64,000 bases of DNA. Source: Kalaharituber pfeilii (taxonomy: Eukaryota; Ascomycota; Pezizomycetes; Pezizales; Pezizaceae). Made by a program: the position numbers and the translations under genes. Within the stretch, counting starts at the first letter, position 1; each line of letters starts with the position of its first letter. The stretch spans positions 1-64,000 of the forward strand of contig WHUZ01000061.1 in assembly GCA_015179045.1 (NCBI GenBank), given 5' to 3'. A model generated the notes under the pieces. That model had not been told where the DNA came from and searched no databases. It saw nothing but the letters and a program-made list of their open reading frames with translations. This document shows, piece by piece, positions 1-64,000 of this stretch.

Positions 1-241
1 ATATGCCCATATGCTCAATGTCTTCAGGGCGGTCAATTGCCTCAATCTGGCAACCATCACAGTATGCTTGAGCTGCCCTGTTAGGATATTGCCGATATGG
101 GATAAGCCTCACGCTGGGACGCCGGGATCTAGTTAATGAATTTAGCTCATCAGGCCACGCGTTGGCCTGCCGCTCATTAGGCTGCTCAATTGGGCAACTC
201 ATTAGGCCGCACATTTGAGCTCATTGGGGCACTTGCGCCAT
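1..241. other. Non-coding edge sequence with short degenerate repeats
   Basis: No gene seen. From about 160 to 230 the motif gctcattaggc recurs in degenerate form, suggesting a decayed short tandem repeat. The last bases form the left TSD of the following micro-insertion. Confidence 0.4.
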
Positions 242-302
242 GCCCTGCCATGGCGAACAGCTGCAAGCGGGGTCACGTGAGATAAAAAAAAAAAAAAAAA
301 AA
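242..302 (+). mobile_element. Hairpin-B micro-retroposon
   Basis: About 43 bp matching the 3' end of LINE-B (46781-54306), followed by a run of about 18 A. It is flanked by a diverged duplication, gcacttgcgccat before and gcatttacgccat after, differing by C-to-T/G-to-A changes. The insert begins at the 5' base of the potential hairpin (ccctgc pairing with gcgggg). Confidence 0.8.
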
Positions 303-369
303 GCATTTACGCCATATCGGCGATGTGTCTCTTAAGTTGACACTATAAGAATTAACTAGTGTTGATCGG

Positions 370-785
370 CGGTTCTATGGGTCAAGGCTCATAGGGGCAT
401 TGCTGGGAACGAGGCAGCGGATGAGGCGGCAAGAGTGGGTACTGCATTGCAGCGCGCCCCAGAGGTTGTTACGGAAGCCGGTATGAGACAAAGAGAGAGG
501 GTAGGGGAGAGAAACCGGTTAGAATTGGCGTATAGACCACTAGAGAGATTGGGGCACCTGACAGGGAGGTTGGGGGGGCAAGGGTCTACGTGCTTGGAGG
601 TGGCAAATGGGGAAAGGGGATAGACCAAGAGTGTAGGTGGTACGGGAAGGAGGAGGAGAGAATGAGACATCTGCTAGGACAGTGCAGAGTGTGGCAGCGG
701 AGGTGGCCAGGGGGGAGGATCACGTGAGGAGACCACCAAGGGTCGAAGGGGAGGGGGGAGAAGACCGCTGATGGAGATACTCGGA
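370..785 (+). pseudogene. LINE ORF2 C-terminal fragment, copy 1 (satellite-tailed)
   Basis: Plus-strand remnant of the end of a Tad1/I-like LINE ORF2. Reading the frames together gives the last RNase H block (a KAHRGIAGNEAADEAARVGT-like stretch) and the C-terminal CCHC-like zinc region. The segment at 29631-30280, which ends in a normal family-A hairpin, is clearly related. Here the 3' UTR instead runs into a minisatellite. Frameshifts and 5' truncation make it non-functional. The 3' UTR is interrupted by the ORF1-only element at 806. Confidence 0.75.
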
Positions 786-1159
786 GATTGACTTTACATA
801 GCCAACCACCCCAGGACGAGCGTTTGGAAGCGACTCCGCAACCACGCCCTCCCCCCAGCGAAACCTACATAGATCGAAAGCTCTCAGTTCACTGAGTCTT
901 TTGATCTCATTTTTATCCTCCAAAACCACAACCCACAAGTTTCCCCCCGGGGTGAAACTCTGAGGAGATTTTCAGCTCACCACCGCAGTTGCCCCCCGTG
1001 CCAAGACCCAATAGGAAGACGCGAAACACAGCCTCTCCACCAATCAATGCCGCCGAAGGGCAGATACAGACTGGCCCCCCCACGGGGGAGCCCCCAAGCG
1101 CCCCCGAATACCAAACTGGTATCACCTAGACGAGGAGACAAAGGGAGCCTTCTTCAGGC

Positions 1160-1996
1160 ATGTCGCCTCATACTGGAAAGCAAAACATTGCTGAAGAGGA
1201 CGACCCGAAGAAAGGGTCATTCATCTGTTTCACTTTTACGGACGACCTAGACGACCCTGACTGTACATGGGGTCTGGCAACGCCACCGCCACCACCACAG
1301 ACACTGGGGCTCAGCCCCATCACGTGCGTACACACGGAGCCGGCGGAGCCCACATCAGAAGCCCTAGGCTTCAGCCCGATTCACACTGCGCTCGCGGAGG
1401 AGCCGTCCCCCCCTCCCGCAGCGATCCCCGCCGCCACTCCGAGGCCAACCGGGAACAGGAACAAGAAGCGCAAGGGCAAAATGCCATCCAGCCAAGACAC
1501 ATATGCCCTCAAGCGCCAGTTGAGCGATAAGGAGGCAGAGAAGATAGCCTCCGCACCCCCGGTGAACACCCCACAGACTAACGCAGGCAGCGTGCCTGCA
1601 ACTACCCCAAGACAGAGACCGCCGACCCCCACACCCAAGCCGACTCCCACCCCAGAGCCCACGCCTAAGAAAAAACCCCCCCACATCCCCAAAGCCAAAT
1701 CCCCACCTCCAACCACTCCCGATGCCAACACCCCAAAGACCGGCATCGTAGTCCACGGGATAGCCCTGAGGAAAGACCTCGGGAACGTCCGACGATGGAT
1801 GGAGGCAGCCAACCAGGACCTAGGAAAGATCACGGGGATTCGATGGCTGAGGAAGAAGACAACTTTGATAGAGGAGGGAAAAAAGACAAGCTCGGTGGTG
1901 GTGTACTTGGAGGAGGCATCGAAAGTAGACAGGGTGAGACTGGGAGGAAGATGGCTTCGAGCAGGACAATACGAATGGGATAGAGGACGGAGGTGA
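1160..1996 (+). CDS. LINE ORF1-like protein (278 aa)
   Basis: An intact frame inside the 1.35-kb element. The N-terminal two thirds (about residues 20-190) are low-complexity and rich in Pro, Thr and Lys, with runs such as PTPTPKPTPTPEP. The last 80 residues form a compact region beginning GIVVHGIALRKDL and ending GQYEWDRGRR. That style is typical of the RRM-like region and end of fungal LINE ORF1 proteins, which bind the element's RNA. There is no CCHC knuckle. I chose the first ATG of the open frame; an upstream start at 1047 is in another frame. The protein could package its own RNA, while reverse transcription would have to come from a full LINE in trans. The family assignment is inferred from style and context, not from a search. 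Confidence 0.65.
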   Translation: MSPHTGKQNIAEEDDPKKGSFICFTFTDDLDDPDCTWGLATPPPPPQTLGLSPITCVHTEPAEPTSEALGFSPIHTALAEEPSPPPAAIPAATPRPTGNRNKKRKGKMPSSQDTYALKRQLSDKEAEKIASAPPVNTPQTNAGSVPATTPRQRPPTPTPKPTPTPEPTPKKKPPHIPKAKSPPPTTPDANTPKTGIVVHGIALRKDLGNVRRWMEAANQDLGKITGIRWLRKKTTLIEEGKKTSSVVVYLEEASKVDRVRLGGRWLRAGQYEWDRGRR

Positions 1997-2102
1997 AGGA
2001 CACCCCATCCCGTATTGACAGTTCACCCGCATCATGTACGAGCAACGCGGGCACTACATGTACTTATCGGCTGTTTTTAGTTCCTTTTCGTTTTAATAGA
2101 CC

Positions 2103-2142
2103 CTCGCCATAGCCCATAGGGCGGCATGCGAGTATTGATATA
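2103..2142 (+). other. Family-A 3' terminal hairpin
   Basis: A potential stem ctcgc/gcgag encloses a gccc/gggc stem directly before gtattgatat and the poly(A). It is the reference copy of the short module that occurs alone in many micro-insertions of this window. Confidence 0.7.
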
Positions 2143-2227
2143 AAAAAAAAAAAAAAAACTTTACATAGCCAACAAGCAATTCCCTTCCCTTTCCTTTCCT
2201 CTTTTAGTTCACCATCTGCTACTTATA

Positions 2228-3420
2228 TAGAGGTGTAGAATAGGTAAATTGGTGGGAAAACGATCCGCCCGGAACGATATGGAGGTGTAGAATGACTGAA
2301 TAGGTGGGAAAATGTTCCGGCTGGAACGATATGGAGGTGTAGAATAGGTCTGAATAGGTGGGAAAACGTTCCGGCTGGAACGATATGGAGGTGTAGAATG
2401 ACTGAATAGGGGGGAAAACGTTCCGCCTGGAACGATATGGAGGTGTAGAATGACTGAATAGGTGGGAAAACGTTCCGGCTGGAACGATATGGAGGTGTAG
2501 AATGACTGAATAGGTGGGAAAACGTTCCGGCTGGAACGATATAGAGGTGTAGAATGACTGAATAGGTGGGAAAACGTTCCGGCTGGAACGATATAGAGGT
2601 GTAGAATGACTGAATAGGTGGGAAAACGTTCCGGCTGGAACGATATAGAGGTGTAGAATGACTGAATAGGTGGGAAAACGTTCCGGCTGGAACGATATGG
2701 AGGTGTAGAATGACTGAATAGGTGGGAAAACGTTCCGGCTGGAACGATATAGAGGTGTAGAATAGGTAAATAGGTGGGAAAACGTTCCGGCTGGAACGAT
2801 ATGGAGGTGTAGAATAGGTAAATAGGTGGGAAAACGTTCCGGCTGGAACGATATAGAGGTGTAGAATGACTGAATAGGTGGGAAAACGTTCCGGCTGGAA
2901 CGATATAGAGGTGTAGAATGACTGAATAGGTGGGAAAACGTTCCGGCTGGAACGATATAGAGGTGTAGAATGACTGAATAGGTGGGAAAACGTTCCGGCT
3001 GGAACGATATAGAGGTGTAGAATGACTGAATAGGTGGGAAAACGTTCCGCCTGGAACGATATAGAGGTGTAGAATAGGTAAATAGGTGGGAAAACGTTCC
3101 GCCTGGAACCATATGGAGGTGTAGAATAGGTAAATAGGTGGGAAAACGTTCCGCCTGGAACGATATGGAGCTGTAGAATGACTGAATAGGTGGGAAAACG
3201 TTCCGCCTGGAACGATAATGGAGGTGTAGAATGACTGAATAGGTGGGAAAACGTTCCGCCTGGAACGATATGGAGGTGTAGAATAGGTAAATAGGGGGGA
3301 AACATTCCGCCTGGAACGATAATGGAGGTGTAGAATGGGTAAATAGGTGGGAAAACGTTCCGCCTGGAACGATATGGCGGTGTAGAATAGGCAAATAGGT
3401 GGGAAAACGTTCCGTATGGA
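2228..3420 (+). repeat. 52-bp minisatellite, about 23 copies (array I-1)
   Basis: Tandem 52-bp units (core gaggtgtagaatgactg, then gtgggaaaacgttcc). Each carries the palindrome CGTTCC-N4-GGAACG with a variable centre (ggct, gcct). Long minus-strand open frames exist in all three phases only because the unit lacks stops and 52 is not a multiple of three. They are not genes. Confidence 0.9.
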
Positions 3421-3728
3421 ACGACTTGGAGGCATAACAATACCAAGGAATTCGTTCCATGCGGAACGGCTTGAAGGGATAATAATACCAAGAAATCTGT
3501 TCCATGTGGAATGACTTGGAAGGATAATAATACCAAGGAATTAAGAATACCAAGAAATCTGTTCCATGCGGAACGACTTGGAGGAATAATAATACCAAGA
3601 AATCTGTTCCATGCGGAACGACTTGGAAGGATAATAATACCAAGGAATCAAGAATACCAAGAAATCTGTTCCATATGGAACGACTTGGAGGTATAATAAT
3701 ACCAAGAAATCTGTTCCGTATGGAACGA
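3420..3728 (+). repeat. 45-62-bp minisatellite (array I-2)
   Basis: Units of the form ggaacgacttggagg, then ataataccaagaaatctgttcc, with or without an extra aaggaatcaagaatacc block. The palindrome arms GTTCC/GGAAC are shared with array I-1 but the spacer is unrelated. The array ends at a unique tail with aaggcattgtattgtaaata that is repeated after the second array. Confidence 0.85.
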
Positions 3729-3789
3729 TCAGGCATTGGTTCAAACCTGCATTGCCTCTAACCACAAGGCATTGTATTGTAAATAGGTT

Positions 3790-4390
3790 ATAAATACAAG
3801 TATCGCACAGAATATCGCAACCTGGGGGCATGGGTATAGCATGATTACGCATGCAGAGCGCCAAGGGAGAAGAAGCTGAGGGAGCTAGAGAAGTGGCAAT
3901 ATACGGTGGCATGAGGAATCATGCACGCACCCTGGGGGATAAGGCGAGATATGGTGGAGGGGCTGGCTAATTTGGAGTCTGTAGAGACATTTGTGAGGTG
4001 AGAGTCCACTTGGGTAGAGGCGGCGGCGCTGGCAGCGCATCCAAGAGATTGTTACAGAAGTCAGTATGAGACAAAGAGGAAGGAGAGAGAGGGTAGGGGA
4101 GAGAAACCGGTTAGAATTGGCGTATAGACTACTAGAGAGATTGGGGCACCTGAGAGGGAGGTTGGGTGGGCAAGGGTTTACGTGCTTGGAGGTGGCAAAT
4201 GGGGAAAGGGGATAGACCAGAGTGTAGGTGGTACGGGAAGGAGCAGGAGAGAATGAGACATCTGCTAGGACAGTACAGAGTGTGGCAGCGGAGGTGGCTG
4301 GGGGGAAGGATCACGTGAGGAGACCACCAAGGGTCGAAGGGAAGGGGGAGAAGACCGCTGATGGAGATACTCGGAGATTGACTTTACATA
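3790..4390 (+). pseudogene. LINE ORF2 C-terminal fragment, copy 2 (satellite-tailed)
   Basis: Starts directly after the 3' end of copy 1, giving a head-to-tail dimer. It covers the post-RT region (RELEKWQYTVA-like in shifted frames) and the C-terminal zinc region, with an apparent internal deletion near 4035. Stops and frameshifts are frequent. Its 3' UTR (4385-4450) is the uninterrupted version of the site that carries the ORF1-only element in copy 1. Confidence 0.7.
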
Positions 4391-4449
4391 GGCAACAAGC
4401 AATTCCCTTCCCTTTCCTTTCCTCTTTTAGTTCACCATCTGCTACTTAT

Positions 4450-5150
4450 ATAGAGGTGTAGAATAGGTAGATTGGTGGGAAAACGTTCCACCCGGAACGA
4501 TATGGAGGTGTAGAATAGGTGAATAAGTGGGAAAATGTTCCGCCTGGAACGATATAGAGGTGTAGAATGACTGAATAGGTGGGAAAACGTTCCGCCTGGA
4601 ACGATATAGAGGTGTAGAATGACTGAATAGGGGGGAAAACGTTCCGCCTGGAACGACATGGAGGTGTAGAATGACTGAATAGGTAGGAAAACGTTCCATC
4701 TGGAACGATTTAGAGGTGTAGAATGACTGAATAAGTAGGAAAACGTTCCATCCGGAACGATTTGGAGGTGTAGAATGACTGAATAGGTGGGAAAACGTTC
4801 CATCCGGAACGATTTGGAGGTGTAGAATGACTGAATAGGTAGGAAAACATTCCATCTGGAACGATTTAGAGGTGTAGAATGACTGAATAGGTGGGAAAAC
4901 GTTCCATCCGGAACGATTTAGAGGTGTAGAATGACTGAATAGGTGGGAAAACGTTCCATCCGGAAGGATTTAGAGGTGTAGAATAGGTAAATAGGTGGGA
5001 AAACGTTCTGCCTGAAACGATATGGAGGTGTAGAATGACTGAATAGGTAGGAAAACGTTCCGCCTGGAATGATATAGAGGTGTAACATGACTGAATAGGT
5101 GGGAAAACGTTCCATCCGGAACGATATAGAGGTGTAGAATAGGGTTCCGT
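4450..5150 (+). repeat. 52-bp minisatellite, about 13 copies (array II-1)
   Basis: Same unit as array I-1, with more palindrome centres (gcct, atct, atcc, accc) and a few point changes in the arms. Confidence 0.9.
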
Positions 5151-5537
5151 ATGGAACGACTTGGAGGTATAACAATACCAAGGAATTCGTTCCATGCGGA
5201 ACGACTTGGAGGGATAATAATACCAAGAAATCTGTTCCATACGGAACAACTTGGAGCGATAATAATACCAAGGAATCAAGAATACCAAGAAATCTGTTCC
5301 ATACGGAACGACTTGGAGGATAATAATACCAAGGAATCAAGAATACCAAGAAATCTATTCCATGCGGAACGACTTGGAGGATAATAATACCAAGGAATCA
5401 AGAATACTAAGAAATCTGTTCCATGCGGAACGACTTGGAGATATAATAATACCAAGGAATCAAGAATACCAACAAATCCATTCCATATGGAATGACTTGG
5501 AGGTATAATAATACTAAGAAATCTGTTCCGCATGGAA
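5150..5537 (+). repeat. 45-62-bp minisatellite (array II-2)
   Basis: Same unit family as array I-2. It is followed by the same tail as the first array (5540-5607), ending taaataggttataaata, where homology between the two composites stops. Confidence 0.85.
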
Positions 5538-5609
5538 CGATCAGGCATTGGTTCAAACCTGCATTGCCCTAACCCCAAGGCATTGTATTGTAAATAGGTT
5601 ATAAATAGT

Positions 5610-8290
5610 TGATAACGCAGTAGAATGTGGAAAGTTAACTCCAGTTGGCTTGCTAGCTATTGAGGCATTGTTCAGTGATAAAGCACTTCAGTGCATAGTA
5701 GTCAGTTAATATAATAAACTTAATTTCTAATAGCTCTATCCTCCATTTCTTATACAATCAAAGATTGCTAGTAGCTCCTTATTGTAGATAGAGTAGTTTT
5801 GTTTGGCAGAGGTCAGTATTTGGGAATAGTAATCACATATAGGAAAAGTCATAGTTTTATTACTAGCTCAAGATGCTGGCAAGTGCTTGGTTTGAGCAGT
5901 CAGTTTTTATAATCATAGGCAGGTATCGATTGAACTATCGCAGTATAGAGGTACTCATGAACTTGTCTTTAAGTTCCATAAAAGCAGCTTTCTGCTTTGC
6001 TCCCTAAGTAAAAGGTATATTTCTGGTCAAGGTAGTCAGTAGTCGAGTTATGGCAGAGTAAAATAAATCAGCAGTAGTAGTTGAGGATGAATCAGTGGTA
6101 GTAGTTTGCAAAGCCTAGAATGGCTTGCAGCTCTTTCTTCTTTATTACCTATAGCCAGTTGCAAATAGTAGAGTATTTAGCTAGGTCTATCTTAATTTTG
6201 AGGCCATTAATAAGGTAATCAAAAAATATAGTTTTATGTACATAGTACTCACACTTGGTTAGGTTGACTATAAGCCTATGTTTACTCAACTGATAATACT
6301 TTCTATTATCCTTTTATAGTCTCATTCAGTTTTACCTCTATAGATTAAGACTCTAAGTACTAAACAACTCTATCAATGCTAGTGAGAATCTCATCTATTA
6401 TTTGAAGGAAGTAGATGTATTAATAAGTTTGAATAGCATAACTGTATACTCGAATAGGCCTTTGAATGTGTTTGACCATCATCTTTTATTCATCGTTGCC
6501 TTGAGTCTTGTTGTAGAGTTCCAACATTATGGACAAAGGGTATTCACTCACAATGGTGACTTTACTTAGTACTCTATAGTCAACATATGGTCAGAGGAAC
6601 CTATCTTTTTTTTTGAAAAAAAAAAAAAAAATAGTGAAGTTGCTTTTTAACTTTGACCTTTGTATCTTTCCTATTGTTAGGTAAGTATTCGTCAATATAT
6701 CTCTTAAGGCCTTATCTTCTTCTCAAGTATATTAGACCATAGGGTGGCTTCATATTTATATTTTCAAAAAGGGATTTTATAATCCCAAGTCAAATAATAA
6801 TACAATATTACCCTCCTTAAGGATATCGTCAAGAAGAACAGAAACTAATTCAATACAAGTGCATTAAATATACTATACTTCAAAATACCATTAATACAAT
6901 TAATTGGAAAGCTATTAACTAGGATAAACTAATGATACATTCACCGATATTCATAACTTCAGTGTCAGAATCAGAAACAAATTCCAGATTTCCCAAAACA
7001 CTAATAGAATACATATAATCTAAAGTAGAAGAAATACATTTGAGAACTTAAATACTAGAGAATAAAAACAAAGTATTTACAAAAAATCATCACCTTGCTT
7101 GATCATTGCAGATCTTACTTATTACCTTAATCTCAACTTCTTACTTAGTCTACTAAAGAAACAATTAGTGTATAGTCCATACTAACTCTAATAGTCTTCT
7201 TAGTTTAGAATTTTACCTTACAACTGAGGAGGTTGCTATGATGGGAAGTCATACATACTGAGCAGAGTCCCCATATACTCTAAGTCAGATAGTTTAATGA
7301 TTCTAGTAGATCCATTGACGACCTGTGAGATGGCCAGAGTCTGTCTTCTTCTTCTTGAGCTATGATATCTATGATTCGGGAGAGTGGACTCATGCCTTTA
7401 GGACATTTTATGTTTTTTCCTATCCCTTATGGTTCTACTACCTCTTCTCTAACAGGCAATAACCCTATGGCTACTCTTGACATACTTAATATATCAGCTT
7501 CTGAATTATTTCTTTAGGTATGTTATCGCTCTTCTTATTTTTTGGAGGAGGCTGTATTCTTAGTGTACATAGAGCTGCTACTGGAGCTAATATTTGTCTT
7601 AGTGGTAGAGGAAGTAAAGTGCTTATTCCTAGGCTTTCTCAGGACATTAGTAATAAAAACTTCTATTAGTTCTAGTCACTTTGATACTTAAGGTGAATAG
7701 CTAGAAGGTTCTGAACATGCTAGTAGAAATATAGAAAATAAGAATAGGATCAGGGATCTTTACTATATCATTATACTTATACTTCATCGATTTCAATTAA
7801 AAAATTCTATGTTCTATCTTACTATATATGTCTGAATATTTTGAACTGTCTCAGCAATAGATGAGGAGTCCTAGAAGGCCATATACAGTAGGGTAAAAGC
7901 TGTAGCCTATGATACTAGAGGTTCTGATAGAAAAAGATGAGGGCAGAGTCCTTAAAGTGAGAGATGAATATATTAATACATTTATCAATGTCAATAATCC
8001 TTAAGCTCTTAATCCATTAATAGACTAGGAAGAGAAAGTTTGTCAAGCTCTTTTGCATCCTCATCAAACCTTTCTAGAAAGGGAATCTTCACTGGAGGAG
8101 AAATCTTCATAAGAGGAGGAATCTTCAAAGGAGAAGGAATCTTCATAAGAGGAGGAATTTTCACAAAAGAAGAAATCTTTGTAGAAGGAGGAATCTTTAT
8201 AGGAGGAGCCAAAAGAGCCCTATAACATCAACTGATAGAGGAGGAAAAGGAAGGCCCTATAGCAATATTTGATTTATAAGAAAAATAAGG
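5610..8290 (-). pseudogene. RIP-decayed Ty3/Gypsy pol-gag remnant
   Basis: On the minus strand, fragments of Gypsy reverse transcriptase can be read despite many stops. Around 6560-6640 there is an FFKKKD-like piece followed by PYVDYRVLSKVTI, and around 6130-6270 a piece with KCEYYVHKTIFFDYLINGL and then KKKELQAILG. Changes fit C-to-T/G-to-A decay (Pro/Arg codons lost, CAG/TGG to stops). The 8.0-8.2-kb end carries an 18-bp coding repeat that may be a gag tail. No LTRs or TSD were identified, so the ends are approximate. Confidence 0.6.
8088..8205. repeat. 18-bp tandem repeat, about 7 copies
   Basis: Imperfect 18-bp units ggaatcttcataagagga. Open on both strands (KIPPLM-type repeats on minus, GIFIRG-type on plus). 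Probably a low-complexity part of the decayed Gypsy coding region. Confidence 0.7.
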
Positions 8291-10392
8291 AGGTATAGAG
8301 TCTTATGCTTAATAAGAAATATAAGGCGAAGTATGAGTAGGAAGAGTACCCGCACTATCAGTACCCAGCAGAGGAGATCATTTAGGAGAGTTTTCTAAGG
8401 AAGTACTCTGGAACTGAGTTAGGCCCAGAAGGCTATGCTGGCTATTGTTATAGTTATGGTGTAGTCACCAGTTTAAATGATGACTACTATAGTATCTGTT
8501 CTTGCATACTTGCTAGTAGCTGAGCAATGTGAGTTATCATACTTTGCAGTTTTTGCTAGCTTTAAGAGAGAGGAGTAGATACATTATATTGAAACACTTT
8601 ACCAGAAGATCTATACACTTATAAGCTTAGGTGATATATATTCACTTGCTTATTATAGAGGTTGGCAGCATCTTTAGGAAGAGATCCTCAAAGGTGAGGA
8701 AGCTGCAGATAAGTTTTCTTGAGTCGACATTGTAGAAGCCAGGTAGTATGTAAAGGAGCAGTGTAATATTATAAGAATGAGAGGCTAGGCTCTAGTGAGT
8801 ACTAGAATGTACTAGATGTTATAGCTACAGAGGTATGTATTTGGCAGGCCAGAGTTACTATGGAGGCATATATGCTATGGGCCAAGATGGCCATGAAGGT
8901 ATATATACTATAGGCCGAAGAGGCTATAGAGGTATATATACTGTAAGCCAGAAAGACTACAAAGGTATATAATAGCAGACCAGAAGGGCAGCTATTTTGC
9001 ATAACGTATACAGTAGAGTGAAGTAATTCATAAGTATAATAAAGAAATGATAGGTTTCAGAAGTATAGAGAACTTAAAATACTACTTATGTCTTAATTCT
9101 TCAACTATACTATTACCTGTACTTAAATAGACTGAGCACATCATACATAACTAGGTAAGCCAATAAAGAAATAGCAATTTAATAATGCCAATAATTATAA
9201 TAAAGAAATATGCAACATAGTATAGATACTAGATAATAATATATACTAGGGCATATATGTATATTAGCTTTATAAACCGAGTATTAGGCCTAAAGACCTT
9301 ATAATTAATGGTGACATATACTTCTTTAGTACTACCCTATTTAAATACAAAGAATCCTCTGAGTCTGCTAAGCCTAACAGGTGATCAGTTTGGTCTAGTA
9401 GTACTAAACTTACTAAGGATTCAGGGTAAGTGTTCCTCTGCTCAGGTAAGTCTCAATTTAGCCATAACATATAAGTCTTAATACTATATTCTAAGCCACT
9501 TTTTCTAGTTAGAGTCTTTTTTTAATATATGTGTTATATTTTAATATCTATACTACTATTAGTTCTATTAACCTATAACTTAGATCTTTTACTACTACTA
9601 TTAGTATCTGCAAGTTTTTTGAATCAATCTTAAATCTTTTATCTTTAGCTAGTATTTGTATCACTTACAAGTACTTGTCAGTTTAACTTATTGGAAGTTG
9701 AGTATAAGTTAGGTTTTTTTCTAAAAAAAAAACCAACTTAGCTAACAAGTTAGTTTTTTCTATATTAAAAAACTTAAACCAATAATTTGAAGCAGATATA
9801 AGTTAAAAATTCTATATTTTACTATATAAATAATTTCTGTCCAAGTTAGTTTTTAGCTTTATTTTTAACTTGTCAGATAAGTTTTGCTTAAAAAAAAAAA
9901 TTGACTTATTAGAGCAAGTTAGTATCAGTTCAAAGTGAATACTTATACTAAAAAACTGACTTGTACTAACTTGGACTGATGTAAATACTATCTTTAGCAT
10001 CTACAATAAGTTTTACTCTATATGTCTTTATATCTCTTCTCAACTTTCTTATCAATTTATTTGAGATCTGCCATATGGTTTATATTTTCTTTAAATTTAG
10101 CATTTCTAAGTTAAGATAAAATAGAGCTAGGTTTTAGCTATATTTTAGAAATTTATATAGTATACTATACCAGTAGATATATAATTATTTTATACAGGGG
10201 CTGGAGCAGTATAAATACTCTTCCAGTTTCCTACTTTAGATAGATCTTCAGAGTTCTCAAGCTACAGTCTATAGAGGAGCCCTCTGGTAGACAAGACTCT
10301 GAAGCTATCTAAGTTAGATAGTTTTCTATTATAGATAGAGTACAATTCAAAGCAATCAGACTTACTACTCCTGCCTACTAATAAGTGAATAC
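8291..10392. other. AT-rich region without recognisable genes
   Basis: About 2.1 kb of AT-rich sequence with the composition of RIP-mutated transposon DNA. Between 9700 and 9980 there are several A/T-run-bounded short repeats of the motif aacttagctaacaagttag. I see no coding region. Confidence 0.5.
8831..8975. repeat. About 42-bp tandem repeat, 3-4 copies
   Basis: Units such as gaggtatatatactgtaggc followed by cagaaaggctat repeat with point differences. The short minus-strand frame over it is a by-product of the repeat. Confidence 0.65.
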
Positions 10393-11094
10393 TGTAAAGA
10401 ATGAATCAGGGCCGGGGTCGAGATACAGGGTAGGCAGCGGGTGCCAGGGACGCAGCTGGTGCCAGTGCCAGGGAGGCAGCCGGTACTAGTGCCAGGGAGG
10501 CAGCCAGTGCCAGCGCCAGGGAGGCAGCCGGTGCCAGTGCCAGGGAGGCAGCCGGTGCCAGTGCCAGGGAGGCAGCCGGTGCCAGTGCCAGGGAGGCACC
10601 GGGGTTCACGGCGGGTAGAGACAGTCGGCGCTATATGATGTAGAGAGAGATGTATGCAGAGTTACGTACAGCCTGAGGGTGGATACAAGTTGTTACGTGA
10701 GGAGCAGAGAGGGATATGGGGATGAGCCTCCTTTATGGAGAGCCCAGGAATCCTGGCAGAAGAACATTCTAGATACAGGAGAATCAAACGAGCTCAGAAA
10801 CTTGGCAGAAGAACAAACTAGCGCGCGGGAGAAACTTCGAGCTAATGCAGGAGAACATTCTGGACGAATCAGGAATGCAAGAGAATATGCAGGAACATAC
10901 GAGCAGCGACCGGGATGCAAGCGGCTGCTGTGCGTAAGGACTCAGGGCTGGCGGCGAGGGTCGGAGCTTTCCGGCACTGCCGCTACGCGGCGGCTCGGCA
11001 GGAGTTCGGGCTGTGGCAGGGTCTCGGGGCCTCGGGTCTCGCGTGTCACGTGCGGGAGGAGTATTTCGGCCGTGGTGGAGGTTGGTTCGTTACA
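10393..11094 (-). repeat. Gypsy-1a 3' LTR (left), 702 bp
   Basis: Aligns along its length with 17231-17910. It differs mainly by an expanded 24-bp repeat at 10439-10601 and by lacking the hairpin-B insertion. The polypurine tract lies just inside (agaagagaggctac on the minus strand). Confidence 0.8.
10439..10601. repeat. 24-bp GC-rich minisatellite, about 7 copies, inside LTR
   Basis: Units gccagtgccagggaggcagc plus four bases. The other LTR has about one unit (17275-17300), so the array expanded in one LTR only after insertion. The small open frames over it are repeat artefacts. Confidence 0.85.
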
Positions 11095-11169
11095 GTAGCC
11101 TCTCTTCTGAAGGGAGAGCTCCAGCGAACTTCAGGGTCGAGGTACCGGGATACTAGGTCTTCGTATGTG

Positions 11170-13179
11170 CTACTCGTCTCGGTGGGGGTCGTGGTCGAGG
11201 TTTAGCAGGGTAGGAGTCGTGGAAACGTTGGACCAACAAGGGGGCGTTAGCGCACGAATCTGCAGGTTCCCAGGTGGGGTGGTCGTAACCAGTCCAGCGG
11301 ACGAGGTATTCCAGCTTGTTGTACCTTCGGCGGGAGTCAAGGATTTCTTCAACTTCGTACTCCTCTTCGTCTTCAACAATGACGGGGGTGGCGGTTCTTG
11401 GGTCTGGCCAGGGAGGGGGCCGGTGGCGACAGGTTCAAGCAGGGAGGTGTGAAACACAGGATGGACCTTCATTGAGGGGGGGAGTTCGATCCTAAACGCA
11501 TGGGAGGAAATCTTCTCTTGGATTTTGAACCTTCCCAATCTCTTATAGTCAAGCTTTCCAGAGGGTCGCGTGGTACGCAGGTTTCGTCGAAGTAACCAGA
11601 CCTCATCACCGACGTCATACTTGGGTGCGGGTAGGCGATGCCGGTCAGAGTTTCCAGCCTGTACAGCTTGTGCCCACTTGATTTCAGTTCGCAGGTACTC
11701 CTCGAGGGCCTGTAGGCGGTCAGCATACTCCTGAAGGACCGGAAGGCTGGGTAACTTGGTGTTAGGCTTGGGGAGCAGGGTGTAGCGCGGATGATAGCCA
11801 TAATTGGCGAAGAAGGGGGTCACTCCAGTGGTTGAGGACAGGGTATTGTTGTATGCGAATTCGGCCAAGGTGAGAAGGTCAGCCCAGTTGTCCTGTTGGT
11901 AGTTGCAGTATCCCCGCAGGTACTGTTCCAGGATTGCGTTGACTCGCTCGGTTTGTCCATCGGTCTGGGAGTGGAAGCTGGTTGAGAGTTTCTGTTGGAT
12001 TCCGAGAAGTTGGCAGAGGGTTCTGGAGAATTCGGAGGTGAACTGGGTACCCCTATCGGAGACAATAGATTCTGGCAAGCCATGTAATCTGAACACGTGA
12101 TCGAAAAAGAGCTGGGCAGTATCCTTGGAGTTGGCATCGGACCGGGTAGCGAGGTAATGCGCCATTTTCGTGAGGCGGTCCACCACAACTAAGATCGCAT
12201 CCTTACCATTGGACTCAGGCAGTCCGGTGATGAAGTCCATGGACAGGGAATTCCACCTTCGTTGAGGAATTTCTAAGGGTTTCAGGAGTCCATAGGGTGC
12301 ATGGCGAACAGGTTTGATACGGGAGCAGGTGTCACAGTTCCGGATGTAGCGGGCTATAGTTGTACGCATGCCAGGCCAGTAGTAGTTTCGGGACAAAATC
12401 TCGTATGTCGAAGCTTGGCATGGGTGTCCTGCTGCACGGTGGTCGTGACAGGTACGAATAATCTTGGCTCGTAGTTCAAGGTTGTCAGGGATGTATACCA
12501 GTCCGTAGATGTTTAAGAAACCGTCCTTGAAGTCGCATTCTCCCAGAGGGTGTCGTTTTTCTCCTCTTTCCAGTGCCTTCCGTATGTCCTGGGCGAAGGG
12601 GTCGGTTTGGGTCAGGGTCTGGATCTCGGCTTCATGACTATTTACCATAGTGTTCAAGGCAAGGTTCAAGGAGAATTTTTGGCTTGGAATGACTTCTTGT
12701 ATTGGCCTAGCGCGATTATCCCCCTCCTTAGGAAGATCTCCAGATCGTCTTGTCAGCGCGTCAGCTTTCCCGTTCTTCTCCCCGGGGCGGAAGGTAATCT
12801 TAAAGTCGTATTGGGCTAACTCGCTTGCCCATCGAGATTGGCAGCGGTTTAACAAGGTCTTCGACTTGAACGTTTCTAGGTTTTGATGGTCAGTAATGAT
12901 GGTGAATGGCTGTGGTAGTGCATGTAGGTATATGTGCCACTCATTGACTGCCTGTACGATGGCCAATAGTTCCTTATCTCCAATTCCGTAGTTGCTTTCT
13001 GCTGGTGACATTTTCTTACTCATAAAGGTAACTGGGTGCAGTACCATTCTGCCATTCTCGAGGAATTTTTGTGACAGGATTCCGGATGTAGTATGGTCAG
13101 AGGCATCAGTTTCCAGTATTGTTTCCAGTTCAGGTTCAAAGTGCCGTAGTATGGGTACGGAGGTGAAGGCTTCATTCAA
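11170..13179 (-). CDS. Gypsy-1a pol: RNase H and integrase part (669 aa frame)
   Basis: Long open part of the polyprotein. Residues 1-100 are RT connection/RNase H (ETDASDH, TDHQNLETF). About 215-300 is the integrase HHCC zinc domain (HDHRAAGH, CDTC). About 325-450 is the DDE core (MDFITGLPESN, VSDRGTQF and TDGQTERVNAILEQ carrying the Glu). About 560-620 is the GPY/F-like C-terminal region (LDYKRLGRFKI, HPVFHTSLLEP). It integrates the cDNA. The frame leaves the true reading frame just before the chromodomain, so the last 70 residues are nonsense. Upstream it is continuous with the RT except for an in-frame TAG at 13189-13191, consistent with CAG to TAG. Confidence 0.9.
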   Translation of the reverse strand: MNEAFTSVPILRHFEPELETILETDASDHTTSGILSQKFLENGRMVLHPVTFMSKKMSPAESNYGIGDKELLAIVQAVNEWHIYLHALPQPFTIITDHQNLETFKSKTLLNRCQSRWASELAQYDFKITFRPGEKNGKADALTRRSGDLPKEGDNRARPIQEVIPSQKFSLNLALNTMVNSHEAEIQTLTQTDPFAQDIRKALERGEKRHPLGECDFKDGFLNIYGLVYIPDNLELRAKIIRTCHDHRAAGHPCQASTYEILSRNYYWPGMRTTIARYIRNCDTCSRIKPVRHAPYGLLKPLEIPQRRWNSLSMDFITGLPESNGKDAILVVVDRLTKMAHYLATRSDANSKDTAQLFFDHVFRLHGLPESIVSDRGTQFTSEFSRTLCQLLGIQQKLSTSFHSQTDGQTERVNAILEQYLRGYCNYQQDNWADLLTLAEFAYNNTLSSTTGVTPFFANYGYHPRYTLLPKPNTKLPSLPVLQEYADRLQALEEYLRTEIKWAQAVQAGNSDRHRLPAPKYDVGDEVWLLRRNLRTTRPSGKLDYKRLGRFKIQEKISSHAFRIELPPSMKVHPVFHTSLLEPVATGPLPGQTQEPPPPSLLKTKRSTKLKKSLTPAEGTTSWNTSSAGLVTTTPPGNLQIRALTPPCWSNVSTTPTLLNLDHDPHRDE
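11180..11400 (-). pseudogene. Chromodomain, out of frame with integrase
   Basis: In the frame shifted by one from pol, the minus strand reads an acidic linker ([13 protein letters not shown]) then [20 protein letters not shown]. This is a chromodomain with the aromatic residues of the methyl-lysine cage region. Chromodomains at the integrase end are known to direct chromoviruses to heterochromatin. The shift maps to the C-run at about 11387-11391, which is one base shorter than the corresponding stretch in Gypsy-1b (about 28105), where this junction is in frame. Confidence 0.8.
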
Positions 13180-13191
13180 TTTCTCGAATAC

Positions 13192-14125
13192 CTAGCTACA
13201 TTCCTCATTCCATTTGAACTCGTTTCCTTTCCTCAGCAGGTTAAAGAAGGGTTGGCAAATTGCTGAGTACTGGTGAATAAACCTTTGGTAGAAGTTCGCG
13301 AATCCTAGGAAGCATTGAAGGTCCTTGGTGGAGCTAGGTGTTTCCCATTCAGTAATGGCTGAAACCTTCGTGGGATTCATTCTGATGCCTTGTTCAGAGA
13401 TGATAAATCCTAGAAAACATGTTTCTGAGACAGAGAATTCGCACTTTTCCGGTTTAACAAAGAGCCCGGCTTCCTGGAGTTTGGCTAGTACTTTCTGTAC
13501 CTGGTTTCTATGCTCGCTCTTGTTCTTGGAGTATATCCGGATGTCGTCAAGGTATACACAGCAAAAGACATCGAGGTATTCCCTCAAGGTGTCATTCACG
13601 AATCGTTGACATGTTGCTGGGGCGTTGGTGAGTCCAAACGGCATGACGAGAAATTCAAAACAGTCCGTACCGAGTCCGGAAAGCCGTTTTCCACTCATCG
13701 CCTTCCTTGATTCGAATGAGATTGAAGGCAGAGCGAAGGTCTAGTCGAGTGAAGATTCGTGCTCCTCTGACCTGGTTCAGGGTCTCTTCAATCCTAGGCA
13801 ATGGGTATCGATCCTTCGTGGTGATGTTGTTCAAGGCTCGGTAGTCAACGCAGAGGCGGAGCGATCCATCCTTCTTTTTGACAAATAAGAGGGGTGAGGC
13901 GGCGGAGGAGGAGGACGGTCGAATAAAGGATTTGGCCAGGTTTTCGTCTAGCCAGCGACGGACCTCCTGTAATTCTGAGTCTGACATAGAGTACATTCGT
14001 CCAAATGGTGGCTTAGTTCCCTCCTCCAGGGGTACCTCGTGGTCTACATACCGGTGGTGTGGAAGTATGTCCGCTTCCTTTTTGCTGAAGAGGGGTAGAA
14101 AGTCGTAGTATTCGGAGAGCACCAA
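13192..14125 (-). pseudogene. Gypsy-1a reverse transcriptase
   Basis: RT of the Ty3/Gypsy type, readable in two frames. The first (14125-13655) holds [19 protein letters not shown] and [13 protein letters not shown]. The second (13698-13192) holds [16 protein letters not shown], the YLDD catalytic box in [12 protein letters not shown], and [10 protein letters not shown]. The two are separated by one extra T in a T-run near 13655 (LF then a stop, where the family has FEFLVMP-type continuity). Synthesis of element cDNA would need the intact frame, so this copy is dead or carries a sequencing error. Confidence 0.85.
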
Positions 14126-14132
14126 TTCATTG

Positions 14133-14494
14133 TAGTGAGCGGCACGAGCTAGCTCGAGCCGAGCTGGAGGGTGAGCTCGAGCTGGCGTGGCATGAGCTCG
14201 AGCCTGGATTGATTATATACATAATATTGACAAACTAAACTAAACTAAGCTAAATTTTCATCTTTCTCACTACTATCAGCTAAATTGTGCATTTCGAAGT
14301 TGTTGGTAGGTCAGAATGAGCTCCACAGTCTCTAATTTTTACTATATTAGGTATTTACAGTTTATGAAACCTTGCACTGGCTAAGCATTTTAGCGAGCTG
14401 TCAAGAAAAACACAAGCATGATCTTGGCTCGTTTGAGCTCGAGCTAGCTCGCGCGAGCTCGGGCTCGAGCTGGCTCGGCTCGTGCCGCTCACTA
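14133..14494. mobile_element. hAT-type MITE (362 bp)
   Basis: Terminal inverted repeats TAGTGAGCGGCACGAGC and its complement, flanked by a perfect 8-bp TSD ATTCATTG (14125-14132, 14495-14502). The TAGTG ends and 8-bp TSD are typical of hAT elements. Related copies are at 32247, 44936 and 37116 (the larger element). It interrupts Gypsy-1a between protease and RT. Confidence 0.92.
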
Positions 14495-14502
14495 ATTCAT
14501 TG

Positions 14503-15086
14503 GCGGGTTTGTTGCTAGGTTCGACCACTGAAGCCACGGCGATGATACTAATTTCACTACCGGGTTGTGATGAGGCTATCTTAAAGGCGGCGCAGGATAC
14601 TATGGCGATTCTGTGTTGTGTCGTCTGCATAGGGGGGGCCTTTTGCCTCGTAGGTAAGCAGTGGGCTTGACAGTAACTGGAAGCCAATAGGATAGTGTTC
14701 TTTTCCCAATCGATGACGGGGTTATGCCGCCATAGCCAGGTTCTGCCCAAGATCATGTTCCATCCTCCCAGCTTGGTTACCTAAAAGGTGAGTTCTTCTT
14801 CGTGTTGGTCTATGGCTAGCTTCAGAGTGCAGGTATGTGTGATATCTCCGGCGATAGAGGCTCGTCCATCTGCCACCGTTAGCTTCTCGGGTCTAGGTTT
14901 CAGGGTCATAGGCAGGTTCAGGATTATAGCAAGGTCTCGGTCAATAAACTGGGAGGTAGCTCCCGAGCCTATCATTCAGGTAGATTTAATAGAATCATTA
15001 ACAACATAGGACAGGACCAAAGAGTCTTCTCCTCCTAGGTCTCTGGAAATAGAAATAAACGAAATGAAATGACAAACGTGATTCCT
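14503..15086 (-). pseudogene. Gypsy-1a protease region
   Basis: The minus frame 14975-14781 begins MIGSGATSQFIDRDLA, the retropepsin active-site block, but with Gly where the catalytic Asp of D-S/T-G-A is expected. The next frame (14756 down) has a typical post-protease stretch (LGRTWLWRHNPVIDW) before the MITE. Loss of the catalytic Asp and a frame change between the pieces indicate inactivity. Confidence 0.7.
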
Positions 15087-15091
15087 CTTAT

Positions 15092-15597
15092 TGTTACGGC
15101 TAAGGTAAGACTTACGGAGTCGGTTCCGGAAGCACCGCCAGAGACGTATGCTAAAGATGTGACTGATCACCACTAGGCAACGTCCGGGTACTGGTAAACG
15201 GCGGTTGCCTACTGAAGTGTGTGTTGAAGTTGCACATGGCCTACCAATATGCGCACATGCATCACAGACCTTCCTAATGCATGTTTCTACTACGTTCACG
15301 CCTTTCCTGCTACTACGGACCTTCCTGATGCGTGTTTTCTGTTACGTCTCTCTCTCTGTATGCCTTAGCATGTTTGTCGTCATGTTACTGTCGATTGACT
15401 AGTCATGTATAATGGCCAGAAGTCTATATAAACGGGCCAGACAGTTAGCTAGAAGAAATCAAGACACAAGCAGTGTTCTAAGTTGAACTCTCACTTAACG
15501 CTCTCGCGTAACCTTTTGTCGTCCGCTTCGCTGCCTTCGTGAACCCGGAGTCGCCTCAAGAGTCGCTCTCACCAGTCCAGCGACGCCTACGCTAACA
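15092..15597 (+). mobile_element. Solo LTR (506 bp) nested in Gypsy-1a
   Basis: Starts TGTTACGGC, ends CGCTAACA, with perfect 5-bp TSD CTTAT (15087-15091, 15598-15602). A TATA-like tatataaa lies at about 15430. No internal coding sequence remains, so it is the product of LTR-LTR recombination. Orientation is assigned from the TATA position. Confidence 0.88.
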
Positions 15598-15602
15598 CTT
15601 AT

Positions 15603-16127
15603 TCCTCCTTTTCCTAGCCTTTCTTCAGGTTCCTAATTTCTTATTACCAATTCCTTCTATCAATACTTCCTCCAAAAGACAAAAATGATTAACAGAACCC
15701 AAGGTAGAAGTAGAGCACAAGGCAGAGACAGGGCATGGAACAGGAGCGGAGGCAGAAGCAGAAACAACAGCAGAAGCAGGAATAATGTCAGAAGCAGAAA
15801 CGAAAGCAGAAGCAGAAACAATGGCAGAAGCAGGGATAGGTTCAGAGTAGATGGCATCAGGTAGCATCCTAGCACTCTTCAGACAGCTATCATGTACTGA
15901 AGAGGGTACTAGTTTTTTGGTTCAGAGGTAATGCAGAGGGGGGTAGCATTGGCGGGAGGACCAGGGATGGTAGGTTCAGTATTGGCGGTTCTAATTATTT
16001 GGGTCTTTCCTCAAAGAGAGCAATTGGTGGCCCAATGCCTCGGTTGTCTGCAGTACATGTACAAATTATTTTCCCATCACCTCTTTTTTTCTTCATCTGA
16101 GAGGGGTCCTCGCTTCCAGCTAATTTG

Positions 16128-16158
<31 letters not shown>

Positions 16159-17210
16159 TCACATGACCCCGCGTGCAGCTGTTCGCCAAGGCAGGGCACT
16201 CATTTGGGTTTGAGTTGCTGAGTGGTCTATTAGGACAGTTCCTCTGGGGGCCTATGAAGGATGAGGGGCAGCGGGTTTGATGGTAGAGGCGGGAGTGGAG
16301 GCGTGTAAGGCTCTGTCCTTGTTATCGATACCTATACACAGCCTAACAAAAGCATCGAAGTCAGTTGGCTCATTGAGGACGCTGATGGGGTAGTTCTTGA
16401 CCTGGAACCGGTGCCCATTTCGGAAAAAGTCGATCTTTGTTTGGTCATCATATTTAAGAGTCGTGGCCAGGGGGGCAAATTTCCCATGATAGGTGGAACA
16501 ATTGTCGTTACCTTGCTTAAGGGCTTTTAGTTTCCTTTCAGCAGTCGTTCTGGCGTCAGGATCATCGAAGGTGGCTCTCAAAGCGACAAAAAAGGTGGCA
16601 TAGTCTGCGAAGGTAACTTGTACTATACTTTCATTGAAGTGGGGTTGGAACCATTGCCTGGCATTTCCGGACAGGTAGAAGGCGGTGTAGGAGAGTTTCT
16701 TGGTGTCACTCTCATAGCGGGATGGGTCGGCGTTGAAGATGAGGTATAAGTGAGTGACAAAGTCCTTAAACCTCTCTCTGGTTCCATCAAATGGGGTTGG
16801 GTCTGCAACTTTCGGGGCCTTGGAACTTTCTGTTACTTGAGTACTTCCCTGAGTTACGGTTTATGCTAAGATGGCATTGAGTTATTGCTGGATGCCGTAA
16901 CGGAAGCCTTGGTAATAGTACTTCTATAAGGTTTTGGCCACCTTAGTGGTGCCATGCTCAGGTATATTAAAGTTTACTGCAACTCCTTAGATTGCTGAGA
17001 TCACTCCACTACCATGAGCTGAGTAGATGTAGGTTACAAACTCTCCAGGAGTGCTAACAGAAATAGTCGGGAAGTCGTCAGGGACCAGGGGGGTGGTAGT
17101 GATGGTGCCGCATAGGGCTCTCCAGGTAGTCATAATTTGTGCTGCTGTGTCGGGAGGGTTACTGGTTAAGTTGCTGGTGATTCCTGGGGTTCCAGACATA
17201 GCGGCGACCG
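15603..17210 (-). pseudogene. Gypsy-1a gag
   Basis: Minus-strand gag in several frames. The start region is about 17199-16987 (MSGTPGITSNLTSNPPDT). The conserved capsid region is 16808-16252, with LKALKQGNDNCSTYHGKF and related blocks. A CCHC knuckle near 16025-16065 can be read as YMYCRQPRHWATNC, in which the first Cys has become Tyr. Downstream, 15700-15840 encodes an Ala/Ser-rich repeat (SASA blocks). It is interrupted by a hairpin-B insertion at 16132. Gag would form the particle around element RNA; this copy has multiple frame breaks. Confidence 0.7.
16132..16199 (-). mobile_element. Hairpin-B micro-retroposon in gag
   Basis: Poly(T) of about 26 followed by the reverse complement of the LINE-B 3' hairpin (tcacatgaccccgcgtgcag, ending gcagggcac). 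TSD taatttgggtt before and tcatttgggtt after, nearly identical. Confidence 0.85.
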
Positions 17211-17230
17211 ATTAGTGCAACGTAACAAAG

Positions 17231-17910
17231 TGTAAAAAAATGGGTCAAGGCTGAGGTCGAGATACAGGGTAGGCAGCGGGTGCCAGGGAGGCAGCGGAGT
17301 TTACGGTGGGTAAAGACAGTCGGCGCTATATGATGTAGGGAGATGTATGCAAAGTTACATACAGCCTGAGGGTGGATACAAGTTGTTACATGAGGAGCAG
17401 AGAGGGAGGTGGGGATGAGCCTTCTTTATAGAGAGCTCAGAAACTTGGTAAAAGAACATTCTAGAGAATCAAACGAGCACAGAAACTTGGCAGAAGAATA
17501 TTCTAGATACAGGAGAATCAAACTAGTACGAAAGAAACTTCGAGCTAATGCAGAAGAACATTCTGAACGAATCATGAATGCAAGAGAATATGCAGGAACA
17601 TATGGGCAGTGACCAGGATGCAAGCAGCTACTGTGCGTAAGGACTTGGAGCTAGCGGCGAGGGTCGGAGCTTTCAGGCACTGCTACTACGCGGCGGCTCG
17701 GCAGGAGTTCGGGCTGTGGCAGGGTCAAGGGGCCTCAGGTCTTGCGTATCACATGCAGGAGGAGTATTTCGGCTAAGCCTGCCTCCGGGCTTTGAGGGTC
17801 TAGACCCAGGGGCCCTGCCTTGGCGAACAGCTGCATGCGGGGTCACGTGAAATAGAAAAAAAAAAAAAAAAAAGGAGTATTTCGGCCGTAGTAGAGGTTG
17901 GTTCATTACA
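17231..17910 (-). repeat. Gypsy-1a 5' LTR (right), with insertion
   Basis: Homologous to 10393-11094 over its length, with more C-to-T type differences. It contains one copy of the 24-bp unit and a 100-bp hairpin-B insertion at 17774. Confidence 0.8.
17774..17873 (+). mobile_element. Short LINE-B 3' end insertion (100 bp)
   Basis: Contains about 80 bp of LINE-B 3' UTR, including the hairpin (ccctgcc to gcgggg), and a poly(A). A perfect 13-bp TSD ggagtatttcggc (17761-17773, 17874-17886) flanks it. It is longer than most hairpin-only copies and links the micro-elements to LINE-B's 3' UTR at about 46800-46900. Confidence 0.92.
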
Positions 17911-17997
17911 GCCTTACAAAAATAGTATATTACCTTGGTACTCAGTCTGATACCAATACTAAGAATACTATCCAGCTCTTTTTCAATCATGTGTTTA

Positions 17998-18059
17998 ATT
18001 TTTTTTTTTTTTTTTTTTATATCATTACTCGCTTGCCGCCCTGGGGGCTATGGCGAGGG
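17998..18059 (-). mobile_element. Hairpin-A micro-retroposon
   Basis: A 62-bp insert: poly(T), then atatcattactcgcttgccg through tatggcgagg. Perfect TSD aatcatgtgttta (17985-17997, 18060-18072). Stem pair actcgc/ggcgag. Confidence 0.92.
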
Positions 18060-18260
18060 AATCATGTGTTTAGTGTCACGGCTTGGCGTGCCATGGCGGC
18101 AGAGGGAAGCTGATTACTAGTACGTGTGGATGTCTTTTTTTTTTGATTTGATTTCATTAATCGCATGCCGCCCTAAGGGCTATGGCGATGTTTAGTTACA
18201 TAACGAAATTCATACGAAATTCACGCCGCCCGCTCCAGAGTTACTCCCCTCCTGCCCACT

Positions 18261-19721
18261 CTAAAATTCCCGCACGTTCCCCCCCTTGTCAATCTGTCTT
18301 ATTCCTTCCGCCCCCCCGCATTTCCTAGCCCATGCCTTGCAGTCTTGCCGTACGTGTTCCCAATTCTCTGGGGCCTCCCCACACCATCGGCATTCCGGTG
18401 ATTCAGCTTTCCCTATGTGGTATCTCCATTCTTTCAGTCCCTTATTTCCTAAGATCCCCGCCAGCGTTGAGAGGTATCGCCTTCGGTCCGCGATTTGCAG
18501 AGGTCGGTAGTTCAGACCCGCCTGCTTTCTCTCCGTGGCTCGCAGTGCCTTATACTCTTGTCTTATACCTGCTTCTGTTACGGTTTCGTCTTCGTATTGT
18601 AGCGCTGTGCCGACTTTAGCCGCCCAGTCTGCCTCCGTGTTCCCTTTCACCCCCTTGTGGCTTTTCACCCATATCACCGCCAGGTCTAGGTCCCCTTTCG
18701 CTATCCGGTCCTCCCACCTCTTCCGTACCAGAGTGGATGCTCCGTCGACCGTGGGGTCCCCTTTCCCTATTCTCCGTAGTCTCGCTATCGCCGTTTGTGA
18801 GTCGGTGATTATTAGCAATTCGCCTTGTTGTTCCATTGCTTCGCTTATTGCTATCAGCTCGCCGTCGTTCACCGTACTCCTCCGACCCAGGAAAAGTGAT
18901 GTGGAACCCATCTGGTGGTATACTCCTGCGCCCGTGCTTTCTTCGATTCTACTCCCGTCCGTGTACACTCCCTGCCACCCTTCGTCGATTTCCTTTTCCA
19001 GGATTTTCTCCCATTCTTCCCTGTCCAGGTCGCTCGGGTGTGTCGGATGTATGTAGATCGGCAGGGGGCCATTATGTCGTAGATCTCCCCTCAGGTACCG
19101 GGTATCCTGGTCTTCGAGTGTCATCTCCCCGGGGAATCTTAGTGCACGTGCCTCCACCCGTTCCCCTTCTCCTTTGACGAACGTGTGTATTGATTCCAAG
19201 TTGACTATCCCTTCTACTATTGGTCTTCTTGTTCCCCAAGGGGCTCCGGAGATGTCTCTTGCCACCGTGTACTGCCACTTTTCGAGGGTCCGTAGCTTTG
19301 ATTCCGCAGGTGCTCCCTTCGCGTAGTTCCTCCATGCCCAGCTCCCGTACGTGGCTATATTCCTTGCTACACTGGTGTATAGTTGTCTTCTCTTGCTCGG
19401 GGGTATCTTGGTGAGCCTGGCGGCTATATTCCAGGCCGCTTTCCCCAGTCTCAACCTTTTCTCGAAGTGTTCGTTGTATTTAAGCTCCCAATCCACCGTC
19501 AGCCCCACCAATCGGTAGCTTTTCCCCTTCACCCCGACTATCAGCGTCTCTGCCTTGTTGGGGTCGATCTCAAAGCCTGCCTCTTTGGCGTTCGAAGTGA
19601 GTTCGTTCCTGTGTTCCGCTATCGCTTTCTTCAGCTGCCGTATCGACGGACTCGAGATCACGCTGTGGAAGTCCCATAGTCTCTCCGTTGGTATGAACCC
19701 GTTCCCTCCGTTCATGGTCAT
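18261..19721 (-). CDS. LINE-A1 ORF2 remnant: RT C-terminus, RNase H, zinc end (486 aa)
   Basis: The frame starts just before the RT stretch DFHSVISS (family counterpart YVDDFHSV in other copies), so the catalytic Asp pair is lost. Residues about 55-65 read LIVGVKG and about 90-180 are thumb/connection (TSVARNIATYGSWAW, LEKWQYTVARDI). About 245-385 is RNase H1-like (GVYTDGSRIEE, NDGELIAISEAME, LLIITDSQTA, VIWVKSHKGVKGNTEADWAA). About 445-470 is the C-terminal CRWCGEAPENWEHVRQDC zinc motif. The start is the ATG that overlaps the upstream stop in an ATGA. The RNase H frame is intact over 1.4 kb, which indicates a fairly young copy. Confidence 0.88.
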   Translation of the reverse strand: MTMNGGNGFIPTERLWDFHSVISSPSIRQLKKAIAEHRNELTSNAKEAGFEIDPNKAETLIVGVKGKSYRLVGLTVDWELKYNEHFEKRLRLGKAAWNIAARLTKIPPSKRRQLYTSVARNIATYGSWAWRNYAKGAPAESKLRTLEKWQYTVARDISGAPWGTRRPIVEGIVNLESIHTFVKGEGERVEARALRFPGEMTLEDQDTRYLRGDLRHNGPLPIYIHPTHPSDLDREEWEKILEKEIDEGWQGVYTDGSRIEESTGAGVYHQMGSTSLFLGRRSTVNDGELIAISEAMEQQGELLIITDSQTAIARLRRIGKGDPTVDGASTLVRKRWEDRIAKGDLDLAVIWVKSHKGVKGNTEADWAAKVGTALQYEDETVTEAGIRQEYKALRATERKQAGLNYRPLQIADRRRYLSTLAGILGNKGLKEWRYHIGKAESPECRWCGEAPENWEHVRQDCKAWARKCGGAEGIRQIDKGGNVREF

Positions 19722-20260
19722 GGTCTGTGTCTTTGGCCTCGAGGCGGGGTCTTGCTGACGGTTGGCGTTCCCGTCTTCTGGGGGTCCGTCTTGTCACATC
19801 CGTTTCCGCTCGGTGTTTTACCGCCTTCTCCCGTTGTGTCCGCGTTCGTCGCTGCCTGTGCGTACGTCTTTCCTGCCCTCTCCTTCTCCGGTTTCCTGCC
19901 CCACTCCATTTCTGAGTTAGTACTATTTCTAGCTGTTCTATTGGTAGCTGCTCCCTTTCGTCCATCTCCTTGGGGCTTGGATCCACCTCGTGATGTCTTA
20001 GGAAGCTGTACTGTAGTTGTAGACTTTATCACAGGTTCTTGCGCCGGGATTGAGTTTGTTGGTATGCTGTTGGACATGTGTATGGTACTCGACATGTCTG
20101 TGTTGTCTCGCATGGCTATGTCTCTGTTAATTTCGATTGCGTGCTTGTTGTCTTTGAGGTTCGTATTGGTGAGGTCATAATCCATACTATCTCCTCCTTC
20201 TTCTGTAGTCTTCCGGGCAGGTACCGAGGAGCTTCTCTTTCCTACCGGCCTTCGTATCAT
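19718..20260 (-). CDS. LINE-A1 ORF1b remnant (180 aa)
   Basis: Hydrophilic, charged protein with TTEEGGDSMDYDLTNTN near residue 20 and a Ser/Thr/Lys-rich tail (KTYAQAATNADTTGEGG, a common prelude to the RNA-binding part of LINE ORF1). A TTEEGGDQMDRTYTN counterpart stands at the end of ORF1a (21157-22818). So either the element carries two partially homologous ORF1 pieces or two copies recombined. It stops four bases into ORF2 (ATGA). Without its RNA-binding C-terminus it is probably non-functional. The call is by position and composition. Confidence 0.6.
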   Translation of the reverse strand: MIRRPVGKRSSSVPARKTTEEGGDSMDYDLTNTNLKDNKHAIEINRDIAMRDNTDMSSTIHMSNSIPTNSIPAQEPVIKSTTTVQLPKTSRGGSKPQGDGRKGAATNRTARNSTNSEMEWGRKPEKERAGKTYAQAATNADTTGEGGKTPSGNGCDKTDPQKTGTPTVSKTPPRGQRHRP

Positions 20261-20299
20261 TCCTGTGAGGGGCGATGGTATTGTCTTGAGCCTGACCGC

Positions 20300-21150
20300 G
20301 TGCCTGCTACAATGTAGGGGGGAGTCTTCCAGTTTCCAAAGGCCAACTGGTATTTACTGTGCTTTTTTTAGGCTCTGTAAGGCTAGCACGGCCTTGTGAC
20401 CATTTCTGGCCCCCCTGCGCGATTTTCATACTGTGGGATTGCCCCACTCGCGCTGTCCACAGGCCCTACAACTGTACGAAGGTTACAGGTTAGGGCAGTC
20501 GTTTCACTTGAACCAATTCAGGGCACCACCCAAGTGAGTACGATACTCTCCCTGCCATAGGCTTGTCACATCGTTTGCACCTTAAGCACCTTCGCTAAGC
20601 CCGCGACTTCGGATGAAGCCACTCCGACCGCTGGCGCCGACGTAAGCATCCGTCCTCTCGGACCGTTGGACTCCCCACAAGTCCAACGCCACGGCTCGCT
20701 CTGTATTTAGCAAAGCTTCCCGTTCCACACAAGGGTCAAGCCTGGGGAGAGTCTATTGGAGCTTATCAGGCTCTAACATCACAACCGTTTACGTGCTGGG
20801 ACCCTCAATGCAGCTACTACGTCTCGCCCCGGGCCCTAACAGCTTCAGATGGCGGTGATGCCGCGGATCTGTCCTAACTGCCAGTCCTACCCAAGACTAA
20901 CCAAAGACCAAGTGATGGCCGTGGGAACTCCACTTCGCTCGCCATGTAGGCCCCTAGGGGTGGCGTGTCCGTCTAACTAGCCTCTTTGCACTTTCTGGAT
21001 GGCGTGAGTGCTTTACCTATAAGGTTTCCCTAGGCCCTGACTCACCCCCATCCCGCCGAGCGGTGGCCAGAATACATCTCACATTGCCTTCCACCAGGGT
21101 CTGGGCCTCGATACCCAGTAGTAGACGGTCCGCTGGTTTTCAGGATGCCG
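20300..21150 (-). other. GC-rich non-coding segment within LINE-A1
   Basis: About 850 bp with no convincing frame on either strand, lying between the two ORF1 pieces. Base composition and lack of RIP match the rest of the LINE. It may be a recombined 5' UTR of another copy. No RNA gene was recognised in it. Confidence 0.4.
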
Positions 21151-21156
21151 AGGGGG

Positions 21157-22818
21157 TTATAATTCCCCTGTTCTCATGCCCCGCCTCGCGGCTGGGCCGA
21201 GCTCCCCCTCGGTTTTCGTATCCTCAAGTTTCACGTTTGTATAAGTTCTGTCCATTTGGTCCCCTCCTTCTTCAGTAGTTAGTTTGTTATTTGGCATGGG
21301 TGATGCGCTAGGCGTGCTGAGGTCAATTAATGTAGGCGTCTTTGTCTCCAAGGGTGTGGCCGTTGCTGTCAATTCAGGCGTGTTTGCTCCTGAGGTAAGG
21401 TCATTCCAGTTTGTTGTATGTGTCAGTGTGAGTTCTGGTTCCATTTCGATTCTGCCTGGCGTGACTACCCCGAGTCTTCTTCTTAGGTCATCCAAGATAT
21501 TGCTGTGGTATTGTAAGGCGTCTAGGATAATCTTCACCCAACTGTCGTCCCGCTCTCTGAGGGTGTCTCGGTTGAATATCTCGTATAGTATTTCGTCCTT
21601 GATTTTCTTTCTTTCGACTGCCATCTGGTTGAGCATGAAGTGGCGAATGCCCTCGTGGTGTGTTTCTAAGCACACTCTCGTGTGCTGTTTTAGGTCTTGT
21701 TGTGCCTCTTCTAGTTCCCGGCTTATGTCAGTATGGATGCTATCCGTTCCTGCTGCTTTCTCGTTCCTCCAGGCCCAGTATTTATCAGCCATATCCCTCG
21801 TCCATCTTTTAAGGTCATTATCCACTTCTCTTTCCCACCTGCCCAGTCCGAATCGTTTCTCTAGTCCCCGTAGGGCTTCTGCTGCTGAAGCCCCCATATA
21901 TCTGGCCGTCTCTTGTTTCATACGGCCCTGAGTCATCTTGGTTTCCCAGGAGCGTGCCTGCCTCGCTGCGGCTATTGCTGTATCCAGCATGAATTGCTCC
22001 TCATAGGCACTCTCATCCATGTCCGGGGTTCGGGGTCTGTCCGGAGTTGGTGGCCGAGTGCTGGGAGTTGCCGGTATATATATTACTGTGTCGTCTGATG
22101 ACTCGCTTTGTGTGTCATCATCTTTAATGGGCATGTGTGCTCCGGCGTGGGGCACCGGGGTGTACCCTTCATTGTCACTAAAGTCTGGGTCCTTGTATAG
22201 GGGGAGGGACGTGGTCTTGCTTGTGGATGCAGGTTCCTCCTGTGAATCCGGGACCTCTGACTCATTGTCATATGTCGCCGGAATCGTAGTTCTTAATTCT
22301 GGTGGTCTCACCATGATCATTTCCTCCATCTTGTCGTAGGTATTAGGGATGGCCAGGGCGGGTGGCTTTACTACAATTGTCTCCTCCATCTGGTCTTCAG
22401 GTGGGCGGGAGTCCATGGCCTTGCTTCTTTCGATGAACTCAATTATTTGCTGGGTCAGAACCCTGCCTGCCTGTATGCCGTCGATAGTTATTGTCCTAAC
22501 AGGGACCTCAATGTCCTCCTCGTCTGCGAATATGCCTCGCCCCACCGCTAGGGTGGTTGCATTTTCCATTCTTTCTGCCTTTTCCGGTTCTCCCTTTCTG
22601 GTGTGTTGGATAATGTCAGCAAACTTATGAAGGGTCCATTGCTGGTCTTCGGCGATAAATGTCATGTCTTCATGCGCCTTCCAGTCCTTCACCATATAAA
22701 ACTCTATGTTATTTACCCTTGGACGGCGCTTTGCCGTCCGTGTGGCGCTTTTGGCTTGCCGAAGAGGGTCGGCCCGGCTGTTGGTTCGGCCTCTTGTGGC
22801 TCTCGTGGTTGGAGCCAT
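21157..22818 (-). CDS. LINE-A1 ORF1a protein (553 aa)
   Basis: Intact 553-aa frame beginning MAPTTRATRGRTNSRADPLR, a basic N-terminus. Residues 40-110 include FYMVKDWKAHEDMTFIAEDQQ. The middle (150-270) is acidic and Pro/Thr-rich (PATPSTRPPTPDRPRTPD). Residues 280-440 are strongly helical and charged (EALRGLEKRFGLGRWEREVD, ELEEAQQDLKQHTRV), plausibly a coiled coil for multimerisation. The end (TTEEGGDQMDRTYTN) matches the beginning of ORF1b. No CCHC knuckle is present. Position upstream of ORF2 in the same element supports a LINE ORF1 chaperone. I do not recognise a named domain. Confidence 0.65.
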   Translation of the reverse strand: MAPTTRATRGRTNSRADPLRQAKSATRTAKRRPRVNNIEFYMVKDWKAHEDMTFIAEDQQWTLHKFADIIQHTRKGEPEKAERMENATTLAVGRGIFADEEDIEVPVRTITIDGIQAGRVLTQQIIEFIERSKAMDSRPPEDQMEETIVVKPPALAIPNTYDKMEEMIMVRPPELRTTIPATYDNESEVPDSQEEPASTSKTTSLPLYKDPDFSDNEGYTPVPHAGAHMPIKDDDTQSESSDDTVIYIPATPSTRPPTPDRPRTPDMDESAYEEQFMLDTAIAAARQARSWETKMTQGRMKQETARYMGASAAEALRGLEKRFGLGRWEREVDNDLKRWTRDMADKYWAWRNEKAAGTDSIHTDISRELEEAQQDLKQHTRVCLETHHEGIRHFMLNQMAVERKKIKDEILYEIFNRDTLRERDDSWVKIILDALQYHSNILDDLRRRLGVVTPGRIEMEPELTLTHTTNWNDLTSGANTPELTATATPLETKTPTLIDLSTPSASPMPNNKLTTEEGGDQMDRTYTNVKLEDTKTEGELGPAARRGMRTGEL

Positions 22819-23249
22819 CGGTGGCTGGTGGGTTGTACGCTATTGGTCTTAGTATGTTGGGTGGCGTTTGGGTGGCAAGGGGTGTGTGTAGCTAGTGGAT
22901 GTGAGTGGCGAATAGTGGGTGGCAAATACTGTCCTTATCTGGGTTGCGTATTTTCGTAGTGGTGGGGAGACCGCTGATGGGGTCTCGGGGTGCCCCCGCC
23001 GTCGAGGCGACTGTACGAGCTGAGGGGTTGGTGGAGGTTCTGGGGGGCGTTCCCAGAGCGTTGATGGCTGTTTCTTTGGGGAAGGTGTCTAAATGTTCGT
23101 TTTTGGTAGATATTTAGAGGTCCCCGCGACCTTCGGGCCGAGGGGCGTCGTCTGTCGTTGTCCGCTTGTCGCTAGCTGTCCTGTGGGTCGAGATACGGGC
23201 TCGGTCACGTGATCTTGGACGTGGCCCGAGGAGGTTGTAGAGGTGTGTG

Positions 23250-23263
23250 ACGTGTGGATGTCT
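23250..23263. other. TSD of LINE-A1 (right copy)
   Basis: acgtgtggatgtct, identical to 18122-18135. It sets the 5' end of LINE-A1 at 23249. Confidence 0.9.
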
Positions 23264-24078
23264 AAAGGAGCCAAGATCCTTGACCATGTGCGCAAACGTA
23301 AGCGAGTCGCTGACCGGCCCGTACGGATACTCCTATATATACCGACTGCACTACCGGGTGGTACCGGTAGTTCTACCTTTTGGTGCAACGGTTTGCAAAC
23401 GGTCGGTTGCAACCCGTAACATTTAGATTATATAGCTTGCTAGAATCTATTGTCTCTAATAGAGGTACCTAGTTTACCTCTGAATTCTCTAGAACTCTCT
23501 ATGAACTTTTTGGAATCCAATAGATACTCTCAACCAGCTTTTACCCCCAGACCAGTAAACAAACTGAGTGAGTCAATGTAATTCTGAAACAGTACTTGTA
23601 GAGATACTGCAAGTACCAACAGGACAACTAAGCTAACCTTTTCATCTTGGCCAAATTCGTATACAACAATACACTATCCTTAACTACTAAAGTAACCTCC
23701 TTCTTTACCAATTATGGCTACCATCTATGCTAAACCCTGCTTCCCAGGCCTGATACTAAGTTACCTAGCTTCAAGTTTCCAGTCATTTAAGAGTATGCTG
23801 ACTGCCTTTAGGCCCTGGAGAAGTATCTGTGAATTGAAATCAAGTGGGCACAAGCTGTACAGACTGAAAACTCAGACTGGCATTGCCTACCCACACCCAA
23901 GTGTGACGTCGGTGATGAGGTTTGGTTACTCCAATGAAACCTGCATACTATTTTTTTTTTTTTTTTTTTAATATCATTACTCGCGTGCCGCCCTGGGGGT
24001 TATGGCGAGATTAGTTACATGAGATTAGATACATATGAAGGTAGAAGAAAAGGAATAAGAAAAGATCCTGTGTGTCTC

Positions 24079-25572
24079 CTATGCCCCTGCCCACTCCAAG
24101 ATGTCTCTTAGTGGGTCTGTGTCCTTGCTCTTCGGAGGAGTGACCAAGTCTTGCATGCCCCCTGGCCACTTTCGTTTCCATGTCCTGCACCCAGTGAGCA
24201 CATGTTCAGTAGTCTCCTCCTCCTCCTCACACCATCGACATTCTGGGCTGTCTGCTTTCCCGATTTCGGCTTGCCATTTCCGTAGTAACTTGCCGCCCAG
24301 TATTCCTGCTAGTGTGGCTATGTGTCGACTTCCAAGTCTTGTCAAGGGACGGTAGCTAAGCCCTAGCCGGTTTCTCTCTGTGGCGCGCTGATGTCTCGAG
24401 GTTTGTCGTATCCCATCTTCTGTTATGGTTTCATCTTGGTAGGGGAGGCATGTGCCTATTTTCGCAGCTGTGTCTGCCTCGGTGTTCCCTTTGACTCCTA
24501 TATGGGACTTGACCCACATCACTGCAACGTCCCAGTCACCTCGGTCTGTTCTCGCTTTCCAGGCGTCTCTAACCAGTTTTGCCGGTCCTTTGTGGGTGGG
24601 CTCTCCCTGGGCGATCTTTAGGAGCTTGGATATCGATACCTTAGAGTCGGTTATGATCAGGAGTTCCCCAGCTTGATTGCGTAATGCTTCGCTCATGGCA
24701 ATGAGTTCTGCATCATTGACAGTAGTCTGTTCCCCTAGGTATGTGGAAGTAGAGGTGTCTTTTGCGTAGGTGCCTAGGCCTGTCTTGTAATCTATCCTGC
24801 TCCCGTCAGTGTAGACGGAGTTCCACCCCTCGTCCTCGGCATTGGCTATGGCATTCTCGAACTCGAGCTTGTCTGCGTCCGCAGGTAGTGCTGGTAGGAT
24901 CGCTAGTGGTAGGGGGTTGTTGTGTGAGAGAGACCCCCGTAGGTACCTGCACTCATTATCCCTGTTTTGGATTATCTCATCGTGGAACCGTAGGGCCCTG
25001 GCTTCTACCCTCTGGCGTTCTCCTTCTAGGAATGTTTGGGCTGGTTCTAGGTTGGCTATTCCTTCCACTACGTCTCGCCTGGTACCCCACGGGGCTGCAG
25101 TAATCTTCTGTGCTACTGTGTATTGCCATTTTTCTATGTCTTTGATCTTGGTTGCTGGTGGAGACTGTCTTGAGTAGTCCTGCCATGCCCAGCATCCCCA
25201 TGTGGCGATTGTGCGTGCGATGCTTGTATATATCTGTCGTTTCTTGCCTGGTGTGAGGCGAGTTAGTCTCGATGCCACTCCCGATGCTGCCTTCCCGAGA
25301 AGTAGTCTCTTCTTATGATGTCGAGTAAATTTTAGCTCCCAATCTACCGTCAATCCGGTTAGCCTATAGTCAGGGCCTTTTACCCCAATTATTAGTGTCT
25401 CGGACTTGTTTGGGTCAATTTCGAATCCATGCTCTGCTGCTGTTTCGGTGATTTTTGCCCTGTGTATGTTTATGGCTTGTCGGAGTTTTAGGAGTGACAG
25501 ATGTGAGATTACACTGTGGAAATCATCGACATATGACCTGGTGAAGTTGTGTTGGTCTACCTTCTCTGCCAC
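24079..25572 (-). CDS. LINE-A2 ORF2: RT end, RNase H and zinc end (497 aa frame)
   Basis: Begins just 3' of the micro-insertion and contains SYVDDFHSVIS (the RT catalytic YVDD box) at residues 14-24. Residues 60-200 are thumb/connection (LIIGVKGPDYRLTGLTVDWE, IEKWQYTVAQKITAAPWGT). About 245-390 is RNase H (SVYTDGSRIDYKTG, NDAELIAMSEAL, LLIITDSKVS, VMWVKSHIGVKGNTEADTAA). About 445-475 is CRWCEEEEETTEHVLTGC. The ATG is not a true start; it is the first Met after the insertion breaks ORF2. The frame ends ILEWAGA, the same end seen in the fragment fused to LINE-B ORF1 at 51153. Confidence 0.9.
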   Translation of the reverse strand: MAEKVDQHNFTRSYVDDFHSVISHLSLLKLRQAINIHRAKITETAAEHGFEIDPNKSETLIIGVKGPDYRLTGLTVDWELKFTRHHKKRLLLGKAASGVASRLTRLTPGKKRQIYTSIARTIATWGCWAWQDYSRQSPPATKIKDIEKWQYTVAQKITAAPWGTRRDVVEGIANLEPAQTFLEGERQRVEARALRFHDEIIQNRDNECRYLRGSLSHNNPLPLAILPALPADADKLEFENAIANAEDEGWNSVYTDGSRIDYKTGLGTYAKDTSTSTYLGEQTTVNDAELIAMSEALRNQAGELLIITDSKVSISKLLKIAQGEPTHKGPAKLVRDAWKARTDRGDWDVAVMWVKSHIGVKGNTEADTAAKIGTCLPYQDETITEDGIRQTSRHQRATERNRLGLSYRPLTRLGSRHIATLAGILGGKLLRKWQAEIGKADSPECRWCEEEEETTEHVLTGCRTWKRKWPGGMQDLVTPPKSKDTDPLRDILEWAGA

Positions 25573-25576
25573 AGGT

Positions 25577-25642
25577 TTACATCGCCATAGCCCTTAGGGC
25601 GGCATGCGATTAATGAAAGGAAAAAAAAGAAAAAAAAAAAAA
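25577..25642 (+). mobile_element. Hairpin-A micro-retroposon in LINE-A2 RT
   Basis: A 66-bp insert: ttacatcgccatagccc through gcgattaatgaaagg, then an A-rich tail. Perfect TSD tctgccacaggt (25565-25576, 25643-25654). Removing it reconnects the RT palm. Confidence 0.93.
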
Positions 25643-26423
25643 TCTGCCACAGGTGCTACACCTATCAGGAACAGTACCGGGGATAGTGGAGATCCTTGCG
25701 GTGTACTATCTGTCATCCTCCCTGTAGCTCTCCTTTTGCCATCCCATGTCATGTTGTAGTTGGTCGGCATCATAACAGCTTCTACAAAGCTCGCTAGGTT
25801 ATGGTCTGTTTGTCTTATTCGAGCAACCACCTTGTCCCTTCGAAGAAAGTTAAAAGCTGACTTAATATCGTCTCCCACGAGGGCTACCCATTCTTCCTTC
25901 TGTAGCCTCTTCTCTGTCTCCTTCAGCACTTGTCGCTGTAGATCCTCTGCACCTCGATGGCGTCTTCCTCCAAGCTGAGTGTCTCTGAAAAGGTCGTCTT
26001 TTCTTTGTAGCAGGTCTGCGATGACTTTTTGACCTAGCTTCGCTACTGTGTTCAGAAGCGTTATGGGTCTCCAGCTCCCTACCTGATCTCTGGGTTTCCC
26101 TTTCTTGAGTATCATAACCACCTCAAAGCCTCTGGCGAAATCGTAGTCACCGTTTATATATTCTACAATTCTCTCTCTTACAGCAGTCCATGAGTCGTAC
26201 CCTTCAGAAGCTTCAGTATGCCATATTGTATGCCATCGGGTCCCGGTGCTGATCTTGGTTTAGCTTTTGTTAGTGCCTTTTCTATCATCATCCTGGCTTG
26301 ATCTTTTTCGACGGTGAGTCCTGTTGGTCTGATAGTAGTGGTCGTAGTTTCTTGTCCTTGTGATATGAAGTTGCGCTCAATCAATACCTTAGGTATCTCC
26401 TCGTCTGAGCCTGGTATCCCCAT
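25643..26423 (-). pseudogene. LINE-A2 reverse transcriptase, broken
   Basis: RT fingers/palm in two frames. 26423-26178 has SAPGPDGIQYGILKLL. 26121-25660 has MVMILKKGKPRDQVGSWRPI, TLLNTVAKL and DSTPQGSPLSPVLFLIGVAPV. The first piece ends at a stop near 26178 and the second is shifted in frame. It is upstream of the YVDD piece at 25572. Together they make a standard LINE RT lacking only frame continuity. Confidence 0.88.
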
Positions 26424-26432
26424 GAGGTCTCT

Positions 26433-27503
26433 TTAGCGGAAAGGGTCTCTTGCTAGCCTGAAAATATCCCATGGTGAGGTGATTCTGTCCTCTTCTAAGA
26501 AGCCTTCCCAGTATTCCTTCTTCTTATCTCTTATTATCTCCCTAAGTAGTCTTCTCGCTCTTGTTTTCTCTGTGTGGCTAGCCCCGCTCTTTAGAATGGT
26601 TCTGGTCATTTGTCGTGCCTCTTTTACCTCCTTGTCGAACCATCGTTTCGTGCGTCTGGTGATGTATGCATCTTTTGTAAACTTTTGGCTTAATTCACAT
26701 AGTAGTTCATATCGCCATAGCCCATAGGGCGGCATGCGATTAATGAAATAAAAAAAAGACAAAAAAAAAAAAAAACATAGTAGTTCATACCCATCAATAC
26801 CTTCTGCTAGTTTTCTGTTGCCATATTTATCAACAAATTCTTCCCATTTGTCCCAGTCTGTTACTTTAATGGTTTTGGCCTCTGTCTTCTTTCTGGTATC
26901 CAATGTTCCGATAATCATCACATGGTCTGTACCAGAAATCCATGTTGTCTTTGTTGTTTTCAATTCCCTGGCTCTTGCGAATACCAAGTCCAAGAGTGCC
27001 GTTCCTATCTGTCCATTGATTGTCCGTGTCCATGTGATAGTATTTCTATCTATCTGTTGGAGTAGTCCTCGTGCTTGGAGGGTGTCTTTTAGTAGTATGC
27101 CTCTAGTATCTTGTTTCGGAGACCAGTCGTAGTGATGGCTGTTGCAGTCCCCTATTATCATATCCGTTACTCCTATCTCTTCCAATTCCTTTTCAATATC
27201 GGTGTCTCTGTTCCAGTACACTCCAGTAATCATTCGGTCATCTAATTGTACTGTGATGTGGTTGGCTTTGCCGTCTATTTTCATGCTCATTATTCTGTCC
27301 TTCCTTACGTAGGCTGTTATTGCTCCGCTTCTCATAGGAGAATGTACGTTCGTATAGCTTGGATGAAATGTAGTTCCTCCCCTTGGTGCTCTCCAGCATT
27401 CCCCTATAAAAAGTATATCTATTTTCTTGTCTGCTGCTTCCTGTAGGGCTAGGTCCGTCCCCAGTATTGACCTGCCAACGTTCTGGTATGCGACCTTAAT
27501 CAT
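26433..27503 (-). CDS. LINE-A2 ORF2 N-terminus: APE-type endonuclease
   Basis: Starts at MIKVAYQNVGRSI; the ATG overlaps the ORF1 stop (ATGA), as in reinitiating LINEs. Endonuclease blocks are IDILFIGECWR (catalytic Glu), GDCNSHHYDW (Asp/Asn block, with Cys in place of Phe) and SGTDHVMIIG (terminal Asp-His). It would nick target DNA to prime reverse transcription. A hairpin-A insertion at 26711 adds an FFFFLSFFYF stretch in frame. The frame ends at an in-frame stop at 26433 directly before RT, in phase with the next piece. Confidence 0.9.
   Translation of the reverse strand: MIKVAYQNVGRSILGTDLALQEAADKKIDILFIGECWRAPRGGTTFHPSYTNVHSPMRSGAITAYVRKDRIMSMKIDGKANHITVQLDDRMITGVYWNRDTDIEKELEEIGVTDMIIGDCNSHHYDWSPKQDTRGILLKDTLQARGLLQQIDRNTITWTRTINGQIGTALLDLVFARARELKTTKTTWISGTDHVMIIGTLDTRKKTEAKTIKVTDWDKWEEFVDKYGNRKLAEGIDGYELLCFFFFLSFFYFINRMPPYGLWRYELLCELSQKFTKDAYITRRTKRWFDKEVKEARQMTRTILKSGASHTEKTRARRLLREIIRDKKKEYWEGFLEEDRITSPWDIFRLARDPFR
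26711..26774 (+). mobile_element. Hairpin-A micro-retroposon in LINE-A2 endonuclease
   Basis: A 64-bp insert starting atcgccatagcccatagggc, with an A-rich tail. Perfect 14-bp TSD acatagtagttcat (26697-26710, 26775-26788). Confidence 0.93.
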
Positions 27504-27892
27504 AGTCTTATTTGTCGATACCCTGGTGCCCTATATGGAGTCGCTTTCTCCTGTGCTGCTCTCTCTCGTTCACACCCTTCCTCGTGTCCGCCTTTCTTTC
27601 GACAAGCCTGGCATGACTTTGCAAATGGAGTTTCATTGAGGTCGACTGGGTCTTCGTAGTATCGCCTTGCTGGTGAGCTCTTCAGATGTTCTGGAAGGTT
27701 GCGTTGTCTGGGGAGCCACTCGATTACCTGTCCCACTACGAAATGTCGGCAGTATCCATCTGGAGCAGTGTACCTATATCTTCTGGCTTTATTCGAGGTC
27801 TCCTTTCCTAGATCCTGTCTTAGGTATAGCTTTATTCTATCACCTCTGAAGAGTAAGCCTGATTTTAGGGTCTCGAATACTCCATCAGTCAC
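27500..27892 (-). CDS. LINE-A2 ORF1 C-terminus with CCHC knuckle (130 aa)
   Basis: C-terminal part of ORF1, cut by 5' truncation. It contains an RRM-like stretch (LFRGDRIKLYLRQD, RYRYTAPDGYCRHFVVGQVI) and a zinc knuckle C-x2-C-x4-H-x3-C (CQACRKKGGHEEGC). It ends PGYRQIRL, four bases into ORF2. This shows that family-A ORF1 normally ends in a knuckle, which the ORF1-only element at 806 lacks. Confidence 0.78.
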   Translation of the reverse strand: MTDGVFETLKSGLLFRGDRIKLYLRQDLGKETSNKARRYRYTAPDGYCRHFVVGQVIEWLPRQRNLPEHLKSSPARRYYEDPVDLNETPFAKSCQACRKKGGHEEGCERERAAQEKATPYRAPGYRQIRL

Positions 27893-28239
27893 AAAAGTGG
27901 ATAGTGCCTTGTTTCCTTGTGTACCTGCATACTATGTGACCCTCTAGAAAGCTTGACCATAAGAGATTGAGAAGGTGCAAGATTCAGGAGAAGCTTTCCT
28001 CCCATGCATTTAAGCTCAAACTCCCCCCTCAATGAAGGTCTATCTTGTATTTCATACCTCCTTACTTAAACCTGTCACTACCGACCCCCTCCCTGGCCAG
28101 GCCCAAGAACCACCACCCCTCATCATTATCGAAGATGAAGAGGAGTATGAAGTTGAAGAAATTCTTGACTTCCGTCGAAGATACAATAAGCTGGAATACC
28201 TTGTTCACTAGACTGGTTACGACCACCCTACCTGAGAAT

Positions 28240-28651
28240 TGTAAAGGGATATTGTATAGCGAGCCGGGTAAATAGCTCCACGCTAAAAGATGACCTCTGA
28301 CAAGCATTTCGGGATGATAGCTTCACGCTAAAAGATGACCTCTGACAAGCATTCGAGATGTCGGTACAATATATATGGGTAAAAGGGATGTGACCTGAGT
28401 GCGTATTGCAGTCTCAAAAGTGTATATAAGTGGTGTTCATGGCTGTGTGTTCTCCTTTCCTTTTTCTCTTTACGCAACCTCTTGTATTTAGTTTCTACTA
28501 AGTAGAGTGGTTACCTGCTGTGCCGATCCGCTGAACTGCTGTACCGCTACCGCCTTGCTGCCGCGAACTGCTGAACTGCCGCCTGCCGCCTCCTTCCTGC
28601 GCTCCGTAGATCGCCGTCATCCACGGGCCCCAGACCACGTCCGCCGTTACA
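28240..28651 (+). mobile_element. Solo LTR (412 bp) in Gypsy-1b
   Basis: TGTAAAGGG to CGCCGTTACA with perfect 5-bp TSD AGAAT (28235-28239, 28652-28656). Contains a near-perfect 37-bp direct repeat around ctccacgctaaaagatgacc (about 28275-28365) and a TATA-like tatataag at about 28423. It belongs to a different family from Gypsy-1. Confidence 0.9.
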
Positions 28652-28927
28652 AGAATCTACAGAGTCGTATGCTAATGCCCCCTTATCGGTCCACCATTTC
28701 CATGACTCCTACCCTGCTAAACCTCGACCACGACCCCTACTAACATGAGCAGCACATAGGGAGACCTAGTACCCTGACCCTGAAGTTCGCTGGAGCTCTC
28801 TCTTCAGAAGAGAGGCTACTGTAACAAGCTAACCTCCACTATGGCCAAAATACTCCTTCCGTATATGATGCATGAGACCCGAGGCCCCTGAGACCCTGCC
28901 ACAGCCCGAACTCCTGCCGAGCCACCA

Positions 28928-29235
28928 ATGTTAGTATTCGCATCGGTGTGAGCTGAGTCAGTGTAAGCCTTTAACAAAAGTCCTCCGATCCTACTATAAA
29001 CTCACTCAGAAACCAAGTAGTAGTTGTACATTATCATACCGACTTAGTCATACCGTATATACAACTCATACCGGCTCACTCGGCAGCCAAGTCAAGACAT
29101 TTGACGGCATGACAAATCGATACACTGTACATACAACTCATACCGGCTCACTCGACAGCCGAGTTGGGTATGTTTTCCGGCGTGACAAACCGACCCGAAA
29201 ACCAACTCACTCAGAAAAACCAACTCACAACTCAC
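28928..29235. repeat. Unidentified repeat region with about 85-bp duplication
   Basis: After Gypsy-1b breaks off, a sequence starting tgttagtattcgcatcggtg carries two related blocks around acaactcataccggctcact (about 29057 and 29137), each followed by a gacaaa-c-gac motif. It could be part of another LTR. No end or TSD was identified. Confidence 0.4.
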
Positions 29236-30745
29236 ACTGAGTGTTGTGAATCCGTGACGATCAGTATCTCCCCTTCCCTTTGGAGGGCTTTGCTTATGGC
29301 TAACATCTCCCCGTCATTTACCGTGCTTTGCCTCCCCAGATAGTAAGACTGATCTTCCTGTTGCTTGTATGTGCCGGATCCTGTGGATTTGTCTATGCGG
29401 CTCCCGTCAGTGCATACGCTTTTCCAACCCTCGTCCTCCTCCTTCCTGATGACCTCCTCCCATTCTTCTTTGGTTAAGTCGGCGGGTTGGAGTGGGAAGG
29501 TGTGTAACGGTAGTGGGTCCCCGTGTGTCAGGGTACCTCGTGGGTACTGTGTATCCGGCTGAGGATCGCGGATCGGCTCTCTTGGAAACCTCAGTGCTCG
29601 TGCCTCGACTCGCTCCCTCTCCCCATATACACGAACTGGCTGAGGGAGGCGTGGGAGAGGAGAGTAGAGCGAGGGGATCGGGACACAGCGGTGCTATGGG
29701 TCAAGGCTCATAGAGGCATTGCCGGCAACGAGGCTGCGGACGAGGCGGCGAGAGTGGGTACCGCACTGCAGTGTGCCCCGGAGATCGTGACGGAAGCCGG
29801 AATGCGAAAGAGAGGAAGGAGGGAAAGGGGTGGGGACAGAAATACATTGGAACTGACATATAGACCACTAGAGAGACTGGGGCACTTGACAGGGAGGCTG
29901 GCTGGTTTATTGGGGGCAAGGGGCTACGAGCCTGGAGGTGGCACATAGGCGAGGGGGATGGACCGGAGTGCAGGTGGTGCGGGGAGGAGGAGGAGACGAC
30001 TAGACACCTGCTAGGGCAATGCAGAGTATGGCGGCGGAGGTGGCCGGGGGGGGAGGAACACATGAGGAGACCACCGCGGGTCGAAGGGGAGGGGGGAGAG
30101 GACCCGTTGAGGAAGCTGATGGAGATGCTCGGAGAATGATTACGAATTAGTGTCTTTTCCTTTTGTTGAGGAGGAGGTGTTTCCGGTATTAACTATCGTC
30201 ATTTGTTTATAAGTCCATAGCACATCGCCATAGCCCGTGGGGCGGCCAGCGATTAATGATATATAAAAAAAAAAAAAAATCTCTCCCCATATACGAAGGT
30301 CTCGACCGATTCCAAGTTGGTTATGCCTTCCACGACGTCCCTCCGGGTTCCCCATGGTGCTCCGGTTATTTCTCTGGTGACTGTGTACTGCCAGCTCTCC
30401 AGTTGTCTGGGTTTTCGTTCCGGTGGTGCTCCTTTGGAGTAACCCTCCCATGCCCAGCTCCCGTAGGTGGCTATGTTCCTGGCTATGCTGGTGTAGATTT
30501 GTCTCCTTTTTTCCGGAGGTATTCTCGTTAACCTTGATGCCACTCTCCATGCTGCCTTACCTAGATGCAGTCTTTTGTCGACGTGTTCGGTGTATTTTAG
30601 CTCCCAGTCGACTTGTAGTCCCACTAGTCTGTAGCTTGTCCCCTTCGTTCCTATCACTAGTGTCTCGGATTTCCGGGGGTCTAGTTCGTAACCTTCCTCT
30701 TTGGCTTCTTGTCTTAGTCGTTTGCGAAGGTAGTTCCTTGTACGG
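29236..30745 (-). pseudogene. LINE-A3 fragment: thumb and RNase H, split by nested LINE
   Basis: Minus-strand ORF2 fragment in two parts. 30745-30295 covers LVIGTKGTSYRLVGLQVDWE, TSIARNIATYGSWAW and LESWQYTVTREITGAPWG. 29630-29236 covers the first half of RNase H (NDGEMLAISKAL, LIVTDS). The two halves adjoin exactly when the nested insertion (29631-30280) and one TSD copy are removed. Neither the LINE 3' end nor its 5' start is present, so it is an internal fragment. Confidence 0.82.
29631..30280 (+). mobile_element. 5'-truncated family-A LINE (650 bp) nested in LINE-A3
   Basis: Plus-strand 3' end of a LINE: RNase H end (KAHRGIAGNEAADEAARVGT) and zinc region, 3' UTR, hairpin (atcgcc/gcgatt) at about 30228-30262 and poly(A). 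Perfect 14-bp TSD ctctccccatatac (29617-29630, 30281-30294). Coding is related to the satellite-tailed fragments at 370 and 3790, which lack the hairpin. Confidence 0.92.
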
Positions 30746-31319
30746 TAAGGGTAAGCAGATCGCCAGTGGCGTGCGCTAATATGCAGAGTTTTCAAGGGTT
30801 ACGATTCAGAGGTACCTATGCTAAGCTATTATGTACAATACCTGAACAAGAATAATATCCTGCGTAGCTTGCGTATCCTCTTCAAGCTCAACTACACTTG
30901 AGGAGCCTTCCCTATAGCGCTTTCTAGTATTTCTTTCAGCAGCTGTTCATTCAGCCAACTCAGCTGAGGTCATAGCCCGCGTTTTAGCTTCTCCCTTGGT
31001 CTTTTTCTGACGAAATTGATTTAAAGCTGGTGGTACAAATTGCCGGATAATTGGCTGAGCACCATGACTAGCAGGTGTGCTGGTGTGTTGAGCTTTGGGT
31101 AGAAAGAGATGATTGTTATTCCTTCGTAGAGAGAGTAGCCAAAGTAATACACCTATATACATAGAGCATGAGGTTGCTCTCGGGCCCTTACCACCCTTTA
31201 TCACGGACCTCTCTGATATCCGACACCTCCGACACTCCGACATTACTGTAGATCCCTAACATGGTGAACACTCGTTGCATATGGCTGGTAAGAGTATGCT
31301 ACAAACATACAAAAAGCGT
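30746..31319 (-). other. Unrecognised region with a decayed minus-strand frame
   Basis: A minus-strand frame of 98 aa (31243-30947) with APHGAQ-like and LNQFRQKKTKGEAKTRAM stretches can be extended past one TGA into RKRYREGSSSVVELEEDTQ. The basic-acidic composition resembles the tail of a transposase or nuclear protein, but I do not recognise it. Confidence 0.3.
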
Positions 31320-31331
31320 TGCCTCCCCACC

Positions 31332-31378
31332 TTTTTTTTTTTTATCATTGAGCGCTTGCTGCCCATGGGGCTATGGCG
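31332..31378 (-). mobile_element. Hairpin-A micro-retroposon
   Basis: A 47-bp insert, T11 then atcattgagcgcttgctgcc through tatggcga. Flanks tgcctccccacc and tgccttcccacc, one mismatch. The outer stem pair is not complementary in this copy. Confidence 0.85.
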
Positions 31379-31390
31379 ATGCCTTCCCAC

Positions 31391-31935
31391 CAGTAAGGGT
31401 ACCATATAACTGTTCTTGGTCATATAATGATCGTAGAAGGAGATGTCAGCCTTGATTAGTATATTGGTCCTGTGGCTGCTGTTGAGGTATTGTAATTGTA
31501 GGTACTTCTCTATCAGTCATTGTCTCTCTTATGGGTGCTATTGCACTTTTGATTTGCCAGTGTGGATGCAGAAGCTAAAGAGGAATCTGTTGATTTTCAT
31601 TCAGTAACTAATGCATAGTCTTGAAGACGATATATTATATCATTTATATATATATAGATATGCTTAGGGGATAGGTATTGCTAAGAAGAATAAGACCGAG
31701 ATGACAGGTAAAGCTATATGTTAGGTAATACTGAGTGAGGGTGGGCATGGCAAGCTATTGAATAAGCAGAAAATATATGCCAGAACAGTTTTCAAGAGCC
31801 TTATATACTATTAAAGCCCTTCAGCCAAATATGTACAAAATTGCGGTAACAGCTTTTTTTACTATTATTTGCCATTTACCATAGTAGGACGCAGCAACAA
31901 CACAAGTACATAATACATGGTCTTTATTACTGGTA
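31391..31935. other. Non-coding, no gene seen
   Basis: Mixed AT-rich sequence with a short TA repeat near 31645. No frame or mobile end was recognised. Confidence 0.4.
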
Positions 31936-31987
31936 TTTTTTTTTCATATCATGACTCGCATGCTGCCTCTGTAGGCTATGGCGAGTG
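31936..31987 (-). mobile_element. Hairpin-A micro-retroposon with compensatory inner stem
   Basis: A 52-bp insert with perfect TSD tattactggta (31925-31935, 31988-31998). Inner stem is GCCT/AGGC instead of GCCC/GGGC, a paired change. Outer stem actcgc/ggcgagt is intact. Confidence 0.9.
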
Positions 31988-32246
31988 TATTACTGGTAGA
32001 CTTAATGGATATGTGGCCAACTCCGGAGGTAGTAGCAGTTGGTTTTGTTGAAAGACCACGCGTCCTGGCTATCAAGTGGTAACTAGTAAATGATTCCGCG
32101 ACATTTTTTTTTTTTTTTTAATATCATTAATCACGTGCCGTCTGATAGGCTATGGCGAGGTATGTTAAATACATGTGTGTAGGATAAAGAAATAACATGA
32201 AGTAGAGTAGGACAAAGATAAAGGAAGTTGCCTGCACCCGTCTATT

Positions 32247-32537
32247 TAGTGAGCGGCACGAGCTAGCTCGAGCCTGGATTGATTATATACATAGTATTGA
32301 CAAACTAAACTAAGCTAAGCTAAATTTTCATCTTTCTCACTACTATCAGCTAAATTGTGCATTTCGAAGTTGTTGGTAGGTCAGAATGAGCTCCAAGTCT
32401 CTAATTATTACTATATTAGCTATTTACAGTTTATGAAACCTTGCACTGGCTAAGCATTTTAGCGAGCTGGCAAGAAAAACACTAGCATGATCTTGGCTCG
32501 TTTGAGCTCGAGCTGGCTCGGCTCGTGCCGCTCACTA
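32247..32537. mobile_element. hAT-type MITE (291 bp)
   Basis: TAGTGAGCGGCACGAGC inverted ends, perfect 8-bp TSD CGTCTATT (32239-32246, 32538-32545). Interior is homologous to the MITE at 14133. Confidence 0.93.
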
Positions 32538-32604
32538 CGTCTATTCTTGTCCCACCGTTTCCGCTATTCCCGTCCTGCCCAGTCTAATAGTTCCACCAGT
32601 TTGA

Positions 32605-33065
32605 TGTCAGGGTCTACCCGCGAAGGGGATATCCACCCACATTGGCCTGTAAAGCTGCGAGTGACAATTCGGTCTGATCAACCGATAGCTACAGTCTGGC
32701 AGCGAAACATGGGTTGGGCATGGATGTGTATCACAAGGAACGTCGGCATGGTCAGAGCGTAGCGACAGCCACCGGATGGACCTCTAGGTGCAAAGCCACC
32801 GAATGGACCTCCAGGAGCAGAGCCACTGAACGGACCTCCAGGAGCAGAGCCACCGGATGGACCTCTAGATGAGGCGAGGCAGTGGGTGAGAGATGCCTAT
32901 AGATAGAACATCATGATATCATAGCATAGAGAGACAATAGAAGGAAGGCACGCCGGATTGACTATAAAAAGGGCCAGCTAGAACTGCCCTGTCGAAAGGT
33001 CAAGCACCAAGCGTTGTCCTAAGTTACACCCTCATATTTACTACCTCATCGTAGAAACCGTAACA
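32605..33065 (+). mobile_element. Solo LTR (461 bp)
   Basis: TGTCAGGGTC to CCGTAACA, perfect 5-bp TSD TTTGA (32600-32604, 33066-33070). Related to the solo LTR at 63129 (shared cggtctgatcaaccgatagc-type block and tcctaagtta near the end). A TATA-like tataaaaagg lies near 32961. Confidence 0.9.
32769..32874. repeat. 30-bp tandem repeat, 3-4 copies, in solo LTR
   Basis: Units gccaccggatggacctctag plus ten bases, imperfect. Absent from the related LTR at 63129. Confidence 0.75.
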
Positions 33066-33720
33066 TTTGATTCCGCAACAGCAGAGGCGAAAGAGAAAAG
33101 CTGTGAGTGGGTAGCAACCATATCTTCGATATATGAACTTGTACTCTGGTGCATGCGAGCTCGCCACCCTTGCAAACTCTGCATATTAGCATATGCCAAT
33201 GGCGATCCGCTTACCGTACAAGGAACTACCTGTCCGGTCTTTGTCCTCTATCTCCGCTACATACCGCCTAGGCCTTGCGCGACCTTCCTCGCCAAAACTG
33301 ACAGAATTGTAAGCCTCTCTTTTGTTAATCTTATCAAGTCCCTTCTCACTTGTGCACTTCTATATTGCTGTTCCTATCAATAACAGCTCTTGAACGTCCG
33401 ATCTTGCAAAATGCTCCTTGTCCGCTTTTTGCACTGTCCTGTTCCTGCCGCTTTTGCCATCCACTACAATAGCTCAGTGCCCCTCTTTCCCTTCAGCCAA
33501 CGTTTCCCGCTCGGAAGCCTGTGGCGGGTCACGATTCTCTATGCTCTTTCCTTTCGAGTTGATGAGGCCAAGACCTATGTGGTATCATTTTACCACCTGG
33601 CTTGTTTTAATTAACAAGGTTCGCCCTAGCCTAGTAACCAGAGGCTGACTAAGTGGAGTTCCATGTTTATCCTAGTGTCGTCACTCTGGTTTCATGCGAC
33701 GCTGACTTTTTTCTTTTTTC

Positions 33721-33751
<31 letters not shown>

Positions 33752-34162
33752 TATATATATAATTTATCACTACGTCTGGTTACGAAACCAGGTTCGAGTA
33801 TCATCGCTCTTGTACAGTGGACTCTCATGTCATTATCTCTTGAATGTATTTTCTGTAGCCCTACATTGTACATGTGCGTCCTATATGGCATTCCTTGCAA
33901 TGTGCTCTTTTTTTTTAACATACCACTACTTGTATATGCACGTGATTAATGATATTTAAAAAAAAAAAGAAACTACTCGTATACTACTGCCAGGGGGTAT
34001 GACGAGATTAGATTAAGAAAAACTCATGGAAACATACACAAACCCCCGACATCGGCCCCGTCATAGCAAACAGCAAGCGGGGTTATGTGATATAAAACAA
34101 AAATATAAAAACACCCGCCTGTCCAATTTCTCTTGACTGCAGGTGTTTTATTTTATTTTATT

Positions 34163-34210
34163 TTATTTTTTTTTCATTACTCGCATGCCGCCCTGTGGGC
34201 TATGGCGAGG
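34163..34210 (-). mobile_element. Family-A 3' end (hairpin) with T-rich tract
   Basis: A (tttta)n and poly(T) tract followed by cattactcgcatgccgccct through ggcgaggtata. Stem actcgc/ggcgag is intact. The 5' limit and TSD were not found, so this may be a longer LINE fragment. Confidence 0.6.
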
Positions 34211-35729
34211 TATAAGTTAACTAAAACATATGAAAAAGTAACAGTCTTATTACATAGGTGGGGGAGTGTGCTGAGTGGTCTCACTGTCGCTACCTAACCG
34301 CAAGCCACCTCTTTCTATACCCCGCAGCTGCTGGACTGGGTGCTTATGAGTGGGAGTTATCATAGAAATTGTCTACATGATATCGCCTTATAAATTTGCC
34401 AACTGGTAGTCACAATGTCCATGTCCGGACATGATAAAGATTACAGGATTTCCCTATGCCATGGTTGATGCAAGATATATATATAGTTCACGTTTAGTCT
34501 CCTCTCTCTTCAGAATGATTCCAAGCCAGGAAAGCATTGGTATGCAACTGAACATGTGCACAGAACTACCTTGGCGATCCTTAATCTGATAGGCTGTCTG
34601 TTATCTAATAGCTCGACATAATGCACACTTGAAAAGGATATGGTGATGTGCATCAACAAGGGACCAGTTGTTACATTCGCCCACTTGCTGACTAATATCA
34701 AACAAATTGTCTTGTTCCCCTTGTTCTGTTGTCGCCCTGAGCCCACAACCTCACAAATTCAGTACCACAAACCCCTATAACGAACCTGTTTTTTGACATC
34801 GGACAACTTGAGCGAAGTTCCTAAGAGTGAGCATATTCTACTTACTTGTTCTCAATGGAGAGGCTAGTTCTGTAGAACATGTTGGCCTCATCTATGCCAA
34901 ATGCCTCGTCCTACTAAGTGAAGAAGAGCTTGCCTGCGCACTGCTGCTAGCAGGAAGTAAAAAATATCAGTTACGGTGGAAGTAGATACTTCCATTGTAT
35001 TTAGCAAAAGTGAAGAATCTTTGGAAGATAAATTTGAGTCAGATCAAGAAGAGGAACAACGTGATGCACAAGAGATTCATGATTTGAGCATGGCAACAAA
35101 TGTTTATCAGGATTTGATGAAAATATAATAGATATGGACTTTCCTGCTATTGAGCTCAGATATCAACATGGTCTACAGGTCTGTCACATATTTCTGATAT
35201 CATCATTAATCGCTTTTTTTTATAGATGTTTGCGTACTATGGAAGCATATCTCTAGATGGTACGCAAGCAAGGATTAAGTAGATCATCTCCTTATTTAGT
35301 TAGAATTTGACTTACACTAGTACTAATTCGAGATTCTTGGCTATTTTGGCGTATTACATTTCAAGGGCTTCTCATACAAAGTATAAGGTTTTCAAAACCC
35401 TATAACTCAACAACGCCTTCATATTTTTTGAATCGGATATCATCAAGTTGTAGAGCAGACGAAATAGTACTTATCTATGGGGTTTATACTTCAATTAGAT
35501 CTGGTTGGGTGACAAGGAAGAGTCCCAACTTTAAGCCCGTAATTTCGGCTGACACGGGTCCCTTATTGATGCACATTACCATAATCGAGACATAAATATA
35601 TGAATTATTACATGCCAAAAATAGATACACAAGCAATTCACATGTAAATGACACCGCATGGTCGCTCGTTGCCATACGCATATGCTGTGCGCTCCTTACT
35701 TTGTGCGACAACCGATCGACATTGGAAGT

Positions 35730-35797
35730 TTTTTTTTTTTGTTTTTTTTTTAAGGTTACGTAACCCCGCATACAGGCTACTGGCCTATGGCGGGGAG
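35730..35797 (-). mobile_element. Variant hairpin-B micro-retroposon
   Basis: T-rich tract then aaggttacgtaaccccgcat to tatggcgggg. TSD attggaagt (35721-35729, 35798-35806). The closing stem is ccccgc/gcgggg, fully Watson-Crick, where the usual family-B stem has a T-G pair. The loop differs from other family-B copies. Confidence 0.82.
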
Positions 35798-36525
35798 ATT
35801 GGAAGTCCATGATAACATACTAAAAGCACAAAAATGACACTCCTCTTGATAGCTCATCAAGCATATGGCCACCTCGCGACCGCGAGGGTAGTGTGGGTTC
35901 TGCTTGAGCGCGCGTCGCTATAACGCCTGATGCTGTAAAGTTGCTGTTAAAGGGGCATTGCTCCAGACCTACGCAAATGGCCCAAGGCGGAATGTTATCA
36001 ATCAGCTGCACGGAATGTATCTAAATGTGCACGTGTTGCGGAAAAACCCGAGAAAAAGAAAATACGAGAAATATTTAGTGATCATAACAAGCAATACATG
36101 CAAGTACACAATTTGTTTACAAGTGTTAGCAAGAGATTTATCGCTACTGTACTCCGTAAATCTGGTACACTAGATGATTTGAACTAGATCGTGTAAGAAT
36201 TAGGCACACGAATTGTTAGAAATATCGAATCGTGATTCTTTGCCTCATAGTTGCCAAGTAATCTCAAGTCGATGACATTGGGAAACTCGCATTGCCATGC
36301 ATGCATCACCTGCCACAGCACGGTCTACTATTTTAGGGGTGCAGGCTCGTAGTACGTTCCTGCAACTGTTCCTGCGGTCAGGTGGAGCAGCGGACCGCCG
36401 ATATGCTTACTTCACGATCTTCTGTAGGGAAGCTCAAACAATTGGCGTTGGGCCGGAATAGGACAAGCTTAGGATACTGTCACTGTAGTATAAATTCTTT
36501 AGCTTCTTTCAAGTTTTTTGATTAT

Positions 36526-36613
36526 TTTAGTTGGTTCTACGCTCTTTGGATACTGAGATTTGTGCTAAGCTTTTCACTAGGTGCCAGATTCCTAAGCACT
36601 ATCATAGTTTAGA
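36526..36613 (+). repeat. 88-bp inverted repeat, left arm
   Basis: Apparently perfect inverted copy of 37003-37090 (outer end tttagttggttctacgctct). The arms enclose about 390 bp including a hairpin-A insertion. Could be a foldback element or the ends of a TIR transposon; no TSD was recognised. Confidence 0.8.
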
Positions 36614-36848
36614 GTTCAGCATCTTTGTGGCGCAGATGGCAGTAATTCTGTGTAATGCAGAATCTGGTACAGCATTCTTAATATAGCTCTTCTAGCATTG
36701 ATCTAGATTATCTGAAGCCTCTTCCAACTTGCTGGAAATACGGCAAATTGAAGGCTAAATTTTAATAGGATGAGTAGCACATCAGTCTCGATAATATGCT
36801 CCCTTAACAAGCTTCAATTATTTGGGTTGAGTGTGGCTCCAATCCGAT

Positions 36849-36851
<3 letters not shown>

Positions 36852-36893
<42 letters not shown>

Positions 36894-36935
36894 TATATAT
36901 CATTTATCGCATGCCGCCCTAAGGGCTATGGCGAT
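36852..36935 (-). mobile_element. Hairpin-A micro-retroposon with long poly(T)
   Basis: About 38 T then atatatatatcatttatcgc through ggcgat. TSD aatccgataga (36841-36851, 36936-36946). Stem ttatcgc/ggcgataa extends into the flank. Confidence 0.9.
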
Positions 36936-37002
36936 AATCCGATAGAGACGAGGCTAGGTCCAGATGACTGTAGTCACCACTCATGCGATCGTTAAACTTA
37001 AA

Positions 37003-37090
37003 TCTAAACTATGATAGTGCTTAGGAATCTGGCACCTAGTGAAAAGCTTAGCACAAATCTCAGTATCCAAAGAGCGTAGAACCAACTAAA
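37003..37090 (-). repeat. 88-bp inverted repeat, right arm
   Basis: Reverse complement of 36526-36613, ending 25 bp before the hAT element. Confidence 0.8.
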
Positions 37091-37178
37091 TGTGGGTTTT
37101 GCGTTATCATGGGTGTAGTGAGCGGCACGAGCTAGCTCGAGGGTAAGTGAGCTCTGCTCGAGGTAGCGAGCCTTGATT

Positions 37179-37322
37179 TTTTTTTTTTTTTTAATATAAT
37201 TAATCGCATGCCACCCTGTGGGCTATGGCGATATTTAAATACATGAGATGAAGCGTTTACAAAAGTATGAGTGAAAAGGAAAAGTGATAAAAAGAAAACT
37301 CCCATATCCGTTCATTGACCCA
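37179..37322 (-). mobile_element. 5'-truncated family-A LINE 3' end (144 bp)
   Basis: Poly(T), hairpin aatcgc/ggcgat, then about 90 bp of LINE 3' UTR. TSD gcgagccttgatt (37166-37178, 37323-37335). Confidence 0.9.
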
Positions 37323-37400
37323 GCGAGCCTTGATTACATAATATTGATAACTAATCTAAACTTTCTACAGCTTCATTCTCCTTGCCGCTATCAACCAAAT

Positions 37401-37694
37401 TCAGTATTTCTGTCTAAAAGGTTGAATGACACCTTCATGGGTTTTGTTATAATGTTTTAGAATATCTCTATGTTCAGCATAAGCTGAACTTTGAGGTTGC
37501 AATATTGGAGAAGCTCTAGAAATTGATGCCTTTTCTGCTAGTTTGATTGGTGAATTTGTTGAGATAAGACAGTAGTAAAGGAGTTTACAATAATGTGTTT
37601 CGGAAAAGCCCTCTGATTTAGCTCGCTTTGTTGGAACCATCATGTCAAATAGTATTCGTTGCTTCAATTCTGTGGCGTTACTAGTTGATACCAC
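37401..37694 (-). pseudogene. Residual coding fragment in hAT element
   Basis: 97-aa minus-strand frame starting MVSTSNATELKQRILFDMMV, with HYCKLLYYCLISTNSPIKL and ending TPFRQKY-like residues. It may be a remnant of the hAT protein, judged only by location; I recognise no catalytic block or BED finger. Surrounding sequence is AT-rich and closed. Confidence 0.4.
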
Positions 37695-38003
37695 AAGTTC
37701 TGAAATATGGGTATTTTCCTCAGAAGGAACATGGATATGATTAGTGTATGGCTTTTGACTTGCTAAGTCTTAGAACAATGCATATATAAAGTTTCATTAT
37801 CATTATCTGATATTTGTCGCCGCAAAATCATGTATCTTTTATATAAGTATAATGAGAGTTCAAAACAGTATGCTGATCTTTAACTAAAGAATATTGGCCA
37901 GCTAGGCTAGTAAGAAAGACATCACAAATTGATGTAGAATTGGTTGTCATATTGAAAATTTGTTAATGCTCTATAAGGAATAAGAATCTTGAAGTGTAGT
38001 ATG

Positions 38004-38058
38004 TTTTTTTTTTTTTTATATTATTGATCGTGTGCCGCCCTATATGCTCTAGTGATAA
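38004..38058 (-). mobile_element. Hairpin-A micro-retroposon, decayed
   Basis: A 55-bp insert with degraded hairpin (gatcgtgtgccgcc to ctctagtgata). Perfect TSD aagtgtagtatg (37992-38003, 38059-38070). Confidence 0.88.
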
Positions 38059-38356
38059 AAGTGTAGTATGAGAATTCAGGGTCTCGAAGCATAGTATAAG
38101 TCTCGAAGTCTTAATATTGGATAGTAGGAGAGAGAAAAGAATTGTAAGAAGATAGAGAGAATAGAGAGATCTATATATACACTCTTAAAAAGTGCAACCT
38201 ATCTTCTAAAGACCTTGAGAGAAATTAAATATAAAAGGCTGAATATAGGTCTATGTAATTGAACTACTTTTAATATTTATAGAACTTGTTGGCAGGTTGG
38301 AATGAGCTCTGAGTCTTCAATTTATTACCGGATTAGGTATTTACAGTTTATGAAAC

Positions 38357-38515
38357 TGTTACGGAGGTCATATAGTACTCATTATGCGACTGCGGCGCCT
38401 TTCCGGCTGTCGCATGTCGCTTACGTCGCATATGCGCATTTCGTATGCGCTTGCATTTTTCGCTTTTCACGCGCTCCACCGGCCGCCCACACTACGGTCG
38501 GGTGAACCCGTAACA
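38357..38515 (+). mobile_element. Miniature solo LTR (159 bp)
   Basis: TGTTACGGAGG to ACCCGTAACA, perfect 5-bp TSD GAAAC (38352-38356, 38516-38520). It breaks a sequence that is continuous in the MITEs at 14133 and 32247. A RIP-like relative is at about 62993-63115. Confidence 0.9.
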
Positions 38516-38626
38516 GAAACCCTGCGCTGGCTGAGCATTTTAGCGAGCTGTCAAGAGAAACACTAGCATAATCTTGGCTGTTTTAAGCTCCAGCTGGCTC
38601 AGCTCGTGCCGCTCACTACATGGGTG

Positions 38627-39429
38627 ACCCTGCAAAGATGCAGCAGCTGACTACATATGATGAATGCACAATTTGACTGTTTGGAGGAGCGTTACTACCA
38701 TAGCCCTTGCTACTGGCGCCACAGATACCATAAACTTGCTAGGGCAATTGAATCGAAATGCTGTGAGTCCTTCATGTTGAGTGACATCATACCAAATGTT
38801 TCTGCAATTGTCTCCTACCGTTCTGCCCTTTCGTTCTTGTATTTGTTTCGGCGGATGCAAAATTAGCTACGCGCCTAAAAAACCTAGAAGTTGCATGCGC
38901 TATCCCCTAATTCCATAGGATCCATGAATTGCTCTGCAGTGGCAAAACCTATATTTTACACCAGCCAGAGATGTATGCACTCGAGTATTTTACGTTTGGT
39001 GCTCGCCGTCAGACACCAGGCCCTACTCTGTTAAGTTCCGCCCTTGCGAACTTCCTGAAGTACCGGGTACGGCACCCGAAGTGCCATATGGTTAGAGTAA
39101 GTGGGTACGTAGTTGCAGTAAATGCTGATCTGACTGCGATAATGAGACCTGCATGCATGGCCAAATTGGACATTGTAGATCTTCTGCAATATATTCTTCA
39201 CTTGGCTCACCGGTTACAGGAGGATTCCACACAGGTTTTTTTGTTTTTTCTTGGTCACGTGACCCTGCTTGCAGCTGTTCGCCATGGCAGGGCATTCCAC
39301 ACAGGTAGTAGTGCTTGCTCCTGAATTGTACGTATATAGAGCTCGTGTTTCCGGGAATCATTGTGCAATTTGACCGCCAGCGATAATCTAGAACTATTTC
39401 CCACCTCAACAATAACCCCAATAACAATA
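38627..39429. other. Upstream region of the cysteine-rich gene
   Basis: About 800 bp between the hAT element and the host gene. A 69-aa plus-strand frame (38657-38866) has no recognisable feature. A hairpin-B insertion lies at 39237-39293, 137 bp before the chosen start codon. No clear TATA box was identified. Confidence 0.4.
39237..39293 (-). mobile_element. Hairpin-B micro-retroposon upstream of host gene
   Basis: T-rich tail then tcacgtgaccctgcttgcag to catggcaggg. Perfect 13-bp TSD attccacacaggt (39224-39236, 39294-39306). Stem gcaggg/ccctgc. Confidence 0.92.
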
Positions 39430-41798
39430 ATGTGGTTCATATCGAAGTGGTTGTGTTTTCTTACCATATTGGCTGCCGCTTCATCTCCGTTGGCCGCCAA
39501 GAAGCCTGCAATCATGGCGGTTAAGCCTCTCCTGCGAATGGGACTTGCTGATGCCGGAAGCGGAAACCTTCTTGCACGCCGTGAGCTCGAGCAAGTTTTT
39601 GCAGCGAAACTCAGCCAGACAGGACGGGATCGATCTGTCAGCTTCCATGTTCTCAATTCCAGTCCACGGAAGCACAGTGTTAAGAAGTTAGAATTGCAAG
39701 ACAGACATGTTGCCGATAAGGGTGTGAAGAATGCGCTCAATATCCCAGTGGATAAGGCAATTTCAGGGCGGTCCCTCTTTGGTAGGCAACAGTGGGTTTG
39801 TGAGATTCCAACTTGGGTGAGGTGTTCCAAGGAACTTGACAGATGTTGCCCGCCGGGGCATGACTGTGTAAGTAGCATACAATCTCTGATATGTTCCCCG
39901 CTGAGGTTTCTGACATGCGATTCCATAGTGTTCCAAGGAACTTGACAGATGTTGCCCGCCGGGGCAAGACTGTGTAAGTAGCATACAATCTCTGATTCGT
40001 TCCCCGCTGAGGTTTCTGACATGCGATTCCATAGTGTTCCAACAATGATTATTGCGCCTTCCCAGGTGAGGTTTGTTGCCCTACTGGTGGGACGTGTCGC
40101 CAAGGTATGACTTGTTGCAATGGGTGGGTTGAACCTAGCCGCAAGATTTACCATTTCAGCCCCTGACCCTGCTGTTAATCCAGTTTCTGCATGAATGAAA
40201 GGAGTAAATGTTGCTCTGACGGAGAAAGTGCCTGTAAACCCGGAGCCCAGGTGCGTACCAGGAACAAAGATGTCCCACTGAAGGAGACATGGTCAAGGCT
40301 AACATGGTGTCTTTGCTGATAGTGCTGTCATGAGTTAGTGCTCTCTGATCAATCGAGAGGCTACCAAGGTGTATGCTGATATTCTTTTTGGCATTAGCGG
40401 ATGCATCCTGGCTGAGGAGGTGTGCTGCTCCGATGGCGGATATTGTGGTGAAGGAGAGGAGGTTGGTGATATTGAATCACGAAACGAGGGGATTTTTAAC
40501 TGATGTGATCGTCCACGAAATGTAGTGCTGCAATGGGTATGTGGTCTTATTTCTGCATCTGTTGCTGCATTTCCTCTGGAAGCAAGGATGTTATTGACAT
40601 TCTGATTTGGCGATGAGAAAATGCATGCCCAAGGGTGCCGTCTGCTGCTCTAACGGAAGTCACTGCAGTGCGGGGCAAGAGGCAAGTGACTGCGACCCAT
40701 GGCCGAAGGATAAGATCAAACTAACGGTGCTCTGAGTGTTAGTGTTGCCCCGGTGGAGAAAGTTGCCGTGAACCTGGAGGAACATGCTGTGAACCTGGAG
40801 GAACATGCTGTGGGGATACTGCTTGCTCCTCAAACGAAAAGTGCTGTCAGGGGCGAGGATGTGTTCCTAAGGATGCTGACTGTTGTAAGAATGGCAGATA
40901 TTGTGAGAATGGACTAGGATGTAGGATTACCGTCCCATGGCACTCAGACCGAAAGAGTGTGGAGCATCAGGTTAACGAATCCTTTGGCAGGTTGCGCTGA
41001 AGCTTCTGGATGGTGTTGCCCACACGATCTTACGAATTGCTGCCCATATAAGGACGAAAGCAGCCAGATTTTCTGTTGGCGATCAGAACGAACGTAAGTT
41101 CACCAAATGCCTCCATACTTTTTCTATGGCAGCTTCTAATGCAGTTTGTGCCACACAGGTGCCCGAGCTGCGGTATAGGTCAGAAAGGTAAGTTCTCTCG
41201 AGGGTCAGATTCCTGGGGTAGGCTGACTTGCCATACAGCTTGTCCAAACAGCGATTACTCTAGCACTACCTGTTGCGATGCCGGCAATGCATGCTGCGTT
41301 CCAACCAATCCCCGTCATTCCATGTATAACAAGCCGTTCTGCGCTGACCGCAGCACTTGCGGTGACTGCTATGAAGCGGATCACTACCGGTGTTCATTCT
41401 TCGACGGCTGCTGCCCCAAAGAATACTCCTGCTGCATCTTAGATGGAGAACCAGTTTGCGTCCTTGGGAGTTCCTGCAAGGTTACAAATGAGGTCACAGT
41501 GACAGTCACGGTTCCAGATGCTGGAATAACGAGAACTCAAACGAGGATCCCGACTTCAGTGAGTGACGAGTTCGAGCTAGAGGTGGATAAGACGTCTACG
41601 GTGGGGCCTAGTGTGACGGAGTCTACGGTGAGGCCTAGTGTGGCGGAGCCATCTGGCTCCACAATGATTCAAAGCCTGAGTGTAATCCAGATAACGACTC
41701 GGAGCAGATCGGCTGAGGGGACCATTGAACATATCCCTACGTACGCAATAGCCTGTTTTGCATCACTCACGTTACTAATATTCTACAATATTTTTTAA
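39430..41798 (+). CDS. Secreted cysteine-rich protein, probably GPI-anchored, multi-exon
   Basis: The only convincing host gene; exact splicing is uncertain. Exon 1 (39430-39867) starts MWFISKWLCFLTILAAASS, a clear signal peptide, which is why I prefer this ATG to 39361. Exons 1-3 end or begin at TGT codons around gtaagt donors. Exon 2 (39929-39973, 15 codons) encodes CSKELDRCCPPGQDC. Exon 3 begins CSNNDYCAFPGEVCCP. Between 40180 and 41090 further modules with paired Cys can be read (CCSDGES, VCCSDGGYC, VCCSNGSHCSAG, CCPGGESC, CCKNGRYC). The last part (41076-41798, with a 51-nt intron at about 41188-41238) has CGDCYEADHYRCSFFDGCCP, a Ser/Thr/Val stalk with a repeated block, and a hydrophobic tail IACFASLTLLIFYNIF suited to GPI anchoring. 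The CC-rich spacing resembles granulin-like or cell-wall cysteine proteins; function is unknown. Confidence 0.7.
39822..40033 (+). repeat. 106-bp tandem duplication of exon plus intron
   Basis: Two copies (39822-39927, 39928-40033) differ by only about four bases. Each holds 45 nt of coding sequence and a 61-nt intron bounded by gtaagt and ag. The duplication adds one in-phase module, with a His-to-Gln change before the last Asp-Cys. Confidence 0.9.
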
Positions 41799-42455
41799 TT
41801 TGGTATCAATCCTTTATGAGGGTGCAGAATGTATATTTAGATATGAACGAATGGAAGTGAACACAACGGAACACACCCTGAACGGGCCTTAAGTGGGGAA
41901 GAGCAGGCACACAAAGGTGCAACGCGATAAGGAGGCTGCGCAGTGGAGAGAGCCCGACCCATTGGCAGAGCTGATGACATAACAATGGGAGGAAGGACAA
42001 GAGGCGCGTTTTATTGAACTTTTTATATTTCATTTCCCTTGTACGTAATTTTGTCACAGCCCTTGGGGCCCAATATGAGCAATGAGACTTTATTTTACCT
42101 ACAGTCGTTATGGGCAATTGATAATGAGCCATCCAGAATATCAACGACAATTATCTGTTTCCAGCTTCGCAGCTATTGGTTTACGCTGACCTGGTAGGCT
42201 AAAACTTTGATATCTTGAACAATGACGGAATACAAACAAGATTGCAAGCCATGCTCAAGTAATTACTTGTTGTTTTTATGTTTTTGTTTTTATTTCTTTT
42301 TATATTATTTTACCAGGCTGTAGGAATTAATCATGTGTGAGCGTACAAGTTGTATCTTATATCTGAGCCAATAAGTCAGAGGCACATTGAATTGAGGAGT
42401 CAATTCAGGAGTCAATTCAGGAGTCAATTTTCATTGAGCAATCGGACAAAGAGGT
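41799..42455. other. 3' flank of host gene, no further gene seen
   Basis: AT-rich sequence with frames under 115 codons lacking domains. A 12-bp direct repeat gagtcaattcag occurs nearly three times at about 42395-42430. Confidence 0.4.
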
Positions 42456-42518
42456 ATGAAGGTTCTTTTTTTTTTTTTTTTTTTTTTTTTCACGTGACCC
42501 CGCATGCAGCTGTTCGCC

Positions 42519-44700
42519 TTTTTTTTTTTTTTTTATACCATTAATCGCTTGCCGCCCTATGGGCTATGGCGATGTCCTAGATACATTAGAAAAGATAAAA
42601 CCATGATGAGTAAGTAAGGTAACCCTCCCCTTGTCGTCCCCTCTACTACATGATAAAAATTCTCCGCGTTCTGGACTCACTCCCCCAACATTTCTATCAT
42701 CGCCCTCAGCGGGTCCCCCTCCCCCTCCTTTCCCCGTGGGGACCTCCTGACATGCTCCTCCCCTCCTGGCCACCGCCGCCTCCCACTAACAGATGTCTCG
42801 TCGTCTCTTCCTCTTCTCCGCACCACCTGCACTCTGGACCATCCCCTTCGCCTACATGCCACCTCCAGGCCCTCAGCCCCTTGCCCGCCAGGAGGCCCGC
42901 CAACCGTCCTATCCCATTGCCGATCCTCTCTAGCGGTTTGTATGTCAATCCCAACCGGTTCCTCTCCTCTGTTCTCTCTCTCCTCCCCTTCTGTCTCAGT
43001 CCGGCCTCTGTCACCATCTCCGACTTGTACTGCAAGGCGGTACCCGTTCTCGCTGCCTTGTCAGCCCTCTCGTTGCCGGAGATCCCCCTATGCGCCTTCA
43101 CCCATAATGCCGCTATGTCCCAGTCTCCTCTCAGGATCCTCTTTTCCCAAGCTTCCCTGAGCCGCCTCGTCGCCCCGTCGTGAGCGAGCTCCCCCTTGAG
43201 ACCGCCGTCATCCTCTGGATCGCGTATCTGAGTCCGTTATGATCAGTAGCTCCCCTTCCACTCTCTCCATCGCCTCACTAATCGCCATCAGTTCCGCATC
43301 ATTCACTGTAGCATCCTCCCCTAAATATATTGATGTCGATCTACCCCCAGAACATCCCCGCTCCCGCCTTCTCCTCCCTCATGCTCCCATCTGTATATAC
43401 TGGAACCCACCCCTCGTCCGTAACCTCATCTATATGTCTCTCCCACTCCCCCCCTCCGCATCCCGGTGCAACGTCTGTATGACTGCCAGTGGCAGTTCCC
43501 TGTTATGTGTCAACGACCCTCTCAGGTACACTTTCTCCTCGTCCCCTTCTTTCAGCCGCTCCCCCTCGAACCTCAATGCTCTCGCCTCCACTCGCGTCGC
43601 CTCCCATCTCACAAACGTCTCCACCGACTCCAAGTTTGCTAATCCTTCCACCACGTCCCGCCTCGTCCCCAAGGGTCATGCGTGATCCCCCTCGCCACCG
43701 TGTATTGCCACTTTTCCAACTCCCTCAACTTCTTCTCTCTTGGAGCCCCATGAGCATACTCGTGCCAAGCCCACGCCCCCAGGTCGCGTTGTTGCGTGCG
43801 ATACTCGTATATAGCTGTCTCCGTTTTGCCGGTGCCATTCGAGTGAGGCGTGCCGCTGTAGCCCATGCTGCCTTCCCTAGGCTCAGCCGATGGGTGTGAT
43901 GCTCATTGAACCTCATCTCCCAGTCCACCTTCAGGACCACCAACCGGTACGTAGGCCCTCTGACCCCCACTATCAACGTCTCCTCTTTGTCCGTATCAAT
44001 CTTGAAGCCCTCCTCTTCCGCGTTTCTCGTCAGCGCCTTCCTATGCCCTCTTATGTTTCTCCTCAACCCGTTCATATTCTTATCCGATAACACACTGTGG
44101 AAGTCGTCCACATATGATCTCGTGAACTCTCTCGCCCCCGTCTTTTCTGCCACCGGTGCTACGCCTACCAAGAAGAGGACTGGGGATAAAGGTGACCCTT
44201 GTGGTGCGCCATCTGTCATCGTAAATTCCGCTCGCTTTCTTCCATCCCACACCATCCCACACCTGGTCTTTTTTTTTTTTTTCTTTCATTAATCGCATGC
44301 CGCCCTATGGGCTATGGCGATATATCCCACACCTGGTCGGTCTCAAAAAGGCGTCCACAAATGCCGCCACGTTCTTATCCACTCTTTCTAGTCCCTTCAC
44401 CACCCTTACCCTCCTCACATGGTTGAATGCCGATCTGATGTCATCTCCTACTATCGCCACCCACTCTCCGTCCCCTAATCTCCTATCTACCTCCTTCAGC
44501 GTCTGCCTCTGCAAATCCTCTGCTCCCCTCCTCGGCCTCCCCCCCAACTGTGTCTCACAAAAGAGAGCATCCTGCCTCTGTATTAAGCCTGCGACCTCTG
44601 ACCCAGCTTCGCCACTGTGTTGAGTAATGTTATTGGTCTCCAGCTCGCAGGTAGCTCTCTTGGTTTCCCTTTCTTCCTTATCATTACCACGTCGAACCCT
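42519..44700 (-). mobile_element. LINE-A4 (5'-truncated, 2.2 kb)
   Basis: Perfect TSD agctgttcgcc (42508-42518, 44701-44711). Poly(T), hairpin aatcgc/ggcgat, then ORF2 pieces in shifted frames. 43101-42706 has the RNase H end (KAHRGISGNERADKAARTGT) and zinc region. 43672-43430 is the connection. 44255-43725 has GAPQGSPLSPVLFLVGVAPV, SYVDDFHSVLS and thumb. 44700-44324 is the RT start (LGGRPRRGAEDLQRQ, IVGDDIRSAFNHVRR). Many single-base frame breaks, little RIP. Confidence 0.9.
44269..44323 (-). mobile_element. Hairpin-A micro-retroposon in LINE-A4 RT
   Basis: A 55-bp insert with perfect 15-bp TSD atcccacacctggtc (44254-44268, 44324-44338). Stem aatcgc/ggcgat. Confidence 0.93.
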
Positions 44701-44908
44701 AGCTGTTCGCCATGGCAGGGCATGAAGGTCCTTTGAGGCGAGGCGACACATCGCACAACTTACTCACACACACCACAAAGTTTACTCACGTATCAACAGG
44801 TCTCCCTCGCCGGCACGAGATATGGCAACATGAGCTCAATTTTACGGGTATGGCGAGTCCCTTTCAACGTCGTGAGGTGTATGAACATGAGCTCAATCTG
44901 ACAGGTAT

Positions 44909-45286
44909 CTTTTTTTTTTTTTTTGTTTTATAATTTAGTGAGCGGCACGAGCTAGCTCGTGCCGAGCTGGAGGGTGAGCTCGAGCCTGGATTGATTATAT
45001 ACATAATATTGACAAACTAAACTAAACTAAGCTAAATTTTCATCTTTCTCACTACTATCAGCTAAATTGAGCATTTCGAAGTTGTTGGTAGGTCAGAATG
45101 AGCTCCAAGTCTCTAATTATTACTATATTAGGTATTTACAGTTTATGAAACCTTGCACTGGCGAAGCATTTTAGCGAGCTGTCAAGAAAAACACAAGCAT
45201 GATCTTGGCTCGTTTGAGCTGGCTCGGCTCGTGCCGCTCACTATTTTATATGATTAATCGCGTGCTGCCCTATGGGCTATGGCGAG
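44909..45286 (-). mobile_element. Hairpin-A micro-retroposon carrying a MITE
   Basis: Perfect 14-bp TSD aatctgacaggtat (44895-44908, 45287-45300). Poly(T) and gttttata are separated from tatgattaatcgcgtgctgc by the MITE. The micro-element proper is about 70 bp. Confidence 0.9.
44936..45243. mobile_element. hAT-type MITE (308 bp) inside a micro-retroposon
   Basis: Ends TAGTGAGCGGCACGAGC and complement. The flanks (ttataatt left, ttttatat right) are similar but not an exact 8-bp TSD. Confidence 0.88.
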
Positions 45287-45884
45287 AATCTGACAGGTAT
45301 TGCAGGGTCCTTTCGACAGCATGAGAATAGCAGGATGAGTTCAATTTCACAGGTATGGCGGGTCCTTTCAACATCGCGTAATGAGTGAACATGAGATTAA
45401 CTTAACAGGTACCGCAGAGCCCATTGGACAGCGCGCGATGTGGCAATATGAGCTGTATGAACATGAGCTCAATCTGACACGTACTGCAGGGCCCTTTCGA
45501 CAGCACGAGAATGACAGAATGAGTTCAATTTCACAGGTATAGCCGGCATTCCTCTGCGGCGTGAGAGATTAACGGTGTGGCAGGGCCCTTTTGACGGCGC
45601 GAGAGGTGGCAACGTCAGCTCAGTGTACAGGTATGGCCAACGTCACGAGATGTATGAACATCAGCTCAATCTGACAGGGATTGCAGGGCTTCCTCTACGG
45701 CGCGAGATATGGCATGAAAGGATCAATCTACAGAAATGCGGTGGAGCGGTTCGGCATGGAGGGGTGGTGAAAGCGTACCTGTATATATAGCTAGTAATAA
45801 ATAAATAATTCATTGTATAAAGAACGATCTGTAACAGAGTTGACAACATGAGTGCCCATACTCAGCGCGTCTCTAATGATCCCT

Positions 45885-45944
45885 AACTGGCCCTGCCATA
45901 GCAAACAGCCGCATGCGGGGTTACGTGACAAAAAAAAAAAAAAA
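45885..45944 (+). mobile_element. Hairpin-B micro-retroposon
   Basis: aactggccctgccatagc through gcggggttacgtgac and poly(A). TSD taatgatccct (45874-45884) and taatgattcct (45945-45955). Confidence 0.87.
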
Positions 45945-45980
45945 TAATGATTCCTATCATGCATCCTTAACCAGACCCAC

Positions 45981-46095
45981 CGAGATGCTGTCATACAAAC
46001 ATGCTGTCACGCAAACATACTGTCACGCAAACATGCAGTCATGCAAACATGCTATTGTGCAAACATGCTGTCATATAAAGATGTAGTTATACAAA
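45981..46095. repeat. 16-bp tandem repeat, about 6-7 copies
   Basis: Units catgctgtcacgcaaa with increasing decay to the right. Confidence 0.75.
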
Positions 46096-46214
46096 TATGA
46101 AGTACAAATATATATTATAAGAAAAGTCTAGTATTAATAAATTTTAAGGCATATGAGTCGGTAAAGGTCAAGAATTGTATACTATTATATATATGCAAGT
46201 TATAAGTTTTTTTA

Positions 46215-46561
46215 GAGCCAACCAGGACTTAGAAAGAATTATAAGGATCCGATAGCTAAGGAAAAAGCAGACTTTAATTAAGAAGAGAAAAAAGACAAGC
46301 TCAGTAGTAGTATATCTGAAGGAGAAATTCGAAAGTGATAGGATGAGACTGGAAGGAAGATAGTTCTGAGTAGAGTAGTACAACTAGGATAGAGGAAAGA
46401 AGTGAAGGACTCATCCTAGACTGAACTCCACCTATATTATAAACTAGTACTATAGGCACTATATGTATCTAGCGGTTAATTTTGTTTTTCTTCTAATAAA
46501 CTCTTACCATAGTCCATAGAGTAACATATGAGTATTAATATAAAAAAAAAAAAAAAAAAAA
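46215..46561 (+). mobile_element. Second ORF1-only LINE copy, truncated and RIP-decayed
   Basis: Aligns by eye with 1808-2157: end of ORF1, the same short 3' UTR, decayed hairpin (cttaccatagtcc to tatgagtatt) and poly(A). Differences are mostly C-to-T/G-to-A. A decayed TSD is plausible (agttataagttt before, agttgcaggttt after). It shows that ORF1 runs straight into the hairpin tail in an independent copy. Confidence 0.75.
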
Positions 46562-46779
46562 AGTTGCAGGTTTTAGTAGGTTCTGTATTGCCCTACAAGT
46601 AGGTTTTTAAAAGGTGAATCTACTTGATAGGTTCTCAAATAGTAAACCCATCTAACAGGTTCTTAGCAGAGGCAGAACTTACCTATGTTACTTGATCTGT
46701 TGTATATACTATCCTATTCGAAAGATAAAGAACTTTCTATCAAGTCTAAGAGGTAATTAGTCTACTCTGTAAGCATTAG

Positions 46780-46802
<23 letters not shown>

Positions 46803-46810
<8 letters not shown>

Positions 46811-46850
46811 ATAACCCCGCTTGTAGCACGTGGCCATGGCAGGGTCCCTG
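46803..46850 (-). other. Family-B 3' terminal hairpin of LINE-B
   Basis: aaatcacataaccccgcttg through catggcaggg on the plus strand. Closing stem ccctgc/gcgggg sits next to poly(A). It is the source-type sequence for hairpin-B micro-insertions. Confidence 0.75.
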
Positions 46851-46936
46851 GGCAAGCCCTCATAGCCCGGAGACAGGCTAAACTAACTCTCTACATACAT
46901 GGCCCCCACGCGCCGTCGCCCCCGGTCTCCTAGCTT

Positions 46937-48427
46937 CTAGAACTTGACCCTGGAAAAGAAATTCTCCAAAACGTCATACTCCTCCCCATTCTCCGCCTTT
47001 CTTTTCCAATCCTTTTCCATGTCGCTCCACTTCCCAAAACCTTCTGGGCGGTTCTCCTGACTTCTGCATCGGAAAGCGAGATGCTCCCCCGTTTGCACCT
47101 CCCCACACCTGCACCTCTCCGATTCCGCCACCCCTAGCTTCTTCAACCACCTAGCACACCTTCCTCGCTCCAGTCGCAATGCAGTGAAGTTTGATGTCGC
47201 CACCCTACTCCACTCCATTACCTTTCCTCCTCCAAAGCCCTCCACTTCTCTCTTCTCCTTCCTCCACGCCTCCACCCTCTGGCGCACCCCACTTCCGGTG
47301 GCCACCTCCTTCCCCTGCATCACCGTCCCCTTCTTTGCCCACTCATCCGCCTTCTCATTTCCTGCAATCCCAATGTGAGCCTTGACCCACATCAGTTTCG
47401 CGTCCCCTCCCTTCTTCTTCCTCCTCGCCACGGCCTCCACCACTCTCCTCACATCCTCGGTTTTCCCCTTTCCCTCCCTGCCTGCCTTCTGGATCGCCAT
47501 GACGGCAGCCTCAGAGTCTAAACAGATCAGTACAGGGACCTCCTCCTCCACACTCTCCAGCGCCTTTCTCACTCCCCTCACCTCCCCATCGAACACCGTC
47601 GCCATCCTCCCCACCACCTCCGCCACGGCTGCCGACCTCCCCCACACCCCTGCTCCCACCTTGCTGTCCTCGATCTTGCTGCCGTCGGAGAAAAGGACTG
47701 CCCTTTTTCTTCCGGCTTCCCCGATCGCGGCTTCCCACTCCCCCCTCGTCTCCACTTCTCCTTTCCGCCTCTCCACCACTTCCACCTCCACCTTCTCACA
47801 CCCCCCTCCCCACGAGATCTCCTCCCCCTCCTCCGAGAACCTCGCCCACTGACCTTGCCAGCGGTCCAGCACTGCTTCATACCCCTCATTCTCGACCACC
47901 GCCCACTGCACCCCCCAGTCTCTCCAGTTTCTCGCCTCCTTCTCTCTCTCCTCACTCCCTCCGAAGTCGCCCGTGCAAAGCTCCGCCAGCTCTGACGGCG
48001 CCTCCACCTCCCGGACGATCGCCCTCGCTTGCGCGCCATCCAGGACCGTCTCCACGTCCTCCACTCCACACACCGCACTCACCCCTCCTACCCCCGCTCC
48101 TCTCCCTCCTCCAGCCGCCTTCTTCAACACCTGCAGCTGGACTCTCTCCATCTCCTTCCTCCATTCCTTCTGTCCCCTCCACCCGACCTCGCTTCCCCAC
48201 ATTGCAACCGCCCTCACCATCCCCGTGTAGGCTTGCCTCCAGCTGCGTGGAGACATCCCCCAGTTCCGGTTGCCCAGTCCCGAGAGAGCCCCCGCCAGCC
48301 TCCGCGCTCGGCTCAGCCTGTTTCGCCAATGTGCGCCAAAGGTCAAGTTCTCATCGAAGATGACCCCTAACCACTTTAGCATCTCCCCCTCTTTCTTCCA
48401 CCTCCTTCCCACCCCGAAGGTTATCAT
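46937..48427 (-). CDS. LINE-B ORF2 C-terminal half: RT thumb, RNase H, zinc end (496 aa)
   Basis: Residues 1-120 are RT thumb/connection (EMLKWLGVIFDENLTFGAHW, YTGMVRAVAMWGSEVGW). About 240-375 is RNase H1-like (AVLFSDGSKIEDSKVGAGVW, FDGEVRGVRKALE, PVLICLDSEAAV, LMWVKAHIGIAGNEKADEWA), with the expected D, E, D and a late D. About 425-455 is C-x-C-x7-H-x4-C (CRCGEVQTGEHLAFRC). The true ORF2 continues upstream; the Met is an internal one after a frame break near 48430. Confidence 0.9.
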   Translation of the reverse strand: MITFGVGRRWKKEGEMLKWLGVIFDENLTFGAHWRNRLSRARRLAGALSGLGNRNWGMSPRSWRQAYTGMVRAVAMWGSEVGWRGQKEWRKEMERVQLQVLKKAAGGGRGAGVGGVSAVCGVEDVETVLDGAQARAIVREVEAPSELAELCTGDFGGSEEREKEARNWRDWGVQWAVVENEGYEAVLDRWQGQWARFSEEGEEISWGGGCEKVEVEVVERRKGEVETRGEWEAAIGEAGRKRAVLFSDGSKIEDSKVGAGVWGRSAAVAEVVGRMATVFDGEVRGVRKALESVEEEVPVLICLDSEAAVMAIQKAGREGKGKTEDVRRVVEAVARRKKKGGDAKLMWVKAHIGIAGNEKADEWAKKGTVMQGKEVATGSGVRQRVEAWRKEKREVEGFGGGKVMEWSRVATSNFTALRLERGRCARWLKKLGVAESERCRCGEVQTGEHLAFRCRSQENRPEGFGKWSDMEKDWKRKAENGEEYDVLENFFSRVKF

Positions 48428-48429
48428 CT

Positions 48430-49739
48430 CCCACTTCGACTCCTCCAGCGGATCTGGTCTTCCTCCGCCACCTCCGCCATCGCCACCTTCACTTTCTCCC
48501 TGAGCCGCCCCATATCCCAGTACCCGTGCCAGTCTAGGATCGTTGCTGCCAGGTCGTCAACATACGATGGCACTTCTACCTCCGCCCCATCGCCACCCCC
48601 CTCAGCCTTCTCTCCATCTTCTCAATGGTGGGTGCCATGAAGATGAGGAAGATGACCGGTGACAGTGGTGACCCTTGCGGAACCCCCACGTTCGACCTGC
48701 CCCTCCCTTTCTCCTCGCCGTCCCACCACACTCCGAACTCCCTGCCTCCCATAAACTCCTCCAGCCACCTCCGCTTCTTTCTCACCCCCTCGCTCCCCCT
48801 CTCCTCAATCCTTCTCAGGACCACCTCCTTCCTCACGATGTTAAAGCCTCCTTTAACATCCGCCGTCACCCACGCTGCTCTCCCCCCCCTGTGCAGGCAC
48901 CTCTGCACCTTTGTTACCGCCCTCGCCATCGCCTGGATCGCATTCCTCCCCTTGCGTGCTCCCAGCTGGAGCCTGTGGAAGAGTCGGTCTTCTTTCTGTA
49001 GCCTGCTGGCCATGACTTTCTCCACGATCTTCCCGATACAGTTAATCAGGTTGATTGGCCTCCACGCTTTCGCCGTCTTGATGTCCTTGCCCGGCTTCGG
49101 TATCATAACGACCCTCATCTCTCTCCACTCCGCTGGGGTCCTGTTCCGGATCCAGTTTTCGGCGATCTCCCTCACTAACTCATCCCCGATGGGAGTCTTC
49201 AGGGCAGCTTTGATCAATCGGTATCCGATTCCGTCGGGTCCCGGTGCCAAATTGTTTTTGGTGCCCTGCAACGCAGCCCTCACTTCTCCTTCTACTCTCT
49301 CCCTCTCCCTCTCATCCCCCTCCTCCTCCGCTTCCCCTCCCCCACCTCCTCCCCCGCCTCTGCCTCCCCCTCTTCCCTCCACGCAAAATTCCTCTCCACC
49401 AGCGCCCTCACCTTCTCTCCGTCCCCTCCAACTCCCTCCCTCCTCATCTTTCAACCTTCCCATCCTCTCCTTTCCTCCGAAAGGGTCCTTCGCCACCCTC
49501 ACCACCCTCCATGGGTCGCTGTACCCTTCCTCTTCTACGAACTCCCTCCAGCACTTCTTCTTCTCCTCCCGGATCTTCCACTTCATCCTTTGCACCGCCG
49601 CCTTCCAACCCCTCACCCTCTCCCCCTCCGTCAACCTCGCTCTGGCCCCTATCCCCCCCCGTGCCAGCCTGTTGACTTCTTTCCTCATCTCCTCTATCTC
49701 TTCCGTCCACCACCTCTTGCTCCTCCTCCCCACTCTCAC
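48430..49739 (-). CDS. LINE-B ORF2 reverse transcriptase
   Basis: The open frame 49739-48576 covers the linker (RWWTEEIEEMRKEVNRL), RT fingers (NNLAPGPDGIGYRLIKAALK, RVVMIPKPGKDIKTAKAWRP, INLINCIGKIVEKVM), palm A (AAWVTADVKGGFNIV) and B (GVPQGSPLSPVIFLIF). The palm C box SYVDDLAATILDW follows in another frame (about 48570-48520). Target-primed reverse transcription would use this domain. Frame changes occur near 48576 and 48430. Low-complexity acidic insertion at about residues 130-150. Confidence 0.88.
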
Positions 49740-49750
49740 CTCTTTCTCTA

Positions 49751-49808
49751 TGCCCTGCCATGGCGAACAGCTACAAGCGGGTCATGTGATATAAAAAAAA
49801 AAAAAAAA
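49751..49808 (+). mobile_element. Hairpin-B micro-retroposon inside LINE-B ORF2
   Basis: A 58-bp insert, tgccctgccatggcgaacag through catgtgatat and poly(A). Perfect 13-bp TSD acctctttctcta (49738-49750, 49809-49821). It interrupts the link between endonuclease and RT of its own family. Confidence 0.95.
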
Positions 49809-49821
49809 ACCTCTTTCTCTA

Positions 49822-50604
49822 GGACCTCTTCCACCTTTTCAGCCTCTCGTATGCGGTCCCTCCCCCCACCCTCTCCAACCACTCCTTCCTTTCCTCCTCC
49901 CCCACTCCCCCCCCCCTTCTACCTCCTCTTCCATCCTCTCCCAGTCAACCCTCACTACCCTGTTCTCCCCTTCTTCCACCTCCCCCTCTCCCTGAATTCT
50001 ACCACCAGCCCGAGTGGTCCGACCCCACATCCACCAGGCCTAGCCGGTCCACCGTCACTCCCCTTACCCACACCAAGTCGATCCTCGACTCTCTCAACCT
50101 CCCCTCCACTTCCCTCCTCCACGTTGCTTCCCTTTCTCCCACCAAGGTGAAGCCAGCCCCCTCCATCCTCTCCTCAGAATCCTGCCCTCCCACTCTCCTC
50201 CACCCCTTCCAGAATCCACGCTGAGCTGTGCGCGTTCCAGTCCCCCACTAGGACGCACCTGCCCTGCACCTCTAGCACTCCTTCCAGCCACCTCTCAAAC
50301 TCCTCGTTCCTCCATCTCCCGTCCACATATACCCCCCTACTGCCACCCCTCCCTCTCTCCCCATACTATATTCCCGTCGCCCCTCCTCCCCCTCTCCCCT
50401 CTCTCCGCTCCCATCCTACCACCTTCGTCTCCTTCCCGACCCCCCCGATCCTCTTCAGACTCGGGTGCCCCCCACTTTCCATCCCCCCACTTCTTCCCTT
50501 GTCCACACTTCTCCCTCAAAGCCCAAGTCCCACCCTTCCTTGAACATGGTCTCCCCCACACATGCCCCCCACCGACGATCCCCCAACATTCTGGTACCCT
50601 ACCT
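49822..50604 (-). pseudogene. LINE-B ORF2 endonuclease region, frame-broken
   Basis: The minus strand from about 50604 starts MVKVGYQNVGGSS, matching the MIKVAYQNVGRSI start of LINE-A2 endonuclease. Further pieces are scattered over three frames (for example VVGDWNAHSSAWI-like near 50250, GSDHSGWW near 50010). Several single-base indels lie in C- or G-runs. The domain would nick the target. Confidence 0.7.
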
Positions 50605-51036
50605 TCACCATACTGGTCTGGGTACCCCGCTGCTCTCTGCTTCCCACCCCTCATCAAGCAGGCCTCCGTCCCCAAAAATATCTCCCAACCTCACCCCCGG
50701 TGCATGCATAGACCCCGCCATGTCCCTTCTGTCATCCACATCCATCCTCTCTCCTCCCCTCCTCTCCTTCATCCACTCCGCCAGCTCCAAAGCTCTCGCC
50801 TTCGCATCCCAGTCTTCTGACAGGACTCCCGAAAACTTCACCTCCCCCTTCCCCCCCGCCTCCGCTTGCTTCCTGTTCCCCTTCCCCCCCTCCACTTTCA
50901 CTGCCTTACTCCCCTCCTCCTGTTTCTTCTTCATCGGAGTCTCCTCCACCCTCTCCCTCTTCTGGCTTTGATTTGGAGTGACCGGTTTCGGCCTCTCCAT
51001 GCACATCCTTGCAATGTGCCCCCACCCTCCGCAACA
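50605..51036 (-). CDS. LINE-B ORF1 C-terminal end (displaced by insertion)
   Basis: From 51036 down, GHIARMCMERPKPVTPN completes the second CCHC knuckle that starts upstream of the family-A insertion (CYCCGG, then W). The rest is Lys/Glu-rich and ends WEAESSGVPRPVW. Removing 51037-51293 and one TSD copy restores continuity with the ORF1 frame at 51309-52643. Confidence 0.82.
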   Translation of the reverse strand, partial: CCGGWGHIARMCMERPKPVTPNQSQKRERVEETPMKKKQEEGSKAVKVEGGKGNRKQAEAGGKGEVKFSGVLSEDWDAKARALELAEWMKERRGGERMDVDDRRDMAGSMHAPGVRLGDIFGDGGLLDEGWEAESSGVPRPVW

Positions 51037-51293
51037 TTTTTTTTTTTTTTTTTTTTTTTTATTTCATTACTCGCATGCCGCCCTAAGGGCTATGGCGAGG
51101 TATAAATAAACTAGTTAATTACAGGTATAACGAATAAAATAAATGCTAATAATCACTCCTGCCCTGCCCATTCCAGTATCTCCCCGATGTTCGTATCCTT
51201 GTCTGGTTGTCTTAATCCTCCCGCTCCGTCTTTCATCTTTCCCTTCCATGTCTGACATTCGTTGGTTATGTGGGCTAGGTCCTCGGGTGCTCT
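51037..51293 (-). mobile_element. 5'-truncated family-A LINE end (257 bp) in LINE-B ORF1
   Basis: Poly(T), hairpin actcgc/ggcgag, 3' UTR and the last codons of a family-A ORF2 (RAPEDLAHITNECQTWKGKM to ILEWAGQE). Perfect 15-bp TSD ccaccctccgcaaca (51022-51036, 51294-51308). Confidence 0.95.
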
Positions 51294-52643
51294 CCACCCT
51301 CCGCAACAGTAACAGGTCATCACCCCCTTCTTAAACTTACACTCCCTTGCTAAATGACCTTTCTTTCCGCAGTTGTAGCAACCCATCCCCTGGCTCCCCT
51401 GGTTGCTCGCCTGCGTCCCAACTACCTGCACCTGCACTCCTGCCCCTGGTGCTCCAAACCCCACGCTTGGATGCACCACCTGCACCCCTGCTGGGTACCC
51501 CCTCCCTGCCGCCACTCCTCCTCCCTGCTGCCTCTGCTGCTGCTGCTGCCCCGCCGCCGCCGCTGCCGCCATGTTGGCGTAGCTCACTTGCACGTCTCCC
51601 TGCATGTGCACTCCCGGCTTATACCTCTCTACCACCCTCCTCACTCCTCTCCACACCAGGCCCTTCGTCAAAACTTTCACCGCCTCGTCTGCGTCCACCA
51701 CCTCAAACTTTACTTGGGAAACTCTTGGTTTCCCCATGGGTGGGACTGCACCGAAACGTACCGGTGGTCTCAAGCCGAACTTGACGTCCGGATTCTTCTC
51801 TCTTAGCATCCTCCTCATCTTCTCCACCTCCTCCGTCCCCTCCTCATAATCAACTCCCTTCAGCACCAGGGGGACCGCGTTTTTATTGTGGACCTCCACC
51901 CTCACGAGGTCCTCCCCAAAGATGAGGCGCATCCATGCGCCGAACCTCTCCATCACCTCCTTCTGGCTCTCCTTCTCCTCTATATCCACCAGGAACCAAG
52001 TCCTTTCGAACTTGGACGCTGCCGGGTTCCTCTCCACTCTCTCTATCCTCCACCCTCTCTCCTCCGCTCCCTTCCCCATTGCCTCCCAGAGAGACTCACA
52101 CCTCTTCATGAGGATGTTTCTCTCCTCCGTCCCCTCCTTTCCAAAAGGCACTGCCGCCTTGTGGATGGTCCTCAGTGTCCTCTTCCACAACTTCCTCCCC
52201 TTCACAATCGTCCAGTTCTCCCCCTCAATTCTCTTCTCCGCCTCTCTTGCTGCTTTCTCCCCCTCCTCCTTCAGCTTCCTCTCCTCCTCCAACTTTTTGA
52301 GCTCTTCCTGCGAGCTCCCCGGTGTCCCAATTACGTGCGTCACCTTCTTCAGAACCTCCACCCTCTTCACTGCTGCCTTCCTTTCTTCCTCAATCTTTCT
52401 CCGGCTCTCTACCTCCGCTTCCTTCTGCTTCACTTCTTCCCTCCTCTTCTTCTTTTCCTGCTCCTCCTGCCACTTCCGTATCTCCCGGATCTCATTCTCC
52501 TTTTTCCTCCTCTTCTCCTCCTCAGCTTTCTCCTCCTCCCTCCTCCTCTTCTCCCTCCTCCTCTTCTCCCTCTCCAGCTTCCTCTCTTCCTTTCCTGATT
52601 CCAGACCCATCGCTACGTGCATTTCTGCCACCATCCTCTCCAA
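51153..52643 (-). CDS. LINE-B ORF1 with family-A ORF2 tail (chimeric frame, 496 aa)
   Basis: Residues 1-120 form a long charged coiled coil (EKRRREEEKAEEEKRRKKEN). About 150-330 is the RRM-like RNA-binding region (WTIVKGRKLWKRTLR, FERTWFLVDIEEKESQ, VRVEVHNKNAVPLVLKG). About 360-420 is Gln/Gly/Val-rich. About 425-450 has the first CCHC knuckle CYNCGKKGHLARECKF and the beginning of a second (CYCCGGW). The frame then runs into the antisense-free family-A fragment and ends ILEWAGQE, adding a Cys/His-bearing tail (HITNECQTW). The chimera would keep RNA binding but lose its normal C-terminus. Confidence 0.88.
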   Translation of the reverse strand: MERMVAEMHVAMGLESGKEERKLEREKRRREKRRREEEKAEEEKRRKKENEIREIRKWQEEQEKKKRREEVKQKEAEVESRRKIEEERKAAVKRVEVLKKVTHVIGTPGSSQEELKKLEEERKLKEEGEKAAREAEKRIEGENWTIVKGRKLWKRTLRTIHKAAVPFGKEGTEERNILMKRCESLWEAMGKGAEERGWRIERVERNPAASKFERTWFLVDIEEKESQKEVMERFGAWMRLIFGEDLVRVEVHNKNAVPLVLKGVDYEEGTEEVEKMRRMLREKNPDVKFGLRPPVRFGAVPPMGKPRVSQVKFEVVDADEAVKVLTKGLVWRGVRRVVERYKPGVHMQGDVQVSYANMAAAAAAGQQQQQRQQGGGVAAGRGYPAGVQVVHPSVGFGAPGAGVQVQVVGTQASNQGSQGMGCYNCGKKGHLARECKFKKGVMTCYCCGGWRAPEDLAHITNECQTWKGKMKDGAGGLRQPDKDTNIGEILEWAGQE

Positions 52644-52648
52644 CGCCC

Positions 52649-53572
52649 CTAACCTCTCCTGCGTCTCTGTCTCCGCCTTCTCACCTCCTTTCTAACTGCC
52701 TTCGCCTCTTCCTTCCAGTTGCTCACCTCCCTCCCCGTCATCCTCCACCTCCGATGATACTCGAAAGCCGTGTCGCCTTTCCCCACCCTTCCTCTCAGCT
52801 CCCCCCATCCCTTCTCGAAGACCTCTGTCCCCAAGATTGCTCCTACCTTCTCCCACACCTCTCTTACCGCCTTCTGATGACCTTTCTTCCCTTCCTTCCC
52901 CAGTGCTTCTCCCCTCCTGTTTAGCACCTGTGCTGCGTGCATGAGCGCTAGAACCTCCTTCGCCCCCTCCTCCAAAGCTCCCCCTTCTTCCTCCTCCCCC
53001 TTGCTCTCCTCCCCCGAGACTTCCTCATCCTCCCCTTCCCCGTCCTCCATCTCCCCTTCCTCTTCTCCCATTTCCTCGTCTTCTTCCTCCTCCTCCCCCT
53101 CCTCCTCTCTTACCACCGGCAGGTCCACCTTCGGCACTACCGGTCCATATTCCGGTTGGGAGTCCTGGATCTCCAAGGTCCCCCCGCTGCTCGCTCCCCT
53201 CCCCCTGCCATCACACGGGGATGGGCTCCTACTCCTGCCCCTCCCTCTCTCGCCTCCCCTCCTCCCCCAACTCATCATGACCCTGGTGGTCCTCGGAGTC
53301 TCCTGCTGTCTCGCAAAAACTACCTGAGGCCCCTTTCTCACCACAATGCATTCCCGCGTTGCATTGTCTAGAACTTCCACATCCTTCTGTATCTCTATCC
53401 CATCTGCTCCATCCTCATATTTCCTAAACATCGCCGCGTCTTCACTCCAGACCCGTACCACTTCTGCCACGTCCGTGATGCTTCTGAGCTCCTCAGTCTT
53501 TACCCAGCTCACCTCCGGTACCCCTCTCCTCTGTGCTGCCTCCACCGCATCCTTCCTCAGCTCCTCGATCAT
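52649..53572 (-). CDS. LINE-B ORF1 N-terminal part (307 aa frame)
   Basis: Continues from 53809-53606 after one in-frame TAG (near 53603). Contains PEVSWVKTEELRSITDVAEV, an Arg/Ser stretch (RGRGRSRSPSPCDGRGRG), a long acidic run (EEEGEEEEEDEEMGEEEG) and a helical segment (AHVLNRRGEALGKEG-like). It loses frame at about 52650 in an A/G-rich run and picks up in the frame of 52643. An acidic N-terminus and coiled coil are common in fungal LINE ORF1 proteins. No enzymatic domain. Confidence 0.75.
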   Translation of the reverse strand: MIEELRKDAVEAAQRRGVPEVSWVKTEELRSITDVAEVVRVWSEDAAMFRKYEDGADGIEIQKDVEVLDNATRECIVVRKGPQVVFARQQETPRTTRVMMSWGRRGGERGRGRSRSPSPCDGRGRGASSGGTLEIQDSQPEYGPVVPKVDLPVVREEEGEEEEEDEEMGEEEGEMEDGEGEDEEVSGEESKGEEEEGGALEEGAKEVLALMHAAQVLNRRGEALGKEGKKGHQKAVREVWEKVGAILGTEVFEKGWGELRGRVGKGDTAFEYHRRWRMTGREVSNWKEEAKAVRKEVRRRRQRRRRG

Positions 53573-53605
53573 ATCGAGTTGCCCATCGTATTCTCCTCCC
53601 TTTCT

Positions 53606-53809
53606 CTACGCCCTCTCCACTCTCTGCTTCACCGTCGTAACATCCTCTGCCTCTCCGACATTTGCCAGCCACCACTCCTTTGTCTCCCACTTATGCACCT
53701 CATCGATGCCCCAAACTTCATTTCTGTCAATGACAAAAACCTCCCCTGTCCACCCATCCCCCACCGGTCCAAGGAACTCCAGCCTCGGGTTTCCCCCTTC
53801 TACCGACAT
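53606..53809 (-). CDS. LINE-B ORF1 start (67 aa)
   Basis: MSVEGGNPRLEFLGPVGDGW begins the ORF1 frame. The TAG at the end is in phase with the following 307-aa frame, so this is likely the true N-terminus with a nonsense mutation. Start chosen as the first Met downstream of the about 500-bp 5' UTR. Confidence 0.65.
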   Translation of the reverse strand: MSVEGGNPRLEFLGPVGDGWTGEVFVIDRNEVWGIDEVHKWETKEWWLANVGEAEDVTTVKQRVERA

Positions 53810-54306
53810 TCCTTTCCTTTCCTCTTCTTCCTGTCCTCCTTCTCCTGCCTTCCTATTGTAACTTCCCTTTTTCGAGAAGTCGCCGCTTTGGGAGTAGCTC
53901 GGTGCGCTATTCCAAAATCGAAGGTGGTCTGCCGTCTAGCTCGCTTCTGTTCTTGGTCGTCGTCTGCTGCCGATCGGCCGATTTAACACCTGTTCGCAAA
54001 GTCTTTGCTACACTAGCTCGAAATCGGTCCTAAAGGTCAGCACCAGCGGGGCTTTGCTGGCACCAATCAGGCGCGAGCCCCCCGCTTCCCAGAATTTGTA
54101 TGGGAAGAACTTCGAAAAGTCCCAAAAACTTAACCTTCAAAAAGCGTGCTGTAGATTCTGGATTTCTGTAAATTCGAATCGATATTCTTTCTCAGGCGGT
54201 CCTGAGCTTCGTATTGATGTAACTTTCGGATTTCTGGTGCGCCGGGAAGATGGTTTTCTTCCAAGCGCGCGTTCTGTAAAAGTTGTTGTCGGTGGACCGT
54301 GCTCTG
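53810..54306 (-). promoter_or_regulatory. LINE-B 5' UTR / internal promoter region
   Basis: About 500 bp from the element's 5' end (fixed by the TSD at 54307) to the first ATG of ORF1. No long frame. By analogy with other full-length LINEs it should hold the internal promoter; no motif was assigned. Confidence 0.5.
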
Positions 54307-54319
54307 TGTAAGCATTAGT

Positions 54320-55574
54320 CTTACTAATAGTTTAGGGTAAGTGTTTCTCTTATTGAGTAAGTCTTACTTTAATCGTAAGAGTTTTCTAGACTAGTTACAA
54401 GCATCTTACCTAGAAACCTATAGAGTTGTGTACTAATACTTTCTTGTTAGTCTAATATTTCTATAACTCCTATCTATAACAAATGGTGGTAAATATAAAG
54501 AGTTACTGTTTACTAAGCCAAAAAGACACTTGACTAGTAATACTTACTAGTTCTCTGTATAGCTCATATAGTATATTTTATAACAGTACTCCTACTCTAA
54601 TGGTAACTTTCTGCGTTTACCACTTCCATAACACTATATATATACTAACTACTTTTTCCACTTAGAAAATCTTTTTTTTATCTCATTTTTATAATACTAT
54701 TGAGATTTTTCCTCTATTTAAGTTTTGAATAATTAACTAATACTATTTTATTTAGTTTATTTATATTTTTTTTTTTTATATCAATACTTACATACTACCT
54801 AATAGGCTATAGTAAAAGTTTTTATTAAAAAAAGTGAGTAAAGAAAAAAGTTTATTTATAATATTATATATTATAATATTTTAATATAATAAGGTATTAA
54901 TTCTAATAAAATATACAATCTTTAAACTTTAATATAGTTGAAATATAATATAATTTATCTTATTATATATATTATATATATTTAGTTGTATATTTTATAT
55001 ATATTCTAATTATATATATTATATTCTAGTTGTATATTTTATTTCAAGTTTAGAATATAAGAATATTATATGAAACTATAATATTAAAATAGATTAAATA
55101 AAGTTCTTATTTATTAATTATATAATTAAAGTTTAATATAATAATAGAATACAGGAATAGTATATTTTATTATAAACTTAAAAAATAATATATGACTAGA
55201 AACTCTATATTGAATATACAACTATATTAAAAAGTTAATAGTTATCTATTTTATTATAAATAAGTAGAATTTAAGATTTATTATATTAGTATACAATACT
55301 ATATAATATAATGAATAGACTATATAATATAGTATTAGTTAATTATTTAATACTTGAATAGAGAAAAAATCTTAGTAGTATTATAAAAATAGAGAAAAAA
55401 AAAGGTTTTCTTTTTTCTTATTTATGATTACTTAGTTTTAGCTTAGGCTTTAATTTAAGTCTGAGCTAGTTATAGAATTATCTTAAGATATCAATAGCTT
55501 TTACTTGTCTAAAAATGCTCTCATTTGATCTACTAGCCAGTAGGTAATATATAGAATAAAAAGATTTTTTGTAT
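54320..55574. other. Extreme AT-rich RIP desert
   Basis: More than 1.2 kb, much of it composed almost only of A and T (54780-55440). No frame survives. The 54505-54640 part resembles 62845-63075 and supplies an empty site for the micro-insertion at 62925. Confidence 0.6.
54766..54848 (-). mobile_element. RIP-decayed family-A 3' end insertion
   Basis: Poly(T), atatcaatacttacatacta, ctatagtaaa (a hairpin with C-to-T/G-to-A changes on both arms), then about 25 bp. TSD agtttatttata (54754-54765, 54849-54860). Confidence 0.8.
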
Positions 55575-55579
55575 ACTAA

Positions 55580-56111
55580 TGTCACGGAGGTTGACATAGT
55601 CGATAGAGAGTCTATGATCTCCTAATAAGGTAGTCATTACTAGAATGGTCGCTCCGTTAGTAGTGTAACACCATTAGGAAATAATAGTAAGCACTAAGCA
55701 GGAAGCCTAGGGTTGATCAGGACAGGACGCTGTCAGTCACCTACGGCTTGGCAGAGTAAGCCGCCACAGGGCCCTAATTAGAAATGCTACTCCGTTATCT
55801 CTAGAAGAGATAACTAGGCTAGGTTTAGTGCTAGGAGGAGCTGATAAGTCTGAAACCTGATAGGTAACGGACCGGACCGTGTATCCAGTAGATTGGAACA
55901 AGGCCTCAGCCTCCGTAGAAAGCCACTGTCAGAAAGGGCACTTAGGATGGGATCCAGTAAGAGTATTTAACTTGAGCTGGATGGCCTGCCCCGACAGAAG
56001 AACCATTATCAGTGAAAGCTGTAACACTCCCGCTTAAAGTTATTTCTGTATAAGAATATATTCTAAGTTCTTTATTCACATAATCGGCCGTGACGAAGCA
56101 CCCCCGTTATA
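55580..56111 (+). repeat. Gypsy-2 5' LTR
   Basis: TGTCACGGAGG to CCCCCGTTATA. A TATA-like gtatttaac (about 55965) lies some 65 bp before the 11-nt motif cttaaagttat (56033-56043), the putative transcript start and self-primer. Confidence 0.92.
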
Positions 56112-56124
56112 CTATAACTTTAAG
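56112..56124 (+). promoter_or_regulatory. Putative self-primer binding site of Gypsy-2
   Basis: ataactttaag (56114-56124), two bases past the LTR, is exactly complementary to cttaaagttat in the LTR. Tf1/sushi-type chromoviruses are known to prime with the 5' end of their own RNA. Confidence 0.6.
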
Positions 56125-56147
56125 TTATTACCTCTACAGCTATCACT

Positions 56148-57910
56148 ATGGCACCTCTCGCAATCGAATGGCACCCAGAAGCCCTCCCCGTCGCAGACAC
56201 AGCAAAGATCCTAATCATTAGGGAACCCCATGCAGTCGCCAGCAAGCTCCTGAATATTCCCCTCGAAAAGTTTCAGAAAATTCCTCCAGTTAATCTCGCA
56301 GAATTCTGGAAATGGTTTCAAGAAACCCTAGCCGAAGTTATTAATGCAGAGCTCGCAGTCATCCAAGCACAGTCACTGCAGTTTCAACAGGAAATGCATA
56401 TACAAATAACATTCATGCAGGAAGCCACTATGTATATGATGCGAACCATCCACGAGTGTCGACAATCCATCTTGGACAGTATAAAACAAACAATCATCCC
56501 TCCGCAAACCACCAAAATGGATTGGGAATGGATAATACCAGCTGTCGCAACACCCGGGTTGGAAACCAAGTTCAAGCAAGCAATAGACCAAGGGAAGTAT
56601 ACTCTTGAGGAAGAAGGCAGTGATGATCAACGTGCAGCAGCTGACAGGCGGAGACAAGGAGGATCCGCCTTACCTCCACTACCAGAATTTGGACCGGGGG
56701 GCTCAGGCAGGCAACGTGCATCCAGTTTTGTGGGAGGAGGACTCCCTCCTCCCCCACCAAGAAGTCAAAAAAAAGTCCGGAGCAGGAGGTAGCCCCTCCA
56801 GTTCCGACTCTGAGGAAGAAGAGAAAGGGAAAAAGAGGAAGGAAAAGGGGAAGGGAAAAAAGCAGACTACATCGGAATTGACGGAGGAATTCTTCGCACG
56901 ATTCCTCAAAACAATGCCTAAGCAGAAGGAGACCTCAGAGGCTCCAAAACCACAACCCTATAAGGGCGACCCTGAGGACCTAGAGCGGTTCTTACGGCAG
57001 TTGGAAAATGTATGGGCATTGGAGGAACGAAAGTATAGGAAGGATATCACCAAGATCCGATATGCTGCGAACCTTCTCCAGCGTAATACCACTGACAAGC
57101 ACAGAGATCCTGTGAAATGGTACGAATCCTACCACCCGAAAATTGACATCAATGCAGCTCGCCGACTCCCTGGACAACAAAATGCCAACCTTGACCCAAA
57201 ATGGTCCCAATGGACTACATTCTGCAAAGCCCTCCGCTCCTCCTTTGCAACACGAGTAGGGAGAGAACAGGCCGTCACCCAATGGTCTGAGTTGAAGCAT
57301 ACCAACTCAATCGACGACTTTCTTGACTCTCTTACGAACCTCATGTGGCGAACTGGATATAATGAGGAAATTGCGAAGGACAAAATGGTACGAGGATTAA
57401 ACAGGGAAGTTGGACTTGCGTGGGCACAAACCACCCATAAACCGCGTAGTCTAGGTGAGCAAATGGCTCTTCTCCGGGATATTGGACATAACCTGGAGAG
57501 ATTCAAGTTCCTTACTCAGTCCAAGGAAAAGTCTGAGGATAAGAAGACTGAGAAGTCAAAAAACTCCTCTAACCACAAGTTCAAGGGAAAGAGGAAACGA
57601 GAAAACAAGAACTCGGACTTCAAGTCCAAGGATGCTGAACTCAAGGGCATCCCTAGCGAGATCATTGAGGAGCGACGAAAGGCAGACACCTGTCTTAGGT
57701 GTGGTAAGGGTACAAGGAGAAGCCGGTCACCGAGAGAGTGACAATTAAGCAGAAGAAAGAAGAGAAGGAGCAGGACTCCAAAAGAGACAAGAAGAAGGAG
57801 GATGTGAAGATCTCCGCGGTTTCTGGTCTGGAATCAGATGAACATGGTGGAAGAATTGAGTTGATAGAGAGTAGCGAAGGGGAATATGAGCTACTAATGG
57901 CAAGGAGTCA
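56148..57910 (+). pseudogene. Gypsy-2 gag, two to three frames
   Basis: The first frame (56148-56792, 214 aa) begins MAPLAIEWHPEALPVADTAK, has a helical middle (FWKWFQETLAEVINAELAVI) and a Pro/Gly-rich end. At the A8 run near 56770 the second frame takes over (SDSEEEEKGKKRKEKGKGKK, then the capsid-like KPQPYKGDPEDLERFLRQLE, FRTKAL-type FCKALRSSFATRVGREQAV). At about 57705 the knuckle start CLRCGKG is followed by another shift; the third frame ends YELLMARSQ at about 57913. Gag would assemble particles and bind RNA. The A-run slip could be programmed frameshifting, mutation or assembly error. Confidence 0.8.
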
Positions 57911-57913
57911 ATA

Positions 57914-58350
57914 AGACTCGGAGGAAAAAATGGTCGGGTATTTTCTGCATGATATTTAATTATATCACTATATACTTGTTGCACTACTAGAAGGTTGCAA
58001 GCGAGTTTATGGAGACTATTCCGTTGGATAAAAGAATCTCTGCAAATATTGATCAAAGTGTCCTCATACTTTACATATGGGATTATTAGTAGTATAAGAA
58101 CTACTATTAGAAGTTTCAGCCTATTCGACTAGTGAGTGGACAAGAGATCCAACAAAATCCAAGATTAGCTGAGGATGGCTTCATTAGCCGAAACATGCAG
58201 GCATGTTCTAATCATGATTATATTCTCACGAATTTATCTTGCTTAGACCTACTATTTCCCTCAACCCTACTGCTCCTATTACACCAACTCACTATCGTCG
58301 TATTTGGACCTACCGTGTAGGTAGTACTAGTCTGAGAAGCTAGTATCGTA
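57914..58350 (+). other. Gypsy-2 gag-pol spacer without coding
   Basis: About 440 bp rich in stops between gag and protease-pol. No motif recognised. Unusual length for a Gypsy gag-pol junction. Confidence 0.5.
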
Positions 58351-58357
58351 GTCCAAA

Positions 58358-60064
58358 ATGAGGAGACAACGCACCAAAATCAACACTGCTGAACCAGTGC
58401 ACTCAGCACGATTCATCATCCAGTCAATCGTCAAAGTCACACAACAGGAAATTCCTTGCCGATTGTTATTAGATTGTGGAGCCACAGGACCAATCTTCAA
58501 TGAAGAATTTGTCCGAAGTTCTAACATCCTCGTTAAGAAGCGTGCAAAACCAATCGTGGTTGAAAACGCAAGCAAGCAACCGATCACAGGGGCAGGAGTG
58601 TACTATACTAAGCCAGTAGAGCTAGTAATAGGAAATCACTCCGAGGCTCTAGTGTGTGAAGTTGGGCAAATCGAGGATGGAGTAGATGGATACCTCCCAA
58701 TCTCCTGGCTCAATAAGCATAACCCAGATATAGACTGGGAGAAAGGAACCATGAAATGGCGGAGTAGCTATTGCCAGCAGCATTGCCTCCCCAAAGAGTT
58801 CCAGGCAAGCATCGTCGATAATATTGTCCTAAAGAAGGAAATATTAGATGACCCTGATGCATGGGTAGCTAGTTTAGTCTGGCATACCGAGGATGGAGAA
58901 GATGTTAAAGGACTTCTCCCTGCAGTTTACCACAAGTGGGCTCACCTCTGTAGTCGAGAGCAGAGTAATCAATTACCAGCTCACTCCCGGTTTGACCACA
59001 CTATCAAATTAGTCCCTGGAGCAGAGGCCCCATGGGGACCACTATACCCATTTTCTGAAAATGAACTCCGAGCCTTGAAAGAATGGCTCGACAAGCAAGA
59101 AGCAGCGGGGAAAATTGTAAAGTCCCAATCATCAGCAGGAGCACCCATCCTATTAGTCCGAAAATCCGACGGTACCTATCGAGTCTGTACAGATTACCGC
59201 GCACTCAATAAAGTAACTATCAAGAACCGATACCCCCTACCTCTTATGACGGAACTTCGAGAACGTCTAAACAAGGCTAAAATATTTACGAAGTTAGATC
59301 TGAAAAATGGTTATAACCTAGTACGCATGGCCAAAGAAGACGAAGAGAAAACTGCGTTCCGCACCCGGTTCGGATTATACCATTGGCGAGTTATGCCCTT
59401 CGGACTTTGCAACGCCCCTGCCACCTTCCAAGCTATGATGGATAATATATTCCATGACCTGCTTGACAACGGAGTTGTAATATATTTGGATGATATCCTA
59501 ATATATTCAGAAAATGATGAGGAGCATGAACGTCTAGTAAAAGAGGTACTAGCAAGGCTCGATAAGGCTGGTTTGGGAGTGAACCTAAGAAAGAGTTGCT
59601 TCCATCAGCAAGTAGTAGAATTCTTAGGTTATAAGATTTCTCCGGAAGGAATCCAAATGACCGAGAAAAAGGTGGAGGAAGTTAAGAATTGGGCAACCCC
59701 TCGCCGAGTCAAAGATGTACAAGAATTCCTAGGTTTTGCTAATTTTTATAGAAGGTTTATCGAAGGGTTCTCCAAAATCGCACACCCTTTAACAGAATTA
59801 ACCAAGAAAAACCTACCTTGGAAATGGACTCGAGCAAGACAACAAGCCTTTGACGAAATCAAGAAAAGGTTTACAACTGCACCAATTCTAGTACACTTCC
59901 AATCGGAGAAGGAGACTATTATCGAAACCGATGCTAGTGACTATGCCGTAGGAGCAGTCTTATCTCAGCTTCAACCCAACGGCAAACCACACCCATGTGC
60001 TTTTATGTCACGAAAATTCTCACCAGCGGAAATTAATTACGATATCACGATAAAGAAATGGTAG
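58358..60064 (+). CDS. Gypsy-2 protease and reverse transcriptase (568 aa)
   Basis: Residues about 20-120 are retropepsin-like with [12 protein letters not shown] (the D-C-G-A variant of the active site). About 230-440 is the RT ([82 protein letters not shown] with the YLDD box, [15 protein letters not shown]). About 440-568 is the thumb and start of RNase H ([34 protein letters not shown]). The frame is lost at 60040-60064 within RNase H, one base short of the continuing frame [14 protein letters not shown]. Start is the first Met after the spacer. Confidence 0.93.
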
Positions 60065-61670
60065 CCATCATCAAAGCCTTCAAGGAGTGGGAACCACTAC
60101 TCAAGTCCTGTCAACAACAGATACTCGTTTGGACAGACCACAAAAACCTTGAGTACTTTAGTACTACGAAAACTTTGACTCGAAGACAAGCAAGATGGGC
60201 CGAGTTCCTGGAGAATTTGATTTCATGGTAAGGTATAGACCTGGAGAGAAAAATGGGAAGCCAGATGCATTGAGTAGGCGTTGGGATCACCGCCCTGAGG
60301 AAGGGAGTGAAGACCTACAACCAGTACAGTTCTTGTTTAAGCCCGGACAATTAAGGCTAGCTGCAACAAAGGTAGTGAAGCTAAGGGACACCTTCCGAGA
60401 TGACTTACGCACTGCTGGAGAGAGTTCCGCAGATTGGGTGAAAACCCGAGAAGCAGTCAAGGAAGGGAGTCAACTAGTGGATAAGAACTTTACGGTTGAA
60501 GACAACCTCCTCCTCTGGAAACACCGGTGGTTCATCCCAGACAATAAGGAAATTAAAAACAGAATCCTTCGAGATAACCATGATAGTAAAATCGCTGGAC
60601 ATTTCGGCATTCATAAGACTTTGGACCGAATTAAGGCTAACTATCACTGGGTTAACATCGAGCAAGACGTACAGGATTATGTACGCTCTTGTGATACATG
60701 CCAAAGGGACAAACCAAGCAGACACCGAAAATACGGACTTCTAGAACCATTAGAAGTACCTTACCGTCCCTGGTCATCAATCTCGATGGATGGGATCACC
60801 GAACTTCCTGAGTCTAATGGCTGCACCATCATTTGGGTAATCGTTGACCGATTTACCAAAATGGCCCATTTCATCCCTCTCCCCACTAACACTACCGCTA
60901 AAGACCTTGCCCAACCCTTTCTGAGATTCTATTGGAAGTATCATGGACTTCCGGAAGACATCATCTCGAACCGAGACTCAAAGGTAACCTCACATTTCTG
61001 GCAAGCACTAATGGATCTATTAGGCATTACGACAAAGCTATCGACTGTCTTCCACCCTGAAACCGATGGGCAAACAGAGCGAACAAACCAAACCCTTGAA
61101 CAATATCTACGACACTATTGTTCTTGGAAGCAGGACGATTGGGAAGACCTTTTGCCTATGGCAGAGTTTGCGTATAACTCCTCCTCCTCTGAAACAACAG
61201 GCATGTCCCCTTTCGAAGCCAACTTTGGGTTTAAACCTCGCCAGTCCTGGGAACCATTAAGGAAGGTCGAATTCCAGAACCCTACCAGCGAACTTCTAGA
61301 GAAAGTCTGGGAAGGAACCTGGAAACGACTTAGGGAGAACATTCTAAAAGCTAGAATCAAGATGACTCGATGGTCTAATACTAAAAGACTTGAACAACCA
61401 AGCCTCAAAGTAGGAGATCTCGTCATGGTTAGCAAGCAGAACATGCAATCCCACCGACCTTCTAAGAAACTCGACCACCGAAAAGCCGGACCTTTCAAAA
61501 TTACCAAAGCAATAGGAACTCGAGCATATAAACTAGTGTTACCCTCAACTATGAAAGTACACCCGGTTTTCCATGTGAGCTTATTGGAACCCTATCGGCA
61601 AAGTCTAGATTCAACTCGACATATCCCTCCACCCCCCCAGAAGAAATCGAGGATGAAGTCAATTGGGTAG
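60065..61670 (+). CDS. Gypsy-2 RNase H end and integrase (491-aa frame from 60195)
   Basis: RNase H continues to TDHKNLEYF at about 60140. A further one-base break near 60215 leads to the 60195-61670 frame. That frame has [18 protein letters not shown], the HHCC domain ([26 protein letters not shown]), the DDE core ([41 protein letters not shown]) and the GPY/F region ([26 protein letters not shown]). In the second Asp block an Asn replaces the usual Asp before R (ISNRDS, where relatives have SDRG), though another Asp follows. It ends just after a C7 run. Confidence 0.9.
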
Positions 61671-61892
61671 TTCGGGATATCGTTGAAAGCAGAAAAAATA
61701 AGAGGAAGCGTGGGCACCCGGTACTTGTAGAGTATTTAGTATTGTGGGAAGGATACCCAGATGAGGAAGCAACATGGGAAGGTTATAAGAACTTGGCTGG
61801 AACAAGTGAGGAAATTTTGAAGGAGTTTCATAACAGACATCCGCAGGCAGATAGGGATTTCCGGGTTAAGATCTTGAGGACAAGAAACTAGG
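61640..61892 (+). pseudogene. Gypsy-2 chromodomain, out of frame
   Basis: One base out of the integrase frame from the C7 run at about 61631-61637: [20 protein letters not shown], then LVEYLVLWEGYPDEEATWEG, ending RVKILRTRN and TAG. Full chromodomain fold with aromatic residues W and Y in the usual places. The C-run would need one more C to fuse it to integrase. Confidence 0.87.
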
Positions 61893-61902
61893 AAGGGAGT
61901 AA

Positions 61903-62434
61903 TGTCACGGAGGTTGACATAGTCGATAGAGAGTCTATGATCTCCTAATGAGGTAGTCATTACTAGAACGGTCGCTCCGTTAGTAGTGTAACACCATTAG
62001 GAAATAATAGTAAGCACTAAGCAGGAAGCCTAGGGTTGATCAGGGCAGGACGCTGTCAGTTACCTACGGCTTGGCAGAGTAAGCCGCCACAGGGCCCTAA
62101 TTAGAAATGCTACTCCGTTATCTCTAGAAGAGATAACTAGGCTAGGTTTAGTGCTAGGAGGAGCTGATAAGTCTGAAACCTGATAGGTAACGGACCGGAC
62201 CGTGTATCCAGTAGATTGGAACAAGGCCTCAGCCTCCGTAGAAAGCCACTGTCAGAAAGGGCACTTAGGATGGGATCCAGTAAGAGTATTTAACTTGAGC
62301 TGGATGGCCTGCCCCGACAGAAGAACCATTATCAGTGAAAGCTGTAACACTCCCGCTTAAAGTTATTTCTGTATAAGAATATATTCTAAGTTCTTTATTC
62401 ACATAATCGGCCGTGACGAAGCACCCCCGTTATA
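61903..62434 (+). repeat. Gypsy-2 3' LTR
   Basis: Near-identical to the 5' LTR. The polypurine tract agaaactaggaagggagtaa lies just upstream. Confidence 0.92.
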
Positions 62435-62777
62435 ACTAATGTAGTTAGTAAAGACTTACTATATATAGATGAGACTTATAATATTTATGTATTATTTTTT
62501 ATACTAAGTAGTCAAATATCTACTAGTAGGGACTAATTAATTATCTCTATTTCTTTAGCCCTAAATAAATAAAATAATAATATACTTTACTAGTAATTGT
62601 TTATTACATACTTATCTATTTGTATTTTCATAAATATATTGGAATATAAGCTAACAACTACATATACTCTATACTATATGTAAGAACTATAGGGCAGAAA
62701 AGTATCATGTTGGAAGGTATATATAACAGCAAGTAAAAGTAGTAGTATATAAGTGACAGTGAGTATAAATACTAGCA

Positions 62778-62829
62778 ACCTCGCTATAGCTACACGTGAG
62801 TAATAATATTAAAAAAAAAAAAAAAAAAG
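62778..62829 (+). mobile_element. Hairpin-A micro-retroposon with loop deletion
   Basis: cctcgctatagctacacgtg then agtaataatatt and poly(A). The centre (inner stem) is missing while the outer stem arms ctcgc/gtgag remain. TSD aatactagca (62768-62777, 62830-62839). Confidence 0.82.
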
Positions 62830-62924
62830 AATACTAGCAGGTAGTATAAGTGATAATGTAATGAAGGTGGTAAATATAGAGACTAAATGTAGAGAGTTAC
62901 TATCCACCAAGCCAAAAAGATACT

Positions 62925-62954
62925 TTTTTTTTTTTATATCATTACTCACTTGCT
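62925..62954 (-). mobile_element. Shortest hairpin-A-type insertion (30 bp)
   Basis: T11 followed by atatcattactcacttgct only. Perfect 14-bp TSD gccaaaaagatact (62911-62924, 62955-62968). The related sequence at 54519-54535 is uninterrupted. Confidence 0.88.
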
Positions 62955-63128
62955 GCCAAAAAGATACTTGACTAGCAATGCTTACTAGTCTATTGTGTAG
63001 CTCATATAGTACTCATTTATACGACTGCAACACTATTGGCTATCATATATTACTTATGTCATGTTTGCATCTACCAACTGCCCGCCTATATTTGCGGTGA
63101 GCCTATAATAGATAGCAGACAGTACTAG

Positions 63129-63538
63129 TGTCACGGGCCTACCCAGAGATGCTAGGGATATCCACTTGAGTTGACCCGTAAGGCTGCTAGTGACCATTCG
63201 GCCTGATCAACCGATAGCTACAGCAGGGCAATACAATTGACAGGTCGAGTCACGGAAGCATATCACAAGTGGAGTGCATGATTGAGTAAGTTACGTCACT
63301 GAGTAGCAAGACTCGTACGCATAGGCTTGTTATGCACAGCCTCGGACATTGTTACTGATTGTTAAGCATTGATATCGATTGTTAAGCATAGATAGCATAA
63401 GCAATAGAGCATACAGTGGGCATGCATGGGGAGCTGGCTATATAAGGAGGGTCTTCTGCCTTCGAGAGATAGTCAAGCTTCAAGCACTGTCCTAAGTTAT
63501 ACCCTCACTTTAGCTACATCATTGTAGACTCCGTAATA
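63129..63538 (+). mobile_element. Solo LTR (410 bp)
   Basis: TGTCACGGG to CTCCGTAATA, perfect 5-bp TSD ACTAG (63124-63128, 63539-63543). Related to the solo LTR at 32605. TATA-like ctatataagg at about 63449. A direct repeat gattgttaagcat occurs twice. Confidence 0.9.
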
Positions 63539-63597
63539 ACTAGTAGTACGTAATAAGTATAAGTGACAGTGCATATGAATGATAGCAGGCTTGGAGT

Positions 63598-63640
63598 TTT
63601 TTTTTTTTTTTTTTTTATATCACGTAACCCCGCTTGCAGC
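63598..63640 (-). mobile_element. Hairpin-B micro-retroposon, 5'-truncated (43 bp)
   Basis: Poly(T), then atatcacgtaaccccgcttg and cagc. It ends within the hairpin loop. Perfect 13-bp TSD gcaggcttggagt (63585-63597, 63641-63653). Confidence 0.9.
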
Positions 63641-63829
63641 GCAGGCTTGGAGTAACAGCTGGTATGAATAATAGCAATAATATCAATACAGGAATCGCGG
63701 CCACTCGTCGTAAGTACTGCTGGTTACGCCTCGCGCCGGATTGAACCCAGTCGCATTTGATAATAAATTGACATAGCTTGCGCCTAAGCTAATGGGCTGA
63801 AGTGCCAAGTAGTCCTGCAACCTGAGCTT

Positions 63830-64000
63830 AAATTAACAAGTATGACAGGTCTCTCTCGCCAGCATTGAATTCGATAGATATGACAGGTCCGGCCCGATGG
63901 CATGAGATGTGGCAGAACGAGTTGAATTTAATAGATATGGCAGGTCCGGCCCCACGGCCTCAGGTGAGGAAGAATAAGCTCAATTCTACAGGCATAGCAG
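63830..64000 (+). repeat. 57-bp coding repeat, second locus (runs off the window)
   Basis: Units encode HEMWQNELNLIDMAGPAPR-type modules, matching the repeat at 44760-45775. At least three imperfect units; the array continues past the end. Confidence 0.6.

Follow-up and report, generated by a model that had tools for sequence, protein, structure and literature searches.

The window, as we call the whole 64,000-nt stretch of DNA analysed here, carries a series of small inserts, each with a body derived from a LINE 3' hairpin. Eleven sites had been listed in the initial annotation as hairpin-only micro-retroposons of LINE family A, nearly all with a TSD of 10-15 bp and most starting close to the hairpin base. 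Ten of the 11 have a family-A hairpin-derived body, an A/T run and a TSD (scores 10-15; for 400 random pairs the 95% point is 7, the 99% point 9 and the maximum 19), the TSD at 31332 being imperfect, whereas 44909 appears to belong to another repeat and lacks a TSD. In eight of the ten inserts the 5' end lies 0-6 nt above the core of the hairpin; the one listed at 62925 starts inside the hairpin.

17998..18059, minus strand: A micro-retroposon, 41-nt body CCCTCGCC...ATGATAT plus poly(A), TSD AATCATGTGTTTA, score 13, offset 4
25577..25642, plus strand: A micro-retroposon amid LINE-like reading frames, TSD TCTGCCACAGGT, offset 6
26711..26775, plus strand: A micro-retroposon, TSD ACATAGTAGTTCATA, offset 1
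31332..31381, minus strand: A micro-retroposon with diverged hairpin, imperfect TSD CCTCCCCACC/CCTTCCCACC by eye, score 10
31936..31987, minus strand: A micro-retroposon, 43-nt body, TSD TATTACTGGTA, score 11
36852..36934, minus strand: A micro-retroposon with long poly(A), TSD AATCCGATAGA, score 11, offset 2
38004..38058, minus strand: A micro-retroposon with diverged hairpin, TSD AAGTGTAGTATG, score 12
44269..44323, minus strand: A micro-retroposon, TSD ATCCCACACCTGGTC, score 15, offset 4
62778..62829, plus strand: A micro-retroposon, shortened hairpin with start ACCTCGC, TSD AATACTAGCA, score 10
62926..62954 (listed as 62925), minus strand: A-type insert, 5' end within the hairpin (19-nt body), TSD GCCAAAAAGATACTT, score 15
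44909..44975, minus strand: excluded, apparently the terminus of a different repeat family, TSD not found, score 7

At 31332, the scripted TSD match (14/16 bases) overruns into the hairpin, and by eye the TSD matches at 9/10 bases and the start coincides with the hairpin base. The site at 44909 was rejected as a micro-retroposon because its best TSD match, 7, is at null level; its end sequence recurs at nine further places in the sampled DNA without poly(A) and seems to be the terminus of a repeat unrelated to the set.

The effect had been tied to family A. It is seen there, but it also occurs in a second LINE family, B, with sharper ends, and the window contains the following family-B features.

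49751..49809, plus strand: B micro-retroposon TGCCCTGCCATGG...ATAT plus poly(A), TSD ACCTCTTTCTCTA, score 12, offset 2 including one extra T
39236..39293, minus strand: B micro-retroposon, TSD CCTGTGTGGAAT, score 11.5, offset 1
63598..63640, minus strand: B-type insert, 5' end within the hairpin (24-nt body), TSD ACTCCAAGCCTGC, score 11.5
17774..17873, plus strand: B two-hairpin element of about 80 nt plus poly(A), its 5' end falling on the second hairpin's base, TSD AGGAGTATTTCGGC, offset 39
46940..50731, minus strand: family-B LINE relative, aligned by tblastn in several blocks and spanning the B micro insert at 49751

LINE B has a 1,248-aa ORF that carries RT, RNase H and an APE-type endonuclease domain; downstream of it lies the very hairpin found in the B micro copies. 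In tblastn, the relative at 46940..50731 matched this ORF at 81-91% in three blocks and at 45% and 70% in two others; a search with the LINE-B protein gave three distant matches. Family A, whose hairpin differs from that of B, is known here from partial frames rather than from a full-length LINE; RNase-H-like frames upstream of some A hairpins are 31-40% identical to B (L090, L089, L081, L015 and L009). The pair -2/+1 of the A hairpin is C-G in 69/123 copies and A-T in 46/123, and this covariation, together with the folds, indicates a conserved, covarying 3' stem-loop as in stringent-type LINEs. The compact 3' hairpin in which both A and B end, with poly(A) after it, is most likely the RT recognition element of the LINE RNA. 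Hairpin-to-hairpin tandems were also seen, in copies L109 and L111 and in the window near 42.5 kb, and may have arisen by insertion into a poly(A) tail or by template jumping.

The micro-insertions hold up as real elements, and they are also present beyond the window. The genome is that of a Pezizomycete by its best protein match: one host protein, cdc16/APC6-like (L027), is closest to Peziza echinospora (73% across the full query), followed by further Pezizomycetes. A search of the whole 78-Mb assembly, which had been proposed as a check, found 6,757 family-A hairpins (at most 2 mismatches; reversed-pattern control 0), and there are 4,554 B hairpins genome-wide. When all 221 A-runs of the sampled DNA were scanned, 80 TSDs scored at least 10 and 36 of these 80 enclosed a body of 35-44 nt, a share that does not stand for a genome average as the DNA was mostly sampled around hairpins; with permuted flanks, the scan gave four TSDs in total and none with such a body, so the pile-up at one 5' end exceeds chance. 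Among 123 sampled A copies, 57 had confident TSDs; measured upward from the hairpin core, the 5' end of these lies at 0-10 nt in 28, at 11-49 nt in one and at 50-1000 nt in 28. Longer 5'-truncated LINE copies had also been noted in the initial annotation. In family B, 46 of 80 copies had a TSD score of at least 8, and 38 of the 46 start 0-7 nt before CCCTGCC. Micro copies with a TSD thus make up 38/80 of the B and 28/123 of the A sample, both selected for an intact hairpin, so that ends within the hairpin are under-counted.

These distributions are not the smooth spread of truncation points that the initial annotation had named as contrary evidence, and it is very improbable that ordinary random 5' truncation produced the micro copies, with the pile-up a detection artefact. 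TSDs are indeed easier to detect in short inserts, the choice of intact hairpins depletes ends within them, and single far TSD calls may be chance, since the permuted null there reaches 12.0 (A) and 14.5 (B). However, within 60 nt the permuted null stays at or below 6.5 (A) and 7 (B), A ends at 11-49 nt number one in 57 although TSDs are equally easy to find there, and a TSD-independent genome-wide count gives about 2,199 of the 4,554 B hairpins as keeping the six adjoining LINE bases.

The 5' ends of B are exact to the base in the sample. All 38 B micro copies have G or A directly before CCC, the same bases as in the LINEs (the TSD could supply it in six), and an unambiguous templated copy of the next LINE base was found in none of the 38. 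Base -1 is G or A in 47/47 non-LINE-like B copies, and base -2 is G in 6/47 of them versus 33/33 LINE-like copies; CAGGG served in part to sort these classes, but an extension reaching just -2 or -3 would remain visible. Furthermore, a second B 5' end lies at 36-39 in 4/46 TSD-bearing copies; of 20 B copies chosen for extending past hairpin 1, seven were called at 36-40, at the base of AAGCC..GGCTT, and L170 is an eighth such end by eye. Family A is near-exact, its exactness being weaker: about 10/13 CT-type copies fit a start at -4 and about 10/13 AT-type copies one at -2, as judged by eye with extra or shared bases counted in. TSD lengths are similar, with a median of 12 in 61 micro copies and 13 in 28 long copies, and the base preceding the TSD is most often A in micro (0.64) and long copies (0.57) alike; the first TSD base is T in 0.33 of micro versus 0.68 of long copies.

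The 38 B junctions comprise 19 direct joins, eight with microhomology (ambiguous) and 11 with extra bases, which in ten of the 11 copies (L024 left out) are T 12, C 3 and A 1; dropping L152 as well, a copy with a possibly mutated TSD, leaves nine T, two C and one A. Passages of PMC4245944 give direct joins as 54% for truncated L1, 76% for full-length L1 and 82% for Nimb-2, and describe extra bases or microhomology at ZfL2-1 junctions of both full-length and truncated copies. Half of our junctions being direct joins, about as in truncated L1 and fewer than in full-length L1 or Nimb-2, the junction classes do not decide between models.

The initial annotation had offered two options: a hairpin-poly(A) RNA mobilised in trans, or an RT that routinely stops just after the hairpin. 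We favour the former for the base-exact B ends, the T-rich extra bases and the further exact end found one hairpin upstream, and consider the chances even that the micro-insertions derive from short RNAs of the LINE 3' terminus, with 5' ends determined by hairpins, which the LINE machinery mobilises in trans. The strict template-boundary stop remains a serious rival, though we rate it as clearly less probable than not. Here the template would be ordinary long LINE RNA, and the hairpin-anchored RT would stop at a fixed boundary after the hairpin, the short cDNA being joined with a TSD; the cause might be a telomerase-like template boundary, or re-formed RNA and cDNA hairpins ejecting the RT. 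In telomerase, a hairpin can fix the exact end of reverse transcription. A stop of this kind agrees with the sharp ends that both families show next to the hairpin likely used for recognition, and with a 50% share of direct joins equal to that in truncated L1 (PMC4245944). Subfamily differences could reside in the RT that each LINE encodes. The 3' stem-loop of zebrafish LINEs is bound by ORF2, which reads the loop specifically (PMC4176376). It fits less well with ends exact to one base in 38 B copies, and the second exact end at the upstream hairpin would require a second boundary. The T-rich extra bases also speak against it, as they look like RT run-off at a real RNA end.

A self-propagating SINE-like lineage, transcribed from its own promoter or from master copies, appears improbable. 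GAACA-loop B provides its best case: of 2,389 hairpins (at most 1 mismatch), CAGGGR (at most 2) accompanies 720, so that most have no LINE upstream, and the first base is a purine in all 47 non-LINE-like B copies. Among GAACA micro copies, base -1 is G 36 times and A twice, against A in 7 and G in 4 sampled LINE-like GAACA copies, a skew meaning that most micro copies come from one subfamily. Nevertheless, the G-type tail is also carried by long LINE copies, and micro copies mirror other LINE subfamilies as well, with A at -1 in 7/7 CAAGT/CACGT micro and 11/11 LINE-like copies. Moreover, tRNA-type A and B boxes within 400 nt upstream occurred in 4/203 regions, against 1-4 in shuffled sequence and 1 on the reverse strand, which shows no clear excess; the initial annotation had likewise seen no pol III A/B box. 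With a body of about 40 nt, an ordinary tRNA-type SINE was therefore rejected as far as tRNA-type boxes go, and we know of no 40-bp element with an internal promoter.

Under the favoured reading of short template RNAs, the cell would hold, beside long RNAs, LINE 3'-terminal RNAs that keep their poly(A) tail and have their 5' end at a hairpin base, either that of the final hairpin, for a length of about 40 nt, or that of its upstream neighbour, for about 80 nt. They may arise by trimming of LINE RNA to the folded, possibly RT-bound hairpin, perhaps by a 5'-to-3' exonuclease or an endonuclease. The LINE endonuclease/RT would then prime on the poly(A) of the short RNA in trans and copy up to its true 5' end, after which the cDNA end would be joined to the target. 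Most micro-insertions would accordingly be full-length copies of a tiny RNA and not randomly truncated LINEs. The predicted RNA 5' ends are [G/A]CCCTGCC (B), ACCTCGCC or ATCGCC (A) and AAGCC (second hairpin). An R2 study (PMC11331408) likewise proposes that the template RNA has already lost 5' sequence when cDNA synthesis begins, and that folded regions hold up 5'-3' exonucleases.

As for what might cut such RNAs, a known self-cleaving ribozyme at the presumed cleavage point was rejected: Rfam gave no ribozyme in the window at the gathering cut-off, and at eight loci with E up to 5 its five matches were to miRNA or snoRNA families. The 7-bp B stem with its G.U or A-U end pair resembles HDV ribozymes and RNase P substrates, but the likeness goes no further.

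Against the short-RNA reading count the weaker exactness of A, the differing first TSD base of micro and long copies, the two window inserts that start within the hairpin (one A-type, one B-type), and the subfamily differences. The TT-loop B subfamily yielded 0/10 micro copies in the sample, while other B subfamilies are micro-prone. Fold energies are -17.1 and -17.2 kcal/mol for TT-loop tails, -15.9 kcal/mol each for the micro-prone CAAGT and CACGT tails, and -18.0 (A-type) and -21.4 kcal/mol (G-type) for GAACA tails. Hairpin stability was discarded as the source of these differences, TT-loop folds being about as stable as those of prone tails with no simple relation overall, and plain trimming would not predict subfamily dependence at similar stability.

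Whether LINEs lose their 5' ends by RT fall-off or because the RNA was already shortened is an open question. The end point here is fixed to the base in sampled B, occurs in two families and differs between similarly folding subfamilies, and is thus directly testable. Should there be such a short RNA, the smallest mobile unit of a LINE would measure about 40 nt without its poly(A), a LINE stripped down to the hairpin that its RT recognises, and insertion junctions would form a fossil record of RNA processing, with 5' ends at single-base resolution. With slightly less than even confidence, we suggest that discrete 40- and 80-nt hairpin-poly(A) LINE RNAs, retroposed as complete templates, constitute the smallest retroposon class, with thousands of copies. 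In titles and abstract openings, subscription papers and preprints lying outside the search, we found neither hairpin-only retroposons nor base-exact LINE 5' ends at hairpins; the initial annotation likewise knew of no described retroposon class this small.

Among known systems, the stringent-type LINEs that end in a 3' stem-loop (UnaL2, ZfL2, SART1 and Tad1, the last a fungal element listed among them in PMC5135761) have 5'-truncated copies which likewise combine a 3'-terminal hairpin, TPRT-type insertion, TSDs and a lost 5' end, but the sampled 5' ends here pile on exact hairpin-base positions rather than being spread. SINEs with a LINE 3' tail, such as UnaSINE1 with UnaL2, are likewise short, non-coding and presumably mobilised via the LINE 3' hairpin; the micro-elements, in contrast, have at about 40 nt little beyond the recognition hairpin, with no 5' head and no A/B box found. 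The telomerase template boundary involves a different RT and serves as a model for the RT-boundary rival only. For R2, a 5'-shortened RNA template and folds that resist trimming have likewise been proposed; that work (PMC11331408) is experimental and concerns R2 and transgenes, whereas the elements described here are endogenous poly(A) LINEs with fixed end points.

The initial annotation had described at least 11 family-A insertions in the window, each a 3' hairpin plus poly(A) and nearly all with a flanking duplication (TSD). The duplication held at 10 of the 11 listed sites but failed at 44909, where the score of 7 equalled the null 95% value of 7. Reading the 44909 region as a family-A end was rejected: it belongs to a GC-rich repeat ending ...GAGCTAGCTCGTGCCGCTCACTA, of which other copies lack poly(A). 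The same repeat also occurs in loci L017, L045, L067, L074, L089, L096 and L121. The further proposal of a common 5' end near the hairpin base was borne out at nine of the ten confirmed sites, which start at or beside it (judged by eye at 31332, which is imperfect), but not at 62925, which begins inside the hairpin. Inserts beginning inside the hairpin numbered two within the window; they are under-counted in the wider sample, because its copies, taken from few contigs, were chosen for intact hairpins (young, full hairpin).

The assembly searched comprised 78 Mb in 360 contigs, the window being positions 1-64000 of contig C319. The family-A core CGCCATAGCCCNNNGGGCGGCATGCGA, the terminus of many diverged LINE tails, was found at 6,757 places with at most two mismatches, and a reversed-pattern control at 0. 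It folds into a 5-bp stem, an internal loop and a 4-bp stem, and the outer stem covaries, the pair -2/+1 being C-G in 69 of 123 copies and A-T in 46. Similarity shared among 51 compared copies was often confined to the last 40-120 bases. Matches of 31-40% upstream of some A hairpins suggest that families A and B may be related in coding sequence. To 92 of the 100 zero-mismatch places among the matches listed (contigs C1-C10, last 8 omitted) we added the window and chance neighbours within other loci, giving 123 distinct copies. TSDs were called against a permuted-flank null, with scores of at least 8 within 60 nt and at least 10.5 farther out taken as confident. Such TSDs were found in 57 copies, 28 at 0-10 nt upstream of the core, 1 at 11-49 and 28 at 50-1000, of which about one far call may be chance, since the far threshold is close to the null 99% (10.3; maximum 12.0). 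The remaining 66 had no confident TSD up to 1,000 nt, or up to the edge of the locus where that came sooner. Under a crude model of uniformity over 1,000 nt, 28 or more ends in the first 11 nt have P ~1.5e-39. By eye, CT-type copies start mostly at ACCT/CCCT (-4) and AT-type copies at AT (-2).

Family B has a LINE in L039 with a 1,248-aa ORF carrying endonuclease, RT and RNase H domains, and its terminal hairpin, [G/A]CCCTGCC-WTGGC-N5-GCTRCAWGCGGGGT, differs from that of family A. Eighty B copies from fetched regions (upstream reach 300-400 nt), earlier loci and the window comprised 38 micro copies (~40-nt inserts) with TSD, 8 longer copies with TSD, 25 LINE-like copies without a confident TSD and 9 that were neither. 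At TSD scores of at least 8, micro copies lay at offsets 0 (6 copies), 1 (21), 2 (6), 3 (3), 5 (1) and 7 (1), and longer copies at 36, 38, 39, 39, 154, 197, 238 and 263; null scores reached at most 7 within 60 nt, and beyond that had a 99% value of 7.0 and a maximum of 14.5. The base preceding CCC was G or A in 38/38 micro copies, as in the LINEs, and the next LINE base upstream was unambiguously copied in 0/38. Their junctions were direct in 19, showed microhomology in 8 and carried extra bases, mostly T, in 11. An extra T on this strand corresponds to an A added at the cDNA 3' end, as in RT run-off.

A second 5' end lies at the next hairpin upstream. Twenty B copies reaching beyond the first hairpin were hand-picked among the listed CAGGGG places. 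Seven had ends called at 36-40, the base of the hairpin AAGCC..GGCTT, and L170 gave an eighth there by eye. L172, L173, L175, L176 and L180 ended elsewhere (93-486), and seven showed no confident TSD within 600 nt.

Other repeats included the following:
56000-62434, Ty3/Gypsy-like LTR element, RT match at 59156-59638; a ~110-base stretch beginning GAACCATTATCAGTGAAAGC at 56000 is repeated at 62323
L109, L111 and window ~42490-42540 (minus strand), tandem pairs in which each unit is a hairpin plus poly(A), in the order A-B or B-B
L040 ~6900-6950, insert ending in poly(A) whose tail differs from those of A and B, TGGTGGCACGCAAGAACTGATAT, with TSD GGTCCAGGCCA (score 10.0)

The tandems may have arisen by template jumping or by one element inserting into the poly(A) tail of another, and the L040 insert may represent a third LINE family that also has short copies. 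Among the matches listed, zero-mismatch A hairpins are rare at ~0.5-2.5 Mb of C1 compared with its first 0.5 Mb, an unevenness that suggests repeat-rich and repeat-poor compartments. An APC6-like host protein is nearest to those of Peziza echinospora (73% across the full query) and other Pezizomycetes, which makes the source a relative of the cup fungi.

Genome-wide, 4,554 B hairpins were found at up to two mismatches and 2,199 with CAGGGR upstream at up to three, so that, independently of TSDs, ~52% are without the six LINE bases next to the hairpin (a rough figure, given unequal mismatch thresholds). The deficit differed between subfamilies defined by loop type. GAACA hairpins numbered 2,389 (at most one mismatch) versus 720 with LINE upstream (at most two); for TT the counts were 479 versus 750, the latter exceeding the total because of its looser threshold. 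By eye among the zero-mismatch matches listed, LINE upstream was perfect in 26/99 GAACA (C1-C9) versus 27/34 TT hairpins (C1-C14; Fisher P ~1e-7). Within the TSD sample, micro copies made up 30/49 GAACA versus 0/10 TT copies (P 0.0003). G stood at -1 in 36/38 GAACA micro copies versus 4/11 sampled LINE-like GAACA copies, and one subfamily thus supplies most of them. TTNGY-loop subfamilies have few or no micro copies, yet their tails fold alike.

The one-base exactness, the T-rich extras and the ends at successive hairpin bases fit run-off on putative short RNAs with real 5' ends at the hairpin bases, copied by RT to their ends. Alternatively, RT on long LINE RNA might halt at a fixed point after copying the hairpin; this explanation stays alive because the subfamily effect could come from each LINE's own RT. 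Taken alone, the B junction classes do not discriminate between short RNAs and such a halt. Related studies describe ORF2 binding to a 3' stem-loop with loop specificity (PMC4176376) and discuss 3' stem-loops, Tad1 of fungi among them (PMC5135761). For R2, PMC11331408 proposes template 5' trimming before cDNA synthesis and RNA folds as barriers to 5'-3' exonucleases. In PMC4245944, ZfL2-1 has extra bases or microhomology in full-length and truncated copies alike, and direct joins are given as 54% for truncated L1, 76% for full-length L1 and 82% for Nimb-2. The 19/38 direct joins of B micro copies are thus near truncated L1 and below full-length L1 and Nimb-2.
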